A stretch of 64,000 nt of DNA from a virus. Position numbers and translations under genes: made by a program. Shown here one piece after another: positions 1 through 64,000 of the stretch (the first letter of the stretch is position 1; every line of letters begins with the position of its first letter). The DNA lies in the IMG/VR virus record IMGVR_UViG_3300003877_000001, positions 248,001 to 312,000 of that record; one strand, 5' to 3'. The notes beneath the pieces were generated by a model that worked only from the letters and a program-made list of their open reading frames with translations, did not search any database and was not told where the DNA came from.

Positions 1-1833
1 ATCAACTCTTTTCACTGGAAGTCCTTTATGTTTGGTTGATGCAAAATCTTCAACATCATCTGGTTTCATTTCTTTTGCAACCTTTTCAACCGATGCACTA
101 GGGTTTTCTAATTCACCCTTTTGTGCAGCATGAACCATACCCATAAATTGTTGTTGTTTTTTAGATTTTGCTTTTTCATTTAAATCATCAGCTTCACCCA
201 TTGGATTAATTGCTGTTTGATTTCTCATTACTTGTTGAAAAATTCTATCAATATCTATATTAGGTAAATGACTTAACATTTGTACATCACCAAATTTATT
301 TTTACCCTTTTGTATAATTTTCTTAATTTTTTCTTCTTTAGAATTAATTCCACCTAATAAATTATCCATTGAACCTCTAACATCCCCAATACCATCTTCA
401 CGTAATTCACCCTCACCGATTCCAAAACCACGTTTTAATTTACTAAACATACCTCTTTTTTCAGGATCATTAAATTTCTGACCTAATTGTTTGCTAATAT
501 TTTGTGCAACATTTTTAATATTATCATATGCTTTTTTTGCATTAGGATCGGTTGGTATTCTTTTTAGTAGAGTATCCATTTGTTGATATGCATTTTTCAA
601 TTGGTGTTGCTGCATTTGTTTATTATCTGTCATATCAAATTCAGCCATAGGAACACGACTCATATCATTTGGAGAATCCATACCCTCATTTAAACTATTA
701 TAAATATCTTTGAACATATTGGTGTTAACTATATAATTTTCACCAATAATTTCACCACCTTTCCAAGCTGGTTTATTTGTTACATTGTCTTTACTCTTTT
801 TACGGAAAGGACCTTCATAAGCACCTGAACTTGCACTAGTTGTGGTTTCATCTAATTGTTCTTCACAATCCTCACAATTATCGCAACCACAATCTTCATC
901 AACGATGTTTTTTGGTTTATTGTCTTTAGATGATGTAAATGCACCTAATGATTTATTTTCATATACATTATTTTTTGCACCTAATGCTGTTGAAAATGCA
1001 CCTGATGATGCTGCACCAGTAGTTTCTTTTATTTCATATTCATATTGATTTTCTACATATTCATCATCAACATTAATACTAACAGTATTATACTTTTTAT
1101 TTTTTTTGTCATAATCACCAACTTTAAGAGGATCAGTATCATTCATAGCCATTTTATTTGCTTGAGTAATTGATGCATCACTATTTGAAAAGTTATCATG
1201 TTGTTTAGTGATACCACCCTTTATATCTTCATTAGTATTATTCATTGTATCATATTTTTTATTTATTCTATGAGTTAAGTATTCTCTATCATCAAAAGTA
1301 CCACTACCATCTGTATTAAGATTATTATCCATTATACCATCTTCTTCAATCACACCAGTAAGTGAATTATTATGTGTTGGAGCATCACCTTCAGTTCTAG
1401 CTTTAGGTGCTGCTGAATTTTTTTGCATTTTTTCTTTACCCTTTTGTTGTAATTGGTTAATACCTGATTTGTCTCTACGTTCTTTTTCAGCAGGAATTGC
1501 ATTTAAATATTTTTGTCTATAACCAGCATCATTAGTAACATATTCATTAAACAACATATTCATAATTGTTTCATTATAATGATACCCATATTTTTCCTGC
1601 CCATCTTCAGACATCTCATTATATTTCGCATTTAGTTTTGGATCACTAAATACTAAACTTTCCATTTTACTTAAATCCCAAACCTTTTTCTTAAATGATT
1701 GTTCTTTTTCTGTTAAAACAGAATTTATTTCTGTGAGATTTACATTACCTTTACCTAATTGAGATGTAAAATCTTTTTCAATTGCTTTACCTGCCTTACC
1801 CAATGGTTTTTCATTTGTTGATTTAAAGTCCAT
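1..1833 (-). CDS. Large virion-type protein, C-terminus cut by window edge
   Basis: The minus strand is open from an ATG at 1833 to the left edge, 611 codons without a stop, so this is a real gene whose end lies outside the window. I do not recognise a named family. The product is hydrophilic and rich in Asn, Asp, Lys and Gln. In the middle it has low-complexity, repeated segments of the type ETTGAASSGAF and ETTTSASSGAYEGPF, separated by an acidic Cys cluster (CGCDNCEDCEE). SSGAY/GPF-like repeats are familiar from large structural proteins of big phages, so a virion or scaffold role is inferred. It follows the next small gene with a 4-nt gap, in one transcription unit led by the late-type motif at 2067. 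Confidence 0.7.
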   Translation of the reverse strand, partial: MDFKSTNEKPLGKAGKAIEKDFTSQLGKGNVNLTEINSVLTEKEQSFKKKVWDLSKMESLVFSDPKLNAKYNEMSEDGQEKYGYHYNETIMNMLFNEYVTNDAGYRQKYLNAIPAEKERRDKSGINQLQQKGKEKMQKNSAAPKARTEGDAPTHNNSLTGVIEEDGIMDNNLNTDGSGTFDDREYLTHRINKKYDTMNNTNEDIKGGITKQHDNFSNSDASITQANKMAMNDTDPLKVGDYDKKNKKYNTVSINVDDEYVENQYEYEIKETTGAASSGAFSTALGAKNNVYENKSLGAFTSSKDNKPKNIVDEDCGCDNCEDCEEQLDETTTSASSGAYEGPFRKKSKDNVTNKPAWKGGEIIGENYIVNTNMFKDIYNSLNEGMDSPNDMSRVPMAEFDMTDNKQMQQHQLKNAYQQMDTLLKRIPTDPNAKKAYDNIKNVAQNISKQLGQKFNDPEKRGMFSKLKRGFGIGEGELREDGIGDVRGSMDNLLGGINSKEEKIKKIIQKGKNKFGDVQMLSHLPNIDIDRIFQQVMRNQTAINPMGEADDLNEKAKSKKQQQFMGMVHAAQKGELENPSASVEKVAKEMKPDDVEDFASTKHKGLPVKRVD

Positions 1834-1837
1834 ATTC

Positions 1838-2050
1838 TTATTTTATATCACTTTGCCAAACTCCTTTTCTCACCCATAAAAATTCTGCTAGTTTGCTTAA
1901 ACCATTTTTTACTATGTTATTAACTTCTTTTCTAGCATCACTCCCTTGTTTAGAAAGCATCTTCTTTACTTCTCTTTCTAATTCGTTTTTTACGAATGAT
2001 TTGAGTTCATCATTAATTATTCTACTTAATTCTTCTTTCGTATATTGCAT
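1838..2050 (-). CDS. Small helical protein, unknown function
   Basis: A 70-residue protein starting MQYTKEELSR. An upstream in-frame ATG at 2062 would add four residues, but it lies only 4 nt from the late-type motif at 2067-2075. The ATG at 2050 gives the 16-nt spacing seen at many other genes, so I prefer it. The sequence is predicted helical and charged (ELKSFVKNELEREVKKML) and could oligomerise. It sits 4 nt before the long virion-type gene on its left and is probably co-transcribed with it. No family is recognised. Confidence 0.65.
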   Translation of the reverse strand: MQYTKEELSRIINDELKSFVKNELEREVKKMLSKQGSDARKEVNNIVKNGLSKLAEFLWVRKGVWQSDIK

Positions 2051-2066
2051 ATTTGCTGCCATATAT

Positions 2067-2075
2067 TATAAATAC
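2067..2075 (-). promoter_or_regulatory. Late-type promoter motif GTATTTATA
   Basis: On the minus strand this reads AGTATTTATA, directly after the terminator at 2084-2116 and 16 nt before the ATG at 2050. It matches the same nonamer found before many other genes here. Promoter function is inferred from position. Confidence 0.55.
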
Positions 2076-2083
2076 TAATAAAA

Positions 2084-2116
2084 AGCAAAAAACGCATAAC
2101 TTCTAGGCTATACGTT
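2084..2116 (-). terminator. Intrinsic terminator after the 2166 gene
   Basis: On the minus strand AACGTATA pairs with TATGCGTT (one G-U pair) and is followed by a T run. It closes the unit ending at 2166, just before the late-type motif at 2067. Confidence 0.6.
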
Positions 2117-2152
2117 TCTCGATTTCCTTCTTCCGAATGGTAAGATGAACTT
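2117..2152 (-). other. Conserved 3'-UTR box, copy 1
   Basis: This segment lies between the stop codon at 2166 and the terminator. On the minus strand it contains ATCTTACCAT, a short spacer, then GGAAGAA. The same two blocks in the same order, again between a stop codon and a terminator hairpin, occur at 36621-36656. Its function is unknown. Confidence 0.5.
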
Positions 2153-2165
2153 TAGTTTATTTTTA

Positions 2166-2942
2166 TTATCTAGTAACTGCACCAAGTCCAAAACCAGCAG
2201 CACCAACTAATATATATTTACCGTTAATTTTGATCCATCTACCAAACTTTTGCCAACCACTAGGATTAACTAATTCTTTACTAATAGATGGTATTGCATA
2301 ACTTTCCACATTATTAACAACATAATATGGATTTGTATTCATAACTGAAAATGATATTGGATAATCCTTTCTTTTATTTTTATCAAATGTAAAACTTATT
2401 GTTTGTGTATTTGGAAAATCTATTTTTTTGAAATTGATTTGTGGTTGTGCAGTTAATGGATATGGTCTTACTGCAAGTATATCAATATTATAAACAAAAT
2501 TTAGTGTAGTATCTATTTGAGTAAATGAAATTAAATTTTTTGTAGTATCAATATCTGTTGCACCAGCAACAACAACATTAAGAGAATCAATTAAACTATT
2601 ATATTCAATTCTTGCTGCTGCCCAAATTTCTTTTTCACCTTTCCATTCTTTATTTAAATTACTGATTGTATTTAAAAGTGCTTCTTGATTTTTATTTAAT
2701 CCAACATTTTCTGCTGTTAAATTACCAAGAGTACCTTGAAGTGTTCTTTTTTCTGAAACCCAATTTCCTTCTTTATTTTTATATGTTTTCACACTATCTT
2801 GTAGTGCTTCTCTTAATTTTAATTCAGTTTCATATTTTTTACCATCTTTTGATCTTTTATTTAAATGGTAATTTATTCCAAAACCCATTAAAATAATTAA
2901 TATTACAATAACAAGTCTTTCATTTGTAAATATATTTTTCAT
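2166..2942 (-). CDS. Membrane-anchored coiled-coil protein
   Basis: A 258-residue protein. Residues about 8-24 form one hydrophobic helix (RLVIVILIILMGFGINYHL) after a short basic start, so it is likely anchored with the bulk outside the cytoplasm. Residues about 40-125 are charged and heptad-like, consistent with a coiled coil. A beta-rich section follows, and the end is a glycine-rich hydrophobic stretch (ILVGAAGFGLGAV) that might be a second membrane contact. I know no exact family. A TM-plus-coiled-coil layout occurs in phage lysis and virion-assembly proteins, but this does not settle the role. It is 5 nt from the gene on its right and ends at a terminator. Confidence 0.7.
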   Translation of the reverse strand: MKNIFTNERLVIVILIILMGFGINYHLNKRSKDGKKYETELKLREALQDSVKTYKNKEGNWVSEKRTLQGTLGNLTAENVGLNKNQEALLNTISNLNKEWKGEKEIWAAARIEYNSLIDSLNVVVAGATDIDTTKNLISFTQIDTTLNFVYNIDILAVRPYPLTAQPQINFKKIDFPNTQTISFTFDKNKRKDYPISFSVMNTNPYYVVNNVESYAIPSISKELVNPSGWQKFGRWIKINGKYILVGAAGFGLGAVTR

Positions 2943-2947
2943 TTTTT

Positions 2948-3436
2948 TTAATTAAATAATTGATCTCTCCAATATTTGTAGAATATATTATAATAATCTT
3001 CTAATTTATTAATAACATCCTCATTTTCTTTATCTTGTGCATCAAAATCATTAAGATAATTAATTTCAACACCACTTGAATCTTCTTGTGGTGTTACTTT
3101 ATATACAAACTGAATTTGATTATCAATAGTTCCAGAAAACATTACACCGTTACTATATACATTTAAATCATTATACTCGATAGTTACATTGTTTTGATCA
3201 AAATAATGTGACATTTTATCTTCTTCATTGTTTTTATCAACACTAGTTGTCATATTTTGTTGAACATCTTCATTTAAATTTAAAAGTGGTCTATCTTTTA
3301 TTTTTCTCATTTTACCAAGCATATCACGCATAGTCATATCTTTTTTAGTTTCTTCAACTGGAACTTTAGTAGATTTAACAGGTTCTTTACCATACATAAT
3401 TGCTAAATATTTTCTCATTTCTATTGGTGCTGACAT
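2948..3436 (-). CDS. Unknown acidic protein
   Basis: 162 residues beginning MSAPIEMRKYLAIMYG. The first half is basic and disordered-looking (VKSTKVPVEETKKDMTMRDM); the second half is acidic with probable beta structure and an aromatic C-terminus (YYNIFYKYWRDQLF). No family is recognised. A late-type motif lies 14 nt upstream of the ATG, so it likely starts a unit that continues into the membrane protein at 2166. It may be virion-associated, by location only. Confidence 0.7.
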   Translation of the reverse strand: MSAPIEMRKYLAIMYGKEPVKSTKVPVEETKKDMTMRDMLGKMRKIKDRPLLNLNEDVQQNMTTSVDKNNEEDKMSHYFDQNNVTIEYNDLNVYSNGVMFSGTIDNQIQFVYKVTPQEDSSGVEINYLNDFDAQDKENEDVINKLEDYYNIFYKYWRDQLFN

Positions 3437-3450
3437 AATTTTGTATTTCT

Positions 3451-3459
3451 TATAAATAC
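3451..3459 (-). promoter_or_regulatory. Late-type promoter motif GTATTTATA
   Basis: Minus-strand AGTATTTATAA, 14 nt before the ATG at 3436. The leader between them is A-rich and has no Shine-Dalgarno box. Confidence 0.55.
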
Positions 3460-3470
3460 TAAGTATCTAC

Positions 3471-3797
3471 TTAAATTACGTTAGCAACATAACAAGCTAA
3501 CTCCCAACCCTTATTTGTTGGTTGAAAACGTGCTATTGGGGAATAATAACTTTTATTATTTGAAAAATGTGGGTCGATTATTTTTTGTGCAGTTAGCATA
3601 TTAATATTGCAATCTTCAAAAACTAATATTTTCTTACCTTCATAATTAGTACAGTCAGGGTATACAATTTCCACAACTAATTTATATCCAACTTGAAGAC
3701 TTCTAATAATTTCATAATTACTAGGGTCTGGATTAGGTAGTTTATTTGGTTCTGCATTATCAAATGAACTATTTGACATCATTGGTGTTACTCCCAT
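3471..3797 (-). CDS. Unknown small protein
   Basis: 108 residues. A polar N-terminus (MGVTPMMSNSSFDNAEPN) precedes a compact region with alternating hydrophobic residues and two Cys (YPDCTNYEGKKILVFEDC). No motif ties it to a known family. Its ATG overlaps the stop of the amidase-like gene on its right by one base, so the two are translationally coupled. It ends the short operon that includes dCMP deaminase. Confidence 0.65.
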   Translation of the reverse strand: MGVTPMMSNSSFDNAEPNKLPNPDPSNYEIIRSLQVGYKLVVEIVYPDCTNYEGKKILVFEDCNINMLTAQKIIDPHFSNNKSYYSPIARFQPTNKGWELACYVANVI

Positions 3798-4402
3798 TAT
3801 ATTTCTATTTCTAAATCTTCTAAAAAGGTTCTAAAATCAAATGAAGGATTTAAATCAGTATAATCACTATTATAATTACTTCTGGTTACTATTCCCTCAT
3901 ATTTCAATGTATTTTCATAATATACATTAAAACCTAAACAATCTAATTCAATATCAAATTCTTTAATTAAAAATTTACATAACTCAACAGTCGAATTATA
4001 TTGTTTTTCAGTATATTGTTCCCAATATGTATGACCATTCCACTTTCTTTCATACATCAATTCTTCAGGACATACATCATGAACCCAATTAAGATATTTA
4101 CTTGTTTCATAATCATAGAAAAGCATCCCCATATTTTCTAATACTATTGATATTGATTTTTTATCAATTTCTTTATTACCCATATAATCTGAATAATATT
4201 TTGGATCATAATGTTGGAATATTTTTCCTTCTCTACTTATGGTGTATGTGCACCAGCTTTTACCATTACCACCATCTTTATGTTTTAATCTATTTATGTG
4301 AAGATTATCTTTTCTAAGACTACCAGCTAATATTATTTGTGTTTTATCATATTTTGCTTTGTAGAAATTATCTATTTTATATGTATCTCTATCTATCTTC
4401 AT
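3797..4402 (-). CDS. Amidase_2-like cell-wall hydrolase (possible endolysin), zinc site altered
   Basis: 201 residues. The layout resembles N-acetylmuramoyl-L-alanine amidases of the amidase_2/PGRP fold: a first strand (QIILAGSL), then WCTYTISREGKIFQHYDP, corresponding to the usual 'Y.I.rdG.iyq' segment, then KKSISIVLENMG, corresponding to 'siGIel.N'. The C-terminal VTRSNYNSDYTDLNPSF resembles the 'H...DPG..F' end. The two zinc histidines expected near residue 26 and in the C-terminal block are not visible (A26, and no His near the NPSF block). It may therefore use another chemistry, or bind without cutting. It overlaps its neighbours by 14 nt and 1 nt. Confidence 0.5.
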   Translation of the reverse strand: MKIDRDTYKIDNFYKAKYDKTQIILAGSLRKDNLHINRLKHKDGGNGKSWCTYTISREGKIFQHYDPKYYSDYMGNKEIDKKSISIVLENMGMLFYDYETSKYLNWVHDVCPEELMYERKWNGHTYWEQYTEKQYNSTVELCKFLIKEFDIELDCLGFNVYYENTLKYEGIVTRSNYNSDYTDLNPSFDFRTFLEDLEIEI

Positions 4403-4598
4403 GACTCAAAATACCTTCACAACTTGCACCTTTAAATACCGTAGTACCTTGTTCATCTTGATATCCATGATATTCTTTTCCAAGATTAAAATCAATATTA
4501 TTTATTTTAATATCTTCAACTTCGTTTAGATGTTTAATAATAATTTCTTTAATTTCATCATTACTTAATTCGACAGTTATATTTCTCTCAACTTTCAT
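4389..4598 (-). CDS. Small phage protein, unknown function
   Basis: 69 residues from the ATG at 4598 (MKVERNITVELSNDEI). A longer reading from 4676 exists but lies wholly inside the deaminase gene, so I reject it. The pattern of a beta strand, a helix (DEIKEIIIKHL) and a two-strand end resembles many small phage proteins with no assigned role. It overlaps the deaminase stop by 11 nt and the amidase-like gene by 14 nt. Confidence 0.6.
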   Translation of the reverse strand: MKVERNITVELSNDEIKEIIIKHLNEVEDIKINNIDFNLGKEYHGYQDEQGTTVFKGASCEGILSHEDR

Positions 4599-5187
4599 TT
4601 CCAATATTTTTAATCCAATAATTACCATTTTTAATTTCTTCTTCAGATGGTCTATCACCACCACCCAATTGTTCAACTTTCGTTTTTAGAAATTCTTCAA
4701 TTTCATTTTTAGGAACATCACCAACATCTATCATATATGTTCTACTTAATGGTGTGAAAATTTCAACACCAGCTTCTTTTAATTTTTGTTGTGAAATTTT
4801 AAATTCATGACCGTATTTTTCATCTTCAAAATTTGGGTCTTTACTAACTACAATTCTTTTAATTCCTGAATTAATAATATTTCCTGCACATCTAGCACAC
4901 GGAAATAAATTAAGATACATGATTGTGTTTTTAGTTGCAACACCTATTCTTGCAGCATTGGTAATAGCATTTTCTTCAGCGTGTACAGTCCAATCATATT
5001 TTGCAGGTCTTTCATGCCTTTCATCAATATCATCGTCTACACCTGATGGAAATCCATTATAACCGAAAGATACTACACGTTTGTCATCATTAACAATAAC
5101 AGCACCAACACCTCTTGATTTATCTTTACTCCAATCAGAAATATATTCTGCTAATTCTAAAAATCTTTTATCCCAATCAACTTTCAT
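4588..5187 (-). CDS. Deoxycytidylate (dCMP) deaminase
   Basis: 199 residues. It converts dCMP to dUMP for thymidylate synthesis. Zinc-dependent cytidine deaminase motifs are clear: H69-A-E71 (zinc ligand and catalytic Glu) and P96-C-A-R-C100 (two zinc Cys). SRGVGAVIV and FGYNGFPSGVDD match T4 gpcd-type enzymes. The C-terminal 50 residues extend beyond the catalytic fold. Its ATG overlaps the end of the zinc-ribbon gene (5177-6214), and it belongs to the operon under the host-type promoter at 6239-6269. Supplying dNTPs is a typical early job. Confidence 0.93.
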   Translation of the reverse strand: MKVDWDKRFLELAEYISDWSKDKSRGVGAVIVNDDKRVVSFGYNGFPSGVDDDIDERHERPAKYDWTVHAEENAITNAARIGVATKNTIMYLNLFPCARCAGNIINSGIKRIVVSKDPNFEDEKYGHEFKISQQKLKEAGVEIFTPLSRTYMIDVGDVPKNEIEEFLKTKVEQLGGGDRPSEEEIKNGNYWIKNIGNES

Positions 5188-6214
5188 TAGTTTGTGGTTT
5201 ACGTGCTTCTTCTAAGTCTTCCAAGCTAATTCTAATTGCTTTAATTGCTTTGACTTTAGGTGATAACATACCCATATTTTTATTTTTTGGTACTTTTACC
5301 CATTCTATAACATCACCCTTTTCAAGTACATTAAGTTTAGAATCGTCTTGATCTACTGGATTCGGAAAAATAATATCAAAATAATTAACATCTTTAAATG
5401 TTTTTTCTTCAAGACTTATTCCACTAAACATAAATTTAAGAAATTCAATATTACTAAATTCATTTAATGGTTTAGATGGTGGTTCATAATAAAACCCACT
5501 ATTAGTACCATATCCAATCATATTTCTAGGATTTGGTGGTGGTGGGGGTTGTGGTATTACAGATTCTCCAACTTTACGAACAACAGATGCTGCTTCTCTA
5601 ATACTATCAGTAAAAACATTACTACCTTGAAATTGTTGTTGTGCTTGTTGTTGTTTATAATGTTGTCTATTCACAATATTATCATATTCAGATTTTATTC
5701 TATCTATTTCACTAGTGAGAGTATTTTCACCATCAGCAATATTATCTAATTTTGCTTGTTGATTAGCAAAATTTTTCATTGCTTTTGCTCGTCTTTTTTC
5801 TGCATTCCCTAATGCTTCTTCCATATCATTTAAAAATCCCATATCAATAATTTTATCTGTTAAACTTCTTTCTGTATAGTCTCCTGCATATCCCCCAATC
5901 CCAATATTATTATTTCCAGTTGCACAACTAACATATCCTTGTGCAGTTGAATAATGTCCAGTTGCACAACTACCCACCATTGGTTTCTTAATTTCAATTA
6001 TTTCACCACAATCTAAACACTTCAATGCTGGTACTTTAATCTCATTAACTTTAGCAATTTCAAAATCATTTATTTGTTGAAATCTACTATTAGATATTGG
6101 GTGATGTGTTTCAATTACTGTATGTTTTACAGCCTCAACCTTTGTAGTATTATTATGTTTACATTGTTTTTTTCTTTCACCCATGATTAAATTGGATATA
6201 ACAGGTAATGCCAT
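5177..6214 (-). CDS. Zinc-ribbon and coiled-coil protein, unknown
   Basis: 345 residues. The N-terminal 70 residues have Cys/His pairs (CKHN near 18; CLDCGE near 66) that could bind one zinc. Next come two short similar units, SCATGHYSTAQGYV and SCATGNNNIGIGGY. Residues about 125-200 are a charged coiled coil ending in a Gln-rich stretch, followed by a proline run (PQPPPPPNPR). The C-terminus is globular. I do not know the family. It is the first gene behind a host-type promoter, so it is likely expressed early with the deaminase. An internal Met at residue 11 is an alternative start. Confidence 0.7.
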   Translation of the reverse strand: MALPVISNLIMGERKKQCKHNNTTKVEAVKHTVIETHHPISNSRFQQINDFEIAKVNEIKVPALKCLDCGEIIEIKKPMVGSCATGHYSTAQGYVSCATGNNNIGIGGYAGDYTERSLTDKIIDMGFLNDMEEALGNAEKRRAKAMKNFANQQAKLDNIADGENTLTSEIDRIKSEYDNIVNRQHYKQQQAQQQFQGSNVFTDSIREAASVVRKVGESVIPQPPPPPNPRNMIGYGTNSGFYYEPPSKPLNEFSNIEFLKFMFSGISLEEKTFKDVNYFDIIFPNPVDQDDSKLNVLEKGDVIEWVKVPKNKNMGMLSPKVKAIKAIRISLEDLEEARKPQTNES

Positions 6215-6238
6215 TTAATTTAATTTCATTTATAACAA

Positions 6239-6269
6239 CAAATATAAATTAAATTAATTTAAATAGCAA
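6239..6269 (-). promoter_or_regulatory. Bacteroidota-type early promoter
   Basis: On the minus strand TTG (6269-6267), a 20-nt spacer, then TATATTTG (6246-6239), matching the -33/-7 TTG...TAnnTTTG promoter of Bacteroidota. It drives the 6214 to 3471 operon. Confidence 0.65.
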
Positions 6270-6273
6270 TAGT

Positions 6274-7425
6274 TTAAGTTAAATTTTCCAATAAACGTAG
6301 GGTATCATCGAACTTATCGATTTTTTCTAATGCATCTTGATATGTAACAGCAGTTAATCTTCTAGTGCCATTTAGTTTAATAATTCCTAAATATTCCATA
6401 TCATTTAAAAAACTATCAAGAAATTTATTTGGACTTGGAATAGAACTTTTTTCTTTAATTAATTCTAATAGCTTTGTTTTACCAAGAATTTTTTGATCTT
6501 GACCTAACATACCTTCTTTAAATATGAATTTAATAAGTGTTCTATATCTATCACGTTTTTTGTGAGTAGTTTCCATATCTGCAATGTTAGACAAATATAC
6601 ATTATAATCGTAATACTTATCGAAATAAATACCTAATATTATTATGAATTCAATTGATGTTGATATTATTAAGAACAGTAAGATATTACTAATATCTTTA
6701 TCTTCATTTTCGGATTGTTCAGTTTCCTGTTTGCTTTGAAGTTTTCTTATTTCACCATTTAGTTCATTATCAATCGATGATATTCTAACATCATTAGCTG
6801 TAATACTTTCATTATTACTGTCAACTAAATCTTGTAATTCATTTCTAACTGTACGATAATTTAAAGGTGTTTCAGCAATTTTATCTCTATATTCCTTGTT
6901 TGATTCTCTATAACTATTATTATCATCAATCAAAGTTTGCTTTCTTTCTTGATAAACACGATTTACACTATCAATTTGAGTGTTTGCTACATTTTCTATA
7001 TTAACATTAATTTCTTTAGAAGTGGATGCAAAGTTAATTGCACCATTTAATGAGAAATAGAATGATGCACCTACAATACCTATTGAAAATATAGACCATC
7101 CAATTAGACTCTTATGCATCTTAAATTTATTTTTAACAATATCAAAAGATAAATTAGCTAAAATTTTTCTTTTTAATAGTTCAAAACCACTTAAAATTAA
7201 TACCGATATAAAACCAGCAAGATATGTTGAAGCATCACCTTGTACTAGATTTGCACTGATTGCAGTTAATAATGCTGGAAACACTAAAAAGAATGCAAAA
7301 AATATTGATCCTATGTTACCAACATATGAAAATATGTTAAGCCAAGTATCAACATCTTTGTTCTTTGTCTCAAAATCTTGACTTTTAATTTTATCTCTTA
7401 ATTCAGAATATTTATTTAAATCCAT
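6274..7425 (-). CDS. Polytopic membrane protein with long coiled coil
   Basis: 383 residues with about four membrane helices: two near 36-85 (SIFFAFFLVFPALLTAI; LAGFISVLILSGFELL), one near 110-130 (IGWSIFSIGIVGASFYF) and one near 250-270 (ILLFLIISTSIEFIIILGIYF). A charged segment of about 110 residues between the third and fourth is probably a coiled coil. The C-terminus looks like a small winged-helix or helical domain. No family is recognised. A late-type motif lies 14 nt before the ATG. The role could be envelope remodelling or superinfection control, but this is inference only. Confidence 0.7.
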   Translation of the reverse strand: MDLNKYSELRDKIKSQDFETKNKDVDTWLNIFSYVGNIGSIFFAFFLVFPALLTAISANLVQGDASTYLAGFISVLILSGFELLKRKILANLSFDIVKNKFKMHKSLIGWSIFSIGIVGASFYFSLNGAINFASTSKEINVNIENVANTQIDSVNRVYQERKQTLIDDNNSYRESNKEYRDKIAETPLNYRTVRNELQDLVDSNNESITANDVRISSIDNELNGEIRKLQSKQETEQSENEDKDISNILLFLIISTSIEFIIILGIYFDKYYDYNVYLSNIADMETTHKKRDRYRTLIKFIFKEGMLGQDQKILGKTKLLELIKEKSSIPSPNKFLDSFLNDMEYLGIIKLNGTRRLTAVTYQDALEKIDKFDDTLRLLENLT

Positions 7426-7439
7426 TTTAAAATCTTTAG

Positions 7440-7448
7440 TATAAATAC
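7440..7448 (-). promoter_or_regulatory. Late-type promoter motif GTATTTATA
   Basis: Minus-strand GAGTATTTATA, 14 nt before the ATG at 7425. It serves the membrane protein gene. Confidence 0.55.
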
Positions 7449-7472
7449 TCTATTTTATAGAAATTTATAAAA

Positions 7473-7724
7473 TTACGACACACTTTCAATCCAAGCTGCT
7501 GCCGTTTGAGTTCCTGTTTCAATTTCTGTAAGTCCCATATCTATTTGTACGTAGCATTCATTTTCAGCTATTAACTCACCAAATTTTTTATCTGAAACTC
7601 TTAGTACTATAATTATACTATCTATTGGTGTTATTCCTAAATTCTTTACGGCATGTGCTACTTGTGCAGCAACCTTACCTTCACTCATTTTTAAGTTCTT
7701 TCTATATATTACTTTTATTCTCAT
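7473..7724 (-). CDS. Minimal peptidyl-tRNA hydrolase, PTH2 family
   Basis: 83 residues, about 30 shorter than usual archaeal/eukaryotic Pth2 (about 115). The hallmark LKMSEGKVAAQVAHA at residues about 11-25 corresponds to the conserved 'LkMgkGKiAAQcaHA' motif, and the C-terminal DMGLTEIETGTQTAAAW to 'DAGrTqi..GT.Tv'. Pth2 cleaves peptidyl-tRNA to free tRNA after abortive translation. The missing residues come from the central helices. Its ATG abuts the stop of the Mre11-Rad50 gene, so it is in the same early operon. Together with the CCA-adding enzyme and 2H phosphoesterase it suggests the phage looks after the tRNA pool. Confidence 0.85.
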   Translation of the reverse strand: MRIKVIYRKNLKMSEGKVAAQVAHAVKNLGITPIDSIIIVLRVSDKKFGELIAENECYVQIDMGLTEIETGTQTAAAWIESVS

Positions 7725-10700
7725 TATTCTATTGTTAACGTTGAAATATCATTTTCATCTTTAGTTACTTCTATTATATAATCAGGATCAACTTCATGAT
7801 TATGTTCTACGATAAGCACCTTATTCATTCTCTCCTTAATTGCTTGTAGTATTGTTACGAACTCCGCTACGCTATCATCCGTTAGTTTTCCCATAACTTC
7901 ATCAAGTAAGAATAAAGTAGGCTTAGACTTCGTGTTTATCTGGTTTAAAGCAAACTTCAATGCAACTGAAGCAAACGTTCTTTCCTTACCTGAAGCTGAT
8001 ATTGCATCTATCACAGCATCCAATCTACTATTATACGCTAACTTCAATTTTAAATCATTATCATCCAACCAAATGCTGAAACCAACATTTTCTAATAAGT
8101 TAGATAATTCTTTATTAATTTTAGGTATTGCATATGTTTTTAATAGTTGAGTTGGAATTCCATCTCTGTGAATACATTTCTTATAAATATTTAAAATATT
8201 GTCCTGTCTTTCTTGTTCTACCCATGTTACTATTAAATCACCAGTTTCTTTTATGGTAACAATCTTTTGACCTCTTTGAGTATTAAGACTATAAATATCA
8301 TCTTTAAAATTATCTTTCTCATATTTAAGATCGCCAAGTCTTTTCTTAGCAGCATCAATACCTAGATTAATTTTTTGGTTTTCTTCAATTTGTTTTAAAC
8401 TTTGTTCATATAAATTAACTCTTTGAGTGATATTAACTCTTTGTAAATTAAGATTCTCAATTCTAAGTGGTGTTTTTTCCGCTTCTAATTCTAATGCTTT
8501 TCTACGATCAACTTCGTTCTTATCATTCATTAATTCCCCAATTTTACTAAGAACACCTTCCATCTCTAAAGATTTACTTACAATAGTTGCCTCATATTCT
8601 GTTCTTTTTTCTTCAAGTTTTTCCTCTTCAACATCATATTTAGGTAGACCTTCTTCTTTTTCTTTAATCGTTTTAGCAATCGAATACATTTCTTCTTCAA
8701 TTTCTTTAATTTGGATTTTAATATGTTCTTGATGGTTATCGTCAAGAAGCTGACCACAAGTAGGACAATTTGTATTCGATTTAAGTACTTCAATATCTTT
8801 TTTTAATTTACTCCCTTGTTCTTTTAATCGAACAACATCACCATTTATTTTACCTCTATGATATTCAATATCTCTAAGTTGTGAATTTTTAGTTTTTATG
8901 TAATCATTTAATCTATATTCTTCATCTTTATGAGTATCCTTTTTAGATTGTAACTCATTTAATCTATCTTCATCATAAGTATCTTTTAACAAATCAATAC
9001 TTTCTTGATCTCTTTTTACTTTATGTTCTAATGTTCCAATTTCATAGTTAAGAGTATCGATATCATGACTAGTTTTTTCAATATCAAGATTATATATTTC
9101 ATCATCGATTTTATATAATTTCTTTATTAAATTTTCATGATATGTCTCACCTTTAATGATATTTCCATCAACTTTAGGAATATCAATATTCTCAATAGTA
9201 TCAATTTTAATATTAATTTCCTTTACTTCGGTTTCAAGTGTTTTAATTAACTCTTCTGATCGTTCTATATTACATGTAACTCTAGGAACTGATGATAATT
9301 CTTTAGAATATTCTTTAAACGCAGTTAGTTTATGATCAAAAACATCAAGACCACTATCATATAATAATGAATCAATAAACACAGATTTATCACCAGACAA
9401 TATTTCATTTAAACTATCAGATGTAGTCATTACAACTCTCATAAAATTTTCATAACTACCAATAGCTTTTTCAATACCTGCTTGTGTCTTATTTCTTTGA
9501 TCTTCAACTAAATTTTCAAGTGAATTATCATCAGTAAATTCATCATCAGGATTATCTAATTTATGATATGCTAATACTGTGGGAGCACCCTTTACATCAC
9601 CAGTTTTAGTCTTTTGAATTGTTGTTATTCTTTTAATGCCAAAATATTCACCATTCACACTAATAACTATTGAACCCTCACAAAAATTAACATCTAATCT
9701 ATTATTCACATATCTTTTATCACCAAACTTCATAATTTTTTCCGTTTCTCTGGATTTATTATAAAGTATATATGTAATAAGTTTCATTATTGTGGTCTTA
9801 CCTGCTGTATTGATGCCTGTTATTTGAAATAATCCATTTTGATCTCTCCAATCAATATCAACTGTTTCATATGACATAAAATTCTTACCATTGAATTTTA
9901 TAATACTCCACTCAATATTAGTCATTTCTTCAGCTTCTATTCTTGATGCTATTTCATCATCTAATTTTATAATTTCATTAACAACATCATCTTCAACACC
10001 AATTTTTTCGAGATAGTCACCAAATATTTCGTGTTGTACTGATTGTTCTACAATATTATTTACGTCAATTACGTCTTCAATAATTATATCATCATCTTCA
10101 ATGAATTCATTTTTATGTGTAATAAGTATTGGTTTATAACAATCTTTCAAATGACCAACAACCTTTCTTTTATTTACTTCATTATGTGTTTGTGGTTTAG
10201 TTTGCCATATAACCCTAACTTTCATATGTTTAGTTGGATTATCTATTTCAATTTCTAATTCATCAAAATCTGTAAAAGGATTAACTTTAACCGTTTTAAA
10301 TGAGTAGTCATTTTTAACTTCAAATTCCTTTACTGTACCATCTTCAATATTCCACATAAGATAACCATGAAATTCATAATCACCTTCACCAAAATTTTGT
10401 GCAAATAATGAACCACAATATGCTTTGGTTTTATCTTTAAAATATTGTAACTTATGTATGTCACCAAACATAGAGTAATCACCCTTAAAGTGTCCTATGT
10501 TGTTATATGTTTTACGATTGAACTCAAACCCTGTTGGTGATTTACAACCGTTTACAGGGTCATGAAATAAGTCTATGGTAGTATTACCTTCTATTGGTTT
10601 TGCACGTTTAGTCCAAGGTGAATTATTTTTAACACCATGCTTCCAAACTGCCCATGTCACATTTTCATCATCATGAAAACCTGTTTCATTATAATACATA

Positions 10701-11029
10701 ACATCAATATTATTAATGGTTTTAACTATTGCCTCAATAGAGTCAATACGTTTTAATGCTTTCTTACGTATATCGTGATTACCACGTGTGATTCGAACAG
10801 GTGCTATTTTAGCGAGATTATTTAGGAATTCAGCAGCAAGAATAGCTGCTTCGGGTTGTATATCTATGTAGTCATGAAATAAATCACCAACTACAACAAT
10901 TCTGTCTGGTTTATTTTTCTTTAAAGATTTATATAAATTATCGAATACCTGTCTAATTTCACCATGTCTTGTAGGTGATTTAGGTATATGAACGTCAGCT
11001 ATATGACAAATTTTACTTATTTTTTTCAT
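7724..11029 (-). CDS. Fused Mre11-Rad50 (SbcD-SbcC, T4 gp47-gp46-like) exonuclease
   Basis: 1101 residues that combine two proteins normally encoded by separate genes. Residues 1 to about 350 are a calcineurin-type nuclease: CHIADVHIP, VVGDLFHDY, TRGNHD and FGDIHKLQYF hold the metal ligands. From about 385 an SMC-type ATPase starts: Walker A GINTAGKTT (about 405-413), a long coiled coil with the zinc-hook CPTC (about 753-756), second coil, signature SASGKERTFA (about 1010) and Walker B LFLLDEV (about 1037), D-loop and H-loop (VEHNH). It processes DNA ends in recombination-dependent replication. No frameshift separates the halves. It is followed without a gap by Pth2. Confidence 0.93.
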   Translation of the reverse strand: MKKISKICHIADVHIPKSPTRHGEIRQVFDNLYKSLKKNKPDRIVVVGDLFHDYIDIQPEAAILAAEFLNNLAKIAPVRITRGNHDIRKKALKRIDSIEAIVKTINNIDVMYYNETGFHDDENVTWAVWKHGVKNNSPWTKRAKPIEGNTTIDLFHDPVNGCKSPTGFEFNRKTYNNIGHFKGDYSMFGDIHKLQYFKDKTKAYCGSLFAQNFGEGDYEFHGYLMWNIEDGTVKEFEVKNDYSFKTVKVNPFTDFDELEIEIDNPTKHMKVRVIWQTKPQTHNEVNKRKVVGHLKDCYKPILITHKNEFIEDDDIIIEDVIDVNNIVEQSVQHEIFGDYLEKIGVEDDVVNEIIKLDDEIASRIEAEEMTNIEWSIIKFNGKNFMSYETVDIDWRDQNGLFQITGINTAGKTTIMKLITYILYNKSRETEKIMKFGDKRYVNNRLDVNFCEGSIVISVNGEYFGIKRITTIQKTKTGDVKGAPTVLAYHKLDNPDDEFTDDNSLENLVEDQRNKTQAGIEKAIGSYENFMRVVMTTSDSLNEILSGDKSVFIDSLLYDSGLDVFDHKLTAFKEYSKELSSVPRVTCNIERSEELIKTLETEVKEINIKIDTIENIDIPKVDGNIIKGETYHENLIKKLYKIDDEIYNLDIEKTSHDIDTLNYEIGTLEHKVKRDQESIDLLKDTYDEDRLNELQSKKDTHKDEEYRLNDYIKTKNSQLRDIEYHRGKINGDVVRLKEQGSKLKKDIEVLKSNTNCPTCGQLLDDNHQEHIKIQIKEIEEEMYSIAKTIKEKEEGLPKYDVEEEKLEEKRTEYEATIVSKSLEMEGVLSKIGELMNDKNEVDRRKALELEAEKTPLRIENLNLQRVNITQRVNLYEQSLKQIEENQKINLGIDAAKKRLGDLKYEKDNFKDDIYSLNTQRGQKIVTIKETGDLIVTWVEQERQDNILNIYKKCIHRDGIPTQLLKTYAIPKINKELSNLLENVGFSIWLDDNDLKLKLAYNSRLDAVIDAISASGKERTFASVALKFALNQINTKSKPTLFLLDEVMGKLTDDSVAEFVTILQAIKERMNKVLIVEHNHEVDPDYIIEVTKDENDISTLTIE

Positions 11030-11450
11030 TTTTTATTTTCTTAATTGACCAACCTAATGTTATTTTTTTTCGAATGGTTTCTTTATTTAAATCAAATTCT
11101 TCTGACAATATTCTGGATAGTTCAGTTTTAGTATATTTAACTCCACGATATATAATATACTTATCGTAAAATTTTCTAGTATAATTTATATCATTAAAAT
11201 ATTTCTTATCTTTTAATATTGACAAATATACTTCTTTTTTTCTAGAGAAGCAAATATTTGAATCATCGTATAGGTAATGAAATATTCTATTAATAATAAT
11301 ATTTCCACCATAACGTAATGATCTTATATTATTAAGATCACACAGTACCTACCATAGTAAAATTTTAAGTATTTTTTAAAATAGACTCTGCCCATTTGTC
11401 ATAATAATTTTTACACACTGCTATTCTGTTATGTTTATTGCTTTGGCACG
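11013..11450 (-). pseudogene. Decayed LAGLIDADG homing endonuclease
   Basis: An ATG-less reading frame is open from about 11349 down to the stop at 11013. Its translation holds the typical C-terminal LAGLIDADG block: SLRYGGNIIINRIFHYLYDD followed by SNICFSRKKEVYLSIL, matching the family's 'YgGn...i..yLY.datI.L.RK...y'. Behind this comes a helix-turn-helix-like tail (TKTELSRILSEEF...ETIRKKITLGWSIKKI). Further upstream, in another frame and interrupted by a stop, are KNYYDKWAESILKN and NFTMVGT, the latter like the family's 'FsivGt'. So the gene is frameshifted and lacks its start. A 70-residue reading from a TTG at 11225 is possible, but that TTG lies inside a host-type -7 box, so I treat it as untranslated. 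Confidence 0.6.
11223..11253 (-). promoter_or_regulatory. Bacteroidota-type early promoter inside endonuclease remnant
   Basis: Minus strand TTG (11253-11251; TTTG with the next base), 20-nt spacer, TATATTTG (11230-11223). It has the same spacing as the promoters at 6239, 13529 and 59126, and would drive the Mre11-Rad50/Pth2 operon with a leader of about 190 nt. Confidence 0.55.
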
Positions 11451-11458
11451 ATATTCAT
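11443..11458 (+). promoter_or_regulatory. Sigma-54-like half site before hsp20
   Basis: TTGGCACG followed by N4 and TCAT. The first half is a perfect -24 element (TTGGCACG); the expected -12 TTGC is TCAT instead. It lies 43 nt before the Hsp20 ATG. It may be a degenerate or inactive sigma-54 promoter. Confidence 0.3.
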
Positions 11459-11501
11459 TATATATTAATCAAATAATTTTAATTAAAAATAGAAAAATAT
11501 T

Positions 11502-11918
11502 ATGTTAGTAAAAAATTTAAAAAGTAGAAATTTATTGGATGACTTATTTGGTGATTCATTTTTTAGTGAGATTAATGATGTGTATAATAAACCAAATGGT
11601 AATCGTGGATTACCTTATGATATTATAGAAGCAGAGGATGATTTCAAAATCGAACTCATGTTAGCAGGATTTAATAAAAAAGATTTTAATCTTGAAGTAG
11701 ATGAAGGTAAACTTATCATTAGTGGTGAAAGAAAGGAAATTGAAGACACAAAATATAATCATAGACAAAGTTATTTCGGTAAAATAACAAAAACATTTAC
11801 ATTACCTAAAGATGTTATAGTTGATAAAATAGATGCAGAGTATGTTAATGGTGTATTAGTAGTTACAATACCAAAAGATAAAGAATTGATAAATAGTAAG
11901 TCGATTGTTGTTAGGTAA
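11502..11918 (+). CDS. Small heat-shock protein, Hsp20 family
   Basis: 138 residues and one of only two clear plus-strand genes. The alpha-crystallin domain spans about 37-125: LPYDIIEAEDDFKIELMLAG, LEVDEGKLIISGERKE, RQSYFGKITKTFTLPKDV, then the conserved end AEYVNGVLVVTIPK. The C-terminal SKSIVVR resembles the I-x-I/V tail used for oligomer assembly. Hsp20 proteins are ATP-independent holdases; phage copies occur in T4-like cyanophages and may aid virion protein folding. The upstream 275-nt gap to 11225 holds an endonuclease remnant on the other strand and a sigma-54-like half site. It ends at two hairpins that form a convergent terminator. Confidence 0.92.
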   Translation: MLVKNLKSRNLLDDLFGDSFFSEINDVYNKPNGNRGLPYDIIEAEDDFKIELMLAGFNKKDFNLEVDEGKLIISGERKEIEDTKYNHRQSYFGKITKTFTLPKDVIVDKIDAEYVNGVLVVTIPKDKELINSKSIVVR

Positions 11919-11920
11919 AT

Positions 11921-11976
11921 AATTAACAGACGTGTCTGCTAATTTTAGGATGGTGATTATTCATCATCCTTTTTTA
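11921..11976 (+). terminator. Double-hairpin convergent terminator
   Basis: First hairpin CAGAC-GT-GTCTG with flanking AATTA/TAATT, followed by TTTT. Second hairpin GGATGGTG/CATCATCC (11948-11969) followed by TTTTTTATTTT. It ends hsp20; the second stem overlaps the last codons of the convergent sigma-factor gene. Confidence 0.7.
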
Positions 11977-12538
11977 TTTTACTTCTTGTATAATTTATTT
12001 TATTTGATATTTTACTCTCATTACTATTAAATTCTTTAGCTATTTCATTATACGAATATCCTTCAGAATTCATTGTTAACATTGAAAAATCATTAATACT
12101 TATTTTGTTTGAAATGAAATTCAAAGAATCGTTAGTTTCTAATGTATCATGTGGTGAACTAGAGAGAGAAGCTGGTTCAATCATTTTAAAAGATGTTGAC
12201 ATTGTGGGAGTCGAACTATATGCAATATTATCAGATGTAAACGTATTTGATGTGAATGAAACATAAATAGGTGTATGTTTTCTAGATTTATCAATCATAT
12301 AATTTTTAGCTATCATTATAACCCAAGTATCAAATTTTGATTTTGTAGCATCATATGTTTTAATTTTTTCGAAAACTTTAAATAATATTTCTGAAACATC
12401 ATCATCATGTTCTGAATTATATGGATATTTTTTAAATAAAAATTTACCTATTTTTTCTTTATATATTTCATATAATTTTTCATATGACCTATTACTACCA
12501 TTTTGTGTTCCCACTATAAGTTTTTGTATATTTATCAT
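11957..12538 (-). CDS. Phage-encoded sigma-70-type (ECF-like) sigma factor
   Basis: 193 residues. Region 2 is visible at about 18-88: YEKLYEIYKEKIGKFLFKKY, DDVSEILFKVFEKIKTYD and KFDTWVIMIAKNYMIDKSRK, the classic 2.1-2.4 signature. A Ser/Thr-rich linker of about 50 residues follows, then a region-4 helix-turn-helix near 160-188 (EGYSYNEIAKEFNSNESKIS). It would direct host RNA polymerase to phage promoters. The gene sits behind the primase in an operon led by a host-type promoter, so it would be made early. That fits a role in turning on the GTATTTATA-motif genes, though the pairing is my inference. It overlaps the primase 3' end by 44 nt. Confidence 0.82.
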   Translation of the reverse strand: MINIQKLIVGTQNGSNRSYEKLYEIYKEKIGKFLFKKYPYNSEHDDDVSEILFKVFEKIKTYDATKSKFDTWVIMIAKNYMIDKSRKHTPIYVSFTSNTFTSDNIAYSSTPTMSTSFKMIEPASLSSSPHDTLETNDSLNFISNKISINDFSMLTMNSEGYSYNEIAKEFNSNESKISNKINYTRSKIKKDDE

Positions 12539-13523
12539 CTATAAATTTATTACCAATAAAATAATCATCAACTATTAACTGTCTTGCAGTTCTTAGTTTT
12601 TTAATAACAGCATCTTTTCCAAATTTTATTCTTATTTCATCTAAGTCATATTTACCACCTAATTTAACTATTTTTATTTTATGTGATTCATCACCATAAA
12701 TATGATATAATTTTTGAAATATTTCAATACTATTTTTATATGCATCAGGGTCTAATACTATAACTATTTCAGGTTTCTTTTGTTTTAATTTAAAGAAAAA
12801 AGCAGTCGAAAGAGTTTTACCTAATTGTGGTACTGTATTAATTGGAAAACTAAGAAACTCAAATGCTCCTTCCACTAAGTAAATAGTTGAATCCCAATTT
12901 ATTAATCCTTCATTAAAAATAATAACATCTTTATCTGCTTTTGGGTTCATATATGGTGGTTTTTGATTTCTATATGTTCTACTAACAAAATAATTCAAAT
13001 CACCATGCTGATCATATGACGGAATAACAATTCTACCTGCGTACTTACCTTCAAAGCAAAAACCGATCCTAAATTTAACTAAAATTGAATATTCTATTTG
13101 TCTTTGTAAAATCATGTAATTATATGCTTCTAAGTGTAATACATTATTAACATCCATATCTGCAAATAAAATAAATTCTGAAGGTAATTCTACAAAACCA
13201 AAATCCTTATCATCTTCTTCATCATCATAATCATTAAAAATTGTTGCATAATCTTTATATAATTTATAATCTGTTGTTGTTCCAAAAATTTTAACTAATC
13301 TTCCTAAACTACCTGAAAATTTTGGAGAATCACATTTCCAACAACGGAAGACTCTTTTTTCTGTATTAATTTCTAAATTATATTTTCCATCAGGATGTGA
13401 TAAACCATCAAGTTCTTGACATTTAGGGCAATTAGTTTGTAGCTGTTCAGTTTCATTAATACCTCTAATATCACCATCAAAGATGCTATTTAGTATCGGA
13501 TGAAATTCTCTTCCCTTTATCAT
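12495..13523 (-). CDS. DNA primase (zinc ribbon plus Toprim)
   Basis: 342 residues from the ATG at 13523 (MIKGREF). The longer upstream reading is rejected because the -7 promoter box lies inside it. An N-terminal zinc ribbon has CPKC (Cys32, Cys35) and CWKC (Cys61, Cys64), as in DnaG/gp61-type primases that read template trinucleotides. The Toprim core is later: YLVEGAFEFLSF carries the catalytic Glu and IVIVLDPDAY the metal Asp pair. GRIVIPSYDQHGDLNYFVSR matches the start of the catalytic fold. It makes RNA primers at the fork with the SNF2/polymerase genes at 50-58 kb. The ATG is 5 nt from the -7 box, so its mRNA may be leaderless. Confidence 0.88.
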   Translation of the reverse strand: MIKGREFHPILNSIFDGDIRGINETEQLQTNCPKCQELDGLSHPDGKYNLEINTEKRVFRCWKCDSPKFSGSLGRLVKIFGTTTDYKLYKDYATIFNDYDDEEDDKDFGFVELPSEFILFADMDVNNVLHLEAYNYMILQRQIEYSILVKFRIGFCFEGKYAGRIVIPSYDQHGDLNYFVSRTYRNQKPPYMNPKADKDVIIFNEGLINWDSTIYLVEGAFEFLSFPINTVPQLGKTLSTAFFFKLKQKKPEIVIVLDPDAYKNSIEIFQKLYHIYGDESHKIKIVKLGGKYDLDEIRIKFGKDAVIKKLRTARQLIVDDYFIGNKFIDDKYTKTYSGNTKW

Positions 13524-13528
13524 AGAAA

Positions 13529-13559
13529 CAAAGATACAAAAAAAAATGGTCACCTACAA
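13529..13559 (-). promoter_or_regulatory. Bacteroidota-type early promoter for primase-sigma operon
   Basis: Minus strand TTG (13559-13557), 20-nt spacer, TATCTTTG (13536-13529). Its -33 element lies in the loop of the terminator for the gene to the right. Confidence 0.7.
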
Positions 13560-13574
13560 CTAAATGCGGTGACC
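13548..13574 (-). terminator. Intrinsic terminator overlapping a promoter
   Basis: Minus strand GGTCACC (13574-13568), 13-nt loop, GGTGACC (13554-13548), followed by nine T residues: a perfect 7-bp stem. It ends the unit of the 13599 gene. Confidence 0.8.
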
Positions 13575-13598
13575 AAAAAATAATTACATCCAAAAAAA

Positions 13599-14051
13599 TT
13601 ATTTTCTACCTTCTAATAAAAAAGGAAATGTTTTCAAAAATCTATCTAAAAGAACATGAATTTTTGCATCTTCATATTTAGTTTTTGTAGCATTAGTACC
13701 TTCGTAATTTCTTCTCAAATCATCGAAAATATCTTTTATACCCTTTTGTAGTTCATTATTATTTACAGGTGTTGGGGTCGTAGAAACATCACCACCTTTA
13801 GAATTTAAAAGTTTATTATAATCTTCTTTAACTCTTAAAAATTCATCTTCAAGTTCTTTATTCTTATCACTTAAAACAGTAACTTGATCTGAAAGCCAAC
13901 CATTATCTCCACCAGATGATAACTCATTAATTTTATCAGCTACCTTAGTAACATTCTTAATATCAACTTTTACACTGCCACCGAATAGTTCATTAACTCT
14001 TTCTTTTGCAGCATCTCTTCTTTGTACTTCTTCTTTTGTAGGTCTTGCCAT
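13599..14051 (-). CDS. Coiled-coil protein, unknown function
   Basis: 150 residues. It starts MARPTKEEVQRRDAAKERV and has a long heptad-like stretch at about 55-85 (VLSDKNKELEDEFLRVKEDY), then a Thr/Pro/Asn linker and a helical end (DAKIHVLLDRFLKTFPFLL). No family is recognised. It is a one-gene unit: a late-type motif lies 32 nt upstream of the ATG and a strong terminator follows. Confidence 0.7.
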   Translation of the reverse strand: MARPTKEEVQRRDAAKERVNELFGGSVKVDIKNVTKVADKINELSSGGDNGWLSDQVTVLSDKNKELEDEFLRVKEDYNKLLNSKGGDVSTTPTPVNNNELQKGIKDIFDDLRRNYEGTNATKTKYEDAKIHVLLDRFLKTFPFLLEGRK

Positions 14052-14083
14052 AATATAAATTTTTATTGTTTTCTATAATTTAT

Positions 14084-14092
14084 TATAAATAC
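14084..14092 (-). promoter_or_regulatory. Late-type promoter motif GTATTTATA
   Basis: Minus-strand GTATTTATAA, 32 nt before the ATG at 14051 and just after the terminator at 14111. Confidence 0.5.
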
Positions 14093-14110
14093 GTCAACTT
14101 TAGAAAAAAT

Positions 14111-14142
14111 CACAAAAAAAAAGGAAATTATTTCTAATTTCC
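14111..14142 (-). terminator. Intrinsic terminator after metallophosphoesterase
   Basis: Minus strand GGAAATTA-GAAA-TAATTTCC followed by a run of nine T; perfect 8-bp stem. It ends the 14167-15681 unit. Confidence 0.75.
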
Positions 14143-14166
14143 TAATTAATCAACAGTTGGAAGATT

Positions 14167-15681
14167 TTAATGTTCTCTATCGAAATCTGTAAAATTGAAA
14201 TTAAGATGTCCAATCATACCAGACTTATCATTCCATATGAATGCTTCACCTGCTTTTTGACTACCAATATATCCTTTCTTATAGTGCCATTCTTCTGTTC
14301 CAGACAATGAAGATAAATATCTTACCGTAACACCCAATTCTTCATTAAGCAATTGTGCTTTATCTAATACAGTAAATTTAAGATTACGTTTCTTATGAAA
14401 ATGACCTAAATGCCATTCATGATAATTAGTTCTACCCCACATTTCTTTTTCTTCAACAGCCATTAACATTGGAAGTGAATTTTCCTTTTCTTCATTACCA
14501 TGTGTAAATGCTAACATAACTTGACCCCACTCATAATACTTTCTAACTTTAGCACTATTATTTACGTGTACTTGTGGATCGTTTCTAAACCAAGCATCAA
14601 TTACAGAACCCATATATTTCATACGTTCTTGATCATGATTACCAGAAATTACAGGAATTTCAATTGGTACACCAGTTGCTTTAAGAAGTATAATTGCATC
14701 AACTAATAATTCAATAGCAACATCCCATGTTTTTTGCCAACGCAAATCTTCATCTTGTGGTGTTCCTTTTGTTGTTGTATTAAATTGATTATCTGAATTA
14801 AAGAAATCATTTCCGATTGGAAACATGATTTTATTGAATGTAAATCCGTTTGCTCGTTTGAGCAATGTTGTAATAGCATCTAAAAATCTTGCTCTTGCTA
14901 TTTTTGTATCATAATTCTCACCAACTTCACCTGCCCATCCTAATTTACCAATATGTAAATCAAATAAAGATACTTCTAATAGGTTATTTTCAATATTTTT
15001 ATTACTACCATATACATTTTTACCGAGAATTTCATTATTGATTGCTGGTGGTGAATAATTTTTCGCTAATTTTTCAAATATTTCAGCAAAATTTTGTGCA
15101 GCTACAACTTCTTTTTTTCTAGATAGTGTTGCTTTAACTTGAAAATTTTCCCAAGTTGTTGGGTAACCTGCTTTAAATGAGGTAACATCCCATTTATTTA
15201 CTATATGTCTTTCAACATTCCATTCATTTAAATCAACTTCTGCTCTTTCTAAAAGGTCTTCTAATGTTTTAATATGATTAGGTGGATATCCAAAATGATT
15301 TAAATTATCATCATCACCTTCAGTATCATCTAAATTAAGATCAAGATTTATTGGTATTCCATTTTTCCAAATTACAGTTGCGGTGTCACCCATTTCACTG
15401 AATTCAATCTTTTCTTCTGTAATTGGTTCGTCAAAATCAATATCTGGAAGTGTCTTATCCATTTTTTTTATGTTTTCATACTTTTCATATGTATCCATAA
15501 AAATATTATAATCATCATCTTCTAATGTTCCATTTTCATATGCAACATTTACTGCTCTTTTAACATTCTTTACATAGGTATTAGCATACCCACATTTAAC
15601 AGATGCCTCTCTAACTGATATATCATGTTTAATAGCATATTCAATTACTTCAATAGCATTTAAAATTCTTTCTTTTGTCAT
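14167..15681 (-). CDS. Calcineurin-like metallophosphoesterase with N-terminal HTH
   Basis: 504 residues. The N-terminal 60 residues include a helix-turn-helix-like segment (ISVREASVKCGYANTYVKNV). The C-terminal half is a binuclear-metal phosphoesterase: FDLHIGKLGW, PIGNDFFNSDN, ISGNHDQERM, FTHGNEEKE and LGHFHKKRN supply the Asp, Asn and His ligands in order. Such phage proteins are usually annotated as phosphoesterase or nuclease; the substrate cannot be read from sequence. A host-type promoter precedes it and a terminator follows, so it is an early single-gene unit. The DNA-binding-like N-terminus suggests a nucleic-acid substrate. Confidence 0.87.
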   Translation of the reverse strand: MTKERILNAIEVIEYAIKHDISVREASVKCGYANTYVKNVKRAVNVAYENGTLEDDDYNIFMDTYEKYENIKKMDKTLPDIDFDEPITEEKIEFSEMGDTATVIWKNGIPINLDLNLDDTEGDDDNLNHFGYPPNHIKTLEDLLERAEVDLNEWNVERHIVNKWDVTSFKAGYPTTWENFQVKATLSRKKEVVAAQNFAEIFEKLAKNYSPPAINNEILGKNVYGSNKNIENNLLEVSLFDLHIGKLGWAGEVGENYDTKIARARFLDAITTLLKRANGFTFNKIMFPIGNDFFNSDNQFNTTTKGTPQDEDLRWQKTWDVAIELLVDAIILLKATGVPIEIPVISGNHDQERMKYMGSVIDAWFRNDPQVHVNNSAKVRKYYEWGQVMLAFTHGNEEKENSLPMLMAVEEKEMWGRTNYHEWHLGHFHKKRNLKFTVLDKAQLLNEELGVTVRYLSSLSGTEEWHYKKGYIGSQKAGEAFIWNDKSGMIGHLNFNFTDFDREH

Positions 15682-15713
15682 AAATTTATGTGTTTTATAT
15701 GTGTTATTTCTTG

Positions 15714-15745
15714 CAAATATATAATAATTTAATTAATAATGTCAA
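15714..15745 (-). promoter_or_regulatory. Bacteroidota-type early promoter
   Basis: Minus strand TTG (15745-15743, within TTGACA), 21-nt spacer, TATATTTG (15721-15714), 32 nt before the phosphoesterase ATG. Confidence 0.6.
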
Positions 15746-15748
15746 GTT

Positions 15749-16057
15749 TTATATGAAATAGTTTCCCTCTTTCTTTAAAAAAAGGATGTTCTCTTCTATT
15801 TTAGTGCACTCAGCTATAAATACTACTTCTTCACTTAATGATAAATTAAACCATTCCCCATGTGCACGTAAATGTCCATATCTATTATGCATAGCTGTTT
15901 CTACTTTTCTAGCGAATTCAGATTTGAATTCGTGAATGAGTTGTATTTCTTCACCAGAACCTGTTTGAAGTTGTTTAATACGTTTTTTTGGATTTTTAGA
16001 TATTCCTATTTTATATTTAGATGTTTCTAAATTTTGAATTAAATATACATATGACAT
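15749..16057 (-). CDS. GIY-YIG protein, T5orf172/MUG113 type
   Basis: 102 residues. YVYLIQNLETSKYKIGISK is the GIY-YIG core (Y-L-I ... Y-K-I-G), followed by NPKKRIKQLQTGSG and, further on, KVETAMHNRYGHLRAHGEWF, the region with the catalytic Glu and the H-G-E-W-F block of the T5orf172 family. This compact nuclease domain occurs widely in phages, sometimes as stand-alone mobile nucleases. There is no added DNA-binding domain. It abuts the deleted SNase gene with a one-base overlap and follows the RuvC-like gene. Confidence 0.8.
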   Translation of the reverse strand: MSYVYLIQNLETSKYKIGISKNPKKRIKQLQTGSGEEIQLIHEFKSEFARKVETAMHNRYGHLRAHGEWFNLSLSEEVVFIAECTKIEENILFLKKEGNYFI

Positions 16058-16221
16058 TAATATTGCTTGTATTCAGCATAACCTTCAGATACTAACCATT
16101 CATTAATATTTGCTAGTCTTATTTTTTGTTTACGAAATGCCACACCAAATCCTAAATCCATATCAACAGTAATGGTATCACCATCATAAACTCCCGTTAC
16201 TAATGCTTCGTATGTATACAT
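16057..16221 (-). pseudogene. Internally deleted staphylococcal-nuclease-like gene
   Basis: 54 residues from the ATG at 16221 (MYTYEALVTGVYDGDTITVD); a longer reading from 16266 runs into the resolvase gene. The first 38 residues match the N-terminus of phage thermonucleases (VYDGDTITVDMDLGFG...KQKIRLANIN), including the DGD metal site and the first catalytic Arg. Then the sequence jumps straight to WLVSEGYAEYK, which is the usual C-terminal 'Li.eGyA.y' motif. About two thirds of the domain is missing, including the Asp/Glu and second Arg of the active site. It stays in frame, so a short protein may still be made, but nuclease activity is not expected. Confidence 0.65.
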
Positions 16222-16223
16222 AA

Positions 16224-16838
16224 TTATAAAATACTCATTACTTTTAATCCAGAATACCCTACACAATATGCATCACTCATATCATATGAACTATCTCTTA
16301 TTGTATTATTTCTAGTATAAAACCATTCAATATGTGGTTCTAATTTAGCAACCTTGCTTCTAATATATTCTTTCTTTTCTTTATTTTTCCAACCTTTAGG
16401 AAATGATAATGTTTCTTTTATTTCACCAGTTCTTTTTTTAGTTGTTTTAATAAATTCAGGACAGAATATTTTTCTTGAGTCATGAACACTTATTTTTTTA
16501 GGTATAACATCAAAAATTTCATATATTTTATATGATGCAATCCCATTAAATCCTAATAGCATTGCAGTTGTATTGATATTTTTTGGGGTGTTTGATAAAG
16601 GTGCTTCAATAAATATATTACTAACAACACATTTATACTCGTTTTCAACTCTATATTTAAATGAAATTAAATAGTCTCTAAATAAATTTGTTTTATAAAC
16701 ATATCTATCTTCAACAGGGATATTTTTATCTATCTTTAATTCAAGATGTTTTAATTCTTCTAATTTTCCATTTTCATCCCATAATGCAACACCAACATTG
16801 GTTGTTGATACATCTAAAGATAGTGAGTAGTTTTTCAT
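16224..16838 (-). CDS. RuvC-like Holliday junction resolvase
   Basis: 204 residues with the RNase H fold acidic tetrad: D9 in LSLDVSTTNVGVAL, E78 in NIFIEAPL, and D186/D189 in YDMSDAYCVGY near the end. RuvC-type phage resolvases have this order and size. The basic section KTTKKRTGEIKETL in the middle probably contacts DNA. It resolves recombination intermediates or trims branches before packaging. Its start overlaps the stop of the 16838-17035 gene, and the unit is led by a late-type motif, so it is probably made with the packaging genes. Confidence 0.82.
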   Translation of the reverse strand: MKNYSLSLDVSTTNVGVALWDENGKLEELKHLELKIDKNIPVEDRYVYKTNLFRDYLISFKYRVENEYKCVVSNIFIEAPLSNTPKNINTTAMLLGFNGIASYKIYEIFDVIPKKISVHDSRKIFCPEFIKTTKKRTGEIKETLSFPKGWKNKEKKEYIRSKVAKLEPHIEWFYTRNNTIRDSSYDMSDAYCVGYSGLKVMSIL

Positions 16839-17035
16839 TAAGCGTTATCTTTAACTTCATCAATTAATTTTTGTAATCTTTTGGGATCATGAAGATATAA
16901 TCTTATTAAATCTTCGATAACACCACCAATCTTCAAACTCTTTCCTTTGCAAAATAGTTTGAATTCGCCATGAACATCACCATTGATGATCACAGATTTA
17001 GATTTTGTATTTGTCATAGTAAGTACATTTTCCAT
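16838..17035 (-). CDS. Ribbon-helix-helix-like small protein
   Basis: 65 residues. KSVIINGDVHGEFKLFCKGK followed by IGGVIEDLIRLYLHDPKRL fits a beta strand plus two helices of the CopG/Arc class, usually DNA-binding repressors. Met7 is an alternative start. It is the first gene of the unit with the resolvase, 17 nt from a late-type motif. A regulatory role is inferred. Confidence 0.55.
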   Translation of the reverse strand: MENVLTMTNTKSKSVIINGDVHGEFKLFCKGKSLKIGGVIEDLIRLYLHDPKRLQKLIDEVKDNA

Positions 17036-17052
17036 TATTATTATATTTTAGT

Positions 17053-17061
17053 TATAAATAC
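17053..17061 (-). promoter_or_regulatory. Late-type promoter motif GTATTTATA
   Basis: Minus-strand CAGTATTTATAA, 17 nt before the ATG at 17035. Confidence 0.55.
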
Positions 17062-17106
17062 TGTGTTTTATAAAAAATTATAAAAAAAGGTTGTATTTGT
17101 GAAATT

Positions 17107-17649
17107 TTATTTGTATAAGGATTTGAATATTCTATAATATGTGCTTTCTTCTCTTTCCATTGCATCAATTTCTTGTGGTCTATCATCATGTTCAATGATA
17201 TTATTATTAATAGTATCACCTTTATAAATATAAATCCCACTATAAAAATTAAGTTGTCTTAAATCACCCGATTCAAATTGATCAAGATGTACTAACTCAT
17301 GTCCTAATACAATACCTAATTTATGACCTGCTAAGTATCTTGATATGAAAATAGCATAATGATGTTTAAAAAAGAAATCTTCAACAATAAATGCTCCATA
17401 TTTTTCAGCATATACATCATCCATATATTCAAATTTTATTGAAACACTATCAATACATAGGACATCACTTAACATTAATTTTACTGGTGGTTCTAAATTA
17501 TATTGTGTATTGTTTATAATAGTAATTGATTCAGAAGAATAATCTGTAACATCTTTTTTTATTATTGAATTATTAATTGAAATAAGGAAGCTAATAAGTA
17601 TTATTGCACCTATGGATAATAATGTTTTTATCTTATCTCTTACTTTCAT
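17107..17649 (-). CDS. Membrane-anchored zinc metallopeptidase-like protein
   Basis: 180 residues. Residues about 10-27 are hydrophobic (LLSIGAIILISFLISI), a signal anchor that places the rest outside the cytoplasm. The zincin motif H117-E-L-V-H121 lies in LGIVLGHELVHLDQFESGDL, and a later RPQEIDAMEREE may give the third ligand, as in other HExxH proteins with a downstream Glu. A secreted phage peptidase could act on the envelope or on virion proteins; the target is unknown. It lies between the RHH unit and the tail operon, 3 nt from the next gene. Confidence 0.7.
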   Translation of the reverse strand: MKVRDKIKTLLSIGAIILISFLISINNSIIKKDVTDYSSESITIINNTQYNLEPPVKLMLSDVLCIDSVSIKFEYMDDVYAEKYGAFIVEDFFFKHHYAIFISRYLAGHKLGIVLGHELVHLDQFESGDLRQLNFYSGIYIYKGDTINNNIIEHDDRPQEIDAMEREESTYYRIFKSLYK

Positions 17650-17652
17650 TCA

Positions 17653-18396
17653 TTAGAAATCTAATTGAAATGCAATTGTACGTGCAATTGTGGGATCTTT
17701 TTTTATTGGGTTATTTAATTTACCAATTGCAACTAGGTTATTATTATCATCATATATCCCAACTTCACTAATTGCAACCGATCCCATACCATCCCATGTT
17801 GGGTTTGTTGTTGAGTTAAATTCGTTAAGTGGTAATTGTATTGAGATATCTGTAGTATATACTGTTGCTCTAATATCTGTTCTAATAGTACCAAAGAAAA
17901 AAGCTTCTTCTCCATAACCCATTTCATCTTCAGAAGAAACTGAAGATGGATATGATAAATAATCTAAACTATATTCATTTGGGGATGTTAAATCAGTGAA
18001 ATTAACAATAAAATTAGTATTAAGTAAATTTGATTTTGTAATACTATCACCAATTGTTTGACCAGAAATTTGATTTGTTACATCAACTTTAAACCATCCA
18101 CCAGCATCTGGCGTTATTGTTAATCCAGAATCAGAAATACCATCAACAACTTGTGCTAAAATATTAAGTCTTGTTGCAGTAAAACCAGTACCATTACTAC
18201 TAGTACTATCGGCTAAAAAAAATAATTCTTCTTCATTTAAAAAAAATGTATTTATTGACTTACCTGCAATAATATCTGTTTCCAATTTTTGTATATATGT
18301 ACAATGTGTAGATCCAGATATACCATATACATTAGATGCATTTGCTGGTGCTCCTTCAAATTGATATGTTATAAATACTGTTTTTCCTGTTGCCAT
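17653..18396 (-). CDS. Tail/baseplate-associated structural protein
   Basis: 247 residues from the ATG at 18396 (MATGKTVFITYQFEG). A start 30 nt upstream would overlap the next gene and would place the late-type motif inside the coding region, so I chose 18396, which leaves 15 nt to the motif. The protein is beta-rich. Its end, AISEVGIYDDNNNLVAIGKL...IAFQLDF, follows the pattern of phage tail-fibre/baseplate proteins ('iteIGlyd.n..lvaigk'). It is the last gene of the tail unit. Confidence 0.65.
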   Translation of the reverse strand: MATGKTVFITYQFEGAPANASNVYGISGSTHCTYIQKLETDIIAGKSINTFFLNEEELFFLADSTSSNGTGFTATRLNILAQVVDGISDSGLTITPDAGGWFKVDVTNQISGQTIGDSITKSNLLNTNFIVNFTDLTSPNEYSLDYLSYPSSVSSEDEMGYGEEAFFFGTIRTDIRATVYTTDISIQLPLNEFNSTTNPTWDGMGSVAISEVGIYDDNNNLVAIGKLNNPIKKDPTIARTIAFQLDF

Positions 18397-18403
18397 GATT
18401 TTA

Positions 18404-19699
18404 TTATTGATTATAAATACTCCCATCTGTATTTAGTAAAATTATTCTATTTTCATCACTACCATTATAATCAGTAAATTGACCACTAATTAAATATTTA
18501 TTATCGCTTGTTTCAATTAATGATTTAGGTGCATCATTAAACCCACTACCAATGTTGAATGAATTATCAACACTTCCATCTGTGTTTAATCTTATAATTC
18601 TATTTTTTGCATTTCCATTATAATTAGTAAATTGACCACCAATTAAATATTTATTATCGCTTGTTTCAATTAATTCCCAAACAAAAGAGTCAAACCCACT
18701 ACCAATGTTGAATGAATTATCAACACTTCCATCTGTATTTAATCTTACAATTCTATTTTTTGCATTTCCATTATAATCAGTAAATTGACCACCAATTAAA
18801 TATTTATTATCGCTTGTTTCAATTATTGATAAGACAGTACCATCAAACCCACTACCAATATTGAATGAATTATCAACACTTCCATCTGTATTTAATCTTA
18901 CAATTCTATATTTTACATTTCCATTATAATCAGTAAATTGACCACCAATTAAATATTTATTATCGCTTGTTTCAATTAATTTCCAAACAGAAGTATTGAA
19001 CCCACTACCAATGTTGAATGAATTATCAACACTTCCATCTGTGTTTAATCTTATAATTCTATTTTTTACATTTCCATTATAATTAGTAAATTGACCACCA
19101 ATTAAATATTTATTATCGCTTGTTTCAATTATACTTGAAAGACTAAAATCAAACCCACTACCAATGTTGAATGAATTATCAACACTTCCATCTGTGTTTA
19201 ATCTTATAATTCTATTTTTTGCATTTCCATTATAATTTATAAAAACACCACCAATTAAATATTTATTATTGCTTGTTTCAATTAATGATTTAGGTGCATC
19301 ATTAAACCCACTACCAATGTTGAATGAATTATCAACACTTCCATCTGTGTTTAATCTTACAATTCTATTTTTTGCATTTCCATTATAGTAAATGAAAGGA
19401 CCTATTGAAAGATATTTATTATCACTTGTTTCAATAATATTATCAACATCAGTTGAAAAACCACTTCCAAAATTTGGTGGTGGTGTTAGTGTTGTGGTTA
19501 GATTTTTAGTTCCTGTTTTTACCCCACTAGCAGTATCGTATATTGTTACACTATATTCACCAATATTAGATAAATTAGTAAACGAATAAATACCTTCCAT
19601 ATCATGTACTTGATTATCAATAACAGCACCATTCAATGCAAGTTCAACACCAAATGGTGGGTATGAACCTATTATTTTATATGTTATTGTTTGTGCCAT
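18404..19699 (-). CDS. Seven-repeat delta-60 beta-propeller tail protein
   Basis: 431 residues. An N-terminal Ig-like part of about 85 residues (ITYKIIGSYPPFGVELALNG) precedes seven repeats of exactly 51 residues: GSGF-variable-IETSDNKYL.GGQFT.YNGN.KNRI.RLNTDGSVDNSFNI. This is the delta-60 repeat, expected to fold into a beta-propeller, and seven units suit a closed ring. Six residues after GSGF differ in nearly every unit (STDVDN, NDAPKS, DFSLSS, NTSVWK, DGTVLS, DSFVWE, NDAPKS), while the rest is almost identical even at DNA level. A receptor-binding or adhesin role is inferred. It lies between the Thr-rich protein and the 17653 gene. Confidence 0.8.
   Translation of the reverse strand: MAQTITYKIIGSYPPFGVELALNGAVIDNQVHDMEGIYSFTNLSNIGEYSVTIYDTASGVKTGTKNLTTTLTPPPNFGSGFSTDVDNIIETSDNKYLSIGPFIYYNGNAKNRIVRLNTDGSVDNSFNIGSGFNDAPKSLIETSNNKYLIGGVFINYNGNAKNRIIRLNTDGSVDNSFNIGSGFDFSLSSIIETSDNKYLIGGQFTNYNGNVKNRIIRLNTDGSVDNSFNIGSGFNTSVWKLIETSDNKYLIGGQFTDYNGNVKYRIVRLNTDGSVDNSFNIGSGFDGTVLSIIETSDNKYLIGGQFTDYNGNAKNRIVRLNTDGSVDNSFNIGSGFDSFVWELIETSDNKYLIGGQFTNYNGNAKNRIIRLNTDGSVDNSFNIGSGFNDAPKSLIETSDNKYLISGQFTDYNGSDENRIILLNTDGSIYNQ
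18407..19482 (-). repeat. Tandem 153-bp coding repeats, seven copies
   Basis: The landmark CCCACTACC recurs at 18542, 18695, 18848, 19001, 19154 and 19307, exactly 153 bp apart. The copies are near-identical except for a block of about 18 bp that encodes the variable residues. Confidence 0.9.
18412..18420 (-). promoter_or_regulatory. Late-type promoter motif GTATTTATA
   Basis: Minus-strand GAGTATTTATAA, 15 nt before the ATG at 18396. It lies in the last codons of the upstream gene. This position decides the start of the 17653 gene. A second copy at 18370 lies just inside that gene. Confidence 0.55.
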
Positions 19700-19710
19700 A
19701 ATATTTCATT

Positions 19711-20763
19711 TTAACATGGTGCTGATTGTTGACCTTGATTTATATAAAAACTAAAACTATCAACTTGATTACCATTATAATGTAATAATAAGGTAATTAA
19801 TGCTTTAGATTGACTACTACCATTACCATTAATAAATTTAAATGAATTATTATTAAATAGACATCCATATCCACCATCAAAATTAACAGTATCATTATTA
19901 GATGCTAATGAATTTTGTCCAACACCTAAAATTATATATTCACCATCAACAAAAAACCCACCAGTATTATATTCTACACCAATTTGATTATCTAATGTTG
20001 TTGCAACTTCTATATAAAATTGTGCAGGGAAAGAACCATTTACACCACTATTACCTTTTACATCTACACTAATTTCTACCCCAGAAGGGAATGGGTCGTT
20101 AAAACCACCTGTAAGACCACCAATACTACCAGATTGATTTGTAAAATCCATATTAAATTCAATTGGATCTTGTGTTATTGTTATACTGCCTTGAGCAGTA
20201 CAACCCTCAACAATTCCATTAGGTGTAATACCTTCAATAAGAATACTATATGTTGTTGGTTGAGACCCTACAAGTGCAGGTTTTGTGTAAGAACCATCAC
20301 CAGATCCTATTGTTGGTAATCCAATAGGGTTACCTAATTGATTATATAATGTATATGTAAAATCTTCACCCTGTGTACCAATTACATCGAACACCAAATA
20401 AGGAGGTATATGTGATAAATTAAGCATTTGAAACCCTAAACAAGGATCAATTGTTGTGGTGGTGGTAGTAGTTGTGGTTGTTGTGGTTGTTGTGGGTGCT
20501 AACGTTGTTGTAGTTGTAGTGGTTGTGGGTACTAATGTAGTTGTTGTTGTAATACTATTACCAATAAAACTATTACTATAAAATCCCATTCCTGTATCAT
20601 AAATCTCTAATTCATATATTAATTCATCAGGAACAATAAATGAACCACCATCACCAGAATTAGATAATAAATTACTATCAATAACATCCCCATTGTTATC
20701 TTTTACTAAAACCATAAAAGGAGTAAAAGTACCATCAACAATATATTCTACAAGTTTCCCCAT
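19711..20763 (-). CDS. Thr-rich (mucin-like) tail adhesin-type protein
   Basis: 350 residues. A beta-rich N-terminus of about 75 residues (MGKLVEYIVDGTFTPFMVLV) resembles the N-terminus of the delta-60 protein. Then come Thr runs with Pro spacers (TTTTTLVPTTTTTTTTLAP and a run of about 14 Thr) over residues about 75-108. The C-terminal part holds an Ig-like region and a possible lectin-like domain ending in PC. Such Thr linkers are common in Bacteroidota phage structural proteins and may be extended or glycosylated. No enzyme motif is seen. Confidence 0.7.
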   Translation of the reverse strand: MGKLVEYIVDGTFTPFMVLVKDNNGDVIDSNLLSNSGDGGSFIVPDELIYELEIYDTGMGFYSNSFIGNSITTTTTLVPTTTTTTTTLAPTTTTTTTTTTTTTTIDPCLGFQMLNLSHIPPYLVFDVIGTQGEDFTYTLYNQLGNPIGLPTIGSGDGSYTKPALVGSQPTTYSILIEGITPNGIVEGCTAQGSITITQDPIEFNMDFTNQSGSIGGLTGGFNDPFPSGVEISVDVKGNSGVNGSFPAQFYIEVATTLDNQIGVEYNTGGFFVDGEYIILGVGQNSLASNNDTVNFDGGYGCLFNNNSFKFINGNGSSQSKALITLLLHYNGNQVDSFSFYINQGQQSAPC

Positions 20764-20774
20764 TTAAATTTAAA

Positions 20775-22106
20775 TTATGGTAATATCATTATTTCAAGAT
20801 CACTATCAGGACAAGATGATGCATTGAACCCTGTATTAATTGGTGGTAGTGTCCAACTTCTATTTGATTTATATGACATTGCCTGAAGTAATTCTTGATC
20901 TTCAATTATGAATACTTTTAAATCATTAAATACTTTACCAACAACATTATCATATTGATCAACTAAATTAGCATATGATGTATTTAATTCAGGTAACTGA
21001 CCTAGACTAGTAAAATCACCACTAAGTGTTATCCCAATCGTACCACTAGTGTTTTTATGCCACATAATTGTTGGTAGATCAATAGTTGGTGTTGTTGTAT
21101 TTGTTAAAACAAACCCTTCACCATAATTATTTGAGGGTGAATTATTACTATAATGTATTAATCCAATATTTTTAACTTTTGGGCTTATTTTTTCTAGATA
21201 TTGTATTAATCCACCAAAAGCAACGCTTGGATTCGCACTAATATTTCTCATTGGTGGTATAATATTACCACCAGTACCAATAACATCTTCAGTATATACA
21301 ATTGACATATTCCAAACTGGTACATCAATTGTTGGTATATCATAATTTTCAATGAATGCAAGCATTGATTCAGATACAAAATCAGTTACAAAGGGCGATC
21401 CATAATAGTTTTGAATTGAGTCACCTGAAAAATGTCTACCATTATTATTTGGATATATTAATGCACCACTATCAAAACCAACGATTCCATTAAAATCAGG
21501 AATATTACGATCAACCGTAACTTGTAAATTATTATTGGTTAATGAACCTGTGATTGCTATTATTTTATACCATAAATATGGTATTGCTTTATCAACATCA
21601 AACCCAACAGTATGACCAACAACCTGATTTGCCCATCTAACAACCACATAATCACCAATTTCTGGTTCTGTTAAATTTGATGATGTTGCTGCCAATTTTA
21701 AAATATTCCCACCATCAACATTAGCACCAACAATTTTACAATTAGGTTGTTTTACATGAACAACATCATTAAAAATAGTTTTTGTTCCACCAGTAACATT
21801 AAACATACCCTTTTGCTGTATTGTATTTGTAATAATAGAAGTATTAGATACTACCGTTGGTAGATTAACTAAAGAATCTCCACTCACTACTTGAGTTATA
21901 AAACTAACAATTTCAGGATTTTTATCAACAGGTTTAAATATTGCAACATTAAAAGGGTCTAATGATACTTCATTATTATATTCATAATCTATTTCACTAT
22001 CACCAATAGCAAATTTTTTAAATCTAAGTTCACCTCTAGATAATAGTTCTCTACCTTTATCTGTTAATTTTATTTGTAATACTGTTTGATCTACTGAAAA
22101 TGCCAT
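20775..22106 (-). CDS. Virion structural protein (tail/baseplate type)
   Basis: 443 residues. The start, DQTVLQIKLTDKGRELLSRGELRFKKFAIGDSEIDYEY, split here as TDKGRELLSRGELRFKKFA and GDSEIDYEY, is a recurring N-terminal module of large-phage tail proteins ('lT.kGre.la.G.l...kfalgD.eidY'). The remainder is beta-rich and unassigned. A late-type motif lies 15 nt upstream of the ATG, so it begins the unit with the Thr-rich and propeller genes. Confidence 0.7.
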   Translation of the reverse strand: MAFSVDQTVLQIKLTDKGRELLSRGELRFKKFAIGDSEIDYEYNNEVSLDPFNVAIFKPVDKNPEIVSFITQVVSGDSLVNLPTVVSNTSIITNTIQQKGMFNVTGGTKTIFNDVVHVKQPNCKIVGANVDGGNILKLAATSSNLTEPEIGDYVVVRWANQVVGHTVGFDVDKAIPYLWYKIIAITGSLTNNNLQVTVDRNIPDFNGIVGFDSGALIYPNNNGRHFSGDSIQNYYGSPFVTDFVSESMLAFIENYDIPTIDVPVWNMSIVYTEDVIGTGGNIIPPMRNISANPSVAFGGLIQYLEKISPKVKNIGLIHYSNNSPSNNYGEGFVLTNTTTPTIDLPTIMWHKNTSGTIGITLSGDFTSLGQLPELNTSYANLVDQYDNVVGKVFNDLKVFIIEDQELLQAMSYKSNRSWTLPPINTGFNASSCPDSDLEIMILP

Positions 22107-22121
22107 TTAAATAATCTTTAA

Positions 22122-22130
22122 TATAAATAC
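22122..22130 (-). promoter_or_regulatory. Late-type promoter motif GTATTTATA
   Basis: Minus-strand GTATTTATATT, 15 nt before the ATG at 22106. Confidence 0.55.
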
Positions 22131-22131
22131 A

Positions 22132-23169
22132 TTATAATTTTTTTATTAATTCATTGAAATTCCTTTTAGTATTTTGAATTTCTTCAACATATTTTATTGA
22201 ACCACGTTCCTTATTAACATATGAAAAATCTTCATTAAATGGATGATTTTTAACATATTGTGTTTTATTAAATAAATATTTTTGATCAAACACACCTGCA
22301 TTATGAAATATGTTTGTTTTATAATATTCACTTAAATTCCCCGTTGCCCATGAAAAATCCATATCATTATGTATTACTGTTATATGTCCTAATTTCCATG
22401 CATTCCATATTACTGCCCACATATCCGCTGTCCATGATTGTATTGGGTGTTTTGGATTAAATTTATGTATAGTACTTGTCATTAATTCATATAGGTTCTC
22501 AGAATCACTTTCAACATTTTCCCAAAATTCAGCATCAGCATTTTTCATTATATATTGTGCACCACCAGCATTACCATCCATATTTACAACTAATTCTGGA
22601 TCAATATTCACAGTTTTACACATTAAATTAAATAATTCAGTACTTTTACTTTTAATATATGTTGAATTTAAATATGATTTCGTATTACTAACAAACCAAT
22701 CAGGAGTTAAATAGATATAATCATCATATGTTGGTTTTTCTCTAAATAGTACATCTGGGTCTAAATAATAAAACATTCTAGACTCGTCTGGAAATTTAAT
22801 AAAATGTTTTTTTAATATATGTGGTCTAATAGATGAGGAATACCTAGATTTTTCTCTTTCGTCTTTATATGTGAAAATTTTAACACCAGTTTCTTTTTGA
22901 ATGTAATTTAACTTTGGACTTCTTCTATTTTTTATAGAAATCACATAACTTAAATCATCTAAAATTCCTAGTCTTTTAAAATTATTAATTTGAACCAACA
23001 TTTGCCATCTAAAATATGGGGTATCTGAAGTTGCCACAACATATTTCATATTACATATTTTATTTGTTGAATAATTATATTGTGTTAGTGTTGATTTAAC
23101 ATCAACACTATATTCTTCAATATATTCAGGTGGTATTGTTGTTAGTTTTTTAGTTAAAAAAAATGACAT
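22132..23169 (-). CDS. GT-A-type glycosyltransferase
   Basis: 345 residues. MKYVVATSDTPYFRWQMLVQ starts a nucleotide-binding fold, and FYYLDPDVLF carries a DxD metal/nucleotide-sugar motif. WTADMWAVIWNAWKLGH and FHNAGVFD are typical downstream acceptor-side segments. The sugar and acceptor cannot be deduced. It sits among tail genes, 3 nt after the large baseplate gene, so decoration of tail proteins or of the Thr-rich linkers is possible but not shown. Confidence 0.72.
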   Translation of the reverse strand: MSFFLTKKLTTIPPEYIEEYSVDVKSTLTQYNYSTNKICNMKYVVATSDTPYFRWQMLVQINNFKRLGILDDLSYVISIKNRRSPKLNYIQKETGVKIFTYKDEREKSRYSSSIRPHILKKHFIKFPDESRMFYYLDPDVLFREKPTYDDYIYLTPDWFVSNTKSYLNSTYIKSKSTELFNLMCKTVNIDPELVVNMDGNAGGAQYIMKNADAEFWENVESDSENLYELMTSTIHKFNPKHPIQSWTADMWAVIWNAWKLGHITVIHNDMDFSWATGNLSEYYKTNIFHNAGVFDQKYLFNKTQYVKNHPFNEDFSYVNKERGSIKYVEEIQNTKRNFNELIKKL

Positions 23170-23172
23170 AAT

Positions 23173-26100
23173 TTATATGAAAGTAATGTTATTATTTATA
23201 CTGTATGGTATTTCTTCTCTTTCTATTAACACACCACCATCAAATGTTTTATATAACCATTGTTTTTGTGATGAAAGATTATATGTTGTTGCCCACCAAG
23301 TATTTTCATCAAGAATATATGGTCTACCTGCTTGATTTATTTCAGGGTCAATACCTATTGGTAATTCATGTATTGTCCAAGTATCACCACCATCATTTGT
23401 TATTGCAACAGATGCAGGGTCGTTAGTATATGAGGATATTATACCAAGATCTGCGTTTGCAAAATATATTGATCTTGTAAAAAATGGTACAGTTACATCA
23501 AACCAAGTAGCACCACCATCTGTTGATTTTTTTAAATCAACTTGTGTTGAATATATTGTATTACTATCTCCAATAGATATTGCTGGTGATGTTACTTGAG
23601 TTGTTGGTGCATATAATGATGTTCTATCAACCCATGTAGCACCACCATCATTTGATATAAACATCCCTAATGGTTGATTAAACTGTGCAACAACTAAATC
23701 ACCTAATGCATCAACAGCAATTACACCACCAAACCCAGTAAAAGGTATATCTGTTGTTGTTCTATTAAATGTAGCACCACCATCTGTTGATTTATATAAA
23801 AACCAAACATGAGAACTACTAATATTACCAACATATATGTTATTAACATCTTTAGTCGACATAACACCAAAACTTTCATTAAATGATAATGCAGTACCAA
23901 ATGTTGGTTCTGTCCATGTTGCACCAGCATCTGTTGATCTTCTTACATGTGAATCAACACCATTTATTAATCCATCTGAAGTTCTTACAGCAACAATTGT
24001 ATTTGTATTTACAGCAATCACACCATAACTACCAATATTTGGGTCATCTAATGTCCATGTTTCACCACCATCATTACTAAAAGTATTTGAAGTATCACCA
24101 TTAATAAAACCAAATGTTGTTGTAGGTGCTGCCGTAGTTGTTGTGGTTGTGGTTGTTGTAGGTGCTATCGTAGTAGTTGTTGGTGCTGTGGTAGTCGTAG
24201 TTGTAGTTGTTGTAATTTGAACACATGCAGGTGTGTCAAATGTTGATAATAACAATAAATTATCTCTTTCTAATTGTGTTGACACACCAATGTAAATTAA
24301 AAAATCACTAACTCTTGTTGCATATGCAGAATCCGATAACCCACCTAAAGAAGTAAGTGATATTGCAGAATATGAAGAAAACGTATCATTAATATAATAT
24401 ATATTAGTTGTTACTATTGTTGAATTTCCACTTGGTTGTAATTCATTACACTTTAATTCGTGTCTTCTTGCATTAGTTGATGTTATTGTTGATACACAAA
24501 TTAAATTAATTGACCATTCATATGTTGTTTGTGGTTGTACAACAATAAATGTACTTCCATCATCCCCTAAATATTCTAAGTTTGAATCAAAATTTACACC
24601 TCTAGGATATCTAAATTTTTGTCTAGTAAATGCAGTATTTCTAATCAATATACCACCCTTACCTAAAATTATTGTTGCTGGTAATAATTCATTTACAAAT
24701 CTATTAAAGAATGCATTATATTGATTTATAAATGAATATAAATTACCGAAATTATAACCATTACTTTGTAATGGGTTACCATTGGGAAGAAAACTTCTTT
24801 TTAAATATTCATCATAAATATGTTGTACTGTTGGATAATATCCACCAGTATTATCAGTAATCGTTTTTCTTCTAGGTACATTAATTAATCTTCTAGTAAT
24901 TAATTCAAGATATTCTAAGAAACTCATATCACCAATGTCAGGGAATGTTGAGTCTACAGGTAATAATGGTGGTACATAACTACCATCATCAATAATATAG
25001 TATGCACCAATAATAAAACCTAAATTTATTGATGATGGTAAGTATACTTGTTTTTTATTTAGTGGATTTAATGTAAAATCTGTTCCATTTTGCAACGTAA
25101 TACCATTAACAGTTATTTTAATTGAGTCAAGATTAAATGCCGTAAAATCTAAAACATAGATATATTTATTAATACCTGCATTATAATAGAATTTAGATGA
25201 ACTAAATGAATCCACTCTAAACGCTTCTGATCTTTTTTCAGCATTAGAAGGTAAACTACCATCTTTAATATACCATGTTCTAATAACTGGATTTGTTAAT
25301 AAATATGCTTTTAAGTCGTTATTTTGTATAATTAATTTAGTGCGATCTAGAGTATCAATCATAAAATCACCACTAAATAATGTTGTACCTTTAGTCATTG
25401 TTATACCGTTAATAACTAATTGAACATCACCTTTAGGTTCTTCAGGAAGTTGAAGAACAGCACCAGCAGATAATACCGTAGGTGCTTGAACCAAATATTC
25501 TACTTGTGTATATCCAGTATTCCCAAGTCTATTATATAAATATGTTACAGTTATCACATCTTGACCTGTTGTTGCACTAACGGCAGTTGCAGGATTAATA
25601 GTAACAGTACCAAGGTTATTATCAAAATTATAATCTGTTGTTGGTGTTAATGTTACCCCATTATAATTCATTTGAATGGCACTCCCACTCATAGGTATTT
25701 CAGGTAAATTAAATGTTGTAGGATCATCTACTTCCAATTCCATATTAATATAGATATATGGACTTGTTGTACCTGTTGAAGTAATTGGTGAATCAATAAA
25801 TTTATTATAACAAAATACGTCATATTCAATTCCACGTGCAGTATCTAATGTTACATCAACTTCCTTAGTATTTATAATTAATTTACTATCTTCCTGATAA
25901 TAATTAGGTGTTGATGGATGAATCCTTTCAATAAATCCACCTTCTACCCATGATTTTTTATTATCAATAGTTCTATTTACATCAAATCCCATGTTTCTAA
26001 AATTATCGATATATGCTTGTCCATTATCACTATTACCAGATATTTGAAAATAGAAATCATCAGTTTCTACTGGTGCAATAGGATATCCATCCCCATCAAA

Positions 26101-27594
26101 TGGAAATGATGCTGAAGGTATGTCTTCCAATGACAATTCTACATCATTAGGATTTATTTTACCATCAACAGTATAAACATATTCAGTAATATTAATAAAT
26201 GGTTCAGGAATACCAATTAATTGAAACATCGATTTTATTGCATGTCTAGTACCTTTAGACTTCCAATAATAATTAGTATTAATTAAAATTCTTCTCCAAA
26301 GTTCAATATCGATTTCAGCAGGAAGTAAATCGTTTTCACCAAATTCTTTTTCAGATGAAAAGAATGCTTCGGTTACATCTTGTTCTGTTACTAAATCAAA
26401 AACATCCCAACCCATTGTTTTAGCTAAGTTTCTAACTAAAATATCTGGAATATTATTCTTTTTATCATATGTTGTTTTATTGATATTAACAATAGCATCA
26501 ATAAATAATCTTAATTCATCAAATTCACGACCATATATTCTTAATAACTTAGTCATTTTACCTTCATCAGTAAGATCATAAAGTTTTAAAGAAGCTGGTG
26601 TTAAAAATCTTGCAATTAAATCGGTTTTTACTTTATCATATGAAGTACCAATACTTAATATTGTTGTTAAAAAGGTTTCAAATAGTGAACCTTGAATATT
26701 TGGATTATAATTATCTGTTGTATTCCATAATATATTTACATCACCATAAAAAACACCACCAGTATCTAAAATAGTTACTTTTTTTAATTTTATTTGAAAC
26801 CCACTATAATCTGCTAATCTATTAGATATGAAATATGTTTCCAATTGATTTGAGTTCTTTAAAAATTTATTATATTCTAAAACATTTGGTTTCATATGAA
26901 AATTAACTGAACCAGTTGTTGCACCTGATAATGTTGGAAATGGATTACCTTGTACTGTTAATTCAATCCAAGGTGTATTTACTGTGTCACCAGTAAAACC
27001 AAGAACATTATGTGTATTATTTTCAGGATCAGTACTTTGCCAAATAACAAAATTTTCATAACTTAAATTAAGATTTCTTAATTTATTATCTATTGGATTT
27101 GATAAGTTCCCATTATCAAATATTATTGTAAATGTGTTTGAAACTACGGATGATAACATTCTAAAATTTGACGTATCAGTAAATGGATCATATGTAAAAT
27201 TATAGAACGTATCAGTACCATTACCTTGTGAATCAAGATATATACTTGCAGGATAATTTTTTATAATTTCATCTATGGTTACTCTAAAAAGTTCAGCAGC
27301 AGAACCGAATCTAACATATGATTTAATATCCGATTTATCGAAATTTAATGTTACTGTATTTGTAAAATCAAATATATCTTGTGATTGATTATTATCAATA
27401 CCTAATGTTTCTAATGTAATTGGATTTGAAAACGAACTTAAAGTATTTGAATAATCTCTAGTCTTTTTGCCTGTAAAATTTGACTTAACAACAAAATCAC
27501 CCAATGAGAACACCGTTTCCGATGCTACATTAGTAAAATTTCCACCAATTAGGTCTTGATTCTGACCTTTATTTATAACCTTTTTTCTAGCCAC
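23173..27594 (-). CDS. Large baseplate protein with C-terminal Asp-box propeller
   Basis: 1473 residues from a GTG at 27594, 15 nt after a late-type motif. Residues about 300-470 resemble the tail protein I / baseplate-wedge region (KLLRIYGREFDELRLFIDAI; YWKSKGTRHAIKSMFQLIG), which links baseplate to fibres. The middle has repeated beta units like VQLVINGITMTKGTT. Residues about 1125-1158 are a Thr/Ala/Pro linker. The C-terminal 310 residues hold Asp-box (BNR) motifs of the S-x-D-G-G-x-T-W type: TFSNDGGETWT, RRSTDAGATWT, YKSTDGGATFN, FISNDGGATWV, KKSTDGGATWF, AITNDGGDTWT. That suggests a sialidase- or Ycf48-like propeller for glycan or receptor contact. Confidence 0.8.
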   Translation of the reverse strand: MARKKVINKGQNQDLIGGNFTNVASETVFSLGDFVVKSNFTGKKTRDYSNTLSSFSNPITLETLGIDNNQSQDIFDFTNTVTLNFDKSDIKSYVRFGSAAELFRVTIDEIIKNYPASIYLDSQGNGTDTFYNFTYDPFTDTSNFRMLSSVVSNTFTIIFDNGNLSNPIDNKLRNLNLSYENFVIWQSTDPENNTHNVLGFTGDTVNTPWIELTVQGNPFPTLSGATTGSVNFHMKPNVLEYNKFLKNSNQLETYFISNRLADYSGFQIKLKKVTILDTGGVFYGDVNILWNTTDNYNPNIQGSLFETFLTTILSIGTSYDKVKTDLIARFLTPASLKLYDLTDEGKMTKLLRIYGREFDELRLFIDAIVNINKTTYDKKNNIPDILVRNLAKTMGWDVFDLVTEQDVTEAFFSSEKEFGENDLLPAEIDIELWRRILINTNYYWKSKGTRHAIKSMFQLIGIPEPFINITEYVYTVDGKINPNDVELSLEDIPSASFPFDGDGYPIAPVETDDFYFQISGNSDNGQAYIDNFRNMGFDVNRTIDNKKSWVEGGFIERIHPSTPNYYQEDSKLIINTKEVDVTLDTARGIEYDVFCYNKFIDSPITSTGTTSPYIYINMELEVDDPTTFNLPEIPMSGSAIQMNYNGVTLTPTTDYNFDNNLGTVTINPATAVSATTGQDVITVTYLYNRLGNTGYTQVEYLVQAPTVLSAGAVLQLPEEPKGDVQLVINGITMTKGTTLFSGDFMIDTLDRTKLIIQNNDLKAYLLTNPVIRTWYIKDGSLPSNAEKRSEAFRVDSFSSSKFYYNAGINKYIYVLDFTAFNLDSIKITVNGITLQNGTDFTLNPLNKKQVYLPSSINLGFIIGAYYIIDDGSYVPPLLPVDSTFPDIGDMSFLEYLELITRRLINVPRRKTITDNTGGYYPTVQHIYDEYLKRSFLPNGNPLQSNGYNFGNLYSFINQYNAFFNRFVNELLPATIILGKGGILIRNTAFTRQKFRYPRGVNFDSNLEYLGDDGSTFIVVQPQTTYEWSINLICVSTITSTNARRHELKCNELQPSGNSTIVTTNIYYINDTFSSYSAISLTSLGGLSDSAYATRVSDFLIYIGVSTQLERDNLLLLSTFDTPACVQITTTTTTTTTAPTTTTIAPTTTTTTTTTAAPTTTFGFINGDTSNTFSNDGGETWTLDDPNIGSYGVIAVNTNTIVAVRTSDGLINGVDSHVRRSTDAGATWTEPTFGTALSFNESFGVMSTKDVNNIYVGNISSSHVWFLYKSTDGGATFNRTTTDIPFTGFGGVIAVDALGDLVVAQFNQPLGMFISNDGGATWVDRTSLYAPTTQVTSPAISIGDSNTIYSTQVDLKKSTDGGATWFDVTVPFFTRSIYFANADLGIISSYTNDPASVAITNDGGDTWTIHELPIGIDPEINQAGRPYILDENTWWATTYNLSSQKQWLYKTFDGGVLIEREEIPYSINNNITFI

Positions 27595-27609
27595 TGATAA
27601 TTTCTTTCA

Positions 27610-27618
27610 TATAAATAC
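27610..27618 (-). promoter_or_regulatory. Late-type promoter motif GTATTTATA
   Basis: Minus-strand GTATTTATATG, 15 nt before the GTG at 27594, directly after a terminator. Confidence 0.55.
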
Positions 27619-27626
27619 AATTAAAG

Positions 27627-27651
27627 AAAAAACCCCAACATTTTTGTTAGG
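27627..27651 (-). terminator. Intrinsic terminator
   Basis: Minus strand CCTAACA-AAAA-TGTTGGGG followed by TTTTTT (one G-U pair). It separates the 27919 unit and the endonuclease remnant from the large baseplate gene. Confidence 0.65.
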
Positions 27652-27663
27652 AATTTTTTTAAT

Positions 27664-27672
27664 TATAAATAC
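27664..27672 (-). promoter_or_regulatory. Late-type motif upstream of a terminator
   Basis: Minus-strand TAGTATTTATAA. It lies before, not after, the terminator at 27627, so transcripts from here would meet the hairpin first. Confidence 0.35.
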
Positions 27673-27691
27673 TATAAAATTTTATAAAAAT

Positions 27692-27916
27692 TTATATTAT
27701 AAGTAATTCTTTCTTTAAAACATTATTAATATCTTCATTATATTTAATATGTAATAACTTAATATTATTATTTTTAGCAAATTCACCATGTGCAGGACAT
27801 ATAATTTTAACTTTAGTTTTTGATGTATTATATTCAACAAATGAATAATAGTATTTATTTCCATGAATTTTTATTGATCTTTCAACATGTAAATATATAC
27901 TAAGAAAATTTATAAA
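27692..27916 (-). pseudogene. Internally deleted relic of a zinc-finger/VSR-like endonuclease
   Basis: A reading frame without an ATG, closed by TAA at 27694-27692. It encodes IHGNKYYYSFVEYNTSKTKV then KIICPAHGEF, the repeat unit of the intact endonuclease at 37908-38852 (IHGNRYDYSLVRYIN...IICPEHGLF). It then passes directly to KNNNIKLLHIKYNEDINNVL, which matches the very end of that endonuclease (KNNIHLIRIPYYEYNSIEKI). So one N-terminal repeat is joined to the C-terminal tail, with the nuclease core deleted. It fills most of the 323-nt gap between 27594 and 27919. Confidence 0.65.
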
Positions 27917-27918
27917 AC

Positions 27919-28821
27919 CTATCCAACTGAATCTATTATGATATTTATGTCTTGACTATTATCAATCACATTTCTTTTTTCTTTCACTTCAAATAATGCA
28001 TCATCAGTAACATCATCATCAATTTCAAATAAATTAAATTGTTTAAGAATATTTCTATCAGTATCATAATTAGTAAGAATACCACGTTTAACATCTTTGA
28101 TTTGTTCACCAGCTACAACATCAACAACAGTATCTATTGTATTTTCAACAAATTCTACTTCAACAGTGAGGGGGTTTACATTTGTATTATACATTAAGAT
28201 TGATTGATTAGGTTTTCCTATAAAGGGATTAACATTTGGTTTAACGTTTGAAGCCGAAGATGGTGTTAACTGTAAAAATATTAATGAACCAGAATCATCA
28301 AAACGATAACGTACTGCTGTTTGAGATGTGTTACCAATATTTTCTGTTACAGGAATTGCTCTATTAGATGTTACAACGTATCTTACAGTATTTCGTAGCT
28401 TAGTACCATCATCATTAATATATTCGATTCTATACCCATCTAAAGCACCGTTAGTGGTTAATTCAATAGGTAGTTGATTGGAGTCTAACACAATACCCTT
28501 TACTGTCGGTAAAGCCGATAGAACCCCACAATCTACAATTACAGTTCTTAATTGTTTTGGTCTAATAAATAAAGTATAAAATCCTAATTGATTAAATATT
28601 GTTGCAGGTAAAATTAGATTATATAATCCACCAAGCAAATTATCTTCACCACTAACTTGTTCGTCTGTTGGTGTAAGTATTGGTGCTAAGACTGAAGGTG
28701 CATCTAATCTAAATGTTTCATTTGAGTTATCTTCTCTTGATGGACTAAATGTATAGAATATATCCAAATCATTTACCGATATATCTGCTGCTCTTAAATT
28801 TCCATATGTTCCTATACTCAC
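27919..28821 (-). CDS. Virion structural protein, unknown
   Basis: 300 residues from a GTG at 28821. Beta-rich with repeated polar loops; for example LLGGLYNLILPATIFNQLGF and a central GTKLRNTVRYVVTSNR. No named domain is recognised. It lies between baseplate genes and is most likely a tail or baseplate component. A relic endonuclease follows its stop directly. Confidence 0.65.
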   Translation of the reverse strand: MSIGTYGNLRAADISVNDLDIFYTFSPSREDNSNETFRLDAPSVLAPILTPTDEQVSGEDNLLGGLYNLILPATIFNQLGFYTLFIRPKQLRTVIVDCGVLSALPTVKGIVLDSNQLPIELTTNGALDGYRIEYINDDGTKLRNTVRYVVTSNRAIPVTENIGNTSQTAVRYRFDDSGSLIFLQLTPSSASNVKPNVNPFIGKPNQSILMYNTNVNPLTVEVEFVENTIDTVVDVVAGEQIKDVKRGILTNYDTDRNILKQFNLFEIDDDVTDDALFEVKEKRNVIDNSQDINIIIDSVG

Positions 28822-28824
28822 TTT

Positions 28825-28920
28825 TTATTGTTTTACTTCTTTTAATTTATTATTTCTTTTATCAACAATCATAATTTTAACTAGTCTCACATTCTCATTA
28901 ACCCACTCATTTTTTTTCAT
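28825..28920 (-). CDS. Tiny protein of 31 residues
   Basis: MKKNEWVNENVRLVKIMIVD and a basic end (KRNNKLKEVKQ). It stops 3 nt before the next gene's start codon and has its own near-match motif GTATTTATC 9 nt upstream. Expression is plausible from this spacing, but no function is apparent. The rest of the gap up to 29036 holds only a 14-codon reading (MKKPIFSDIEIKEN). Confidence 0.4.
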   Translation of the reverse strand: MKKNEWVNENVRLVKIMIVDKRNNKLKEVKQ

Positions 28921-28929
28921 ATTGTTTTG

Positions 28930-28938
28930 ATAAATACT
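28930..28938 (-). promoter_or_regulatory. Late-type motif, one mismatch (GTATTTATC)
   Basis: Minus-strand GAGTATTTATC, 9 nt before the ATG of the 31-codon gene. Confidence 0.35.
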
Positions 28939-29036
28939 CAATATATATATTTTCACATATGTACCATTACATTTTTCTATTCCTAGAATTACTTAATTTT
29001 CTTTAATTTCAATATCACTAAAAATAGGTTTCTTCA

Positions 29037-29480
29037 TTATGTGTTGTTTAATATATTAAATTTAGCACCACCAGCATATTTTTCCAATTCAGAAATATTT
29101 CTAATATCTTGTAATCTATAGACATTTTGAAAAACTGGTAATGATTGTCTTATTATAAATACATTATTATCAATTTCTGGTTTATCAATAATATTTTGTT
29201 TTACTTCATCCTTAATAATTTTATAATCACTAAAATTATTCGGATCATCATATCCTAATGAATTAAACGAAAATGTTGTTGTTTTATTTATTACATCATC
29301 AACATAAGTAATTCCACCAATATAATATGTCCAAGTGGTGGGTGTTTGTGTTAATAATCCGTTAACACCATCATTTATATTTGGGTCAGTAGAAGTAAAA
29401 TATAGTTCACTAAGCGTACCTGTAACTGTGAACTTTCTTAATTCAGATAATCGAGATGAAGATGTTCCTGTAACTATCAT
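29037..29480 (-). CDS. Virion structural protein, unknown
   Basis: 147 residues, beta-rich start (MIVTGTSSSRLSELRKFTVTG) and helical end (QDIRNISELEKYAGGAKFNI). Its ATG overlaps the stop of the glycosyltransferase on the right by one base. Location in the baseplate operon suggests a small tail component. Confidence 0.6.
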   Translation of the reverse strand: MIVTGTSSSRLSELRKFTVTGTLSELYFTSTDPNINDGVNGLLTQTPTTWTYYIGGITYVDDVINKTTTFSFNSLGYDDPNNFSDYKIIKDEVKQNIIDKPEIDNNVFIIRQSLPVFQNVYRLQDIRNISELEKYAGGAKFNILNNT

Positions 29481-30373
29481 TATATTTTATTTAAATATTC
29501 AGATTCAAATTCTTTTATTATATGTGAATATTGTGGAAAAAATTTATTAATTTTAAATTTAATTTTTTCAATAACAATATCTTTATATTTAGTATAACTC
29601 CATAAATGAGCATAACCGATTTCATCGGCAATTTGAAACCAATTATAATTTCTTTTTTCAATCTCTTTAATGGGTATTATTTCAAACGGTTCTACATTAT
29701 TTTCTTTTAAAATGTAATGTAAGAGTGATTGTTCCGCAATTAAAAACATACCTTCATATTTTTTTCGATTACTTTTAAAATCACCATTAGTTGAAATATC
29801 AACTAAAATTTCTTTTACTTTATTTGCATATATGTTTTTTAATTTCATATCACTAAATCCAACAACCCCACAATTATATGCTGCTAAATTATATTTATTC
29901 CAATCAATTCCATGATTATTCATTTTATCAAATGGATTTTTTGATCTCGAATAAATATCATGAAAATGATTACCAATTGTTTTATCATTTTCAAGTGATT
30001 GAACAGCCACTTTATACCTTCCACTAGTAATATTATCACCAATAATGTCTCGAAATAAAAGTACATCTCCATCGATATGTATATATGGTTCTGTCATTAA
30101 TATATGTGTTTTAATTTTTCCCCAAATCCAAAACTTACTACTAACCCCATCCGAATCAAAATCAACAATATGTATTTTATCATACGGTATCATTGAATAT
30201 AGATTATATGCATGTTTATCACAATATAATTCAATAACATATCCTAATTTTTTTATTAAAATTACACTCATTAAATAAGTGTAAAAGTTTTTATTTAAAT
30301 ATTTTATATCATAATCGTTATCAAAATTATCTTTTATTGATGGTGTTGACCATATTGAATGTATATATTTCAT
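29480..30373 (-). CDS. Glycosyltransferase-like protein (DUF6734-type)
   Basis: 297 residues. YLMSVILIKKLGYVIELYCD is a Rossmann-type start, and PYIHIDGDVLLFRDI carries a D-x-D motif, as in GT-A enzymes. YNLAAYNCGVVGFSD and EGMFLIAEQSLLHYIL are later conserved-looking segments. This shape matches the DUF6734 group found in Bacteroidota and their phages. It is embedded in the baseplate operon. Donor sugar and acceptor are unknown. Confidence 0.7.
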   Translation of the reverse strand: MKYIHSIWSTPSIKDNFDNDYDIKYLNKNFYTYLMSVILIKKLGYVIELYCDKHAYNLYSMIPYDKIHIVDFDSDGVSSKFWIWGKIKTHILMTEPYIHIDGDVLLFRDIIGDNITSGRYKVAVQSLENDKTIGNHFHDIYSRSKNPFDKMNNHGIDWNKYNLAAYNCGVVGFSDMKLKNIYANKVKEILVDISTNGDFKSNRKKYEGMFLIAEQSLLHYILKENNVEPFEIIPIKEIEKRNYNWFQIADEIGYAHLWSYTKYKDIVIEKIKFKINKFFPQYSHIIKEFESEYLNKI

Positions 30374-30382
30374 CCTTATTTA

Positions 30383-30625
30383 TTATATAAAATTATCATC
30401 TAATAATAGTGATTCGCCAATACCCTGAGTAAACTCATCGTATTCACCATAGTACCCATAGGGTATTACAACATCGAAGAAACCAAAATCGATGTCTCTT
30501 GCAGTTAACATTATTTTAAAATTATATAATATAGATAAATCGGGAATTTCAACATAACAATCTATACAACCAGTTGTAGAACCCGTTGTCATAATTCTTT
30601 GTACTTGTTTTTTTATTAATTCCAT
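30383..30625 (-). CDS. Small tail/baseplate protein, unknown
   Basis: 80 residues: a short helix (MELIKKQVQRIMTTGSTTG), then beta strands with Cys20/Cys23 (GCIDCYVEI) and a Gly/Tyr-rich loop (PYGYYGEYDEF). It starts 2 nt after the gp6-like stop. No family is recognised. Confidence 0.6.
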   Translation of the reverse strand: MELIKKQVQRIMTTGSTTGCIDCYVEIPDLSILYNFKIMLTARDIDFGFFDVVIPYGYYGEYDEFTQGIGESLLLDDNFI

Positions 30626-30627
30626 TA

Positions 30628-32481
30628 TTAAACACCAAGATTAACCTTTTTACGTAAAATTACTTTAATATCTTTTTCGGGATATTTTATTTCAAACATA
30701 CTATCTTCTGCGGAATATATTGTTTGATTTACAACTTCAATTTCACCAGTTATTGGATTACTAATTGTTTGTTCAATTGGATTTACAGAATATTGACCAC
30801 CAATCTTATTAAATATTTTAACTGAAAGAATATTTACCACATTAGTAACATTATTTATAACCTCAACTAATGGTGTTATAAATATATCTTCATTCATTTG
30901 ATGATTATTAATATCAAAGTAATCTCTTACTGAAGTAATTACTGAATTAGCTATTTGATTATCATTATTTTCATTTACAAACAATTCAATAATAAACCCT
31001 AAATTGAAAATTCTACCGTCACGAACTTCAATATAGTCATTAACCATTCTAAATTCAGTAAGATATTCGGTCATATTAGATTTTAATAAACTATTAGAGG
31101 TGTTATTTAATTTACCATCAGAACCAACACCAAGAATTGGTATTATAATTTTATTATTTTCTCTAAATGCATTTGCTCTAAAAGGTGAACCAAATTTACC
31201 ATCCATTTCAAATACTTGAAATAAATAATCATTTATTTGTACATTTCTTCTTTGTGATGAAAAATTATATTTAGTTAAATTTCTTATTTGTTCAATAGAT
31301 AAACCATCATTTCCACCAATTGCTGGAATTGGGTTGTTTACGGTTAAACTTCTTTTTACTTGTTGATTAAAGTCTTGACGAGAACCGTTTACATTAATTG
31401 TTACAGTACCTAATGATGTTAATGTATTTGCACCTAAATTTGATGCACTACCACCACCTGTTTTATATCTAACAAATAACGTGAAACCTGCTTTTAATTT
31501 CTCACCTAATGCGGTATTTTCAAGATAGTTATTTAAAAATTGTTGATTTGTAACACCTGCCTTTAAAAATCCTTCTTTAAAAGCATCTAATTCACCATTA
31601 CCCCCACCAAAAGTTAATTCACAAAAACCATCTGCTGTAAATTCTTTTATAAATTTTTGGGTTATGTCTATCCAAATACCTGCTTTTATTCCAGTATTTC
31701 CAATTGTTAAATTATTTGTACCACCATTAGGGTCTTCTACAAAAACTCTTTGTTGTGCTAACCAATCAACCTCTTCATATCTATTATCTTGATTATTAAA
31801 TTCTGCTTCGTTGGGGTTTCCAGAGAAATTAGTACCAGCTAATAATATTACATCAGACACTACTAATACATCCGGATCTGGAAGTCTTAATATATAAAAA
31901 GGAACTACTTCATTAGTAGTAATTGATTTTCTTAATATACTAGATGCACCATTAATTACAACCTCTCTTTTGGTTATTTGATAATTACGAATAATACCAT
32001 TAGAATCTAATTGTGGTATTATTGATCTATTTGGTGCTCCTAATGCTGAAAATGGGGATGCAAAATCAATTACTTCATCATTCTCAAATGTTTTACCACC
32101 ACCAACTACTTGTGATTGTGGTGATATTGTTGGATAATAATCAGCATCTGGTTGGTCGCCTTTAACTGGTACAGTAACAATATAATCAACAACAGTAACT
32201 GAAGGTCTTTTAGCTGGAATATTAAACCCCATATTTTTAGCAATTCCAAGTACTGATTCGGTTTGTTGTGCATATTCTAATTGAGTTTCTTGGAATGCAC
32301 GATCTGTGTTGGTTGCTAAATTATTTGCAACACCTGCATTAAGATCAATAAGCATTGATCCCACATTAGAATCAGTAAAATCAGTAAGAACTTCAGGATA
32401 GTATTCCTTAACTAATGTTATTAATTCTTCTTTTATTTCACTAAATGTTCTTTTTTGAAAATTTACTCTATTGTCTCCCAT
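30628..32481 (-). CDS. Baseplate wedge protein, gp6 / baseplate-J family
   Basis: 617 residues. The N-terminus (SEIKEELITLVKEYYPEVLT, then FTDSNVGSMLIDLNAGVANN) is the standard start of T4 gp6-like baseplate wedges. Central VSDVILLAGT and GFCELTFGGGNGELDAF match the baseplate-J core, and the C-terminal domain has FNLGFIIELFVNENNDNQI. In T4, gp6 forms the inner baseplate ring with gp7 and gp53 and joins gp25. The gp25 gene is directly upstream with a 2-nt gap, which supports the call. Confidence 0.9.
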   Translation of the reverse strand: MGDNRVNFQKRTFSEIKEELITLVKEYYPEVLTDFTDSNVGSMLIDLNAGVANNLATNTDRAFQETQLEYAQQTESVLGIAKNMGFNIPAKRPSVTVVDYIVTVPVKGDQPDADYYPTISPQSQVVGGGKTFENDEVIDFASPFSALGAPNRSIIPQLDSNGIIRNYQITKREVVINGASSILRKSITTNEVVPFYILRLPDPDVLVVSDVILLAGTNFSGNPNEAEFNNQDNRYEEVDWLAQQRVFVEDPNGGTNNLTIGNTGIKAGIWIDITQKFIKEFTADGFCELTFGGGNGELDAFKEGFLKAGVTNQQFLNNYLENTALGEKLKAGFTLFVRYKTGGGSASNLGANTLTSLGTVTINVNGSRQDFNQQVKRSLTVNNPIPAIGGNDGLSIEQIRNLTKYNFSSQRRNVQINDYLFQVFEMDGKFGSPFRANAFRENNKIIIPILGVGSDGKLNNTSNSLLKSNMTEYLTEFRMVNDYIEVRDGRIFNLGFIIELFVNENNDNQIANSVITSVRDYFDINNHQMNEDIFITPLVEVINNVTNVVNILSVKIFNKIGGQYSVNPIEQTISNPITGEIEVVNQTIYSAEDSMFEIKYPEKDIKVILRKKVNLGV

Positions 32482-32483
32482 TT

Positions 32484-32882
32484 TTATATTGTTAACGTTA
32501 TACTACCTGTTTCACTAAATACATCTTCTGAATATTTAAACTCTACAAGAATATTAATTTGATTATCACCAATATCATCACCAATATCATCAGTATCACT
32601 AAAAAATGTTACTTTTGATATTGTAAGTTGAGGTATAAACAATTTTACTGTTTCTCTTATTTCTTCTTCGATATCACTTTGTGTCACACCATCTTTAGGT
32701 TCAAAAAGATATTTTCTAATATTAACCCCATACTCAGGTTCATAATATCTCTCACCCTTTTCAGTTAATAATAATAATATTAAATTTGAAGTTAGTGCTT
32801 CTTTTGTAATACTATTCATTTTAAATAATCTGTTAGTTACGTTATCATCCTCTAATGGAAATTTAATATTTATTGTATTCAT
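32484..32882 (-). CDS. Baseplate wedge protein gp25 (GPW/gp25 family)
   Basis: 132 residues. ALTSNLILLLLTEKGERYYE followed by PEYGVNIRKYLFEP is the GPW/gp25 core (lysozyme-like fold without the lysozyme site). Gp25 nucleates sheath polymerisation at the baseplate and contains the EPR-like core-bundle contacts. It leads the baseplate operon, 12 nt from a late-type motif. Confidence 0.9.
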   Translation of the reverse strand: MNTINIKFPLEDDNVTNRLFKMNSITKEALTSNLILLLLTEKGERYYEPEYGVNIRKYLFEPKDGVTQSDIEEEIRETVKLFIPQLTISKVTFFSDTDDIGDDIGDNQINILVEFKYSEDVFSETGSITLTI

Positions 32883-32894
32883 CTTTTTGTTTTT

Positions 32895-32903
32895 TATAAA
32901 TAC
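32895..32903 (-). promoter_or_regulatory. Late-type promoter motif GTATTTATA
   Basis: Minus-strand GTATTTATAAA, 12 nt before the gp25 ATG, placed just after a terminator. Confidence 0.6.
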
Positions 32904-32910
32904 ATATAAA

Positions 32911-32937
32911 GAAAAAATCCGACTATTTAGGTCGGAT
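32911..32937 (-). terminator. Intrinsic terminator before the baseplate unit
   Basis: Minus strand ATCCGAC-CTAAATA-GTCGGAT followed by TTTTTTC; perfect 7-bp stem. Confidence 0.8.
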
Positions 32938-32959
32938 TTATAATAATATTTGTAGATTT

Positions 32960-33085
32960 TTATTCCATAATGACCATATATTCAAAATCAGATTCAAAAG
33001 TTGTATTTATTTTTGTTAAATATAAATAATTATAACCAGTATCATCATATATAAACCCATTTTCAGGGTAATTATCCTTCTCCAT
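32960..33085 (-). CDS. Tiny acidic protein of 41 residues
   Basis: MEKDNYPENGFIYDDTGYNY, then LYLTKINTTFESDFEYMVIM and a final Glu. Its ATG overlaps the stop of the 33072 gene by 14 nt and it ends just before the terminator, which supports it as a real last gene of the unit. Function unknown. Confidence 0.5.
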   Translation of the reverse strand: MEKDNYPENGFIYDDTGYNYLYLTKINTTFESDFEYMVIME

Positions 33086-33485
33086 TTTCTTTTCTTTTTT
33101 TCTCTTCTTCCCCATCTTTATTATATTTTTCATTAAATTTATTTTTCATTTCTTCAATTAATTCCTCTTGTTTTTCAATAATTTCTAAATATTGTTTACT
33201 AACATCTTTAAATTCTTTATTTAATTCTTTTAGTTCTGTTTCACCATTTTCTATGTTAGCAACTAATCTTAATTTATGATCCTCTTCTTCTAATTTTAAC
33301 ATTCTTTCTTTTGCTCTTAAATTAAGTTGTTTTGCATCATTACCATCCATAGTGGATGCCAATTTATGTATTTCATTTATTTTATTGATTGAATCAACAC
33401 CTTTACTTGCATCGCCACTTTCAACAGCTTGTTTTAAATTTTCTAAAAAATTATTTTGTGTTCCTTCTTGTAATTTTTTTTTCAT
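33072..33485 (-). CDS. Coiled-coil protein, unknown
   Basis: 137 residues, almost entirely helical and charged; residues about 62-125 are a long coiled coil (ERMLKLEEEDHKLRLVANIE; KEFKDVSKQYLEIIEKQEEL) with a Lys/Glu-rich end. It could act as a scaffold or tape-adjacent factor, but nothing in the sequence decides it. It overlaps the stop of the gene to its right. Confidence 0.65.
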   Translation of the reverse strand: MKKKLQEGTQNNFLENLKQAVESGDASKGVDSINKINEIHKLASTMDGNDAKQLNLRAKERMLKLEEEDHKLRLVANIENGETELKELNKEFKDVSKQYLEIIEKQEELIEEMKNKFNEKYNKDGEEEKKRKENGEG

Positions 33486-34471
33486 TATCCTATTTTTTCT
33501 ATTTTAGTTCCTCTTAATTTTACAACATGATATATTACTTGATCTTTATCTTTTGGGATACTTTCATCAAGTATTTCACTACGTTTATAATAACTCCCTA
33601 TTTTATATCCATATCGATTATCATATTCATCTTTAATCCATACTAAATCAATATCGATAAGTTCCTCAAATATGCTACTTTTTTCTGAATATGTAAAGAC
33701 TTTATATTTTGCAGGTATAAAAAATTCTAATATTTTATGACTATCATCAACTCTTTTAATATGAACATATTCAGCCAGTTGTTCAATCTTATTAAAACAT
33801 TCTTCATTTTTTCTTTTAACTGTTAGAGGATATTTTCTTAATTTAGATTTCTCATAACTATTTAATTCTCTAAATCCCAACGATAAATCTTCAACAACTT
33901 CATGATTATTTCCAATTCCAATATTTGGTGGTTTATTTGAAAACATAAATTCTATGGGATATTTATTATCATCATTGGTTGTTCTTTCATGTATTTCTTC
34001 AACCATAACCTCTCCCATTGTTTTTCCATAGTTTTTATTCTTAGGATCATAAAACCCAAAATGATCATATCTTCTACCCCACTTATCTTTTTTTGGTTTT
34101 TCATTTTGTTTCCGACCAACATTTTTAAATTCTTCATCTGTTTTACCAACAGACATTCCCCACTTATTAGCAGCCATTTCCATTTGTTCTGGTGTGGAAT
34201 TACGTAAAAATTTATCTGCACTTTTTAAAACTTCATAATAATCTTGAACAAACTTCTGATCACGTTGACCTTGAAGCATTTTTTCTGCAATACGATTTTT
34301 ATGTCTAACTCTTTGATTTTGATTATTTTTTTCATTTAATACATTTGGGTCAGCTTTAAGTGTTTCTACTTCCGCATTATATAAACCAATACTAATTCGT
34401 ATCATCAAAAGATGTAACGAAGTATATAACCACAATAAACCTAATTTAATATTATTCCAAATATATTTCAT
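33485..34471 (-). CDS. Unknown protein, probable virion or assembly factor
   Basis: 328 residues from the ATG at 34471 (MKYIWNNIKLGLLWLY); a TTG start 18 nt upstream is possible but less likely. The first 30 residues are hydrophobic and amphipathic and could touch a membrane. A charged region follows, with KWGRRYDHFGFYDPKNKNYG and a C-terminal beta-rich part (RYGYKIGSYYKRSEIL). I do not recognise the family. It is 7 nt from the neighbour on the right. Confidence 0.6.
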   Translation of the reverse strand: MKYIWNNIKLGLLWLYTSLHLLMIRISIGLYNAEVETLKADPNVLNEKNNQNQRVRHKNRIAEKMLQGQRDQKFVQDYYEVLKSADKFLRNSTPEQMEMAANKWGMSVGKTDEEFKNVGRKQNEKPKKDKWGRRYDHFGFYDPKNKNYGKTMGEVMVEEIHERTTNDDNKYPIEFMFSNKPPNIGIGNNHEVVEDLSLGFRELNSYEKSKLRKYPLTVKRKNEECFNKIEQLAEYVHIKRVDDSHKILEFFIPAKYKVFTYSEKSSIFEELIDIDLVWIKDEYDNRYGYKIGSYYKRSEILDESIPKDKDQVIYHVVKLRGTKIEKIG

Positions 34472-34478
34472 TAATATT

Positions 34479-35054
34479 CTAATAACCAATTTTTTCTAAT
34501 CTTTTATATAATCTAACACCGTTATTAATAGATGCTGAAAAATCATTAAAAAGATGCGTTCCCTTATCATACCCATGTTTATTTATAAACATTGATTTAT
34601 TATTTTTAAATGCTTTTCTAACTTTAACTTCATCTTTTTTTCTATTTAAAGCATATGATAATTTAGTAAAAATTTTATATTCTGCAATTGCCCAATATTG
34701 AATTTCTCTACCAAATTCTTTCATTAATTCCCAGCTTTCTTTTATTTTTAATTTAATCTTTTTAAACCATAATTTAAATTTACAGGTTTTTTTTATTTCT
34801 AATGGATTTGAAGCAAACGGATTATCTTCATACTCATTAGTAATTAATTTACTCCAATTTAACACATTTGTTGGTGTTTTAGCATTTTCATTAGCAATAG
34901 TATTTAATTCATCTACTTTACGTAGAACACTATTAAAATGTTTTTCATATGTTTCCTTATCTTTATTATATTGAATAGCATTCTTCAATCCTTTTAAAAA
35001 AACATTGTTTTTTCTTTTTTCTACCTTTTTAAAATTTCTTTTAAATATTTTCAT
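34479..35054 (-). CDS. Basic helical protein, unknown
   Basis: 191 residues, very rich in Lys. Mostly helical, for example KKIKLKIKESWELMKEFGRE and RKKDEVKVRKAFKNNKSMFI. No known motif. The charge suggests nucleic-acid or membrane contact. It begins the unit 34479-32960, with a one-mismatch late-type motif 33 nt upstream. Confidence 0.6.
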   Translation of the reverse strand: MKIFKRNFKKVEKRKNNVFLKGLKNAIQYNKDKETYEKHFNSVLRKVDELNTIANENAKTPTNVLNWSKLITNEYEDNPFASNPLEIKKTCKFKLWFKKIKLKIKESWELMKEFGREIQYWAIAEYKIFTKLSYALNRKKDEVKVRKAFKNNKSMFINKHGYDKGTHLFNDFSASINNGVRLYKRLEKIGY

Positions 35055-35087
35055 AATTATAAGTTTTTATATTTTATTATTATTAAC

Positions 35088-35096
35088 TATAAATAG
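35088..35096 (-). promoter_or_regulatory. Late-type motif, one mismatch (CTATTTATA)
   Basis: Minus strand ACTATTTATAG, 33 nt before the ATG at 35054, similar spacing to the copies at 14084, 47474 and 48682. Confidence 0.35.
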
Positions 35097-35121
35097 TCAT
35101 AACTTCTGAAACTAGATTAAT

Positions 35122-36498
35122 TTAAAGTTGTAATTTTTTTTCTATCACACTTTCATAGAAATTTGCTCGATTATTTGTTACATTTTTTAAGTTGTATTTT
35201 ACGCTGAATGTATCATATAATCCTTGACCAATTTTATTTCTATACTCTTCATCTAGAATTAATTTCTTTAATGCTTTGTACCAATACTTATCTGTATTCT
35301 TTTTATTTGGAATTAATACACAATTCACACCATCAACACCATCAACATTATATGGTGGAATATCTGTTGTAACAACAGGTATTTTTCTACTCCAACATTC
35401 TACTTGTTTTAGATTAGACTTCATCTTATTAAACATATTATCTGCAAGTGGTGCAATTGATATATCTGTTTCATTTAAAACTTCAGCATAAATATTAGCT
35501 TTTCTTGTCCAACGTCTAGCATATCTATCTTCGTTTGGATATGTATCTCTTTCAAATTTATCCAACCATTTAAGATATTCCTTATCAGTTATAAGATAAT
35601 GATTATTTGTTAATATTTTTTCATATTCAAGATATACAGATTCTACCGATTTAATATCTCTTTTATTACTATGAAATATATTATCTTTAAATCTTTCAAT
35701 TAAGTCAGCAGGTACATTAGGTATTTTATTAATATCACCACCACTTTTATTTATTGCTTTTACCATTTTACTATCCCAAAGTCTTCTTTTTTGAAGTTCT
35801 TTTCCAAAATCTTCATTAAACTTAACATCTGTTGTTGTTCCTTGGGTATCCCAACCAGCAACAATTATTTTAAATTTACCTTTAGTTTGTGAATCTGCTT
35901 CAAGCCTATTTATAGCACCAACTAATTGTTGAACATCATTCATGTGTGATGAACCAGCCATATAAGATATTCTAACAAGACCATCTGGATCTGGTTTTCT
36001 TTTATCTCTAAATTGTTTCATCCAAGTAGGATCAACAGAGTTAGGAAAAACCATAACATTATCTTTAGCTGTAATTTTTTTTATCTCACTAGCAAATAAA
36101 TCACTTGTAGTGGTAACAAAATCAGCTAGTTTAATATTATCAACAATATCTTGATGTAATTTTTGATCGATTGATGCTCTATAAAATGGGTGTGTTTTAT
36201 CTAAATGCCAGTAATCATCAATATCCATAACCATGATTACACCAGCAGCACTTAATTCATTTTTAAGTTTAATCATATTATCAACACCACCAATAAGTTG
36301 TCTATGATAATTAATTATATGAAAACCCTTTAAATATTCAACAACATTAGGGTCATTAAAATCTAAATCTGAATTTATTTCTACATGGAATTTATCTGAG
36401 TGATCTCTTTCTAATTGAATTGCAGGGGTATTAGTTCTGAAATAATTAACACCAGCAGCATCTTTGTTGTGAAATAATATTTTAATTCTATCATCCAT
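35122..36498 (-). CDS. GT-B-type glycosyltransferase (GT4-like)
   Basis: 458 residues. The N-terminal Rossmann domain has HNKDAAGVNYFRTNTPAIQL and VMDIDDYWHL. The C-terminal domain has RISYMAGSSHMNDVQQLV and IAPLADNMFNKMKSNLKQVE with CWSRKIPVVTTDIPPY, the donor-binding 'K..E' type signature of GT4-like enzymes. FPNSVD is the typical inter-domain motif. It presumably transfers a sugar to phage DNA, virion protein or host surface; the target is not visible. It is a single-gene unit between a late-type motif and the 35054 unit. Confidence 0.78.
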   Translation of the reverse strand: MDDRIKILFHNKDAAGVNYFRTNTPAIQLERDHSDKFHVEINSDLDFNDPNVVEYLKGFHIINYHRQLIGGVDNMIKLKNELSAAGVIMVMDIDDYWHLDKTHPFYRASIDQKLHQDIVDNIKLADFVTTTSDLFASEIKKITAKDNVMVFPNSVDPTWMKQFRDKRKPDPDGLVRISYMAGSSHMNDVQQLVGAINRLEADSQTKGKFKIIVAGWDTQGTTTDVKFNEDFGKELQKRRLWDSKMVKAINKSGGDINKIPNVPADLIERFKDNIFHSNKRDIKSVESVYLEYEKILTNNHYLITDKEYLKWLDKFERDTYPNEDRYARRWTRKANIYAEVLNETDISIAPLADNMFNKMKSNLKQVECWSRKIPVVTTDIPPYNVDGVDGVNCVLIPNKKNTDKYWYKALKKLILDEEYRNKIGQGLYDTFSVKYNLKNVTNNRANFYESVIEKKLQL

Positions 36499-36522
36499 AT
36501 TTTATAATTTTTTATAATTTAT

Positions 36523-36531
36523 TATAAATAC
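36523..36531 (-). promoter_or_regulatory. Late-type promoter motif GTATTTATA
   Basis: Minus-strand GTATTTATAAT, 24 nt before the ATG at 36498. Confidence 0.5.
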
Positions 36532-36584
36532 GATGAAAATTTTAAAAATCACAATTTTTATCAAAAATAAATGATTTATTTTAA

Positions 36585-36620
36585 AACAGCAAAACTCGGT
36601 ACATATCTTGATGTATCGAG
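36585..36620 (-). terminator. Intrinsic terminator after the 36662 gene
   Basis: Minus strand CTCGATACAT-loop-ATGTACCGAG (one mismatch) followed by TTTT. Confidence 0.65.
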
Positions 36621-36656
36621 TTTCGAATCCTTTTCTTCCTTATATGGTAAGATAGA
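36621..36656 (-). other. Conserved 3'-UTR box, copy 2
   Basis: Minus strand ATCTTACCAT, short spacer, GGAAGAA, between the stop codon at 36662 and the terminator. It matches the box at 2117-2152 in content, order and position. Confidence 0.5.
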
Positions 36657-36661
36657 GAAAT

Positions 36662-37066
36662 TTATATTTCTTCTTTTACTGTTACAGTTGATTCTGTTTT
36701 CTTTTTAGAAGTCATTTTCTTTTTTGGAACTGGTTCTGTTTTAATTTTAGTTGAAATATGTTTTTTTATTGGTTCACTTTTAATTTTAGTTGATATTGGC
36801 TTCTTTACTGGTTTCTTTGCACTAGGCTTTTGAAGTCTATTGAACTCATTTTCACTTATTTCAATAACATTAATTAATTGTTTTGCTCTTAGACTTTGAA
36901 TTGAAACTGGTAATTTTCTACATGAAAGAACAATTTCATTATCAGCATTTAATTCATGATATTTTTTTTGAAAACCAACATGATATTCGATTTTCACTTT
37001 CATATCTTTATTAATGTGTCTCTTAGGTAATTTACCTGTAACATTCTTTATTTTATAATATGACAT
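36662..37066 (-). CDS. Virion-type protein with basic Pro/Lys tail
   Basis: 134 residues. A compact N-terminal domain of about 85 residues (MSYYKIKNVTGKLPKRHINK) precedes a Lys/Pro/Thr-rich tail with repeats such as KKPISTKIKSEPIKKHISTK. Short 'k..n.tg' leading domains with a disordered tail are found in head or tail accessory proteins of large phages, so a virion role is inferred. It follows the ParB-like gene by 12 nt. Confidence 0.6.
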   Translation of the reverse strand: MSYYKIKNVTGKLPKRHINKDMKVKIEYHVGFQKKYHELNADNEIVLSCRKLPVSIQSLRAKQLINVIEISENEFNRLQKPSAKKPVKKPISTKIKSEPIKKHISTKIKTEPVPKKKMTSKKKTESTVTVKEEI

Positions 37067-37078
37067 ATTTTTATATTT

Positions 37079-37930
37079 TTAATTTAAACCTTGTACCATA
37101 ATATCACCATACTTAATACCATCATAACCCATCTGTTTTGCTTTTTCAGCAACAGCACGATTAATAATACTATCAGTACTTACATTATGATTTTTTGAAA
37201 TTTTATTAAAATCAATATTAGGAAACCAACTATTCGCTAATACTGAAACAGGATTAATATCACTTTTAAATGTTAAATCTAAATCATTTGTATTGAGAAT
37301 ATTATCAAATTCCATTTCATATTTATTATATCCATCAACAGGTTTTAATGAAAAGAAGTTTCCAACCTTTGAAATTTCACTAATTTCATCTCTTCTATAA
37401 CCTGTTATTTTCTTTGGTTTTTTACCAGATGTTTCATCGTGTAAAATTTCTTTATCATCATCTTCTAATTCACCTTCTAATGTTGTTAAAAAATCACCAC
37501 CATCAGTACCTTCAGAATCAATATCATTCATTCCGTTAATTTGATCTTGTGCAACTACTTCCATTACACTTTCTTGATTTTCATATTCAAAAATGTCCTG
37601 TATTTTATTTAATAATCTTATGGCATCTTTTTGCGATAACATTATTTGAAGTGCTTTAATTGGGACTGCACGACTTAATGCAGCAACATATCTATGATGC
37701 CCATCTAACACTTTCATTTCTTTTGATATCCAAATAGGTTGAACATTATCCATATCTATTTGAGATACTTTATCTTGTGCTACTATTCCTTGTGATGGTA
37801 TTAATTCATCTGGATCAATTTGAAGATACTTATAATCAACACCTTCCTTATCTAACATATTTAATGTATAATTAAAAGGAGCGTTCACTTGGGGTAACCA
37901 CATTGGTTTATAACGTAGGTCTATACTCAT
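37079..37930 (-). CDS. ParB-like domain protein
   Basis: 283 residues. KYLQIDPDELIPSQGIVAQD then QPIWISKEMKVLDGHHRYVA fits the ParB/Srx N-terminal fold (catalytic or nucleotide-binding 'DGHHRy.Aa' motif). No HTH typical of partition ParB is evident, so chromosome partition is unlikely. The same DGHHRY block occurs in the CCA-adding fusion at 42256. Such ParB-like domains are common in phage 'polyvalent' proteins. The first 23 nt overlap the end of the mobile endonuclease gene, which appears to have inserted just before it. Confidence 0.7.
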   Translation of the reverse strand: MSIDLRYKPMWLPQVNAPFNYTLNMLDKEGVDYKYLQIDPDELIPSQGIVAQDKVSQIDMDNVQPIWISKEMKVLDGHHRYVAALSRAVPIKALQIMLSQKDAIRLLNKIQDIFEYENQESVMEVVAQDQINGMNDIDSEGTDGGDFLTTLEGELEDDDKEILHDETSGKKPKKITGYRRDEISEISKVGNFFSLKPVDGYNKYEMEFDNILNTNDLDLTFKSDINPVSVLANSWFPNIDFNKISKNHNVSTDSIINRAVAEKAKQMGYDGIKYGDIMVQGLN

Positions 37931-38852
37931 TTTCTAATTTATTTTCTAATATTTTTTCAATGCTATTATATTCATAATATGGAATTCTAATTAAATGAAT
38001 ATTATTTTTTATTGAAAATTCGTTTTTTAATTTATCATTTATTTGTCTTTCTTTAAATCCCTTAAAACCCCCAAATATTTTTACTACTTCAAAATGTTGT
38101 TTACCATCATATTCAATTAAAATATTTCTATTGGGTAAATAAAAATCAAACAATAAATTTGATTTATTTATACAACCGTCAAATTTTTTTTGACCATTAA
38201 ATACAATACCTCTTTTTACTAAATACTCTCTAATTCGTTTTTCACCTTTAGATTCCCTACATGTTGGACATCCTTGACCAGATAAATGTGAATTTGGTGT
38301 TTGTTTAAATATTCCATGTTTTAAACAAATAATTTCAACTTTTGTCATATAATTATAATATGACGAATTATCGTAATTATATTTATCACCATGTACTTCC
38401 TTTGCTTTTTTAATGAATTCTTCTTTTGTTAATGAAAACTTATCACTTAAAATATCTTTACCACATTTTAAACAACCATGTCTCATATGATTATTAGGTG
38501 TTTGTTTAAACATTCCATGTTCTAAACATATTATATTAACTTTCGTATTTGAGTTGATGTATTCAACTAAGGTATAATCATATTTATCACCATGTACTTC
38601 CTTTCCTTTTTTAATAAATTCTTCTTTTGTTAATGAAAATTTTTTTGATAAAATTTCGTTTCTACATTTAGAACAATTACTTCCTGTGTAATGATTCTTA
38701 GGATAAACACTAAATAATCCATGTTCTGGACATATAATATCAATCTTAGTACTAATATTAATATATCTAACTAAAGAATAGTCATATCTATTACCATGTA
38801 TTTTTTTTGATTTTTCTATAAACTTTTCATTAGTAAGTCTTTTCACTATCAT
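37908..38852 (-). CDS. Zinc-finger repeat plus VSR-like homing endonuclease
   Basis: 314 residues. Three repeats of about 60 residues (VHGDKYDYTLVEYINSNTKV; IICLEHGMFKQTPNNH; CxxC) are the DUF723-type DNA-binding units. The C-terminal nuclease resembles VSR/EDxHD enzymes: FDFYLPNRNILIEYDGKQHF with the catalytic Asp/Glu and His, and IHLIRIPYYEYNSI. These occur as free-standing mobile endonucleases in phages. It shares 23 nt with the ParB-like gene downstream. A decayed, internally deleted relative lies at 27692-27916. Confidence 0.8.
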   Translation of the reverse strand: MIVKRLTNEKFIEKSKKIHGNRYDYSLVRYINISTKIDIICPEHGLFSVYPKNHYTGSNCSKCRNEILSKKFSLTKEEFIKKGKEVHGDKYDYTLVEYINSNTKVNIICLEHGMFKQTPNNHMRHGCLKCGKDILSDKFSLTKEEFIKKAKEVHGDKYNYDNSSYYNYMTKVEIICLKHGIFKQTPNSHLSGQGCPTCRESKGEKRIREYLVKRGIVFNGQKKFDGCINKSNLLFDFYLPNRNILIEYDGKQHFEVVKIFGGFKGFKERQINDKLKNEFSIKNNIHLIRIPYYEYNSIEKILENKLENEYRPTL

Positions 38853-38858
38853 AAATAC
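38850..38858 (-). promoter_or_regulatory. Late-type-like motif at the endonuclease start
   Basis: Minus strand GTATTTATG, where ATG is the start codon itself. Either leaderless or coincidental. Confidence 0.2.
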
Positions 38859-38904
38859 TCACTAATTGTTTTTTATTTAAACACTTTTGATTATATCTCA
38901 TAAA

Positions 38905-39762
38905 TTATCCAGTACTATCAATAAAATTGATATCTTTAATGGAAATTTTTTCAGGTGATTTATATGATTTGCTTCTTGCTCTATGAGTATAAACGAAGAA
39001 TCCATTTTTATCCGCACCTAAACTAACCCCATCAATTTTTTGTGTTTTATTTTTTAATTCTTCTGATTTAATTAATCCATGAAGATAACCACCTTCCTTA
39101 TATTTACTACCAGATGAAATATATGGTAATATCTTTTCTTTCATTTCTTTTGAAATTGATTTTGAACGTTTTAATGATTCTTTTGGGTTTACTTTAGATT
39201 CATTAATTAATATTTTCAACTCTTCAGAAATTATTTTATTTAACTTATTATTAGATTCTACTAATGCAAAACTACCATCAGTAACACGATAAACATTAAT
39301 CTGATATAGGTCACCTAGTTCTTCTTTCATTTTTGCGAAAACTACCATTTCCTTTTCTCTATCATCATAAACATTTATCGTATCTACATCTGGATATCGA
39401 TTAAGATATTGTCTTATTCGATCATCTTTCTCACCCCCACCTTGTTTTAAAGATAATTCATCAAACACAATATTGTGTGATTGTAATATCTTTTCTATTT
39501 CAGGTTGTAGTTTTTTTAGTCGTGAAGTGAGCATAATTGTTTTGGTGTCACTCTTAGTCGTATCACTTCTAAATTGGTTTAAAACACTTGGGATTGGGTT
39601 TATCTTAAATACTTTCATATTTAAGCTGTCAGGTCTACCCCACCATCCAACATGTGGATAATCTTTACCTGTTTTTGTTTTCCATAATTTCTTACCTTCA
39701 TCAGGCATTGGTGTATCCATAAGAGTACCATCAAAATCATAAAAGGATAATGTTGTTATCAT
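38905..39762 (-). CDS. HAD-family phosphatase, RNA-repair-like
   Basis: 285 residues. FYDFDGTLMDTP (nucleophile Asp9, acid/base Asp11) and TKTIMLTSRLKK give HAD motifs I and II; INVYDDREKEMVVF holds motif IV. The last 90 residues form an extra domain. HAD proteins of this kind occur next to 2H phosphoesterases as RNA- or nucleotide-end processing pairs; here the 2H gene is 10 nt away. A 3' or 5' phosphatase role on RNA ends is inferred. Confidence 0.75.
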   Translation of the reverse strand: MITTLSFYDFDGTLMDTPMPDEGKKLWKTKTGKDYPHVGWWGRPDSLNMKVFKINPIPSVLNQFRSDTTKSDTKTIMLTSRLKKLQPEIEKILQSHNIVFDELSLKQGGGEKDDRIRQYLNRYPDVDTINVYDDREKEMVVFAKMKEELGDLYQINVYRVTDGSFALVESNNKLNKIISEELKILINESKVNPKESLKRSKSISKEMKEKILPYISSGSKYKEGGYLHGLIKSEELKNKTQKIDGVSLGADKNGFFVYTHRARSKSYKSPEKISIKDINFIDSTG

Positions 39763-39772
39763 AATTCTTTAT

Positions 39773-40153
39773 TTAAAGGTAACCAACTTCTGCAACTTTT
39801 CCACTTAATTCGATTGCGAATTGAATTGGTTTCCAATTAGTTATTTTATTTGACATAAAAGGTTTTCCACCTTCTTTTCTATTAACAGCTATTGTTATGT
39901 GTGGTATTACATTATCAGTAGGTACAATGGTTTCTACCATAGCTGCCATTGCTAAATCAGACATACCTATCTTAACAACTCTTAGTTGTGCTGTCATACC
40001 TAAATATTTTTCATATTCTTCTTTAATTTCACCCATGTTAAGTGTCATATGGTGTGCCACATTTTCCCAACCTTCAGGAATTTCAGAATATTGTAATAGC
40101 TTTGTTCTAGATGGTTCATCTAAAACCAATGCAGTATATGAAACCTTACCCAT
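39773..40153 (-). CDS. 2H phosphoesterase (2'-5' RNA ligase-like)
   Basis: 126 residues. The two diagnostic H-x-T motifs are H35-M-T37 (VAHHMTLNMG) and H85-I-T87 (VIPHITIAVN). 2H enzymes open 2',3'-cyclic phosphates or act on ADP-ribose 1'',2''-cyclic phosphate. Its neighbour is the HAD phosphatase, which suggests a joint RNA-end repair step. Its start overlaps the stop of the exported protein gene by one base. Confidence 0.82.
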   Translation of the reverse strand: MGKVSYTALVLDEPSRTKLLQYSEIPEGWENVAHHMTLNMGEIKEEYEKYLGMTAQLRVVKIGMSDLAMAAMVETIVPTDNVIPHITIAVNRKEGGKPFMSNKITNWKPIQFAIELSGKVAEVGYL

Positions 40154-41262
40154 TATTTTATTTCGTTATATTTAACAATTCGTACTCTTTCGTTACCAAC
40201 AACATCAATTACCTTAATTTTTAATTCTTGGTCTGTAATATCAATGAAAAATGGTTTTGTATATTCTTTAAATTTATCAACATTATTTAGTTGAACCATT
40301 ATTTTACTTACACCTGATTTATTATCTATTGCAGTTAATGTTATTTTTCTCAAATTTGTTAATTCGTTTTTTATGATTTCTTCATTAACAAAAATTTCTG
40401 GTGGTATTGCATCTAAATAAAATTCAAATATATTTTCATTTTCTTTATTATTAATCCAATCATTAGAAAAATACCACAATATATGTTCACCATCATTTAG
40501 TTTATTTAATTTTATCGGTTCAATATATTTTATAAATTCTGTACTATCAAAATTATAATATGTTGAATTTACACCAACACCATCAATATCTTCACTAATT
40601 AAATTTATCACATCATTAGGTGATAGTAATATATTAACATCCCCTATATATGTTTTTGGTGGTGAATTGTCAATCCCAAAATTAAAATTATTATTATCAT
40701 AGTCATACGATAATTCACTAATTTTTTCTACATTACCAACATTATCAACACTATAAAACTTTAAATCAATATCAATACCAGCCTCAAATATAATAAAATT
40801 TTCATATAATGTAAAGTTTTTTCCATTAATTGAGTAATAAATTTTATCAACACCAGATAATTCATCTTCTCCAACTAATTCAATTTTTAAATCATCACCA
40901 TAATATCTTTTACCTCTAAAAACATATGTTTCTTTAGAAATAAAATTTACCTTTGTTTTTGGTGCTTTACTATCTGCATATATTTTCCATATTTGTTCTC
41001 CAAATGGATAAACATATTTACCTGTTGAATCCATTTCCCATTTAGTTCTTAAATAGTTTATTCCTTCGGTATCTAAATAAAAGGGTTTTTTTAACATTAC
41101 ACCATCTAAATTTGGTGATGATAATGTAATATATATGGGGAGTTTTTTATTCCAAAATATCTTTTCCCCATCAACATATGATTTTTCTATTTCTGTATGT
41201 TGTATTTGTGCTAAACCTATATTAGATAATAGTAAAAATATAATAAATAATATATATTTCAT
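40153..41262 (-). CDS. Secreted Ig-like (OmpL47-type) protein
   Basis: 369 residues. MKYILFIIFLLLSNIGLAQ is a good signal peptide with cleavage after A18 (LAQ). The mature part has three similar beta-sandwich units with 'D..SGV..i.ysing..f..Y' (DELSGVDKIYYSINGKNFTL; DIDGVGVNSTYYNFDSTEF; DNKSGVSKIMVQLNNVDKF), the OmpL47/Ig-like pattern of Bacteroidota surface proteins. Signal-bearing genes are rare in phages. It follows the lipoprotein gene, so a periplasmic or outer-membrane role in lysis or exclusion is suggested. Confidence 0.7.
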   Translation of the reverse strand: MKYILFIIFLLLSNIGLAQIQHTEIEKSYVDGEKIFWNKKLPIYITLSSPNLDGVMLKKPFYLDTEGINYLRTKWEMDSTGKYVYPFGEQIWKIYADSKAPKTKVNFISKETYVFRGKRYYGDDLKIELVGEDELSGVDKIYYSINGKNFTLYENFIIFEAGIDIDLKFYSVDNVGNVEKISELSYDYDNNNFNFGIDNSPPKTYIGDVNILLSPNDVINLISEDIDGVGVNSTYYNFDSTEFIKYIEPIKLNKLNDGEHILWYFSNDWINNKENENIFEFYLDAIPPEIFVNEEIIKNELTNLRKITLTAIDNKSGVSKIMVQLNNVDKFKEYTKPFFIDITDQELKIKVIDVVGNERVRIVKYNEIK

Positions 41263-41939
41263 TAATTAAACTCTTTTTTTATTTTCTTTTTTATTTGCTC
41301 CAATTCTTTTTTTAATCTTGGATTTAAATTTTTTCCACCTTTGATTACTGTTATTGAATCAAGTCTTGGCTGTCCAATTATAACTTCACCGTTTTCTCTT
41401 ACATATATAGAAATAAGATTATATTTATCTAATCTAGTAATGTAATTACCTGCTGGTAAATTTTCAAAAGTTGATGCTTCTATTGGTACTTTTACTTCTG
41501 GAACTGAAGTTTTGTCTTTTTTTACTATTTCATCACTTTCGCCTGATAATTTTCGTATTCTATCCAATTCTTTTTTTATACGATCAATTTCCGAAAGTAA
41601 CTTTTTTTTTAGTTTATCGTTTTCTTTTTTTTTATATTCATAAGCAAGACTTTCCATCTTATCTGCTCTTTCATCTAATGAATCTAATTTAGATATTAAA
41701 GATAATTTTGTTAATAATATTTTATCTAAAATACTATTAACATTTTCCTTATTTTCATCAAAATCAATATTTAAATCTCTTGCTAATTGAATTATTGAAT
41801 CTTCCTTTGTTAAAATACCACTAGAAAATTCAACATTTCTATCCTCATTAACCACTTCTGGTGATTTATCACAAGATATTAGTATAATAAGAAGACTATT
41901 TACTAAGAAGTATTTCCAGAACTTTATCAACTCTTTCAT
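41262..41939 (-). CDS. Lipoprotein with coiled coil, o-spanin-like
   Basis: 225 residues. The start LIKFWKYFLVNSLLIILISC ends in a lipobox (L-I-S-C24), so it is likely lipid-anchored in the outer membrane. Residues about 55-140 are a charged coiled coil (KLSLISKLDSLDERADKMES; KKLLSEIDRIKKELDRIRKL). It overlaps the membrane protein gene 41896-42207 by 44 nt. An inner-membrane coiled-coil protein overlapping an outer-membrane lipoprotein is the layout of two-component spanins, which fuse the membranes at lysis. It is longer than classical o-spanins. Confidence 0.6.
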   Translation of the reverse strand: MKELIKFWKYFLVNSLLIILISCDKSPEVVNEDRNVEFSSGILTKEDSIIQLARDLNIDFDENKENVNSILDKILLTKLSLISKLDSLDERADKMESLAYEYKKKENDKLKKKLLSEIDRIKKELDRIRKLSGESDEIVKKDKTSVPEVKVPIEASTFENLPAGNYITRLDKYNLISIYVRENGEVIIGQPRLDSITVIKGGKNLNPRLKKELEQIKKKIKKEFN

Positions 41940-42207
41940 TAGTTTTATCTATTTTATCATTTAATTTAGTATTGGCATCTTGAATATTTTCTAATTGTTG
42001 TAAAAGCAACTCATAGTTTACCCCTTCAAGATTTTTAACCCTTCCATTTAGTTCAGCATAATTTTTATCATGTTCATCATGACGATAATTACTAACCATG
42101 TAATTACCAATACCAGTTCCTATAACAGCAACAATAAGTATTACATTATACCAATTTCCAATCTTATTGAACATACCTTTTACACCGCTATTTATCTTTT
42201 CTGTCAT
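41896..42207 (-). CDS. Inner-membrane coiled-coil protein, i-spanin-like
   Basis: 103 residues from the ATG at 42207 (a TTG two codons upstream is the alternative). One membrane helix near 18-37 (YNVILIVAVIGTGIGNYMV) is followed by an all-helical charged tail (LLLQQLENIQDANTKLNDKI). That is the form of an i-spanin, with the tail in the periplasm. The overlap with the lipoprotein gene supports the pairing. Confidence 0.6.
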   Translation of the reverse strand: MTEKINSGVKGMFNKIGNWYNVILIVAVIGTGIGNYMVSNYRHDEHDKNYAELNGRVKNLEGVNYELLLQQLENIQDANTKLNDKIDKTNERVDKVLEILLSK

Positions 42208-42244
42208 TATCAAATATTTAATTAAGAATAATATTATATTCTAA

Positions 42245-42253
42245 TATAAATAC
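42245..42253 (-). promoter_or_regulatory. Late-type promoter motif GTATTTATA
   Basis: Minus-strand GGTATTTATAT, 37 nt before the ATG at 42207, leading the spanin-like/RNA-repair unit. Confidence 0.5.
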
Positions 42254-42255
42254 CT

Positions 42256-44040
42256 TTATGATTTAGGATTATTCAATAAATTAAGTAAATCTTCTCTATT
42301 ATTTTTTATTTTATCACCATAAACATTTATTAATGCTGACCTAAGACCATCACCAATTTCTTTACCTTTAAGACCCATCTCCATTAAATCATTACCATTA
42401 ACAGCTAACTCTCCAATTGATTTAGGGTATAAACCCGAATCTAAATCTACAATACCTCTTTTCAATTTTTCTGGAAGAATTTGACTATTAAGTGATTCTG
42501 GTGATTTAGTAAACATGTTATGTGCAACTACACGATTTTTTACATTATCATTACTTACATTAGTGAATCCATTTGATAAGGCTTCAATCTCTTTAACTGT
42601 TGGTATATCACCTTTCAATGTTTTTCTAAATACTTCTGCTGGATTATCTAATTGTCTTGTTAATAAGTAAATAAATTCACCCATTGTATTTACTTTATTA
42701 AATGGACTTTCATCAATAATTGATTGATCTAAATCAACACCAAACATATTTTGAAATAATCCAGTATTTTTTAATAATTGTGCTCCAACCTTTTTATCAC
42801 CCTTAGTTACAATTTTTTCTAATTCAATAAACATTCTTTCACCTGCAATTTCTTTAATCTTAGGTGCGTTTTGTTTAATTAAATCCATTGTATGTGGTTC
42901 GATTGTGAAACCAAACCTAGATGCGAATTGAACACCTCTAAGCATTCTAAGAGGATCATCAGCAAATGCTTCTGGATTAACAACTCTAATAATTTTATTT
43001 CTTAAATCATCCTGACCGTTATATGGGTCAATTAAATTACCGTTAACATCTTTTGCAATTGCATTAATTGTAAAATCTCTTCTTTTTAAATCATCTTCAA
43101 TAGGTAATTCGTGATCTGATTTTACATCAAATCCTTTATGTCCATCACCAACCTTTTGTTCTGTTCTAGGAATTGCAATATCAATATCATCGGTTGCACC
43201 TTTAGGTACAAACTTAATAACACCAAATGACTTACCTACTGCATCTACTTTACCGTATTTAGTTAATAGTCTTTCTAGTTTATCCATAGGTATTCCAGTA
43301 ATAAGAATATCTAAATCTTTAGAATCTTTTCCTAAAAATTTATCTCTTACTGCACCACCTACTGAAAATATTTTACCACCAAGTTTTTCAATTTCTTGTT
43401 TGAATGGTAAATCTTCTAAAGACATTATATTTGCTTCTTTAATCATATTTTTCTTATACGTACTATTCGACTCTTGGGTTACACTATTTACTTGTTCCCA
43501 TATACATCTATGAAACTTATCATAATCCATGTTACTTAATTTAAGTGTAGGATTAACCTTTATTGTTAAATTCATATTTAAAGGTTTATTAAGTATTTTT
43601 GCTGCATAATATCTATGATGTCCATCTTGGATATAAAACCCTTCACTCCAACCATTAGGTTTATCATAATCAACTTCAATTGGTTCTGACAAATCAACAG
43701 ATTGTGCATATTCGATATCTGATAAACCCTTTTGTTCTATTTCCCATTTAACATTTTCCAAATCATTTCTCCATCTAACCTTTAATTCATTTGGCATTAT
43801 GGTATTTTTTTCTTGAGTGAATCCAAATGCCCATTGATCAAATAAATCATCAGGTAATCCACCGCTTCTTAATAAATCTTCATCACTCTTAAATTTTTTT
43901 AAATAGTTTGATACGTAATCAGGTATTTCAAGTTTTTCACATTCATTATTTTCTTCATTTATAGTATTTTCATATAAACTACTTCCTGAATCAGTTACAT
44001 CTTCTCTTGTATGATTAGCAGGATATGTATTTTTTACCAT
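42256..44040 (-). CDS. ParB-like domain fused to tRNA CCA-adding enzyme
   Basis: 594 residues. Residues 1 to about 200 carry a ParB-like section with the DGHHRYYAAKIL block at 139-150. From about 207 a class II nucleotidyltransferase begins: FSVGGAVRDKFLG (228-237), KDLDIL with D242/D244, and RRDFTINAI, followed by the RNA-binding head domain (ADDPLRMLRGVQFASRFGF). CCA-adding enzymes rebuild tRNA 3' ends. The ParB-like front is not part of known CCA enzymes and may mean the protein is one of the multi-domain 'polyvalent' types. It overlaps the GNAT-kinase gene by 26 nt. Confidence 0.85.
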   Translation of the reverse strand: MVKNTYPANHTREDVTDSGSSLYENTINEENNECEKLEIPDYVSNYLKKFKSDEDLLRSGGLPDDLFDQWAFGFTQEKNTIMPNELKVRWRNDLENVKWEIEQKGLSDIEYAQSVDLSEPIEVDYDKPNGWSEGFYIQDGHHRYYAAKILNKPLNMNLTIKVNPTLKLSNMDYDKFHRCIWEQVNSVTQESNSTYKKNMIKEANIMSLEDLPFKQEIEKLGGKIFSVGGAVRDKFLGKDSKDLDILITGIPMDKLERLLTKYGKVDAVGKSFGVIKFVPKGATDDIDIAIPRTEQKVGDGHKGFDVKSDHELPIEDDLKRRDFTINAIAKDVNGNLIDPYNGQDDLRNKIIRVVNPEAFADDPLRMLRGVQFASRFGFTIEPHTMDLIKQNAPKIKEIAGERMFIELEKIVTKGDKKVGAQLLKNTGLFQNMFGVDLDQSIIDESPFNKVNTMGEFIYLLTRQLDNPAEVFRKTLKGDIPTVKEIEALSNGFTNVSNDNVKNRVVAHNMFTKSPESLNSQILPEKLKRGIVDLDSGLYPKSIGELAVNGNDLMEMGLKGKEIGDGLRSALINVYGDKIKNNREDLLNLLNNPKS

Positions 44041-46636
44041 TTTGATCTATTATATTAAGACCTGCTTCTTGTGCTACTTTTAATACCGTATTAGTATTAT
44101 GATCTTCAGCAATTTCTTTTAATCGTTGTTTAGTTATAATCTCTTCATTAATAATATTTTTAATTAAGAATATTGATTCATCTAACATTTTATGTCTATC
44201 ATTTACTGCTTTTTCAAAAGTATCTTCTAACCATTTCCAAGCAGATTTTTTATCTGCATCAGTAATTTTAATATCTTTTTCATCAATACCTACATCATTT
44301 ATTGATTCATCTTGCCATGCAAAATATTTATATTTACCAGAATCACTTTCACCTTCAGTATATTTATTTCCAGCTTCTACTGGTGGAATCATTACATATT
44401 TATGATTCCAAGCTAAATTACCTTTAATATCCCAAGGATATTCAGGTTCTTTTTTTGCTTCTTTTTCTTTATCAGATAATTTCAACCCATAATCATGTGT
44501 TATTTCAACTTTAAAATACATAACGGGATATTCCCAATCACCACCAGCTTCCCATAGTTCAGCATTAATTTCATATTTTATTGGTTGGTTTTTACGTAAA
44601 TCTTTATTAAAGTAAAAAGTTTTCTTTTGTTTAGTACTATCATTATTTTCTAAATCAAAATTAACTTTATAGAATTCTTGACCTTGTTTTATTGGATCAC
44701 TCCATGCATCATTTATTATACTACTATAATCAAAAATTTCATCCTTTTCTTTTCTATTAATTATAGATTCAGTTAAATCATTTATTGTTTCGTTAATTTT
44801 TCTATCTATGTCTTGAAAATAATGTCTTTCTTTAACATCATCTTCAGCTACATTTGTAGTGTTTGCTTTTCTACGATGTTGATTATCATCATTAATATCT
44901 GTTAATACAACATTATTTATGTCTCCTTGATTACATGCTTTTGATGTTCCATTACCATTTCCACCTAATTGACATTCTTTTTTTATTGTAACTGCTTTAG
45001 ATTTTGGCATCCAACTTGTTATTCTTTCGGTAATTATATTTGCAGTAATATCTAAAAACATTTCATTTAAATCCCAAATATCATCTTCTGCATTAACAGT
45101 ACCTTGTGCATTAGTATATAATGAAGTCCCATCTTCATTTATACCTTGTCCACCTAACTTATATTTATCAGATTCTGAATCTGCACTACCATCAACACCC
45201 CAATATACTAAATCTTCCTTAATTAAGCCAACCCTTTTAAAGAATTTTTGAATCTTCATTAAATTATTAAAAAATTTAACATTATTATTAGATATTTTTA
45301 ATGAGTTTTCAATATTTTGTGAACCAATTAAATAATTTTTCAATAATTTAGAAACCATTTCGCCTGTTGGTTTATAAATATTACCATGTGCTTCTATAAA
45401 ATCGGTTGATTGTTTTAAATCCTCTGAAGAAATATCTCTATAATCTTCATATGCATATTCATTTAAGTCATCACCAACCAATTCATTAGATGATGTGAAT
45501 GCATTACCACCATACCCACCATCTTTTATATTAGCATCTTCAGCAGCATTATCTAAAAAATCTTGCATTTGAAATTGTACTTCATTAATACTATCTTCTT
45601 TATTTTCAATCCCTTCTCTTTGTCTACTTTTATTATAATATGTATTATAAACATCATGAGATAAACCATAATCAATTACAACAATCTGAGGTTGACCATC
45701 CCTATTAACCTCACCGTATGATGATATTCTATCTAAATCACCAGCACTTTGAGCAAAATTAGCAATCATTTCACCTAAACTAGAGGTAAACTCATTTTCC
45801 CACATATCTTCTTCAATGGATTTATCTAATTCAGCACCATAATATTGACCACGACCATTTGCCTTATGATCATATAGTTTTAGAAATGCACCAACATCTT
45901 CAACACGATAACCCGTTAATTCTTTAAATCTGTTTTTACCTACTTTTTTTGCTCTTTCAGATTCAATCCATAAATCATTTGGATGACTATCAATAACTTT
46001 AGTAATTACATCATCATTCCATCCTTGTGTTGATACTGAAGTTTCTTCGGCATTTTGTGCTAAACCCTTTTGATTAGCTGCTAGTTTTAATGCCATTTTA
46101 TCATCAACAGCATATACGTGTCTACCACTTCCACTTGCAATTTTTTCTAAGTGTTCATCAGCATATCTTTTTCTAGCAGCAAATGATGTTAAACCTTTAA
46201 ATTCGTCCATATTAAATGATACTGGATAATCTTCTTCTAAATTATCTTCATTCATAGTCCAAATTTCTCTACGAATTATTTCATCTAAATTTTCATCTAT
46301 TTCTTTTTTTGGTTCTCTAAACATAAGTTCCATTGTTTCATAATCTTTGTTTCTGCCTTTATTCATGATAAAACCTAGACTTTTATACCAATTAATTAGT
46401 TTATTTTTATTAGCACCAAAATCACTAGAAGGTGTTAACGCTAATATTTTACCTCTTTCGTTAGCATAATTTATTATTTGCTCCATAGTTTCTTGAGCAT
46501 AACCACTACCTCTAAAATCAGGGTTTATTCTGATTTGATTTAACACAAGAAATTTACCTCTATCTGTTAAATAGAATTTCCCAACTTCTTGTCCATTAAA
46601 AAATATTGTTTCTGAATTAAAATCTAGATTTACCAT
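44015..46636 (-). CDS. GNAT acetyltransferase-kinase multi-domain protein
   Basis: 873 residues. Residues 1-105 are a GNAT fold (INPDFRGSGYAQETMEQIIN is the acetyl-CoA loop; WYKSLGFIMN the last strand). Residues about 160-330 look like a degenerate kinase: a Gly loop at 169-171 (ASGSGRHVYAVDD), Lys184 in MALKLA and IVVIDYGLS with Asp322 as a DFG-like metal site. The remaining 540 residues are acidic and unassigned. This combination fits the 'polyvalent protein' class of large phage proteins thought to enter with DNA. A terminator sits between it and its upstream late-type motif. Confidence 0.65.
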   Translation of the reverse strand: MVNLDFNSETIFFNGQEVGKFYLTDRGKFLVLNQIRINPDFRGSGYAQETMEQIINYANERGKILALTPSSDFGANKNKLINWYKSLGFIMNKGRNKDYETMELMFREPKKEIDENLDEIIRREIWTMNEDNLEEDYPVSFNMDEFKGLTSFAARKRYADEHLEKIASGSGRHVYAVDDKMALKLAANQKGLAQNAEETSVSTQGWNDDVITKVIDSHPNDLWIESERAKKVGKNRFKELTGYRVEDVGAFLKLYDHKANGRGQYYGAELDKSIEEDMWENEFTSSLGEMIANFAQSAGDLDRISSYGEVNRDGQPQIVVIDYGLSHDVYNTYYNKSRQREGIENKEDSINEVQFQMQDFLDNAAEDANIKDGGYGGNAFTSSNELVGDDLNEYAYEDYRDISSEDLKQSTDFIEAHGNIYKPTGEMVSKLLKNYLIGSQNIENSLKISNNNVKFFNNLMKIQKFFKRVGLIKEDLVYWGVDGSADSESDKYKLGGQGINEDGTSLYTNAQGTVNAEDDIWDLNEMFLDITANIITERITSWMPKSKAVTIKKECQLGGNGNGTSKACNQGDINNVVLTDINDDNQHRRKANTTNVAEDDVKERHYFQDIDRKINETINDLTESIINRKEKDEIFDYSSIINDAWSDPIKQGQEFYKVNFDLENNDSTKQKKTFYFNKDLRKNQPIKYEINAELWEAGGDWEYPVMYFKVEITHDYGLKLSDKEKEAKKEPEYPWDIKGNLAWNHKYVMIPPVEAGNKYTEGESDSGKYKYFAWQDESINDVGIDEKDIKITDADKKSAWKWLEDTFEKAVNDRHKMLDESIFLIKNIINEEIITKQRLKEIAEDHNTNTVLKVAQEAGLNIIDQNGKKYISC

Positions 46637-46644
46637 AGTAATAT

Positions 46645-46670
46645 AAAAAACCCATAGCAGTAACTATGGG
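46645..46670 (-). terminator. Strong intrinsic terminator or attenuator
   Basis: Minus strand AACCCATAG-TTACTG-CTATGGGTT followed by TTTT. It lies 8 nt before the GNAT-kinase ATG and downstream of a late-type motif. Confidence 0.75.
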
Positions 46671-46685
46671 TTTATTCTGCTTTCA

Positions 46686-46694
46686 TATAAATAC
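46686..46694 (-). promoter_or_regulatory. Late-type motif overlapping a stop codon
   Basis: Minus strand TAGTATTTATAT; it begins in the stop codon of the 46694 gene and precedes the terminator, 49 nt from the ATG at 46636. Confidence 0.45.
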
Positions 46695-47443
46695 TATTGT
46701 TTTTTTGATTTATTAATTTTTTGTAAATCGATAATTGTTTCACGTACAATTTGTTCAATTACTGTACGATTTTCCTCTAATGCCTCTTTAATTACTTCTG
46801 CTTTATATGATTCAATGATTGAATTTTTCATTGCTTCAGCAAATAAATGTCCAAAATTTTCATTTAATAATTGTGTTGCAACATTATTAACTTGTTCGAT
46901 AATTAATTGTGGTGGTGCACCAACAGCCATTTGATTTTGCATCATTTGCTGTTCATTTAAGATTCCACCTTGATTTCCCATAGGTGTTCCTACATGTCCC
47001 ATTTGTTGATATTGTGATATTGCATCAGCAACACCAACAGTTGAAGTAGGTTGTCCCATTGGTTTGTTATAATTAGTATTAGATTGTTCTCTAATTCTTT
47101 TAGCCTCATTCATTCTTGCAACTTCAGCAGCAGAAGGAATATGCCCATTTGTTTGTTGTGGTTGAATACTTTGTGTTGGTGCACTTGAAGTAACATGTTC
47201 CAATATTGAAGGGTCTACCGTTTTACCTGCTAATTTCGCTTCAGCTACTTGATTTACTGTTTTTACTTTAACACTAGCACCTGTTTGTTCACCTGTTTGT
47301 CTTGTATGTACCAATTCTCTTAAAAATTGATCACCACTTACTGGAATGATTGTACTTTCACCTAGTGCTGTTTTTCTAACATTTTGTTCCTGCTTTGTCT
47401 TATCTATTGTTTCTCTTAGTTTTTCTAAGTCTAATTTTGACAT
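46694..47443 (-). CDS. Gln/Met-rich protein, scaffold-like, unknown
   Basis: 249 residues. A helical N-terminus (KLRETIDKTKQEQNVRKTAL), a low-complexity middle rich in Gln, Met, Gly and Pro (QYQQMGHVGTPMGNQGG; EQQMMQNQMAVG), and a helical C-terminus (IIESYKAEVIKEALEENRTV). Such a disordered middle with helical ends occurs in scaffold and core proteins, but I cannot confirm this. Led by a late-type motif 30 nt away. Confidence 0.6.
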   Translation of the reverse strand: MSKLDLEKLRETIDKTKQEQNVRKTALGESTIIPVSGDQFLRELVHTRQTGEQTGASVKVKTVNQVAEAKLAGKTVDPSILEHVTSSAPTQSIQPQQTNGHIPSAAEVARMNEAKRIREQSNTNYNKPMGQPTSTVGVADAISQYQQMGHVGTPMGNQGGILNEQQMMQNQMAVGAPPQLIIEQVNNVATQLLNENFGHLFAEAMKNSIIESYKAEVIKEALEENRTVIEQIVRETIIDLQKINKSKKQ

Positions 47444-47473
47444 ATTCTATTTTTATAAAATTTTATTATTTTT

Positions 47474-47482
47474 TATAAATAC
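47474..47482 (-). promoter_or_regulatory. Late-type promoter motif GTATTTATA
   Basis: Minus strand TAGTATTTATAA, 30 nt before the ATG at 47443. Confidence 0.5.
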
Positions 47483-47500
47483 TACAAAAAAGAAAAAAAT

Positions 47501-48409
47501 TTAACTATTTTGTAAATTTCTTTCAAATTCTACCTTTTGTTTATTAAAAAAGGTTTTATCTATTGGTTTACTACGTTCACCACCTAGTAATGAACCAGAA
47601 TTATTTAATTTATTTTGAAAATTTTCAAATGCACTTTGAGAAACCCTTTTGGTATCTTTAAGTCCTGCTACTTCTTTAAATAAATCATCTAAATTACCTA
47701 CAATACTTTGAGAATCAAGCCTTACTTCCCAATTTTTAGTTTTATATTCTAATTGTCCATTAGGTTTTTGAACTACAATATAGTTTGCAGGGTTTTGTTT
47801 TCTACTAAATTTAACCCTACCAAACAAATTTGTAAGTTCCTTTTTAAATTGAAAATCATTGGTATCATTAACAAAACTCTTTAAACTAGCAGCTTGATTA
47901 TCAAATACCGAACCTTCTCTTGATTGGAAATTTGGTTCTTCTATTGAATCTTGTCCTTTCATATTATCTTGAGGGATTTCTTCATCAGTATATGCTGCAA
48001 TTACGTTCAATGCACTATCATTAGGATTAAAATTAGGTCTTGGTGTTACTGCATTTTTAAATTTTTCATTTGTTGGCATAAATGATGATATACCTTCAAC
48101 ATTAAATAATCTCCAACCACCTTTATTTAAACCACCGCTATTCCATTTATCTGGTCTAGTACGTTTAGTATCACTAGCACCTGCTTGTTGATACGATCTC
48201 AGCAATAAATTTCCTGTTGTTTTATGTGTTCCTAAGACATACGGTTCAATTGTACGATATCCACGATTAGTTGTATTATCACCTTGATAATATATATACA
48301 TAACGTCTTTACCTTCAATAGCATCTACAATTGATTTTTGATCAACAGATTCTGTTAAAAGTCTAAGATTTTTAATATTATCCTTTATAAGGTGATTTTC
48401 ATTTAACAT
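47501..48409 (-). CDS. WYL-like domain protein
   Basis: 302 residues. YIYYQGDNTTNRGYRTIEPY then VLGTHKTTGNLLLRSYQQAG follows the WYL-type pattern (beta-barrel with 'Y.......R.i.P..l......l.a'), and WRLFNVEGISSF ends it. WYL domains bind nucleic acid or ligands in regulators. No HTH is visible here, so DNA binding is uncertain. The C-terminal half is charged. It follows the 48414 gene by 4 nt. Confidence 0.6.
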   Translation of the reverse strand: MLNENHLIKDNIKNLRLLTESVDQKSIVDAIEGKDVMYIYYQGDNTTNRGYRTIEPYVLGTHKTTGNLLLRSYQQAGASDTKRTRPDKWNSGGLNKGGWRLFNVEGISSFMPTNEKFKNAVTPRPNFNPNDSALNVIAAYTDEEIPQDNMKGQDSIEEPNFQSREGSVFDNQAASLKSFVNDTNDFQFKKELTNLFGRVKFSRKQNPANYIVVQKPNGQLEYKTKNWEVRLDSQSIVGNLDDLFKEVAGLKDTKRVSQSAFENFQNKLNNSGSLLGGERSKPIDKTFFNKQKVEFERNLQNS

Positions 48410-48413
48410 GATT

Positions 48414-48650
48414 TTATGCTTTTGTTATATCATATGGGTCATTTTGAGTGAATTGGTTTTTTGCTTCCAATTGTTTTCTCTTTTTGATATCTGTTGCACT
48501 ACCAATTGTTTCAGTTTCACCTTTACCATGTTCATCACCATCAGATAAAGCATTTTCATGTCCAACATTATATTCATCATTGTTTGTAAACTCATTTTTT
48601 GCTAACAATGGATTTCTATATTGTGGTGAATTTTCTAATAATCTACTCAT
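48414..48650 (-). CDS. Small protein with duplicated motif, unknown
   Basis: 78 residues. Two related segments, LLAKNEFTNNDEYNVGH near the start and LEAKNQFTQNDPYDITK at the end, flank a Gly/Asp/Glu-rich linker. The duplication suggests two equal binding peptides, for example for virion assembly. No family is known. A late-type motif lies 31 nt upstream. Confidence 0.55.
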   Translation of the reverse strand: MSRLLENSPQYRNPLLAKNEFTNNDEYNVGHENALSDGDEHGKGETETIGSATDIKKRKQLEAKNQFTQNDPYDITKA

Positions 48651-48681
48651 TTCTCTTTATTTATTTTTAAATGTTATTTCT

Positions 48682-48690
48682 TATAAATAC
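48682..48690 (-). promoter_or_regulatory. Late-type promoter motif GTATTTATA
   Basis: Minus strand AAGTATTTATAA, 31 nt before the ATG at 48650. Confidence 0.5.
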
Positions 48691-48699
48691 TTTTAAGTT

Positions 48700-48951
48700 T
48701 TAAATATGTTTCCATCTTTCTTTATCTACAATTGTAGATGATGATAGGTCTGATTCTAATATTCCATAAATAAACGAAGATTCACCATATTTATTATATG
48801 ATCTTTGTAGAAGATTATTATAATGTTTACCTCTTCTTAATTCTGCAAAATGTTTGTTGATTCTTTTATAAATATTTAAAGAACTACCAACATATATTTT
48901 TTTATTAACATTATTTTTAATTAAATAAACACCAGAAAATTTTCTATTCAT
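48700..48951 (-). CDS. Truncated GIY-YIG homing endonuclease
   Basis: 83 residues. SGVYLIKNNVNKKIYVGSSL is the GIY-YIG core, with NIYKRINKHFAELRRGKHYN and YNKYGESSFIYGILE as the following blocks (catalytic Arg and part of the Glu region). It ends at VDKERWKHI, just about where full-length Seg-type enzymes carry the 'E..wI' catalytic Glu and then a DNA-binding domain. The latter is absent. It is probably a decaying mobile gene. Overlaps the Nudix gene by 8 nt. Confidence 0.7.
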   Translation of the reverse strand: MNRKFSGVYLIKNNVNKKIYVGSSLNIYKRINKHFAELRRGKHYNNLLQRSYNKYGESSFIYGILESDLSSSTIVDKERWKHI

Positions 48952-49813
48952 ACTTTGTTAGTGCAATTTTAACATAATCCATAAGATTAGGTACTGTATC
49001 TAATTTATCTATTTCATCAATTGAATACCAACCATAATCTTGATGTTCATCATTCAATTCAACATCATCATTATCACCATCATATTTTGCAATAAACATA
49101 TGTTCCACACTGTCTTCATTTCTTTGTAAAACAAACTTCTCAATAAACTTATTAATATCAAGACCTGTCTCTTCTTTTATTTCTCTTTGAACCGCTTCTA
49201 CTGGTTCTTCACCTTCTTCGACACCACCACCAACTAATGCTATTTTTTCAGGCATCCATTGCTCTTTATAAGACGATCTCTGTAAGAGTAGTACTTCCAT
49301 ATCATTATTAAAAATAATCGCTAGAGCGTTCTTTGTGAGGTTATTATCAATTTCTTCACCTTCTAATATTTCACCTTCAGGAATTTTTTTTCTTCCAATT
49401 CTATCCAACCAACCTTCATGATTATGTAAAAGTCTTTGTTCTGATTCTCTTAAATTAACTTCACCATTTTGTGCAGTTAAATCTAATGAATTAGCCATAA
49501 CCATTGTTGGTTTTTTTATTTCTTTTGATTTAGCAGTTCTATCTCTTTCATTTCCTAATTGTTGATCGATAAACATTTTCATTTCATTACCACCTGCATA
49601 ATCAAGTTCATCTTTAGATGTTGTTTGTGCATTGAAATTATCGAAAAAGTTTTTTAACCTTTTCATTTGCTCATACGATATATTACCGCTATTAACAAGA
49701 CCCTTTGCTCTTTTTATTCCATTACCTGTTGGGCTAGTATATATTTTAGCATTAATCTTATTTAAAATTTCTTTTGGTATTGGATATGTATTACCATATA
49801 ACTCCGAATTCAT
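48944..49813 (-). CDS. Nudix hydrolase with N-terminal extension
   Basis: 289 residues. The Nudix box lies at 196-218 (GGVEEGEEPVEAVQREIKEE then TGL), complete with R210-E211 and E214-E215. The preceding ALAIIFNNDMEVLLLQRSSY is the usual first strand pair. Residues 1-130 are an extra helical domain (YPIPKEILNKINAKIYTSPT) unrelated to Nudix. Substrate may be a nucleoside diphosphate derivative or RNA cap, not decidable here. The stop of the neighbour at 49815 is directly adjacent. Confidence 0.85.
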   Translation of the reverse strand: MNSELYGNTYPIPKEILNKINAKIYTSPTGNGIKRAKGLVNSGNISYEQMKRLKNFFDNFNAQTTSKDELDYAGGNEMKMFIDQQLGNERDRTAKSKEIKKPTMVMANSLDLTAQNGEVNLRESEQRLLHNHEGWLDRIGRKKIPEGEILEGEEIDNNLTKNALAIIFNNDMEVLLLQRSSYKEQWMPEKIALVGGGVEEGEEPVEAVQREIKEETGLDINKFIEKFVLQRNEDSVEHMFIAKYDGDNDDVELNDEHQDYGWYSIDEIDKLDTVPNLMDYVKIALTKYE

Positions 49814-49814
49814 A

Positions 49815-50318
49815 TTATTTCTTTCTTTTTCCCTCCAATAGGTTAATTAATTTATCTAATTCTGCTTTAGGTAATTTACCTAATAAATCAGCAACTTTAT
49901 CTACATTACCACCAACTAAATCTTTATTTTTTTTTTCTGGTGGAATTAATTTATCTTCCTTTTTAGGTGATATTTTATCTTCAACTACTTTACCCTCATT
50001 TATTGAACCATCTCCTTCAAATGCTTCTTCTAGGAATGGCTTAATGGTTTCCATAACAGCATTTGCTTTATCACCAACAACACCTTCTAATGCCTCAACA
50101 ACAGCAGGTTTATCAGAACTATCAGACTCATAAAAATAAAACCCAAAACGACCTAAAAAATCATTTTTAAAATTCTGACCATGAACTTTTGCATTATAAT
50201 CAGTTGTTTTAGTTGCTTGTGTTTCGTTATCTGGTGATGATTCAGGTCTATCTACACTACCAATAATATTACTTTCACTATCGATAATTTCTTGTATTTT
50301 ATCTTTTGTTATTTTCAT
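49815..50318 (-). CDS. Unknown acidic/basic two-part protein
   Basis: 167 residues from the ATG at 50318; a TTG two codons upstream is the alternative. The 15-nt spacing to the late-type motif supports the ATG. The centre has FKNDFLGRFGFYFYESDSSD; the end is Lys-rich with KVADLLGKLPKAELDKLINL. No family is recognised; a virion-associated role is possible from the neighbours. Confidence 0.6.
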   Translation of the reverse strand: MKITKDKIQEIIDSESNIIGSVDRPESSPDNETQATKTTDYNAKVHGQNFKNDFLGRFGFYFYESDSSDKPAVVEALEGVVGDKANAVMETIKPFLEEAFEGDGSINEGKVVEDKISPKKEDKLIPPEKKNKDLVGGNVDKVADLLGKLPKAELDKLINLLEGKRKK

Positions 50319-50333
50319 ATTCAAATACTTTTA

Positions 50334-50342
50334 TATAAATAC
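50334..50342 (-). promoter_or_regulatory. Late-type promoter motif GTATTTATA
   Basis: Minus strand TAGTATTTATAT, 15 nt before the ATG at 50318 and right after the polymerase terminator. Confidence 0.55.
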
Positions 50343-50346
50343 TAAG

Positions 50347-50371
50347 AAAAGGGGAATTATTATAAATCCCC
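50347..50371 (-). terminator. Intrinsic terminator of the replication operon
   Basis: Minus strand GGGGATTT-loop-AATTCCCC followed by TTTTCTT. The stem begins within the last polymerase codons. Confidence 0.65.
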
Positions 50372-53300
50372 TTCATCAAAATAAATATCAGGTTCGAAAT
50401 CAGCTTCCTTTTCATTAACATAATCATCAAAAGCTAATTTCACATTTGGTACTTTTTCAAACAATTCATCCATATCATAATGTGGTGGTATGTTATTATC
50501 TTTTACAAAAGACTTAAAATATTCAATTTTTTTCATTCTCTCTTTAACAATCTTCTCCTTTTGCACATTAATATAATTAACATCTTCCACTCTAAGTTTT
50601 TGTAATTCAGCTTCCTTTACCTTTTCAGCTTCTTCCCATTGATGTTCTGTTGGTGAAAGTGGTACTTTAACATCATCATACTTTTTCAATATTTCAATGA
50701 ATTCACCATTATTATACCCAATTGTATATTTATCTCTAACCCAATGATTACCATTTTTATAAACATATTTATTTTCAATTTTTGGTTTAGATGCATTAAC
50801 TACTAAAGGAGTAATATCACCAACCTTTATAATATTTTTAATTAAAACATAATCACCACGAATCGTTTTATCATTAATAGATTTAATCCTAGACTTACCA
50901 GACTTTTCCATTGCATCACTAAGATAGTTCAATGCATGATTATATATTTCATAATTAACTAATCCATATTTTTCAACATCTTTTGTTTTAAAACCATCCC
51001 ATATTAATCTTGGATCATAACCAGTTTTATTCCAAAAATCAACTTCCCTATCTTCAAGATACATAGAGTCTTCATAATCATCATGATTAAAGTTTTTTAA
51101 GACTAATTGATCTGATTTAAATTCTCCCTTTTTAAGATCGATTTGCTCAACCTTTGCACCTGATGCATCTTCAATTTTTTTTCTAACTATTTTAACTAAA
51201 ATTTCATCTCTTATTTCAGCATCAAATCCATCAAGTAATACTTTAACACGTTTATTAAATGCTGCAAGATATTTTTCTACATTATAATCACCTGTTGTTT
51301 CAGGATTTTCTTCTAAATCTTTTTGGTTGATTAATCTAGCTTTAATAATAGTTTCACCTGTTTTAGAATCACTTTTAACATCACCATGAGACTTACGTGT
51401 ACCTGTGTTAACATAATAAACAGTAGTATCTAATTCAGGTTCAGGTGGCATATATGTTTCAACCTTCTCTATTATTGTCATTATATCATAATCACCAATT
51501 TCTCTATTATCATCATCTTTAAATTTTTCAAAATCATTTTCAAAGATTTTTCTAGCAATATTTTCACGTTCAGCAATAATAAGTTCCATATGTACTTGTT
51601 TTGCCTTTAATTTACCATTTTTATTTGTACCACGATTAAGATAATCATCTATTGAATTTTTAATTCTAGATTTAGATGCTATTTTTTTCAATGGTATTTG
51701 TTTATAAAAAATTGTTTCAGAATAATTATAATAATATTCTATAAAACCTTCACCATTACCATCTAAAATTAATTTCATGCTTTCATCAATAAAATCTTCA
51801 ATGAATTCAGGCATTGTTTTAGACTTAATTGTATTACCAGTAAATTTAATTTTTTTCTTATTAATAAAACACCCATTAAAGTTTGGATCAGGGACTTGTT
51901 TTGGTTTACCTGTTTCTTTATCTATATCGTCTGACATTAAAGCATAATTAATTCTAGATAAATTTAAACATGAGTCAAACTCACCATCATTATCTACGGA
52001 TAAATAAGAATTTTCACGACCTAACGAGGTATAATGATCTTTTAAATAATCATTGAACTTTTCTATCAATGCTGAAACACCTGTCTTATTATTATATTCC
52101 CACATTTCTTCAATTACACCCTCACTTACTCCCTCACTTACACCCTCATTAGTAGCTCTAATTGTTGTAGTATCTGGAATGCTAAAGTTAATACCATCTG
52201 TTACAGCAAGTAATGGAATTAATCCAAATTTATTAAACCAATCAATTGCTTGTCTTAAATATATTCTACCTGTTGTAGTAATTCTAGCAGCACATATATT
52301 ATCTGACCAATTAAATGCATATCCTGAACCTAATGCACCAAATAATGAATTGTTAAGAATTTTAATAGGTAACTGCTTAACAATAAATATATTTATTTGT
52401 TCTTTAGTAAATTTACCACTAAAAAATATTTGATATGATTCATTATCGATTGTTTTTAATAATTCAATTTCATTATCTGTAAGTTTATCTTCATTTCCAA
52501 GTTTCTTATATATGTTACGAGTTGTTGTCATATAAGTAAGCATCTTCTTAATAACACCAGTAATATCAAACATAGGGAATACATCATGTGTCAACTGTAT
52601 CATTGGATATAGTGATGCATAATCAATTTTAAGAAGTCTCTTAGTGTAACCTTTCTTATAACATCTTGCAAGACCACCTGAAAATCTTTCAACATCATCA
52701 GGATGTGGAATTGCTAAATCATTTTCATAACTCCATGCTGTCATGAGTAAGTTCCAAACGGCAGCATTGCCCATTGTTGCAACACGACTATATATTGTTG
52801 GAACAATTTTAGCAAGTAAGAATGATGATTGGTTGTATAAATTATCTACTTGTTCTGTTTCCCATAAATCATCCAATAAATATCTTCTTAAAATATTCTT
52901 ACCGTTTTCAAATTTAAAATCTATTGTTGTTGATGAAAACTTATCAGGATTTAATTTAATAATATTAGGTCTTAACCATTCAACAAATTCAGGGTTTGGT
53001 TTTAATAATTCATTTCTAGCTACCTTATATTCATCATCACTGATTTTATCTTTATTTTCTTGTAAAAAATATAATTCACTCGATACATTATAGAATTTAG
53101 CAGGAATTTCAATATAATCATTATTTTCACTATTTAAAATAAACATAGGATTTTTATGCCAAAATCTTCCAATATCCTTACCATCATGTATATACATTCT
53201 ATTAGGTTTGGCAATATCTTCATATTTACAAATATATTTTAATTTGTTATTTTTGATTTCACTATTAACTGCTGCTGTTTTTTTTACGGCATGTATAATA

Positions 53301-54295
53301 TCTAATATTGTAAAACCATAGGCTATTGTTTGATTATATTTTTCAGTACTATTACCAAATTTAACAGTACTACCCTTTTTTCTCCATAAATCTTCTTCAG
53401 GTATTAAGGTAGTTTGTATTCTATTTTTAGGTATATCTTCTTTTTTTCTTTTTCTAGGAAACCCATTTTTAGTATATTCTGATTCAACATCCATTCCTAA
53501 TAATCTAGCTCTACCCAATATAAAGTCATAATCAAACATTTCAGAGTTATAACCTGAAATAATTGCAGGATTAATATATGTAATTAAATTAAAAAAATCT
53601 TGTATTATTATTTTTTCTGATTCATCATCATCAGGTTTTTCAACTTCTAATACATGTTCAAATCCTTTATTATCTTTCATACCAATAGCAAAGATTCTTG
53701 AATGTTCGTATCTTAAACCAGTGGTTTCAATATCAAATGTTAATTTATGTACATCATTATATTCTTCAAATCCTTTAAATAATCTAATTCCTGTTGATAT
53801 GAAAAATTGTTCATTTAGTTTTGGAAGATAAAATAAATCTCTATATTTAGAAACACTAAAACCTCTATTATCTTTAAGTATTTTACCTCTATCATCATAA
53901 ATTTTTTGATATGGATTTAAACCAGCTTCTTCAAAAAATTTAATTAACATACTAAATGATTTAGTTGTAGATGCTTTATATGGATAACCATTTTCTAATC
54001 TTGGATGGTTACCTGTTTTCATTTTTGTAATCGTTACATCATACTTTTGTAGGATTGCCTTATATTTATCAACATTACCATCAAAGAGTTTATACCCAAC
54101 CTTTTTAAGGTCTTTAAAATAGATGAATGATGTAAATGGTATTCGAACAATTTGTTTGGTTTTATTTGGTTCATGAATTACACATGTTGCATATTCATGA
54201 TTATTGTCTGTTTCAACATTAACCAAATATTTTACATCATTATTTTTCCCTTCTAAAAATTCTTGAATTTCTTTAATAGTATTTTCAGTTGTCAT
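50360..54295 (-). CDS. Family B DNA polymerase with 3'-5' exonuclease
   Basis: 1311 residues, longer than T4 gp43 (about 900). Exo I is LTFDIETTGL (about 183-192), Exo II ISGYNSEMFDYDFI. Polymerase motif A is LKIDYASLYP (about 553-562), motif B KILNNSLFGA (about 644-653), and motif C is LLAVTDGINF (about 693-702), where the usual YxDTDS reads V-T-D-G: the first Asp is missing. A 12-bp triplication encodes EGVSEGVSEGV near 716. The last 300 residues are an extra charged domain. It replicates the phage genome. Its ATG overlaps the helicase stop by 4 nt. Confidence 0.92.
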   Translation of the reverse strand: MTTENTIKEIQEFLEGKNNDVKYLVNVETDNNHEYATCVIHEPNKTKQIVRIPFTSFIYFKDLKKVGYKLFDGNVDKYKAILQKYDVTITKMKTGNHPRLENGYPYKASTTKSFSMLIKFFEEAGLNPYQKIYDDRGKILKDNRGFSVSKYRDLFYLPKLNEQFFISTGIRLFKGFEEYNDVHKLTFDIETTGLRYEHSRIFAIGMKDNKGFEHVLEVEKPDDDESEKIIIQDFFNLITYINPAIISGYNSEMFDYDFILGRARLLGMDVESEYTKNGFPRKRKKEDIPKNRIQTTLIPEEDLWRKKGSTVKFGNSTEKYNQTIAYGFTILDIIHAVKKTAAVNSEIKNNKLKYICKYEDIAKPNRMYIHDGKDIGRFWHKNPMFILNSENNDYIEIPAKFYNVSSELYFLQENKDKISDDEYKVARNELLKPNPEFVEWLRPNIIKLNPDKFSSTTIDFKFENGKNILRRYLLDDLWETEQVDNLYNQSSFLLAKIVPTIYSRVATMGNAAVWNLLMTAWSYENDLAIPHPDDVERFSGGLARCYKKGYTKRLLKIDYASLYPMIQLTHDVFPMFDITGVIKKMLTYMTTTRNIYKKLGNEDKLTDNEIELLKTIDNESYQIFFSGKFTKEQINIFIVKQLPIKILNNSLFGALGSGYAFNWSDNICAARITTTGRIYLRQAIDWFNKFGLIPLLAVTDGINFSIPDTTTIRATNEGVSEGVSEGVIEEMWEYNNKTGVSALIEKFNDYLKDHYTSLGRENSYLSVDNDGEFDSCLNLSRINYALMSDDIDKETGKPKQVPDPNFNGCFINKKKIKFTGNTIKSKTMPEFIEDFIDESMKLILDGNGEGFIEYYYNYSETIFYKQIPLKKIASKSRIKNSIDDYLNRGTNKNGKLKAKQVHMELIIAERENIARKIFENDFEKFKDDDNREIGDYDIMTIIEKVETYMPPEPELDTTVYYVNTGTRKSHGDVKSDSKTGETIIKARLINQKDLEENPETTGDYNVEKYLAAFNKRVKVLLDGFDAEIRDEILVKIVRKKIEDASGAKVEQIDLKKGEFKSDQLVLKNFNHDDYEDSMYLEDREVDFWNKTGYDPRLIWDGFKTKDVEKYGLVNYEIYNHALNYLSDAMEKSGKSRIKSINDKTIRGDYVLIKNIIKVGDITPLVVNASKPKIENKYVYKNGNHWVRDKYTIGYNNGEFIEILKKYDDVKVPLSPTEHQWEEAEKVKEAELQKLRVEDVNYINVQKEKIVKERMKKIEYFKSFVKDNNIPPHYDMDELFEKVPNVKLAFDDYVNEKEADFEPDIYFDEGDL
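52115..52150 (-). repeat. 12-bp x3 tandem repeat in polymerase gene
   Basis: Three near-perfect copies encode EGVS-EGVS-EGVI just after motif C. Slippage would change length in steps of four residues. Confidence 0.75.
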
Positions 54296-57200
54296 TCTTT
54301 GTATTTGTTTTTAAGTTTGTTGATAACATCTCTAAGTACAGATTCTGAAATATTACTTTCATAATCTTCGTTATCCAATGCTTTCATTATTTCTTTTCGT
54401 TTAGATTCTATAACATCAAAAACATACTCATCGAGAGTATCTCTAAATATGATAGGATAGATGTTAACTGTGTTTTTCTGTGAGATTCTATGAAGCCTAT
54501 CTGCAACCTGATCATATTGACCAACAGAGAATGGGAGTGTAATAATAATCATTTTTGATGATGCTGTCAAGGTTAAACCATAATTAGCTGTCTGAATTGA
54601 TGCTAAAAATATTTTAACATTACTTTCAGGGTCTTGAAATTTAGCTACTAATGCTGCTCTATCTTCTACTGTTTGATCACCAGTATGTAATGCTGAATTT
54701 TCTGGATAAAGATCATGAAGATCATATAATGATTGTTTAAACATATCAACAACAACAACTTTTTCACCTTGTTCTAATATATTATCAATGATTTCTCTAA
54801 TATAGTTAACCTTAATTGATGAAGTATATTGACGTAATCTCAACATTATAGTTAATGGATTTGATGTTGGTTTCTCATATATCTCATTAACAACATCTTC
54901 CTCAATTTGATCATATAATTTATCTTCCTTAGTATTAAGTTCTAAAATAATTTTTTGATAAATTTTATCAGGTAAATCGGTTAATACTTCTTCCTTTTTC
55001 TTTCTATATACATATGATGCAATTTTATGAAATAGTTCTTCCAATTTTTGATGTTGTACGTTTGTTGACCAACCACCAAAACCATCCATATCATAGGACA
55101 TGCCACAATAATATTCATTAAAATGTTTTTTTGTTGCAAAATCAATCGGTGATATTTGATTTAGTACCGTATATAATTCATGTGCTCTATTTGGTGCAGG
55201 AGTACCTGAAAGAAATACTTTACTAACCTCTCCATTTTTGAATACCTTTTTATTAAATATTCTTTTGAAATTTTTGAATGTATTTGCTGAAGTATTTTTT
55301 AATGCTTGACAATTACTAACTAATATACTATTAGCAAAATAATTATGATTATCCGCTATTTCTAGATCATATACCCTTTTATTTTGTTCACCACTTCTTC
55401 CAAATTTTCGTCTATTTCCTGATTCCAAAATCTCAATACTTTCCACCCAAACAATTTCAATATCTCTGTTTTCCTTTTGTCTAGAAATTTCCATTTTTTT
55501 GTTTTGTGAGATTTTCCATCTATTTCTATTGATAATTTTATTGATGTAATTCCAATATCCACTTTGTAATGTGTTGGTGGAGATTTTATATTCGTAATAC
55601 CCATTTCCTTTAATGGTTTCATTATTGGTATCACATGTTCCATTTCCATAAATGTAATGCCTGAAATTTCTCCAAATAATATTAATTGTTGTTTTGTCAA
55701 TTTTCCATTTCCACCCCTTGATAAAAACGTTCTCCCAATCATTTTTTTTCTCATTTTTTCTACTGTTATTGGGTTTGACATTGGATTGTTCAATTTCATC
55801 CTCTCCGATTGATTCTTTCTCATTTGAGGGTTCTTTTTGTAAAACTCTATCATAGATAGACTCCTTTTTTTCGAAAGTTCCTTCATATATAATTTTTCTT
55901 TTATTTCTGGTAAAGACATTCTCCATTTTGCTGAACAACTTGTTGAACAAAATTTCTTTTTTCTTTTTTTCATTACTTGAAATTCCACGCCACATTGTTG
56001 ACATATCCTTATCTCTCTCAATTGTAAATTGACTTCTTTTTTTCTTCCAGTGTATTTTGTTGAACATTTTCTTGAACAAAGTTTTTGTGTTCTTCTTTTC
56101 TGTTGAAATAGAGTGTTGCACTCTAGGCAATTTGTTTTTTTTATTAATTTTCCCTTTTCTTTCCATCTCTGCTTCATTGAACACGTTACAGTGCAACATT
56201 TCTTTTTCACATGTTCTTTTATTTGGAATTCTTTCTCGCAAAATTGGCAATTTCGTGTTATTATTTTGCTTTGTTTTCTTTTTAATAAGTTTTTCCCCAT
56301 ATTTAAAATTTTTAATAGGTTTATATTTATTTTCAGTAATTGAATAAAATTTGTGGTCTGGTGTACATTCGATTATTTCACCATTAGATAATTTTATTTT
56401 AATTACATCTTTATATCCGTTATATAAATACCTACTAATTGTTTTTGTTTCAATCTTTTTTAACGTATGATTATAGGATAAAACTTTTACATCTAATTTA
56501 TCTTCAACAATTTTCCCAATTTTCATTTTCCCTTTATCAGTATCAATTAATGTATTATATGTAAAACATTCGTCTGCAATTAATACATCTATTAAACCAA
56601 TATTTAAATCTTTAAATTTTTTATCAACTTTTTTCTTATCTCTAGAATTAAAATATTCATAATTAACAATAATATATTTAGATTCTTCCATTGTATGTTT
56701 ATTCTTAAATTTACTAGATTTAGGAACAATTATATGTGCTTTAGAATGTGTAAATTTTTCAACTTCATTAAAGAAATTAAATTTTAATGAGTTAGGTGTT
56801 ATTACAAACACCCTTTTAAAATTATTCATCTCAACATATGCAATTGCAGAAAGTGTATTGTGAGTTAAAATACAATTATCTGTAACATATAAATGATCTT
56901 CTGCATCAACCATTATACATTGTGCTTCTTTTTTACCAACATAATTAACTTCCTTTATTGCTCTATTAGGTAAATATTTTGTAGGTGATACATATCTTTC
57001 TATTTTACGTTTTAATTTGAAAGGTATTATATTGGGTGGTAATTTTATTGATAATCTATAATATGTTGGTTTTACTTCTATCTCTTCATACCATGAAGTT
57101 CTAGTTTTATACCTTGCAATACCACCTAATGATTGTACAATAAACTTTACATCATCTATTAATTGTTTTGATGCTAATGTTAAATCAATATTCATACCAT

Positions 57201-58398
57201 CAGAACTAATAGTTCCATCCGTATCCATAATTCCCCTTAAAATTTCTAATCTATCTTCAATTGAAGAGAACATATAATCTTTAGGAATAAATTTTGTGTG
57301 TGAACCACACCCCTTTAAGTTATATTCTTTTAAATTTTGATTTATGTAATTATTTTTACCATCTGCCGTTAGATAATAATCTTTTTTACTATTTCCAGAT
57401 AAAACTAACTGATGATTTTGTGGTAATTTAGAGTCTATCTCGTTAATAATTTCATTATCTATATTCGTAAAACTAACACCATATTTTGTTGTAATAGAGC
57501 CATCACCCAATAAACAACCTAAAATATATGGGTCTATTTTTAATTTTTTTTCTTTAAATTCAATTGGTTCAACAATGGGTATATAATGTTTATTATTACC
57601 ATTATCAAACTGTAACCCCTCATTCATGATTTCTCTAAGTGTTTTTGTTTGATATGAATATTTTTTTATTCCTTTATTTGTTCTATGAATTCTAGTTGTT
57701 GAATTAACATTCCAAAGATGTTCATCACACGATCTTGCTGTTGTATTGTCATTAAATTTAATTTCATATATATCTTTTTTACCTTGAGGATAAACTCCAA
57801 TAACTTTTGTTGATTTACCATTACTTCCAATCACATAATCACCAACTTTAACATCGCCCATTCTAATCCAACCATTAGGTGTAAGTAGTTTAGAATCTAA
57901 GTCTTGGCTTTTTCCTAAACCCATTTCTAGTGCTAATAAAACACTTTTAACTTCATCAATAAACATAGTACCAGCTATTTGATGTGGATATAATATTGTA
58001 CCTTCTTTAAGATTTTTATGTGTTAGTTCTCTATATTTTTCAAAATCCTTATCTAATTCATCTTTTAATCTAATCCAAAGATTTTTCTTTTGTACAAGTA
58101 ATTTTAATTCTAAGATTTTTCTCGCATCATCTTCATCAATTTTTTTGATTTGCTTAATAAATGCGTGTTTTTCTTCAACACCACCAAAATCAAATACGAT
58201 TTTATTAGATTTACGATACCTCTTCATTAGTTCATAAAGACCTCTGGTATTCATAATCCAACAATTTTCAACAGAATCCCATTTACGCCAATCTACGTTG
58301 ATTTCCTTTATTCTAGAAACAACTTCTTTATGATAATCGAAAAATACTTTATATTTTGATTGTCGTAATATTCTATGACAGGATACTTTAAAGGGCAT
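54292..58398 (-). CDS. SNF2-type helicase interrupted by two inteins
   Basis: 1368 residues, of which about 598 are extein. N-terminal part (1-163) has a HARP-like/SNF2 lead, then Walker A as LALEMGLGK|TLSAIA, split by intein 1 (164-514). Walker B is VLIADE|CQALKN, split by intein 2 (611-1029). The C-terminal helicase lobe has LSGTPAPNRAHEL, DMFKQSLYDLHDLY, LHTGDQTVEDR, ASIQTANYGLTLTAS and QVADRLHRISQKN (motif VI). After splicing it would be a UvsW/SMARCAL1-like DNA translocase for fork remodelling. It is followed by DNA polymerase with a 4-nt overlap. Confidence 0.9.
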   Translation of the reverse strand: MPFKVSCHRILRQSKYKVFFDYHKEVVSRIKEINVDWRKWDSVENCWIMNTRGLYELMKRYRKSNKIVFDFGGVEEKHAFIKQIKKIDEDDARKILELKLLVQKKNLWIRLKDELDKDFEKYRELTHKNLKEGTILYPHQIAGTMFIDEVKSVLLALEMGLGKSQDLDSKLLTPNGWIRMGDVKVGDYVIGSNGKSTKVIGVYPQGKKDIYEIKFNDNTTARSCDEHLWNVNSTTRIHRTNKGIKKYSYQTKTLREIMNEGLQFDNGNNKHYIPIVEPIEFKEKKLKIDPYILGCLLGDGSITTKYGVSFTNIDNEIINEIDSKLPQNHQLVLSGNSKKDYYLTADGKNNYINQNLKEYNLKGCGSHTKFIPKDYMFSSIEDRLEILRGIMDTDGTISSDGMNIDLTLASKQLIDDVKFIVQSLGGIARYKTRTSWYEEIEVKPTYYRLSIKLPPNIIPFKLKRKIERYVSPTKYLPNRAIKEVNYVGKKEAQCIMVDAEDHLYVTDNCILTHNTLSAIAYVEMNNFKRVFVITPNSLKFNFFNEVEKFTHSKAHIIVPKSSKFKNKHTMEESKYIIVNYEYFNSRDKKKVDKKFKDLNIGLIDVLIADECFTYNTLIDTDKGKMKIGKIVEDKLDVKVLSYNHTLKKIETKTISRYLYNGYKDVIKIKLSNGEIIECTPDHKFYSITENKYKPIKNFKYGEKLIKKKTKQNNNTKLPILRERIPNKRTCEKEMLHCNVFNEAEMERKGKINKKNKLPRVQHSISTEKKNTKTLFKKMFNKIHWKKKRSQFTIERDKDMSTMWRGISSNEKKKKEILFNKLFSKMENVFTRNKRKIIYEGTFEKKESIYDRVLQKEPSNEKESIGEDEIEQSNVKPNNSRKNEKKNDWENVFIKGWKWKIDKTTINIIWRNFRHYIYGNGTCDTNNETIKGNGYYEYKISTNTLQSGYWNYINKIINRNRWKISQNKKMEISRQKENRDIEIVWVESIEILESGNRRKFGRSGEQNKRVYDLEIADNHNYFANSILVSNCQALKNTSANTFKNFKRIFNKKVFKNGEVSKVFLSGTPAPNRAHELYTVLNQISPIDFATKKHFNEYYCGMSYDMDGFGGWSTNVQHQKLEELFHKIASYVYRKKKEEVLTDLPDKIYQKIILELNTKEDKLYDQIEEDVVNEIYEKPTSNPLTIMLRLRQYTSSIKVNYIREIIDNILEQGEKVVVVDMFKQSLYDLHDLYPENSALHTGDQTVEDRAALVAKFQDPESNVKIFLASIQTANYGLTLTASSKMIIITLPFSVGQYDQVADRLHRISQKNTVNIYPIIFRDTLDEYVFDVIESKRKEIMKALDNEDYESNISESVLRDVINKLKNKYKE
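55312..56568 (-). mobile_element. Intein 2, in Walker B motif, with out-of-frame endonuclease
   Basis: Residues 611-1029 of the helicase frame (419 residues). It starts with Cys (CFTYNTLIDTDKGKMKIGKI), has block B CTPDHKFYSITENKYKPIKN, and ends VYDLEIADNHNYFANSILVSN, quoted here as DLEIADNHNYFANSILVSN, before the +1 Cys. The splicing parts are residues 611-700 and 1009-1029. Between them the helicase frame is open but codes for a Lys/Asn/Glu-rich, non-conserved sequence, because that DNA encodes a nuclease in the +1 frame. Confidence 0.88.
55362..56300 (-). CDS. Zinc-finger VSR-like homing endonuclease in +1 frame within intein 2
   Basis: 312 residues, start ATG at 56300 inside the TAT-GGG of KYGEKL, stop TAG inside the CTA-GAA of VYDLE. 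Three CxxC...CS..C zinc fingers (NCQFCEKEFQIKEHVKKKCC; NCLECNTLFQQKRRTQKLCS; ICQQCGVEFQVMKKRKKKFC), a NUMOD3-like block (NPMSNPITVEKMRKKM) and a VSR/EDxHD nuclease domain: HYKVDIGITSIKLSIEIDGK, SHKTKKWKFLDKRKTEIL and GWKVLRFWNQEI. These are strongly protein-like, unlike the overlapping helicase-frame translation. No late or early promoter is directly before it; internal initiation is most likely. Confidence 0.85.
   Translation of the reverse strand: MGKNLLKRKQSKIITRNCQFCEKEFQIKEHVKKKCCTVTCSMKQRWKEKGKLIKKTNCLECNTLFQQKRRTQKLCSRKCSTKYTGRKKEVNLQLREIRICQQCGVEFQVMKKRKKKFCSTSCSAKWRMSLPEIKEKLYMKELSKKRSLSMIEFYKKNPQMRKNQSERMKLNNPMSNPITVEKMRKKMIGRTFLSRGGNGKLTKQQLILFGEISGITFMEMEHVIPIMKPLKEMGITNIKSPPTHYKVDIGITSIKLSIEIDGKSHKTKKWKFLDKRKTEILKLFGWKVLRFWNQEIDENLEEVVNKIKGYMI
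56857..57909 (-). mobile_element. Intein 1, in Walker A motif, with LAGLIDADG endonuclease
   Basis: Residues 164-514 (351 residues). It starts with Ser (SQDLDSKLLTPNGWIRMGDV), block B is ARSCDEHLWNV, and it ends DAEDHLYVTDNCILTHN before Thr. The endonuclease part (about 286-470) carries two LAGLIDADG-like motifs, ILGCLLGDGSI and ILRGIMDTDGTI. Splicing would restore GLGK-TLSAIA, the ATP-binding loop. Confidence 0.92.
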
Positions 58399-58431
58399 AT
58401 ATTATTTTTAAATTTGTTTAATTATTAGTAG

Positions 58432-59106
58432 TTAAAAATCACGCTCAATTTCCATTCTTTTGATACAATCTAGTGGTGTTTCGTTATCTAGTAATTTATA
58501 ACTACACCCAATCGTTCCACCTTTCCAACTCCATTTCTTTTTCCCAACTTCTTTTGAAAAATGTATATCAATAGTTTTATTTACTAACGCAAATACTTTA
58601 GTCCACTTTAACCATTTAGGTCGCCATTCTCTTTCTTCCACATATATTTTTGTGGGGATGATTTCGCCATCATATTTATCTTTGTAATCATATTCCCATA
58701 CTGCTTGTTTAATCTTCCAATTATCTTCATAAAAATTTTTATGATTTCCATTTGTTTCGTGTTCCCAACTATTATTTTTTAATAAAATTGATGTTCTTAT
58801 CCAATCTTTTGTAATAAATGGAATATCCCAAGTCCACCATTTACTACCACCATCCATATTACCCTTACCCCCTTTATAAACCCAAAATGTATTATTGTGA
58901 ATTGCAATTCCCCATTTAGGACAATCACATTCATTCGTCCATTTGTTTCTAAAAGGGAGTATAATTGTTAAATTAAAAAATATAAAATCTAAATTAATTC
59001 TTGGTCTATTATCAAAATATCCACATATTTCAAAACTAATATCAAAAACTTTTGACCAATAAAATATTAACCATTTACTTTCATAAATCCATTTCTCTTT
59101 TTTCAT
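58432..59106 (-). CDS. Conserved Trp-rich phage protein, unknown function
   Basis: 224 residues with 22 or so Trp. Segments such as WKWTKVFALV, EREWRPKWLKW, FSKEVGKKKWSWKGGTIGCS and MEIERDF-like ends match a hypothetical protein seen in many unrelated phages. Its role is not known to me. It is the first gene of the replication operon, 33 nt before the helicase and behind a host-type promoter. Confidence 0.72.
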   Translation of the reverse strand: MKKEKWIYESKWLIFYWSKVFDISFEICGYFDNRPRINLDFIFFNLTIILPFRNKWTNECDCPKWGIAIHNNTFWVYKGGKGNMDGGSKWWTWDIPFITKDWIRTSILLKNNSWEHETNGNHKNFYEDNWKIKQAVWEYDYKDKYDGEIIPTKIYVEEREWRPKWLKWTKVFALVNKTIDIHFSKEVGKKKWSWKGGTIGCSYKLLDNETPLDCIKRMEIERDF

Positions 59107-59125
59107 ATATTTATTTCTTAGTTCA

Positions 59126-59156
59126 CAAAGATAATAATATTTCCATCAAAATGCAA
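59126..59156 (-). promoter_or_regulatory. Bacteroidota-type early promoter of replication operon
   Basis: Minus strand TTG (59156-59154), 20-nt spacer, TATCTTTG (59133-59126), 19 nt before the ATG at 59106. Same -7 sequence and spacing as the primase promoter. Confidence 0.7.
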
Positions 59157-59214
59157 CCATATTAAAAACATATTCAAATTTACCACAATATTCATAAAGA
59201 AAATTAATTTTAAT

Positions 59215-59223
59215 GTATTTATA
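59215..59223 (+). promoter_or_regulatory. Late-type motif on the plus strand
   Basis: GTATTTATATAC, 3 nt before the ATG of the plus-strand endonuclease gene. Its orientation matches the gene, as with the minus-strand copies. Confidence 0.45.
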
Positions 59224-59226
59224 TAC

Positions 59227-60081
59227 ATGGAATCTGGAATATATAAAATATTAAATAATATAAACGGTAAATTTTATATTGGTAGTACTAAAAATTTTAA
59301 TAAAAGATGGGTATCACATAAATACCTATTGAGGTTAAATAAACATGAGAATAAACATTTACAATATGCATGGAATAAGTATGGTGAAGAACATTTTCAG
59401 TTTATTAAATTTCAAGATGTTAAAATAGAAAATCTAATAATTTGGGAACAACATTATATTAATACGTTAGACGTATATAATAGAAATATTGGTTATAATT
59501 TATCACCAACAGCAAATAGTACATTGGGGTTTAAATTTAGTGAAGAATCTAAAATGAAAATGAGTCTAGCTAAAAAGGGTAAGCAATCATCAAGAAAAAA
59601 TTATAAGCATTCAGAAGAAACTAAGAAAAAAATAGGTGAAAATAATAAAATTAGTCAATTGGGTAGAATACATAGTGAAGGTACAAAAATAAAAATGAGT
59701 AAATGGCATACCAATAAAATTGTAAGTGATGAAACTAAGAAAAAAATAAGTAAATATCGAACAGGTAAATTATTATGTGAAGAAACTAAAATAAAAATTT
59801 CACAAAAGATGATGGGTAATAAATATGCTTTAGGGCATAAACATACTGAAGAAACAAAAAAGAAAATATCTGAAATACTAAAAGGTCATAATGATAATAA
59901 TAAACCTAGAAATATAGGAGAATCTAATGGTATGTCAAAAACTAACGAATTAGAAGTTTTATCAATTAGAGATGATTACAATAATAAAAATTTATCAATT
60001 AAAGAATTAATGGTAAAATATAATAAAAACTATCAGTTTATATATAAAATAATTAAACGATTAAGATGGAATTGGTTATAA
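59227..60081 (+). CDS. GIY-YIG homing endonuclease with NUMOD3 repeats
   Basis: 284 residues. SGIYKILNNINGKFYIGSTK is the GIY-YIG core; NFNKRWVSHKYLLRLNKHEN and WEQHYINTLDVYN carry the catalytic Arg/Glu region. Then about six NUMOD3 units of the form HSEETKKKIGENN / SDETKKKISKYRTGK. The C-terminus is a helix-turn-helix (IKELMVKYNKNYQFIYKIIK). This is a Seg-like free-standing mobile endonuclease, apparently intact. It is inserted on the opposite strand between the replication operon and the tail-fibre operon, and overlaps the last gene of the latter by 6 nt. Confidence 0.9.
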   Translation: MESGIYKILNNINGKFYIGSTKNFNKRWVSHKYLLRLNKHENKHLQYAWNKYGEEHFQFIKFQDVKIENLIIWEQHYINTLDVYNRNIGYNLSPTANSTLGFKFSEESKMKMSLAKKGKQSSRKNYKHSEETKKKIGENNKISQLGRIHSEGTKIKMSKWHTNKIVSDETKKKISKYRTGKLLCEETKIKISQKMMGNKYALGHKHTEETKKKISEILKGHNDNNKPRNIGESNGMSKTNELEVLSIRDDYNNKNLSIKELMVKYNKNYQFIYKIIKRLRWNWL

Positions 60082-60465
60082 TACCGTTGTTTTGGTAATA
60101 CTATCTCCGATAATAATCTGTATGGTATCATCAAGAGGTAATTTAATTTTTCCACATTCAGTTCCTAAAAAGTCGACCACAAATTCACCACTGTACAATC
60201 CATCTTTTTTAGTATCTTTTAATTTTAATCTTATTGCTAAAGTATAAATTGATTCATCTAATTTTTCATAAATATTTTCAACAATAATTAATTTAGCTTC
60301 TCTATTGGCTACTCTATAATTACCAGTATTTGTATCTATCATTGAAAATGTAACAGCTACATTCTTCATCATTTCATTGGAGATGTCTAATTTTTCCATC
60401 ATCCATTGTTCTAATGGAAATTTAATTTCTGGAAGGGTACTATTTTTTTTTATAAAGATTGTCAT
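60076..60465 (-). CDS. Virion structural protein, unknown
   Basis: 129 residues, beta-rich (MTIFIKKNSTLPEIKFPLEQ; GLYSGEFVVDFLGTECGKIK). A short single-domain protein at the end of the tail-fibre operon. Its ATG overlaps the stop of the 60465 gene. A late-type motif lies 45 nt upstream inside that gene, at 60511, but may be chance. Confidence 0.6.
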   Translation of the reverse strand: MTIFIKKNSTLPEIKFPLEQWMMEKLDISNEMMKNVAVTFSMIDTNTGNYRVANREAKLIIVENIYEKLDESIYTLAIRLKLKDTKKDGLYSGEFVVDFLGTECGKIKLPLDDTIQIIIGDSITKTTVL

Positions 60466-61124
60466 TATACATATATGTTATTTTCTTCGTAATTAATATT
60501 TACTTCATTATATAAATACTCTCTAACTTTTGTTCCTTGTGCGTTAATTGGTGAATCTAACCAAGTATAATTACTATTGGTCATTATTGAATTTTTTAAT
60601 GGCTCTAAAATACCTTCAATATATAAACCAATATTTGAAGATATTTCTCCTAAGAATTGAAATCCACTTGCCTCTGCATTATCTCTTGTCATACCAACTG
60701 CTGCTTGTAATAAATATAACGTAGCAATTTTCATATTAGAAATAATACTTCTTCTTCTTTTTTCACCTGCCGCAATTGATTCTTCAGGTGTATAGTATTT
60801 TGTTACGTGATTTATAGCACCTATTGTGTCTCCACTCATTACAGTACCACCACTATAATTAATATCACCATCACAATACCAATTAATAATCATCTCACGT
60901 CTATTAAGCATACGATTAACACGATAATAAGTTCTTGTTTCTTTAACTATTAATTCAGAATATATAGTACCATCATATTCACCGTAATATTCAATTGTTT
61001 TTAATTCACCCTTTTCCTTATTTTTCTTTCTATGTAATCCTAATATTGTATAATCAATATCAAATGGTGGATTATTAAAATCTATTGGATTACTGTTTTT
61101 TGTATAGTTGTATATTTTAAACAT
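60465..61124 (-). CDS. Virion structural protein, unknown
   Basis: 219 residues. Beta-rich start (MFKIYNYTKNSNPIDFNNPP) and a helical centre around EESIAAGEKRRRSIISNMKI. No named domain. It is 4 nt from the tail-fibre gene, so probably a tail or fibre-attachment component. Confidence 0.6.
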   Translation of the reverse strand: MFKIYNYTKNSNPIDFNNPPFDIDYTILGLHRKKNKEKGELKTIEYYGEYDGTIYSELIVKETRTYYRVNRMLNRREMIINWYCDGDINYSGGTVMSGDTIGAINHVTKYYTPEESIAAGEKRRRSIISNMKIATLYLLQAAVGMTRDNAEASGFQFLGEISSNIGLYIEGILEPLKNSIMTNSNYTWLDSPINAQGTKVREYLYNEVNINYEENNIYV

Positions 61125-61128
61125 AATG

Positions 61129-62211
61129 TTAATATCTAAATCCTGTTATATAATATGCTCCAGAACCTGCTTGTGGAAGTAGAAATGGTGTTAATATAAT
61201 GTCATCAGCAGGATTATTTGAAATCCATGTGTATAATACTGTTTCATTATCCCAGTCATTTTCATCGACTTCACATATGTGACATTCAGCACCATCACCA
61301 CCAGAATTTTCAAATTTCAATTTATAAAATTTATTTACATCAAAACTTATTGTTTTACCTATATTCTGATTCCAATTAGTAACATCACCACCACCATAAA
61401 ATGTATTAACACTATTATTATTATTATACATACCAATTTCTTGTTTATAATATGCGGAACTAATTGTTGAAATATCTAAAGATTTTGATGCTATACCTAG
61501 CATAAATAATACATCTGATGTTCTAGTAAAAATAATTTCAAATGTTATATTTTCAGTTCTATTCCAAAAATATGAACCAAACTTAACACCTCTATTCCAC
61601 GATGATGTAGAAGATGAAAATCTAAGTCCATTAGTTGTATCTTGTTCAACATTTATTCCTGAAGTCATTTCTAATCCTAGATTAACTATTGGTTCACTTC
61701 TTAAATCAACAGTAATTTTAGTTTTTATTAAAATTTTATTGAATCCAGATTCTTTTGATTGTAAATCTGCATTATAAACAATTATATTAAATAATCCTTC
61801 ATTTGTACCTACCGTAATCTCTACCCTTAATTGTTTTGGTGAATCAAAATAAACAGTATTTACGAAATTACCAACACCAGATATTTCAACGGTTGAAAAT
61901 GGTGAAAAATTAATTCCCATTATTGATATTATTTTCGTAGCAGTTGGTTCAAAATCACTATTTACAATATTTTCAATATGTGGTTCTAAATCTAAACCAC
62001 TTGCAGTTTCTTCATAGAATGTTCTAATTGTTTCTTCATCATTTATAACCACATTCATACCATCCCATTTATAGAACATTAAAGGTTGTGAAGTGGGAAA
62101 ATCATAATCTGTTTCTATTTCAATTTCATTTGCTAATAAATCAAGAAATTTACCACCACTAATTTCAATGATTGTATTGTTTTTGTTAATATCTATTTTT
62201 ATCCAATTCAT
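61129..62211 (-). CDS. Tail-fibre protein with IPT/TIG-like domain
   Basis: 360 residues. The first 65 or so residues share a pattern with the next gene: YDFPTSQPLMFYKWDGMNVV then INDEETIRTFYE, against FDIPEIQPLYLYKESTG and VNDDQTINNYL. Residues about 95-165 resemble an IPT/TIG Ig-like fold (ATKIISIMGINFSPFSTVEI). The rest is a beta-sandwich (FSSSTSSWNRGVKFGSYFWN), possibly lectin- or SPRY-like. A receptor-contact role is inferred. Confidence 0.65.
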   Translation of the reverse strand: MNWIKIDINKNNTIIEISGGKFLDLLANEIEIETDYDFPTSQPLMFYKWDGMNVVINDEETIRTFYEETASGLDLEPHIENIVNSDFEPTATKIISIMGINFSPFSTVEISGVGNFVNTVYFDSPKQLRVEITVGTNEGLFNIIVYNADLQSKESGFNKILIKTKITVDLRSEPIVNLGLEMTSGINVEQDTTNGLRFSSSTSSWNRGVKFGSYFWNRTENITFEIIFTRTSDVLFMLGIASKSLDISTISSAYYKQEIGMYNNNNSVNTFYGGGDVTNWNQNIGKTISFDVNKFYKLKFENSGGDGAECHICEVDENDWDNETVLYTWISNNPADDIILTPFLLPQAGSGAYYITGFRY

Positions 62212-63731
62212 TATCCTAAATATTTAATTCTAACAAATGAAGCATTTGGTTTTGTTAAAGTACTATTATTATCACCTAATCTAAACAATATAACATCTAA
62301 TGTATCATTAATATTAAATTGTATTGTTGTAGTGGGTAATGAATTATGGTTATCATCATTAGAACTATTTCTAGTATAATTTGCTGTTAATGTTTTATCA
62401 ATCACAGTACCATTTTTTCTAATTTGTACACCCGTTGTTGATCTACCATTTGTTTGATTATTAGAATTAACATTAAATGAGACTTCGTAGTAGCCACTCT
62501 TTAATATTGTGATAGTACTACCACTAATTATATGTGAATATGTTGTATTATCAATAAATTCATGAGTATCCCATTTCATTGGAATTGGTATTACATTGGT
62601 TATTTCTTGCCCACCAACACCATCAATTAATTCACATAAACCATCTAATGGATTAATAGATACTGGTGCTAATGATACTGTTGCTTTACCACCTGTATTA
62701 TCTGTAACGGTAAAACCACTATCAAAATTAATTGTATCATGTGGTGTATTTGGAACATTAATGTTATTTGATTGTAAATTAACTGAACCACTATTACCAG
62801 TTATTGCAGACAATGAAATATTTGTATTATCTAAATTACCACTACTATTAAATGTTCCAAGATTACCAATTGCACCTGTAACTTTATCTATTTTTTGATC
62901 TGTTGTTGCAGATATTGTGTTAACTTTAGTATCGTTTGCAACAGTATAATCAATAAAAGATTGTAATGTCGCACCACCATCAACAAGATTACCACTTACA
63001 TTAAACGTTCCTAAATTACCTGTTACACCAGTAACTATATTAATTTTATTATCTAAATTCGTTTGTGTTTGTGCTGTATAACCTATAAATGTGTTTTGAG
63101 AAACCACTGTTATTCCAGATGTACCAGAAATAGGTACGCCAAATACACCAACACTGTGGTCTAAATCAACTAAAACGTCTGGCAATGTACCATTATCACC
63201 CTGACCAATTTCAACTCTAAATCCTGTTGTTGATACAATTGATATTTGTGTGTTAGTATCTGTTGTTGATCCAAATGGTTGTGCAAATACACCATAATTT
63301 ATTGATGATGTTGGTTGGTTAAATGTATAATCATATCTTCCTACACTTGTTCTTGTAACTGTTAACCCAAATCCTTCTGTTTGTGTACCATTTCCTAATG
63401 TTTTAGAAAATGCATATAATGCAGATTCAGAATTTAATCTATCTAATTCAGTTCTTGTTGTTGCAGTATATCCTGTAAATTGATTTTGATTAACATCATC
63501 CTCTCCAATTAATGGTTCTGTTGAATTTAAATAATTATTAATTGTTTGATCATCATTAACTATAATACTACCTGTTGATTCTTTATATAAATAAAGTGGC
63601 TGAATTTCAGGTATATCAAAATCAATAAATATTTCACCAGTATTAGGTGGTAGGGGAGCAAAACTATTTACACCCCTATCAATTAACGTATTATTAAAGT
63701 TTGTATCGTATAGAAAATATTCAAATGCCAT
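62211..63731 (-). CDS. Tail-fibre protein with C1q/TNF-like tip
   Basis: 506 residues. N-terminal anchor as in the neighbour, two related units (NIVTGVTGNLGTFNVSGNL and KVTGAIGNLGTFNSSGNL), and a C-terminal beta jelly roll (ISGSTITILKSGYYEVSFNV; TGVQIRKNGTVIDKTLTANY; FNINDTLDVILFRLG; FVRIKYLG) typical of C1q/TNF-like fibre tips that trimerise. It would bind host glycans. Its stop is at the start of the preceding gene by one base. Confidence 0.72.
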   Translation of the reverse strand: MAFEYFLYDTNFNNTLIDRGVNSFAPLPPNTGEIFIDFDIPEIQPLYLYKESTGSIIVNDDQTINNYLNSTEPLIGEDDVNQNQFTGYTATTRTELDRLNSESALYAFSKTLGNGTQTEGFGLTVTRTSVGRYDYTFNQPTSSINYGVFAQPFGSTTDTNTQISIVSTTGFRVEIGQGDNGTLPDVLVDLDHSVGVFGVPISGTSGITVVSQNTFIGYTAQTQTNLDNKINIVTGVTGNLGTFNVSGNLVDGGATLQSFIDYTVANDTKVNTISATTDQKIDKVTGAIGNLGTFNSSGNLDNTNISLSAITGNSGSVNLQSNNINVPNTPHDTINFDSGFTVTDNTGGKATVSLAPVSINPLDGLCELIDGVGGQEITNVIPIPMKWDTHEFIDNTTYSHIISGSTITILKSGYYEVSFNVNSNNQTNGRSTTGVQIRKNGTVIDKTLTANYTRNSSNDDNHNSLPTTTIQFNINDTLDVILFRLGDNNSTLTKPNASFVRIKYLG

Positions 63732-63760
63732 ATAATTTTACTGTTCACCATTTCAATATA

Positions 63761-64000
63761 TTATTGAAGTTTATCTTTTTTCTTTATTAATATGCTACCA
63801 TTTGGTGATGTTATTGCACTACCACTTCTAGCTGTTCTAAATCCAACCAAATCTAAACTATCACCTGCTGTTAAAGTAATTAATATTGTTGGTAAATTTA
63901 TTGTACCAGCAGCGTTATTCCTAGAAGTCCAACCTGCTGATGTAGCATTATCGATTGTTGTGGCATTATTTAATATTAAATTAGTACCAATTGATTTATC
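63761..64000 (-). CDS. C-terminal part of a second C1q/TNF-like fibre protein
   Basis: 79 codons are open from the right edge to the TAA at 63763-63761. DKSIGTNLILNNATTIDNAT and LTAGDSLDLVGFRTARSG, then SPNGSILIKKKDKLQ, follow the end pattern of C1q-like fibre tips ('l.aGD.l.l....'). The start lies outside the window. Confidence 0.6.
   Translation of the reverse strand, partial: DKSIGTNLILNNATTIDNATSAGWTSRNNAAGTINLPTILITLTAGDSLDLVGFRTARSGSAITSPNGSILIKKKDKLQ

Follow-up and report, generated by a model that had tools for sequence, protein, structure and literature searches.

Three promoter classes and two ECF-family sigma factors in a group of very large T4-related phages, with a proposed late sigma factor encoded in the primase operon

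The window analysed in this work is a stretch of 64,000 nucleotides, bases 248001-312000 of the IMG/VR phage record G000 (325,854 bases; genome GC 27%), with most of its genes on the minus strand. The stretch compared with 50,697 deposited phages had no near match there, and no recognisable copy of SigP, the sigma factor of the window, is encoded by any of them. Moreover, SigP used as a single query gave no match in IMG/VR or INPHARED, and a profile made from four SigP sequences was required to find its relatives. The dataset consisted of the rest of the G000 record and ten relatives (eleven genomes when pooled), which were found first via the helicase of the window and then via the SigP profile; gene calls were heuristic, so that single start codons may be in error. 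These phages, very large relatives of T4 with Bacteroidota as their probable hosts, share T4-type portal, terminase and baseplate genes.

The window carries a primase gene followed by the SigP gene, and a second sigma factor gene lies elsewhere in the same genome:

12495..13523, minus strand: DNA primase (phrog_47, 5.7e-21), ATG at 13523 (a longer GTG-started ORF extends to 13553); overlaps the start of SigP by 44 nt
11957..12538, minus strand: SigP, a 193-aa ECF-family sigma factor with sigma2, a disordered linker and sigma4; proposed reader of class L promoters (below)
188762-189289 of G000, outside the window and about 71 kb away: SigX, a second sigma factor of canonical ECF type, among small accessory genes

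SigP matches Sigma70_r2 at 1.7e-11 and, over its full length, the profile of SigW at 2e-12. Its TIGR02937 score of 55 bits (55-80 across the group) exceeds the cut-off of 42.9 and places it in the ECF family, as do the 75-104 bits scored by SigX in five genomes, where this protein consists of sigma2 and sigma4 only. An AF2 model supports the sigma2-sigma4 layout of SigP, with SigW/sigmaE as the nearest PDB structures, and the model of SigX is of lower confidence. Similarity between the two proteins is clear. However, the linker of SigP is long, disordered and rich in Ser/Thr, and its sigma4 recognition helix is conserved and non-canonical, departing from the ECF form that SigX keeps. The order primase-SigP is preserved in eight genomes and the overlap in seven of the eight; this overlap makes it probable that SigP is translated in coupling with the primase. 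In the bacterial dnaG-rpoD (macromolecular synthesis) operon a primase gene is likewise directly followed by a sigma gene. The order is the same, the sigma factor here being an ECF-family phage protein, and we draw this as an analogy without claiming a common origin. Directly behind SigP, on the opposite (plus) strand, lies a gene for an Hsp20-type small heat shock protein (11502-11918), and opposite-strand ORFs of 131-139 aa occupy the same place in several relatives.

Five sites in the window, designated class H, have the form of a host promoter:

6239..6269, minus strand: class H promoter, TTG-N20-TATATTTG, before gene 5177-6214
11223..11253, minus strand: class H promoter, TTG-N20-TATATTTG, before the 11013 ORF and the SbcC/gp46-like gene 7724-11029; the ortholog has class H in 6/7 other genomes
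13529..13559, minus strand: class H promoter, TTG-N20-TATCTTTG, before the primase-SigP operon; class H here in 8/8 genomes
15714..15745, minus strand: class H promoter, TTG-N21-TATATTTG, before the gp47-like exonuclease 14167-15681; class H at this gene in 8/8 genomes
59126..59156, minus strand: class H promoter, TTG-N20-TATCTTTG, before gene 58432-59106

These five had been listed as class 1 in a first-pass annotation of the window, and all are exact matches to TTG-N20-TAnnTTTG (N21 in the case of 15714). In G000, 38 copies of TTG-N20-TAnnTTTG compare with about 11 at other spacings, and 12 and 9 copies of the TTTG-N19/20 variants with about 4; the enrichment of class H (TTG-N19/20-TAnnTTTG) is modest but clear. 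The class fits the form of the Bacteroidota primary-sigma promoter, which in Bacteroides has TTTG near -33 and TAnnTTTG at -7 (PMC7366714). The earlier view that this host-type form stands ahead of replication and repair genes and of the primase-sigma operon holds well, the operon and the gp47-like exonuclease gene having it in all eight genomes. In G005, SigX is also preceded by a clear class H promoter.

A second class, designated class L (class 2 of the first-pass annotation), is represented in the window by the motif GTATTTATA:

3451..3459, minus strand: L motif GTATTTATA, gap to ATG 14 nt; gene 2948-3436
7440..7448, minus strand: L motif GTATTTATA, gap 14 nt; gene 6274-7425
14084..14092, minus strand: L motif GTATTTATA, gap 32 nt; gene 13599-14051
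17053..17061, minus strand: L motif GTATTTATA, gap 17 nt; gene 16838-17035
22122..22130, minus strand: L motif GTATTTATA, gap 15 nt; gene 20775-22106; class L at this gene in 8/8 genomes
27610..27618, minus strand: L motif GTATTTATA; gene 23173-27594, a large protein with a weak tail/Ig-like match (phrog_807 tail, 2.7e-4)
32895..32903, minus strand: L motif GTATTTATA, gap 12 nt; gp25-like baseplate wedge 32484-32882 (phrog_261); class L in 7/8 genomes
36523..36531, minus strand: L motif GTATTTATA, gap 24 nt; glycosyltransferase-like gene 35122-36498 (phrog_7162)
42245..42253, minus strand: L motif GTATTTATA; gene 41896-42213
46686..46694, minus strand: L motif GTATTTATA, gap 49 nt; gene 44015-46636
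47474..47482, minus strand: L motif GTATTTATA, gap 30 nt; gene 46694-47443; class L in 7/8 genomes
48682..48690, minus strand: L motif GTATTTATA; gene 48414-48650
50334..50342, minus strand: L motif GTATTTATA, gap 15 nt; gene 49815-50318
2067..2075, minus strand: GTATTTATA, gap to the listed ATG 4 nt; gene 1838-2062; a doubtful promoter for that start
59215..59223, plus strand: GTATTTATA, gap to the listed ATG 3 nt; GIY-YIG homing endonuclease 59227-60081; below the cut-off of the L profile and doubtful

The motif was found at every position given for it in the first-pass annotation, and the quoted distances to the start codon were right for most sites, the sites at 2067 and 59215 lying only 3-4 nt before the listed ATG. 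GIY-YIG/NUMOD homing endonuclease-like genes are present at 15749-16057 (minus strand), 59227-60081 (plus strand) and L012:9239-10048 (plus strand), some with GTATTTATA directly upstream. In the window, GTATTTATA occurs 23 times against 3.75 expected, a count reached by 0/100 shuffles, and a genome-wide count with strand and start distance, which had been proposed as a check on the class, gave a clear enrichment: 78 occurrences across G000 against 19 for the reversed pattern, with a same-strand start 3-60 nt downstream for 48 of the 78, compared with 4.2% of random positions, 0/19 for the reversed motif and 9/78 for the complement. In a de novo EM search of 272 upstream regions, class L came out first, as aAGTATTTATAataAA. 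When sites from the eleven genomes were pooled (315 sites), the consensus was aGTATTTATAnnAAA on the coding strand, the distance from motif start to ATG had its mode at 22-26 nt, and there was no conserved -35 box, a weak T-run being present instead.

The two-class picture drawn earlier was correct in that both classes are real, but it was incomplete, for a third class and a second sigma factor exist. Two further motifs, TTGTAACCTTT and TATACGTATA, came out of the EM search described above, and these are the two halves of a bipartite class, class E, TGTAAC-N16/17-CGTATA; TATACGTATA was also considered as a separate palindromic class and rejected, being the -10 half of class E. G000 has 45 exact pairs, compared with 0-3 at each of the other spacings, and the relatives G004, G005, G008, G013, G018 and G022 have 28, 43, 44, 63, 56 and 37, respectively; the class is weaker in G002, G009 and G017. 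GTAAC-N16/17-CGTA is the form of promoters recognised by ECF sigma factors, and class E has this form, with AAC at -35 and CGT at -10 at a fixed spacing of 16-17 nt before genes. Its sole match in the window (43457-43482) is intragenic, and for this reason class E was not visible to the first-pass annotation. In G005, a common leader, TATAACCACTTAA, comes after many of the class E promoters. Leaders in the upstream regions of G008 and G022 are enriched in the word ATAAACCAA, which in both genomes stands before SigX, among other places, and is perhaps an early-gene leader element.

The genes are divided by promoter class, and this division is well supported. Among 3252 reciprocal best-hit ortholog pairs from eight genomes, compared with label shuffles, both members had class L in 445 pairs (104 shuffled), class E in 57 (12) and class H in 122 (13), and mixed E-L pairs numbered 6 against 73 expected. 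The first genes downstream of class L are long and conserved, and those downstream of class E are short and mostly genome-specific. Tail sheath, portal, terminase large subunit and gp25-like baseplate wedge genes stand behind class L, which was found at the portal gene in 6/6 genomes where a portal was found and at the gp25 gene in 7/8, bearing out the proposal that this class precedes virion genes. Behind class E are rIIA and rIIB (each in 4/5 of the genomes having them) and accessory genes. The rII genes of T4 are pre-replicative. The functions of the genes behind each class thus suggest which classes would be early and which late.

The tight distance of class L from the ATG, in a genome of such low GC content, might be taken to mean that the motif acts in translation or RNA processing, or arises from the AT-rich composition. 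However, class L lies far above shuffles and reversed controls, it is kept at orthologs and it is mutually exclusive with class E. Moreover, eight genomes have 1218 genes packed no more than 15 nt behind the preceding gene, and class L stands ahead of only 2 of these, compared with about 12% of non-packed genes, including those at strand switches, and class E avoids packed genes in the same way. A translation signal would not do so, which argues that both are transcription signals, and we regard an origin of class L other than as a promoter as very improbable. If they are promoters, transcription starts are expected 5-8 nt past TATTTATA for class L and 7-10 nt past CGTA for class E.

It seems that each of the two phage sigma factors has a class of its own. 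Within 10 kb of SigX there are 87 class E sites against 21 expected, a number reached by 0/20,000 circular shifts; around SigP there are 2 class E sites against 26 expected, and around SigX 5 class L sites against 24 expected. Because class E clusters at SigX, and because the canonical ECF form is found on both sides of the pair, SigX most likely reads class E. This assignment is well supported, though a shared accessory region may partly inflate the clustering. Once class E is given to SigX, SigP is the remaining conserved sigma factor, and by elimination and co-conservation it most likely reads class L: its sigma4 helix and class L are both nearly invariant, and SigX and class E are both variable. 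GTATTTATA was found in 35/38 SigP loci, mostly above the reversed control, and class L is absent from two T4-like phages that have no SigP, Flavobacterium phage immuto and LR756508. SigX-like sigma factors from outside the clade were sought as a means of separating E from L, and neither motif was enriched in those loci. ECF sigma factors normally require a -35 element, and the lack of one in class L therefore counts against its pairing with SigP. The earlier assignment of class 2 to the sigma factor at 11957 thus survives by elimination and co-conservation, but this protein can no longer be called the phage sigma factor, as there are two.

Could the pairs be the reverse, with SigX reading class L and SigP reading class E? 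Both sigma factors and both motifs occur together in all genomes over 300 kb (5/5), so that co-occurrence in complete genomes cannot separate the pairs. In addition, class E is present in G004 and G002, in whose contigs SigX was not found and SigP was the sole sigma factor recovered; both contigs are incomplete, however, and that of G004 terminates in an E-rich stretch. The reversed pairing would also place class E away from the sigma factor at which it clusters and give class L to one that it avoids, join a variable partner to a nearly invariant one in each pair, and part the canonical ECF sigma factor from the canonical ECF promoter form. We consider it improbable.

Taken together, the data make it fairly probable that these phages run a three-class programme on the host core RNA polymerase. 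Firstly, the host primary sigma factor would read class H and express replication and repair genes, including the primase-SigP operon. Secondly, SigX would direct class E and thereby rIIA, rIIB and accessory genes, many of them around sigX itself. Thirdly, SigP would direct class L (aGTATTTATAnnAAA, without a -35 box) and with it the virion genes.

The T4 late promoter, which gp55 recognises together with gp33 and gp45, is TATAAATA and spans -13 to -6 (PMC1524935). The present system resembles T4 late transcription in the short -10-type element that stands ahead of virion genes and has no -35 box, in its T4-type virion genes, in the proposed use of a phage sigma factor on the host core polymerase, and in the position of the SigP gene between gp47- and gp46-like genes. 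It differs in its motif, GTATTTATA, and in its candidate sigma factor, an ECF-family protein with sigma4 and without similarity to gp55; TATAAATA is not the class L consensus, which on the coding strand is aGTATTTATAnnAAA. In the T4 genome, GTATTTATA occurs 9 times against 2 for the reversed word, mostly on one strand. Searches for gp55 (phrog_234, phrog_12791) gave no credible match in 6/7 genomes, T4 gp55 matching its family; the exception is a gp55-like ORF of 108 aa in G008 (C1:23379-23702, minus strand; 4e-7), of which no homolog was found in the other genomes. For gp33 (phrog_254) the best value was 0.026, in G013, against 1.6e-33 for the T4 control, though such a small, fast-evolving protein could escape detection, and the gp45 clamp (phrog_223) gave no match in seven genomes against 3.4e-86 for the T4 control, a search that a diverged clamp could likewise escape. 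The independence from T4-style gp55 and gp33 that the first-pass annotation had put forward therefore agrees with these results, in that the families were not detected apart from the one gp55-like fragment in G008.

A very diverged gp55 or gp33 is possible. It may be that such a pair, or a phage-modified host polymerase, reads class L as an unrecognised factor, and that SigP shares class E, in whole or in part, with SigX. Class L is indeed like the T4 late promoter in length, in position and in lacking a -35 box (PMC1524935), the portal, terminase and baseplate genes are shared with T4, G008 has its gp55-like ORF, and SigP belongs to a family whose members read bipartite promoters. However, the T4 controls were recovered in searches that found no credible gp55, gp33 or gp45 in the group, the ORF of G008 stands alone, class E sites are fewer than expected near SigP and more numerous than expected near SigX, and the recognition helix of SigP is unlike the ECF form that SigX keeps. 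We judge this explanation unlikely, yet well ahead of a reversal of the two pairs. For the stronger version of the SigP reading, namely that a single ECF-family sigma factor from the primase operon has taken the place of the gp55/gp33/gp45 late switch and acts on T4-late-like promoters that lack a -35 box, with a second ECF sigma factor running a separate accessory regulon, the chances appear evenly balanced.

A phage-encoded multi-subunit RNA polymerase was considered and rejected: of the two large neighbouring ORFs, 50360-54295 encodes a DNA polymerase, and 54292-58398 (minus strand) an SNF2/UvsW-like helicase that bears intein sequence. In this helicase of 1368 aa, intein splicing and LAGLIDADG domains were matched at 180-447 and 621-1029, which may mean two inteins, and relatives have about 589 aa. 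Flavobacterium phage immuto (MW353176.1 70001-120000, L203) has a word of its own, TATATTTAGGTATCAATAA, repeated before late-region genes, a candidate late promoter in a cultured relative. The G000 phage has about 45 tRNA genes, and one, found by ARAGORN at L016:17717-17787 (plus strand; about 157717-157787 of G000), has the anticodon CUA (listed as Pyl) and is a possible amber suppressor.

The sigma2-linker-sigma4 layout of SigX and SigP and the GTAAC-N16/17-CGTA form of class E are those of cellular ECF sigma factors (SigW, SigM and RpoE types). In contrast to these, both proteins are phage-encoded, and SigP has a long disordered linker, another recognition helix and a proposed promoter without a -35 box. 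In the cascade of Bacillus phage SPO1, successive phage sigma factors, gp28 for middle and gp33/gp34 for late genes, reprogram the host polymerase. Phage-encoded sigma factors and separate promoter classes are common to both systems, and action in succession is a feature of SPO1; here, however, the sigma factors are of ECF type, the early promoters of Bacteroidota type and the virion of T4 lineage. Group 2 jumbo phages are described, in the part of the account available, as T4-like phages that have no RNA polymerase of their own, carry sigma factors and gp33 orthologs, and recruit the host polymerase (PMC7824862). They differ from the present group in that gp33 is reported there and was not detected here, and that part of the account gives no promoter classes. 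By the tests made, the two sigma factors are of the ECF family, and the system lies outside the T4 late system, yet works like a T4- or SPO1-style programme on the host core polymerase.

No account of promoter classes in such phages was found in the open-access literature searched. If the proposed scheme is true, an ECF-type sigma factor would serve as a phage late sigma factor on promoters without a -35 box, and virion genes of T4 lineage would be expressed independently of the T4 late machinery. By means of the three motifs, the timing of genes in dozens of uncultured jumbo phages could then be predicted from the sequence alone.

Follow-up and report, generated by a model that had tools for sequence, protein, structure and literature searches.

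In this study, intein 2 of an SNF2-type helicase of a large AT-rich phage was found to enclose a complete endonuclease gene in its +1 frame, and this element is interpreted as a mobile intein in a new coding arrangement. We consider it highly probable that the intein is spliced, that its homing endonuclease is translated separately, and that the element homes to helicase motif II. The observations behind this reading are the conserved open frames, the constraint on the nuclease, the splicing motifs together with a predicted HINT fold, and the existence of three allele types. The window analyzed is a stretch of 64,000 nucleotides, positions 248001-312000 of a virus record of 325,854 bases. The original prediction, made from this stretch alone, had described a helicase frame that stays open across a 419-residue intein and a 312-codon gene in the +1 frame with its own ATG and TAG, and both were confirmed. 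The ATG of the nuclease overlaps the Tyr-Gly codons of the intein sequence KYGEKL, and its TAG lies within the Asp-Leu-Glu codons of VYDLE. The features of the locus are as follows:

54292..58398, minus strand: ORF of the SNF2-type helicase with two inteins, 1368 aa, without internal stop.
55312..56568, minus strand: intein 2, 419 codons, helicase residues 611-1029 (TIGR01445, TIGR01443 and Intein_splicing matches; alignment).
56278..56568, minus strand: N-terminal splicing domain of the intein, residues 1-97 (AF2 pLDDT ~90; Foldseek match to Npu DnaE).
55362..56300, minus strand: nested endonuclease gene, +1 frame, 312 codons from ATG to TAG (DUF559 1.3e-14; AF2 mean pLDDT 90.3).
55935..56249, minus strand: three CxxC...CxxxC zinc-ribbon-like units, nuclease residues 18-122 (sequence reading; conserved Cys columns).
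55377..55580, minus strand: EDxHD (Vsr-like) catalytic domain, nuclease residues ~241-308 (DUF559 match at 242-308; 3hrl and I-Bth0305I matches).
55471..56265, minus strand: intein-frame linker, residues 102-366, predicted disordered and stop-free (pLDDT mostly <50; probability of an open frame 1.3e-25).
55429..55461, minus strand: dual-coding segment, intein strand 370-380 and nuclease GWKVLRFW region (AF2 strand; reduced fourfold-site divergence).
55312..55380, minus strand: intein blocks F and G with VSN|C, enclosing the nuclease TAG at 55362-55364 (motif models; AF2).

The helicase ORF matched the Pfam models SNF2-rel_dom (1.9e-13) and Helicase_C (1.5e-10), and intein 2 is inserted at DE|C within helicase motif II. 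The 0 frame matched the splicing models TIGR01445 (5.9e-14) and TIGR01443 (1.1e-9), above cut-offs, and Pfam Intein_splicing (5e-11). Moreover, the sequence criteria for an intein were met, with the nucleophile C1, TPDH in block B (TxxH) and a C-terminal Asn followed by Cys (C1...N419|C); the insertion keeps the reading frame of the exteins and lies at a conserved position of the active site, and intein-free alleles occur in related Vibrio phages. In the AF2 model, pLDDT was ~90 at residues 1-100, 370-380 and ~400-419 and mostly below 50 in the linker, and Foldseek matched the model to the Npu DnaE intein (E 1.9e-7) and also to Mtu RecA and others. The criterion of a HINT fold is met in this predicted, not solved, structure. 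A point against this reading is that the penultimate residue is Ser rather than the His of many relatives (VSN|C), though the Npu DnaE intein likewise has Ser at this position. Protein splicing of intein 2 is inferred from these motifs and the fold. A group I or group II intron at the locus was excluded, as an Rfam scan of 53500-59500 returned zero intron matches, the sole match being a sub-threshold nematode snoRNA.

The +1 product had been described as a zinc-finger/VSR-like nuclease, and this assignment was borne out by the three zinc-ribbon-like units, the DUF559 match and the matches to 3hrl, I-Bth0305I and Vsr. The model of the nuclease is well scored although it is read from the same DNA as the low-scoring linker. 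Profile searches with HMMs matched the nuclease to 3hrl (1.7e-12) and to 3r3p, which is I-Bth0305I (0.0029). Foldseek returned 3hrl, 3r3p and Vsr (1vsr) with weak E-values (0.028), and these top matches belong to the expected family. The nuclease meets the EDxHD (Vsr-like) criterion by its relation to I-Bth0305I and Vsr in sequence and fold and by its conserved acidic and His residues. The zinc-ribbon-like units, recognized from sequence, probably serve in DNA binding.

The nuclease was searched in viral contigs, in bacterial and archaeal genomes and in phage genomes, which gave 177 distinct loci, and homologues with at least 180 nuclease codons were taken as full-length (n=112). The nested layout, with zero intein-frame stops and recognizable N- and/or C-terminal splicing domains, was present in 105 of the 112, and the homologues came from phages and bacteria with a GC range of 0.25-0.70. 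Summed over the 101 cleanest long cases, which are the loci with both domains in one ORF, 23,442 intein-frame codons were stop-free, and the median in the other alternate frame of the nested loci was 22 stops. The remaining seven comprise two "fractured" loci (L153 and L165, with 26 and 23 stops in the intein phase), four long homologues outside inteins (8-14 stops) and one locus with a single stop (L055). This single stop, at L055 positions 4048-4050 in an otherwise nested element, may be a sequencing error, suppression or early decay. All control loci without any intein (62/62) had stops in the same phase.

Furthermore, intein N-domain matches adjoining homologues lay in the same alternate phase in 112/112 loci and never in the nuclease frame, and C-domain matches lay in that phase in 107/108, the exception being a deletion allele of this phage. 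An in-frame fusion in relatives had been named beforehand as the observation that would refute the nested reading; it was looked for, and none was found in the 112 loci with an intein N-domain match. In-frame fused ancestors were rejected on the same ground, none having been found among the homologues. Carriers among isolates include the Vibrio phages CP-T1, K391, 1.194.O, 1.088.O, 159E43-1b and 104E43.1, Pseudomonas phage MR14 and Corynebacterium phage phi673 (laboratory host C. glutamicum ATCC 13032), and in the isolate genomes the nuclease lies inside "helicase" genes with an offset of 1 every time. The layout occurs alike in contigs of independent origin and in genomes of isolates, which rules out an assembly artefact. 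The nuclease gene was missing from all of the annotated phage records examined (8/8), in which only the helicase is given. Homologues also occur in bacterial records, among them Longilinea arvoryzae and Ktedonobacter racemifer. Most host genes encode SF2/SNF2 helicases, with others as well, and the insertion lies at or near the Walker B motif; the same overprinted intein was also seen at the motif II position of clamp-loader-like (DNA pol III gamma/delta-type) ATPases (L132, L133 and L145). The homologues share ancestry, and the locus counts are therefore not independent events; in addition, nested sequences served as seeds of the searches that yielded the 105 loci, and the nested share may be overstated for this reason. 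The search for other inteins with this nuclease in an alternate frame, suggested with the original prediction, showed that the nested state is widespread and mostly shared in this nuclease family. Nesting out of frame and retention by overprinting stand, but the arrangement did not originate in this phage, and the feature is bigger than first reported.

The exact probability that the 0 frame is open was obtained by considering every synonymous version of the nuclease, and the remaining large ORFs of the window supplied the phage codon usage. This probability was 1.3e-25 with phage codon usage, which excludes a chance overlap, and 2.9e-8 even with the shifted codon usage of the nuclease itself; the claim that both frames are free of stops beyond expectation was therefore upheld. 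The shift is evident in the Asp codon GAC (8% in the phage vs 50% in the nuclease) and the Tyr codon TAC (8% vs 58%). In the observed phase, an intein codon consists of the third base of one nuclease codon and the first two bases of the next. All stop codons start with T, which falls at the nuclease wobble base; because NNT and NNC always encode the same amino acid, a T-to-C change there eliminates any stop without altering the nuclease. In the other sense phase, 8 stops of the window nuclease cannot be removed by any synonymous choice (family median 3). The recurrence of a single phase is set by the genetic code, and silent T-to-C changes suffice to clear the intein frame of stops in any nuclease. 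Before stop-prone codons, NNY codons of the nested genes ended 0 times in T and 1604 times in C, compared with 4392 and 2284 before other codons and with 421 and 530 before stop-prone codons in non-intein homologues. The count of 0 follows from the open frame itself; the information lies in the frame being open throughout and in this having been reached via C.

The codon-position check bore out selection on the nuclease. Between loci L056 and L059, nuclease differences at codon positions 1, 2 and 3 were 0.08, 0.12 and 0.37, and identity was 0.83 for the nuclease vs 0.61 for the linker. Judged from such sequence comparisons, the nuclease frame is under amino-acid selection and evolves like a protein gene. 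As positions 1 and 2 are conserved, position 3 is free and the linker is less conserved, the linker appears to be selected mainly for the absence of stops. Strong amino-acid selection on the linker was not supported, for nuclease wobble sites diverge nearly as much as extein wobble sites, the strand segment excepted. In that segment, nuclease residues 285-293 (GWKVLRFWN; motif GWxVLRFxN) have nearly invariant G, W, R, F and N, and the same DNA encodes RVESIEILE-like strands in the intein frame, including the AF2 strand at intein residues 370-380. The RVESIEILE columns (n=96) contained R in 78 sequences, V in 78, E/D in 77, S in 61, V/I in 82, E in 69, I/V in 87 and L/Y in 82, and fourfold wobble divergence was 0.43 here vs 0.60-0.67 elsewhere in the nuclease gene. 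The strand, the conserved columns and the low wobble divergence indicate that this 3' segment is an overprinted function rather than a spacer. The original description of the 0-frame reading as non-conserved consequently holds for most of its length but not for the last ~33 overlapped residues (~370-402), which are part of the C-terminal splicing domain and not dispensable linker.

The mobility of the element is reflected in its alleles. Among Vibrio phages with near-identical helicases, the site is empty (1.251.O and 1.024.O), holds a 150-aa mini-intein (K389 and K461) or holds the full 356-aa element (1.194.O), and the spliced and empty proteins are of equal length. Third-position divergence between L026 and L029 was 0.33/0.36 in the exteins, 0.05 in the intein N-domain and 0.04 in the nuclease. 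This pattern is as expected from recent homing, for which it is indirect evidence without cleavage data. Loss was also found, in that L075 equals L040 minus 552 bases, removed in frame at a short imperfect repeat with the nuclease lost and the intein kept; further in-frame deletion derivatives are L009, L072 and L073. The 100% identical contig IMGVR_UViG_3300003876_000014 (L002) has a 52-bp deletion within its own positions 5700-5900, near the 3' end of the nuclease, which breaks both the nuclease and the helicase/intein frames, and it may be a real defective allele, a newly split allele or an assembly error. The fractured loci L153 and L165 contain the same parts in the same order with the intein frame broken. 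In a quick tree (SH-aLRT only, many open forks, short outgroup rows), they form one pair that groups with the nested rows, with free-standing forms also inside. With modest support, this suggests that the fractured arrangement descends from the nested one, and because the tree is quick and weakly resolved, the order is a lean and not a result.

Separate expression of the nuclease from an internal ATG is plausible, being inferred without translation data. Among loci with a GC of 0.33 or higher, an SD-like motif was found at 25/70 first nuclease ATGs, 55/537 internal ATGs and 25/65 helicase ATGs, and the nuclease start codons are concentrated close to where the intein N domain ends. Some of these SDs sit in intein codons, such as GAGGT within DEVLYD, followed by ATG. 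The SD test gave no signal in AT-rich loci (1/21), since the phage as a whole lacks SD motifs: an SD-like 4-mer was absent upstream of all window ORFs of at least 200 codons (0/36), which have A/T-rich leaders throughout, that of the nuclease included. The lack of SD and the A/T-rich leaders in all 36 large ORFs hint at a host such as Bacteroidota.

The following course of events is proposed, in which splicing, internal translation, endonuclease cleavage and homing are inferred. Translation of the helicase frame would give a precursor in which the two HINT halves (residues 1-97 and ~368-419) fold around a disordered linker of ~265 residues, and the halves would then splice out to restore the helicase. 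The same mRNA would be translated from the internal ATG to yield the zinc-ribbon/EDxHD endonuclease. At motif II, this enzyme may cut helicase genes that lack the intein, and the intein with its nested gene would be copied into the cut allele by recombination.

Several other explanations were weighed against this mobile, spliced and overprinted intein. The overlap could have been made by two indels or assembly errors in an ordinary intein with an in-frame endonuclease, and the sister contig L002 with its frame-breaking 52-bp deletion lends this some color. However, 105 of the 112 full-length homologues, from many contigs and isolates, repeat this phase with an intein frame free of stops, no in-frame fusion was found among the homologues, and the codon choice of the nuclease is adapted; such an origin, excluded by this recurrence and already refuted by the conserved layout, retains virtually no weight. 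It is scarcely credible that the insert remains unspliced, with the 0-frame polypeptide staying in the helicase. The complete intein motifs and the predicted HINT fold speak against it, and 419 unspliced residues inside the essential Walker B motif should destroy the helicase, although experimental data on splicing in intein 2 are lacking and the ShiLan element is thought to stay unspliced (PMC11855218).

The endonuclease could instead be a dead passenger of an intein that alone matters, and the mini-intein alleles and the four in-frame deletions show that it can be lost. The strong codon-position asymmetry, the catalytic residues conserved across diverged homologues and the recent-transfer signature of L026/L029 make this very unlikely. 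Production of the endonuclease by ribosomal frameshifting, fused to the N-terminal part and without its own start, is improbable, and there are no slippery-site data. It is favored by the absence of an SD motif in AT-rich members, the window phage included, and by four nested loci without ATG near the nuclease start, two of which also lack GTG/TTG in the scanned stretch. Conversely, the SD enrichment at the first ATG in GC-richer loci equals that at helicase starts, the start codons are clustered, and the window phage starts all its genes without SD.

Among known systems, the closest likeness is to the ShiLan domain and the Pacc40 insertion, the former a phage methylase insert with an out-of-frame HNH endonuclease (Arsenault, Gosselin, Gogarten 2025, PMC11855218). 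Neither intein nor intron domains were recognized by its authors, who think that the insert stays in the methylase unspliced (PMC11855218), and an out-of-frame endonuclease has been noted in phage Applejack too (PMC12613952). These two were the only published out-of-frame cases in the literature searched, and no report of such an endonuclease within an intein was found there, subscription papers being mostly outside its scope. Both ShiLan and the present element have a homing-type endonuclease out of frame in phages with the host frame left open, and the ShiLan-type criterion of an out-of-frame endonuclease in a stop-free insertion was met. The criterion of an HNH without a splicing domain was not: ShiLan, with these properties, is in few phages, whereas the intein 2 family has full intein motifs, a predicted HINT fold and an EDxHD nuclease at over a hundred loci, in the Walker B motif of helicases and other P-loop genes. 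The catalytic domain resembles I-Bth0305I and Vsr/DUF559 nucleases in sequence and fold; I-Bth0305I, however, is intron-associated (PDB name "Mobile intron protein"), and the short bacterial DUF559 genes are free-standing.

Dassa et al. reportedly described in 2009 "fractured genes", in which a Vsr-like endonuclease stands by itself between the two parts of a split intein, mainly in phages. The same broad nuclease type lies at the same point between intein halves here, but in fractured genes the intein is divided between two genes, whereas the frame here runs through the nuclease and splicing would be in cis. The criterion of halves on separate ORFs was not met in the window phage, which has one open ORF. 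Two layouts have been assumed for inteins, with the endonuclease either fused in frame or free-standing between the halves of a split intein, and the present element adds a third, widespread arrangement, in which one frame encodes the linker and part of the fold of the splicing domain and another a complete nuclease invisible to annotation. We are inclined, by a narrow balance, to regard overprinted endonuclease inteins as a large, ancient and unrecognized class with a layout dictated by the code, in which loss of the through-frame gives rise to fractured genes and natural split inteins. The two fractured loci within the nested family and the sister contig L002 are candidate intermediates between contiguous and split inteins. 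The family also provides a large natural data set for the evolution of overlapping genes, with a simple code-based reason for the phase, and the wobble-base rule leads to the prediction that a recoded endonuclease could be placed in the same phase within any mini-intein.

In canonical mobile inteins, endonuclease sequence likewise lies between the splicing halves, as a LAGLIDADG or HNH domain in frame; here, the endonuclease is in another frame and is inferred to be made as a protein of its own, leaving the linker polypeptide as a by-product, and the criterion of in-frame fusion was not fulfilled (+1 in the window phage and in all homologues with an intein N-domain match). Intein 1 of the same helicase (~56850..57906, minus strand), inserted at the P-loop (GLGK|S...HN|T), has a LAGLIDADG domain in the usual in-frame position (Pfam LAGLIDADG_3 2.5e-10); both endonuclease arrangements thus occur in one helicase gene. 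Vibrio phage PS65A.1 (L238) has a large LAGLIDADG-like intein at the P-loop and an HEN-less mini-intein at motif II, and 13VV501A (L240) has mini-inteins at both helicase sites. Near the helicase gene of the window, a free-standing GIY-YIG homing-type endonuclease with NUMOD3 motifs is encoded at 59227..60081 on the plus strand.
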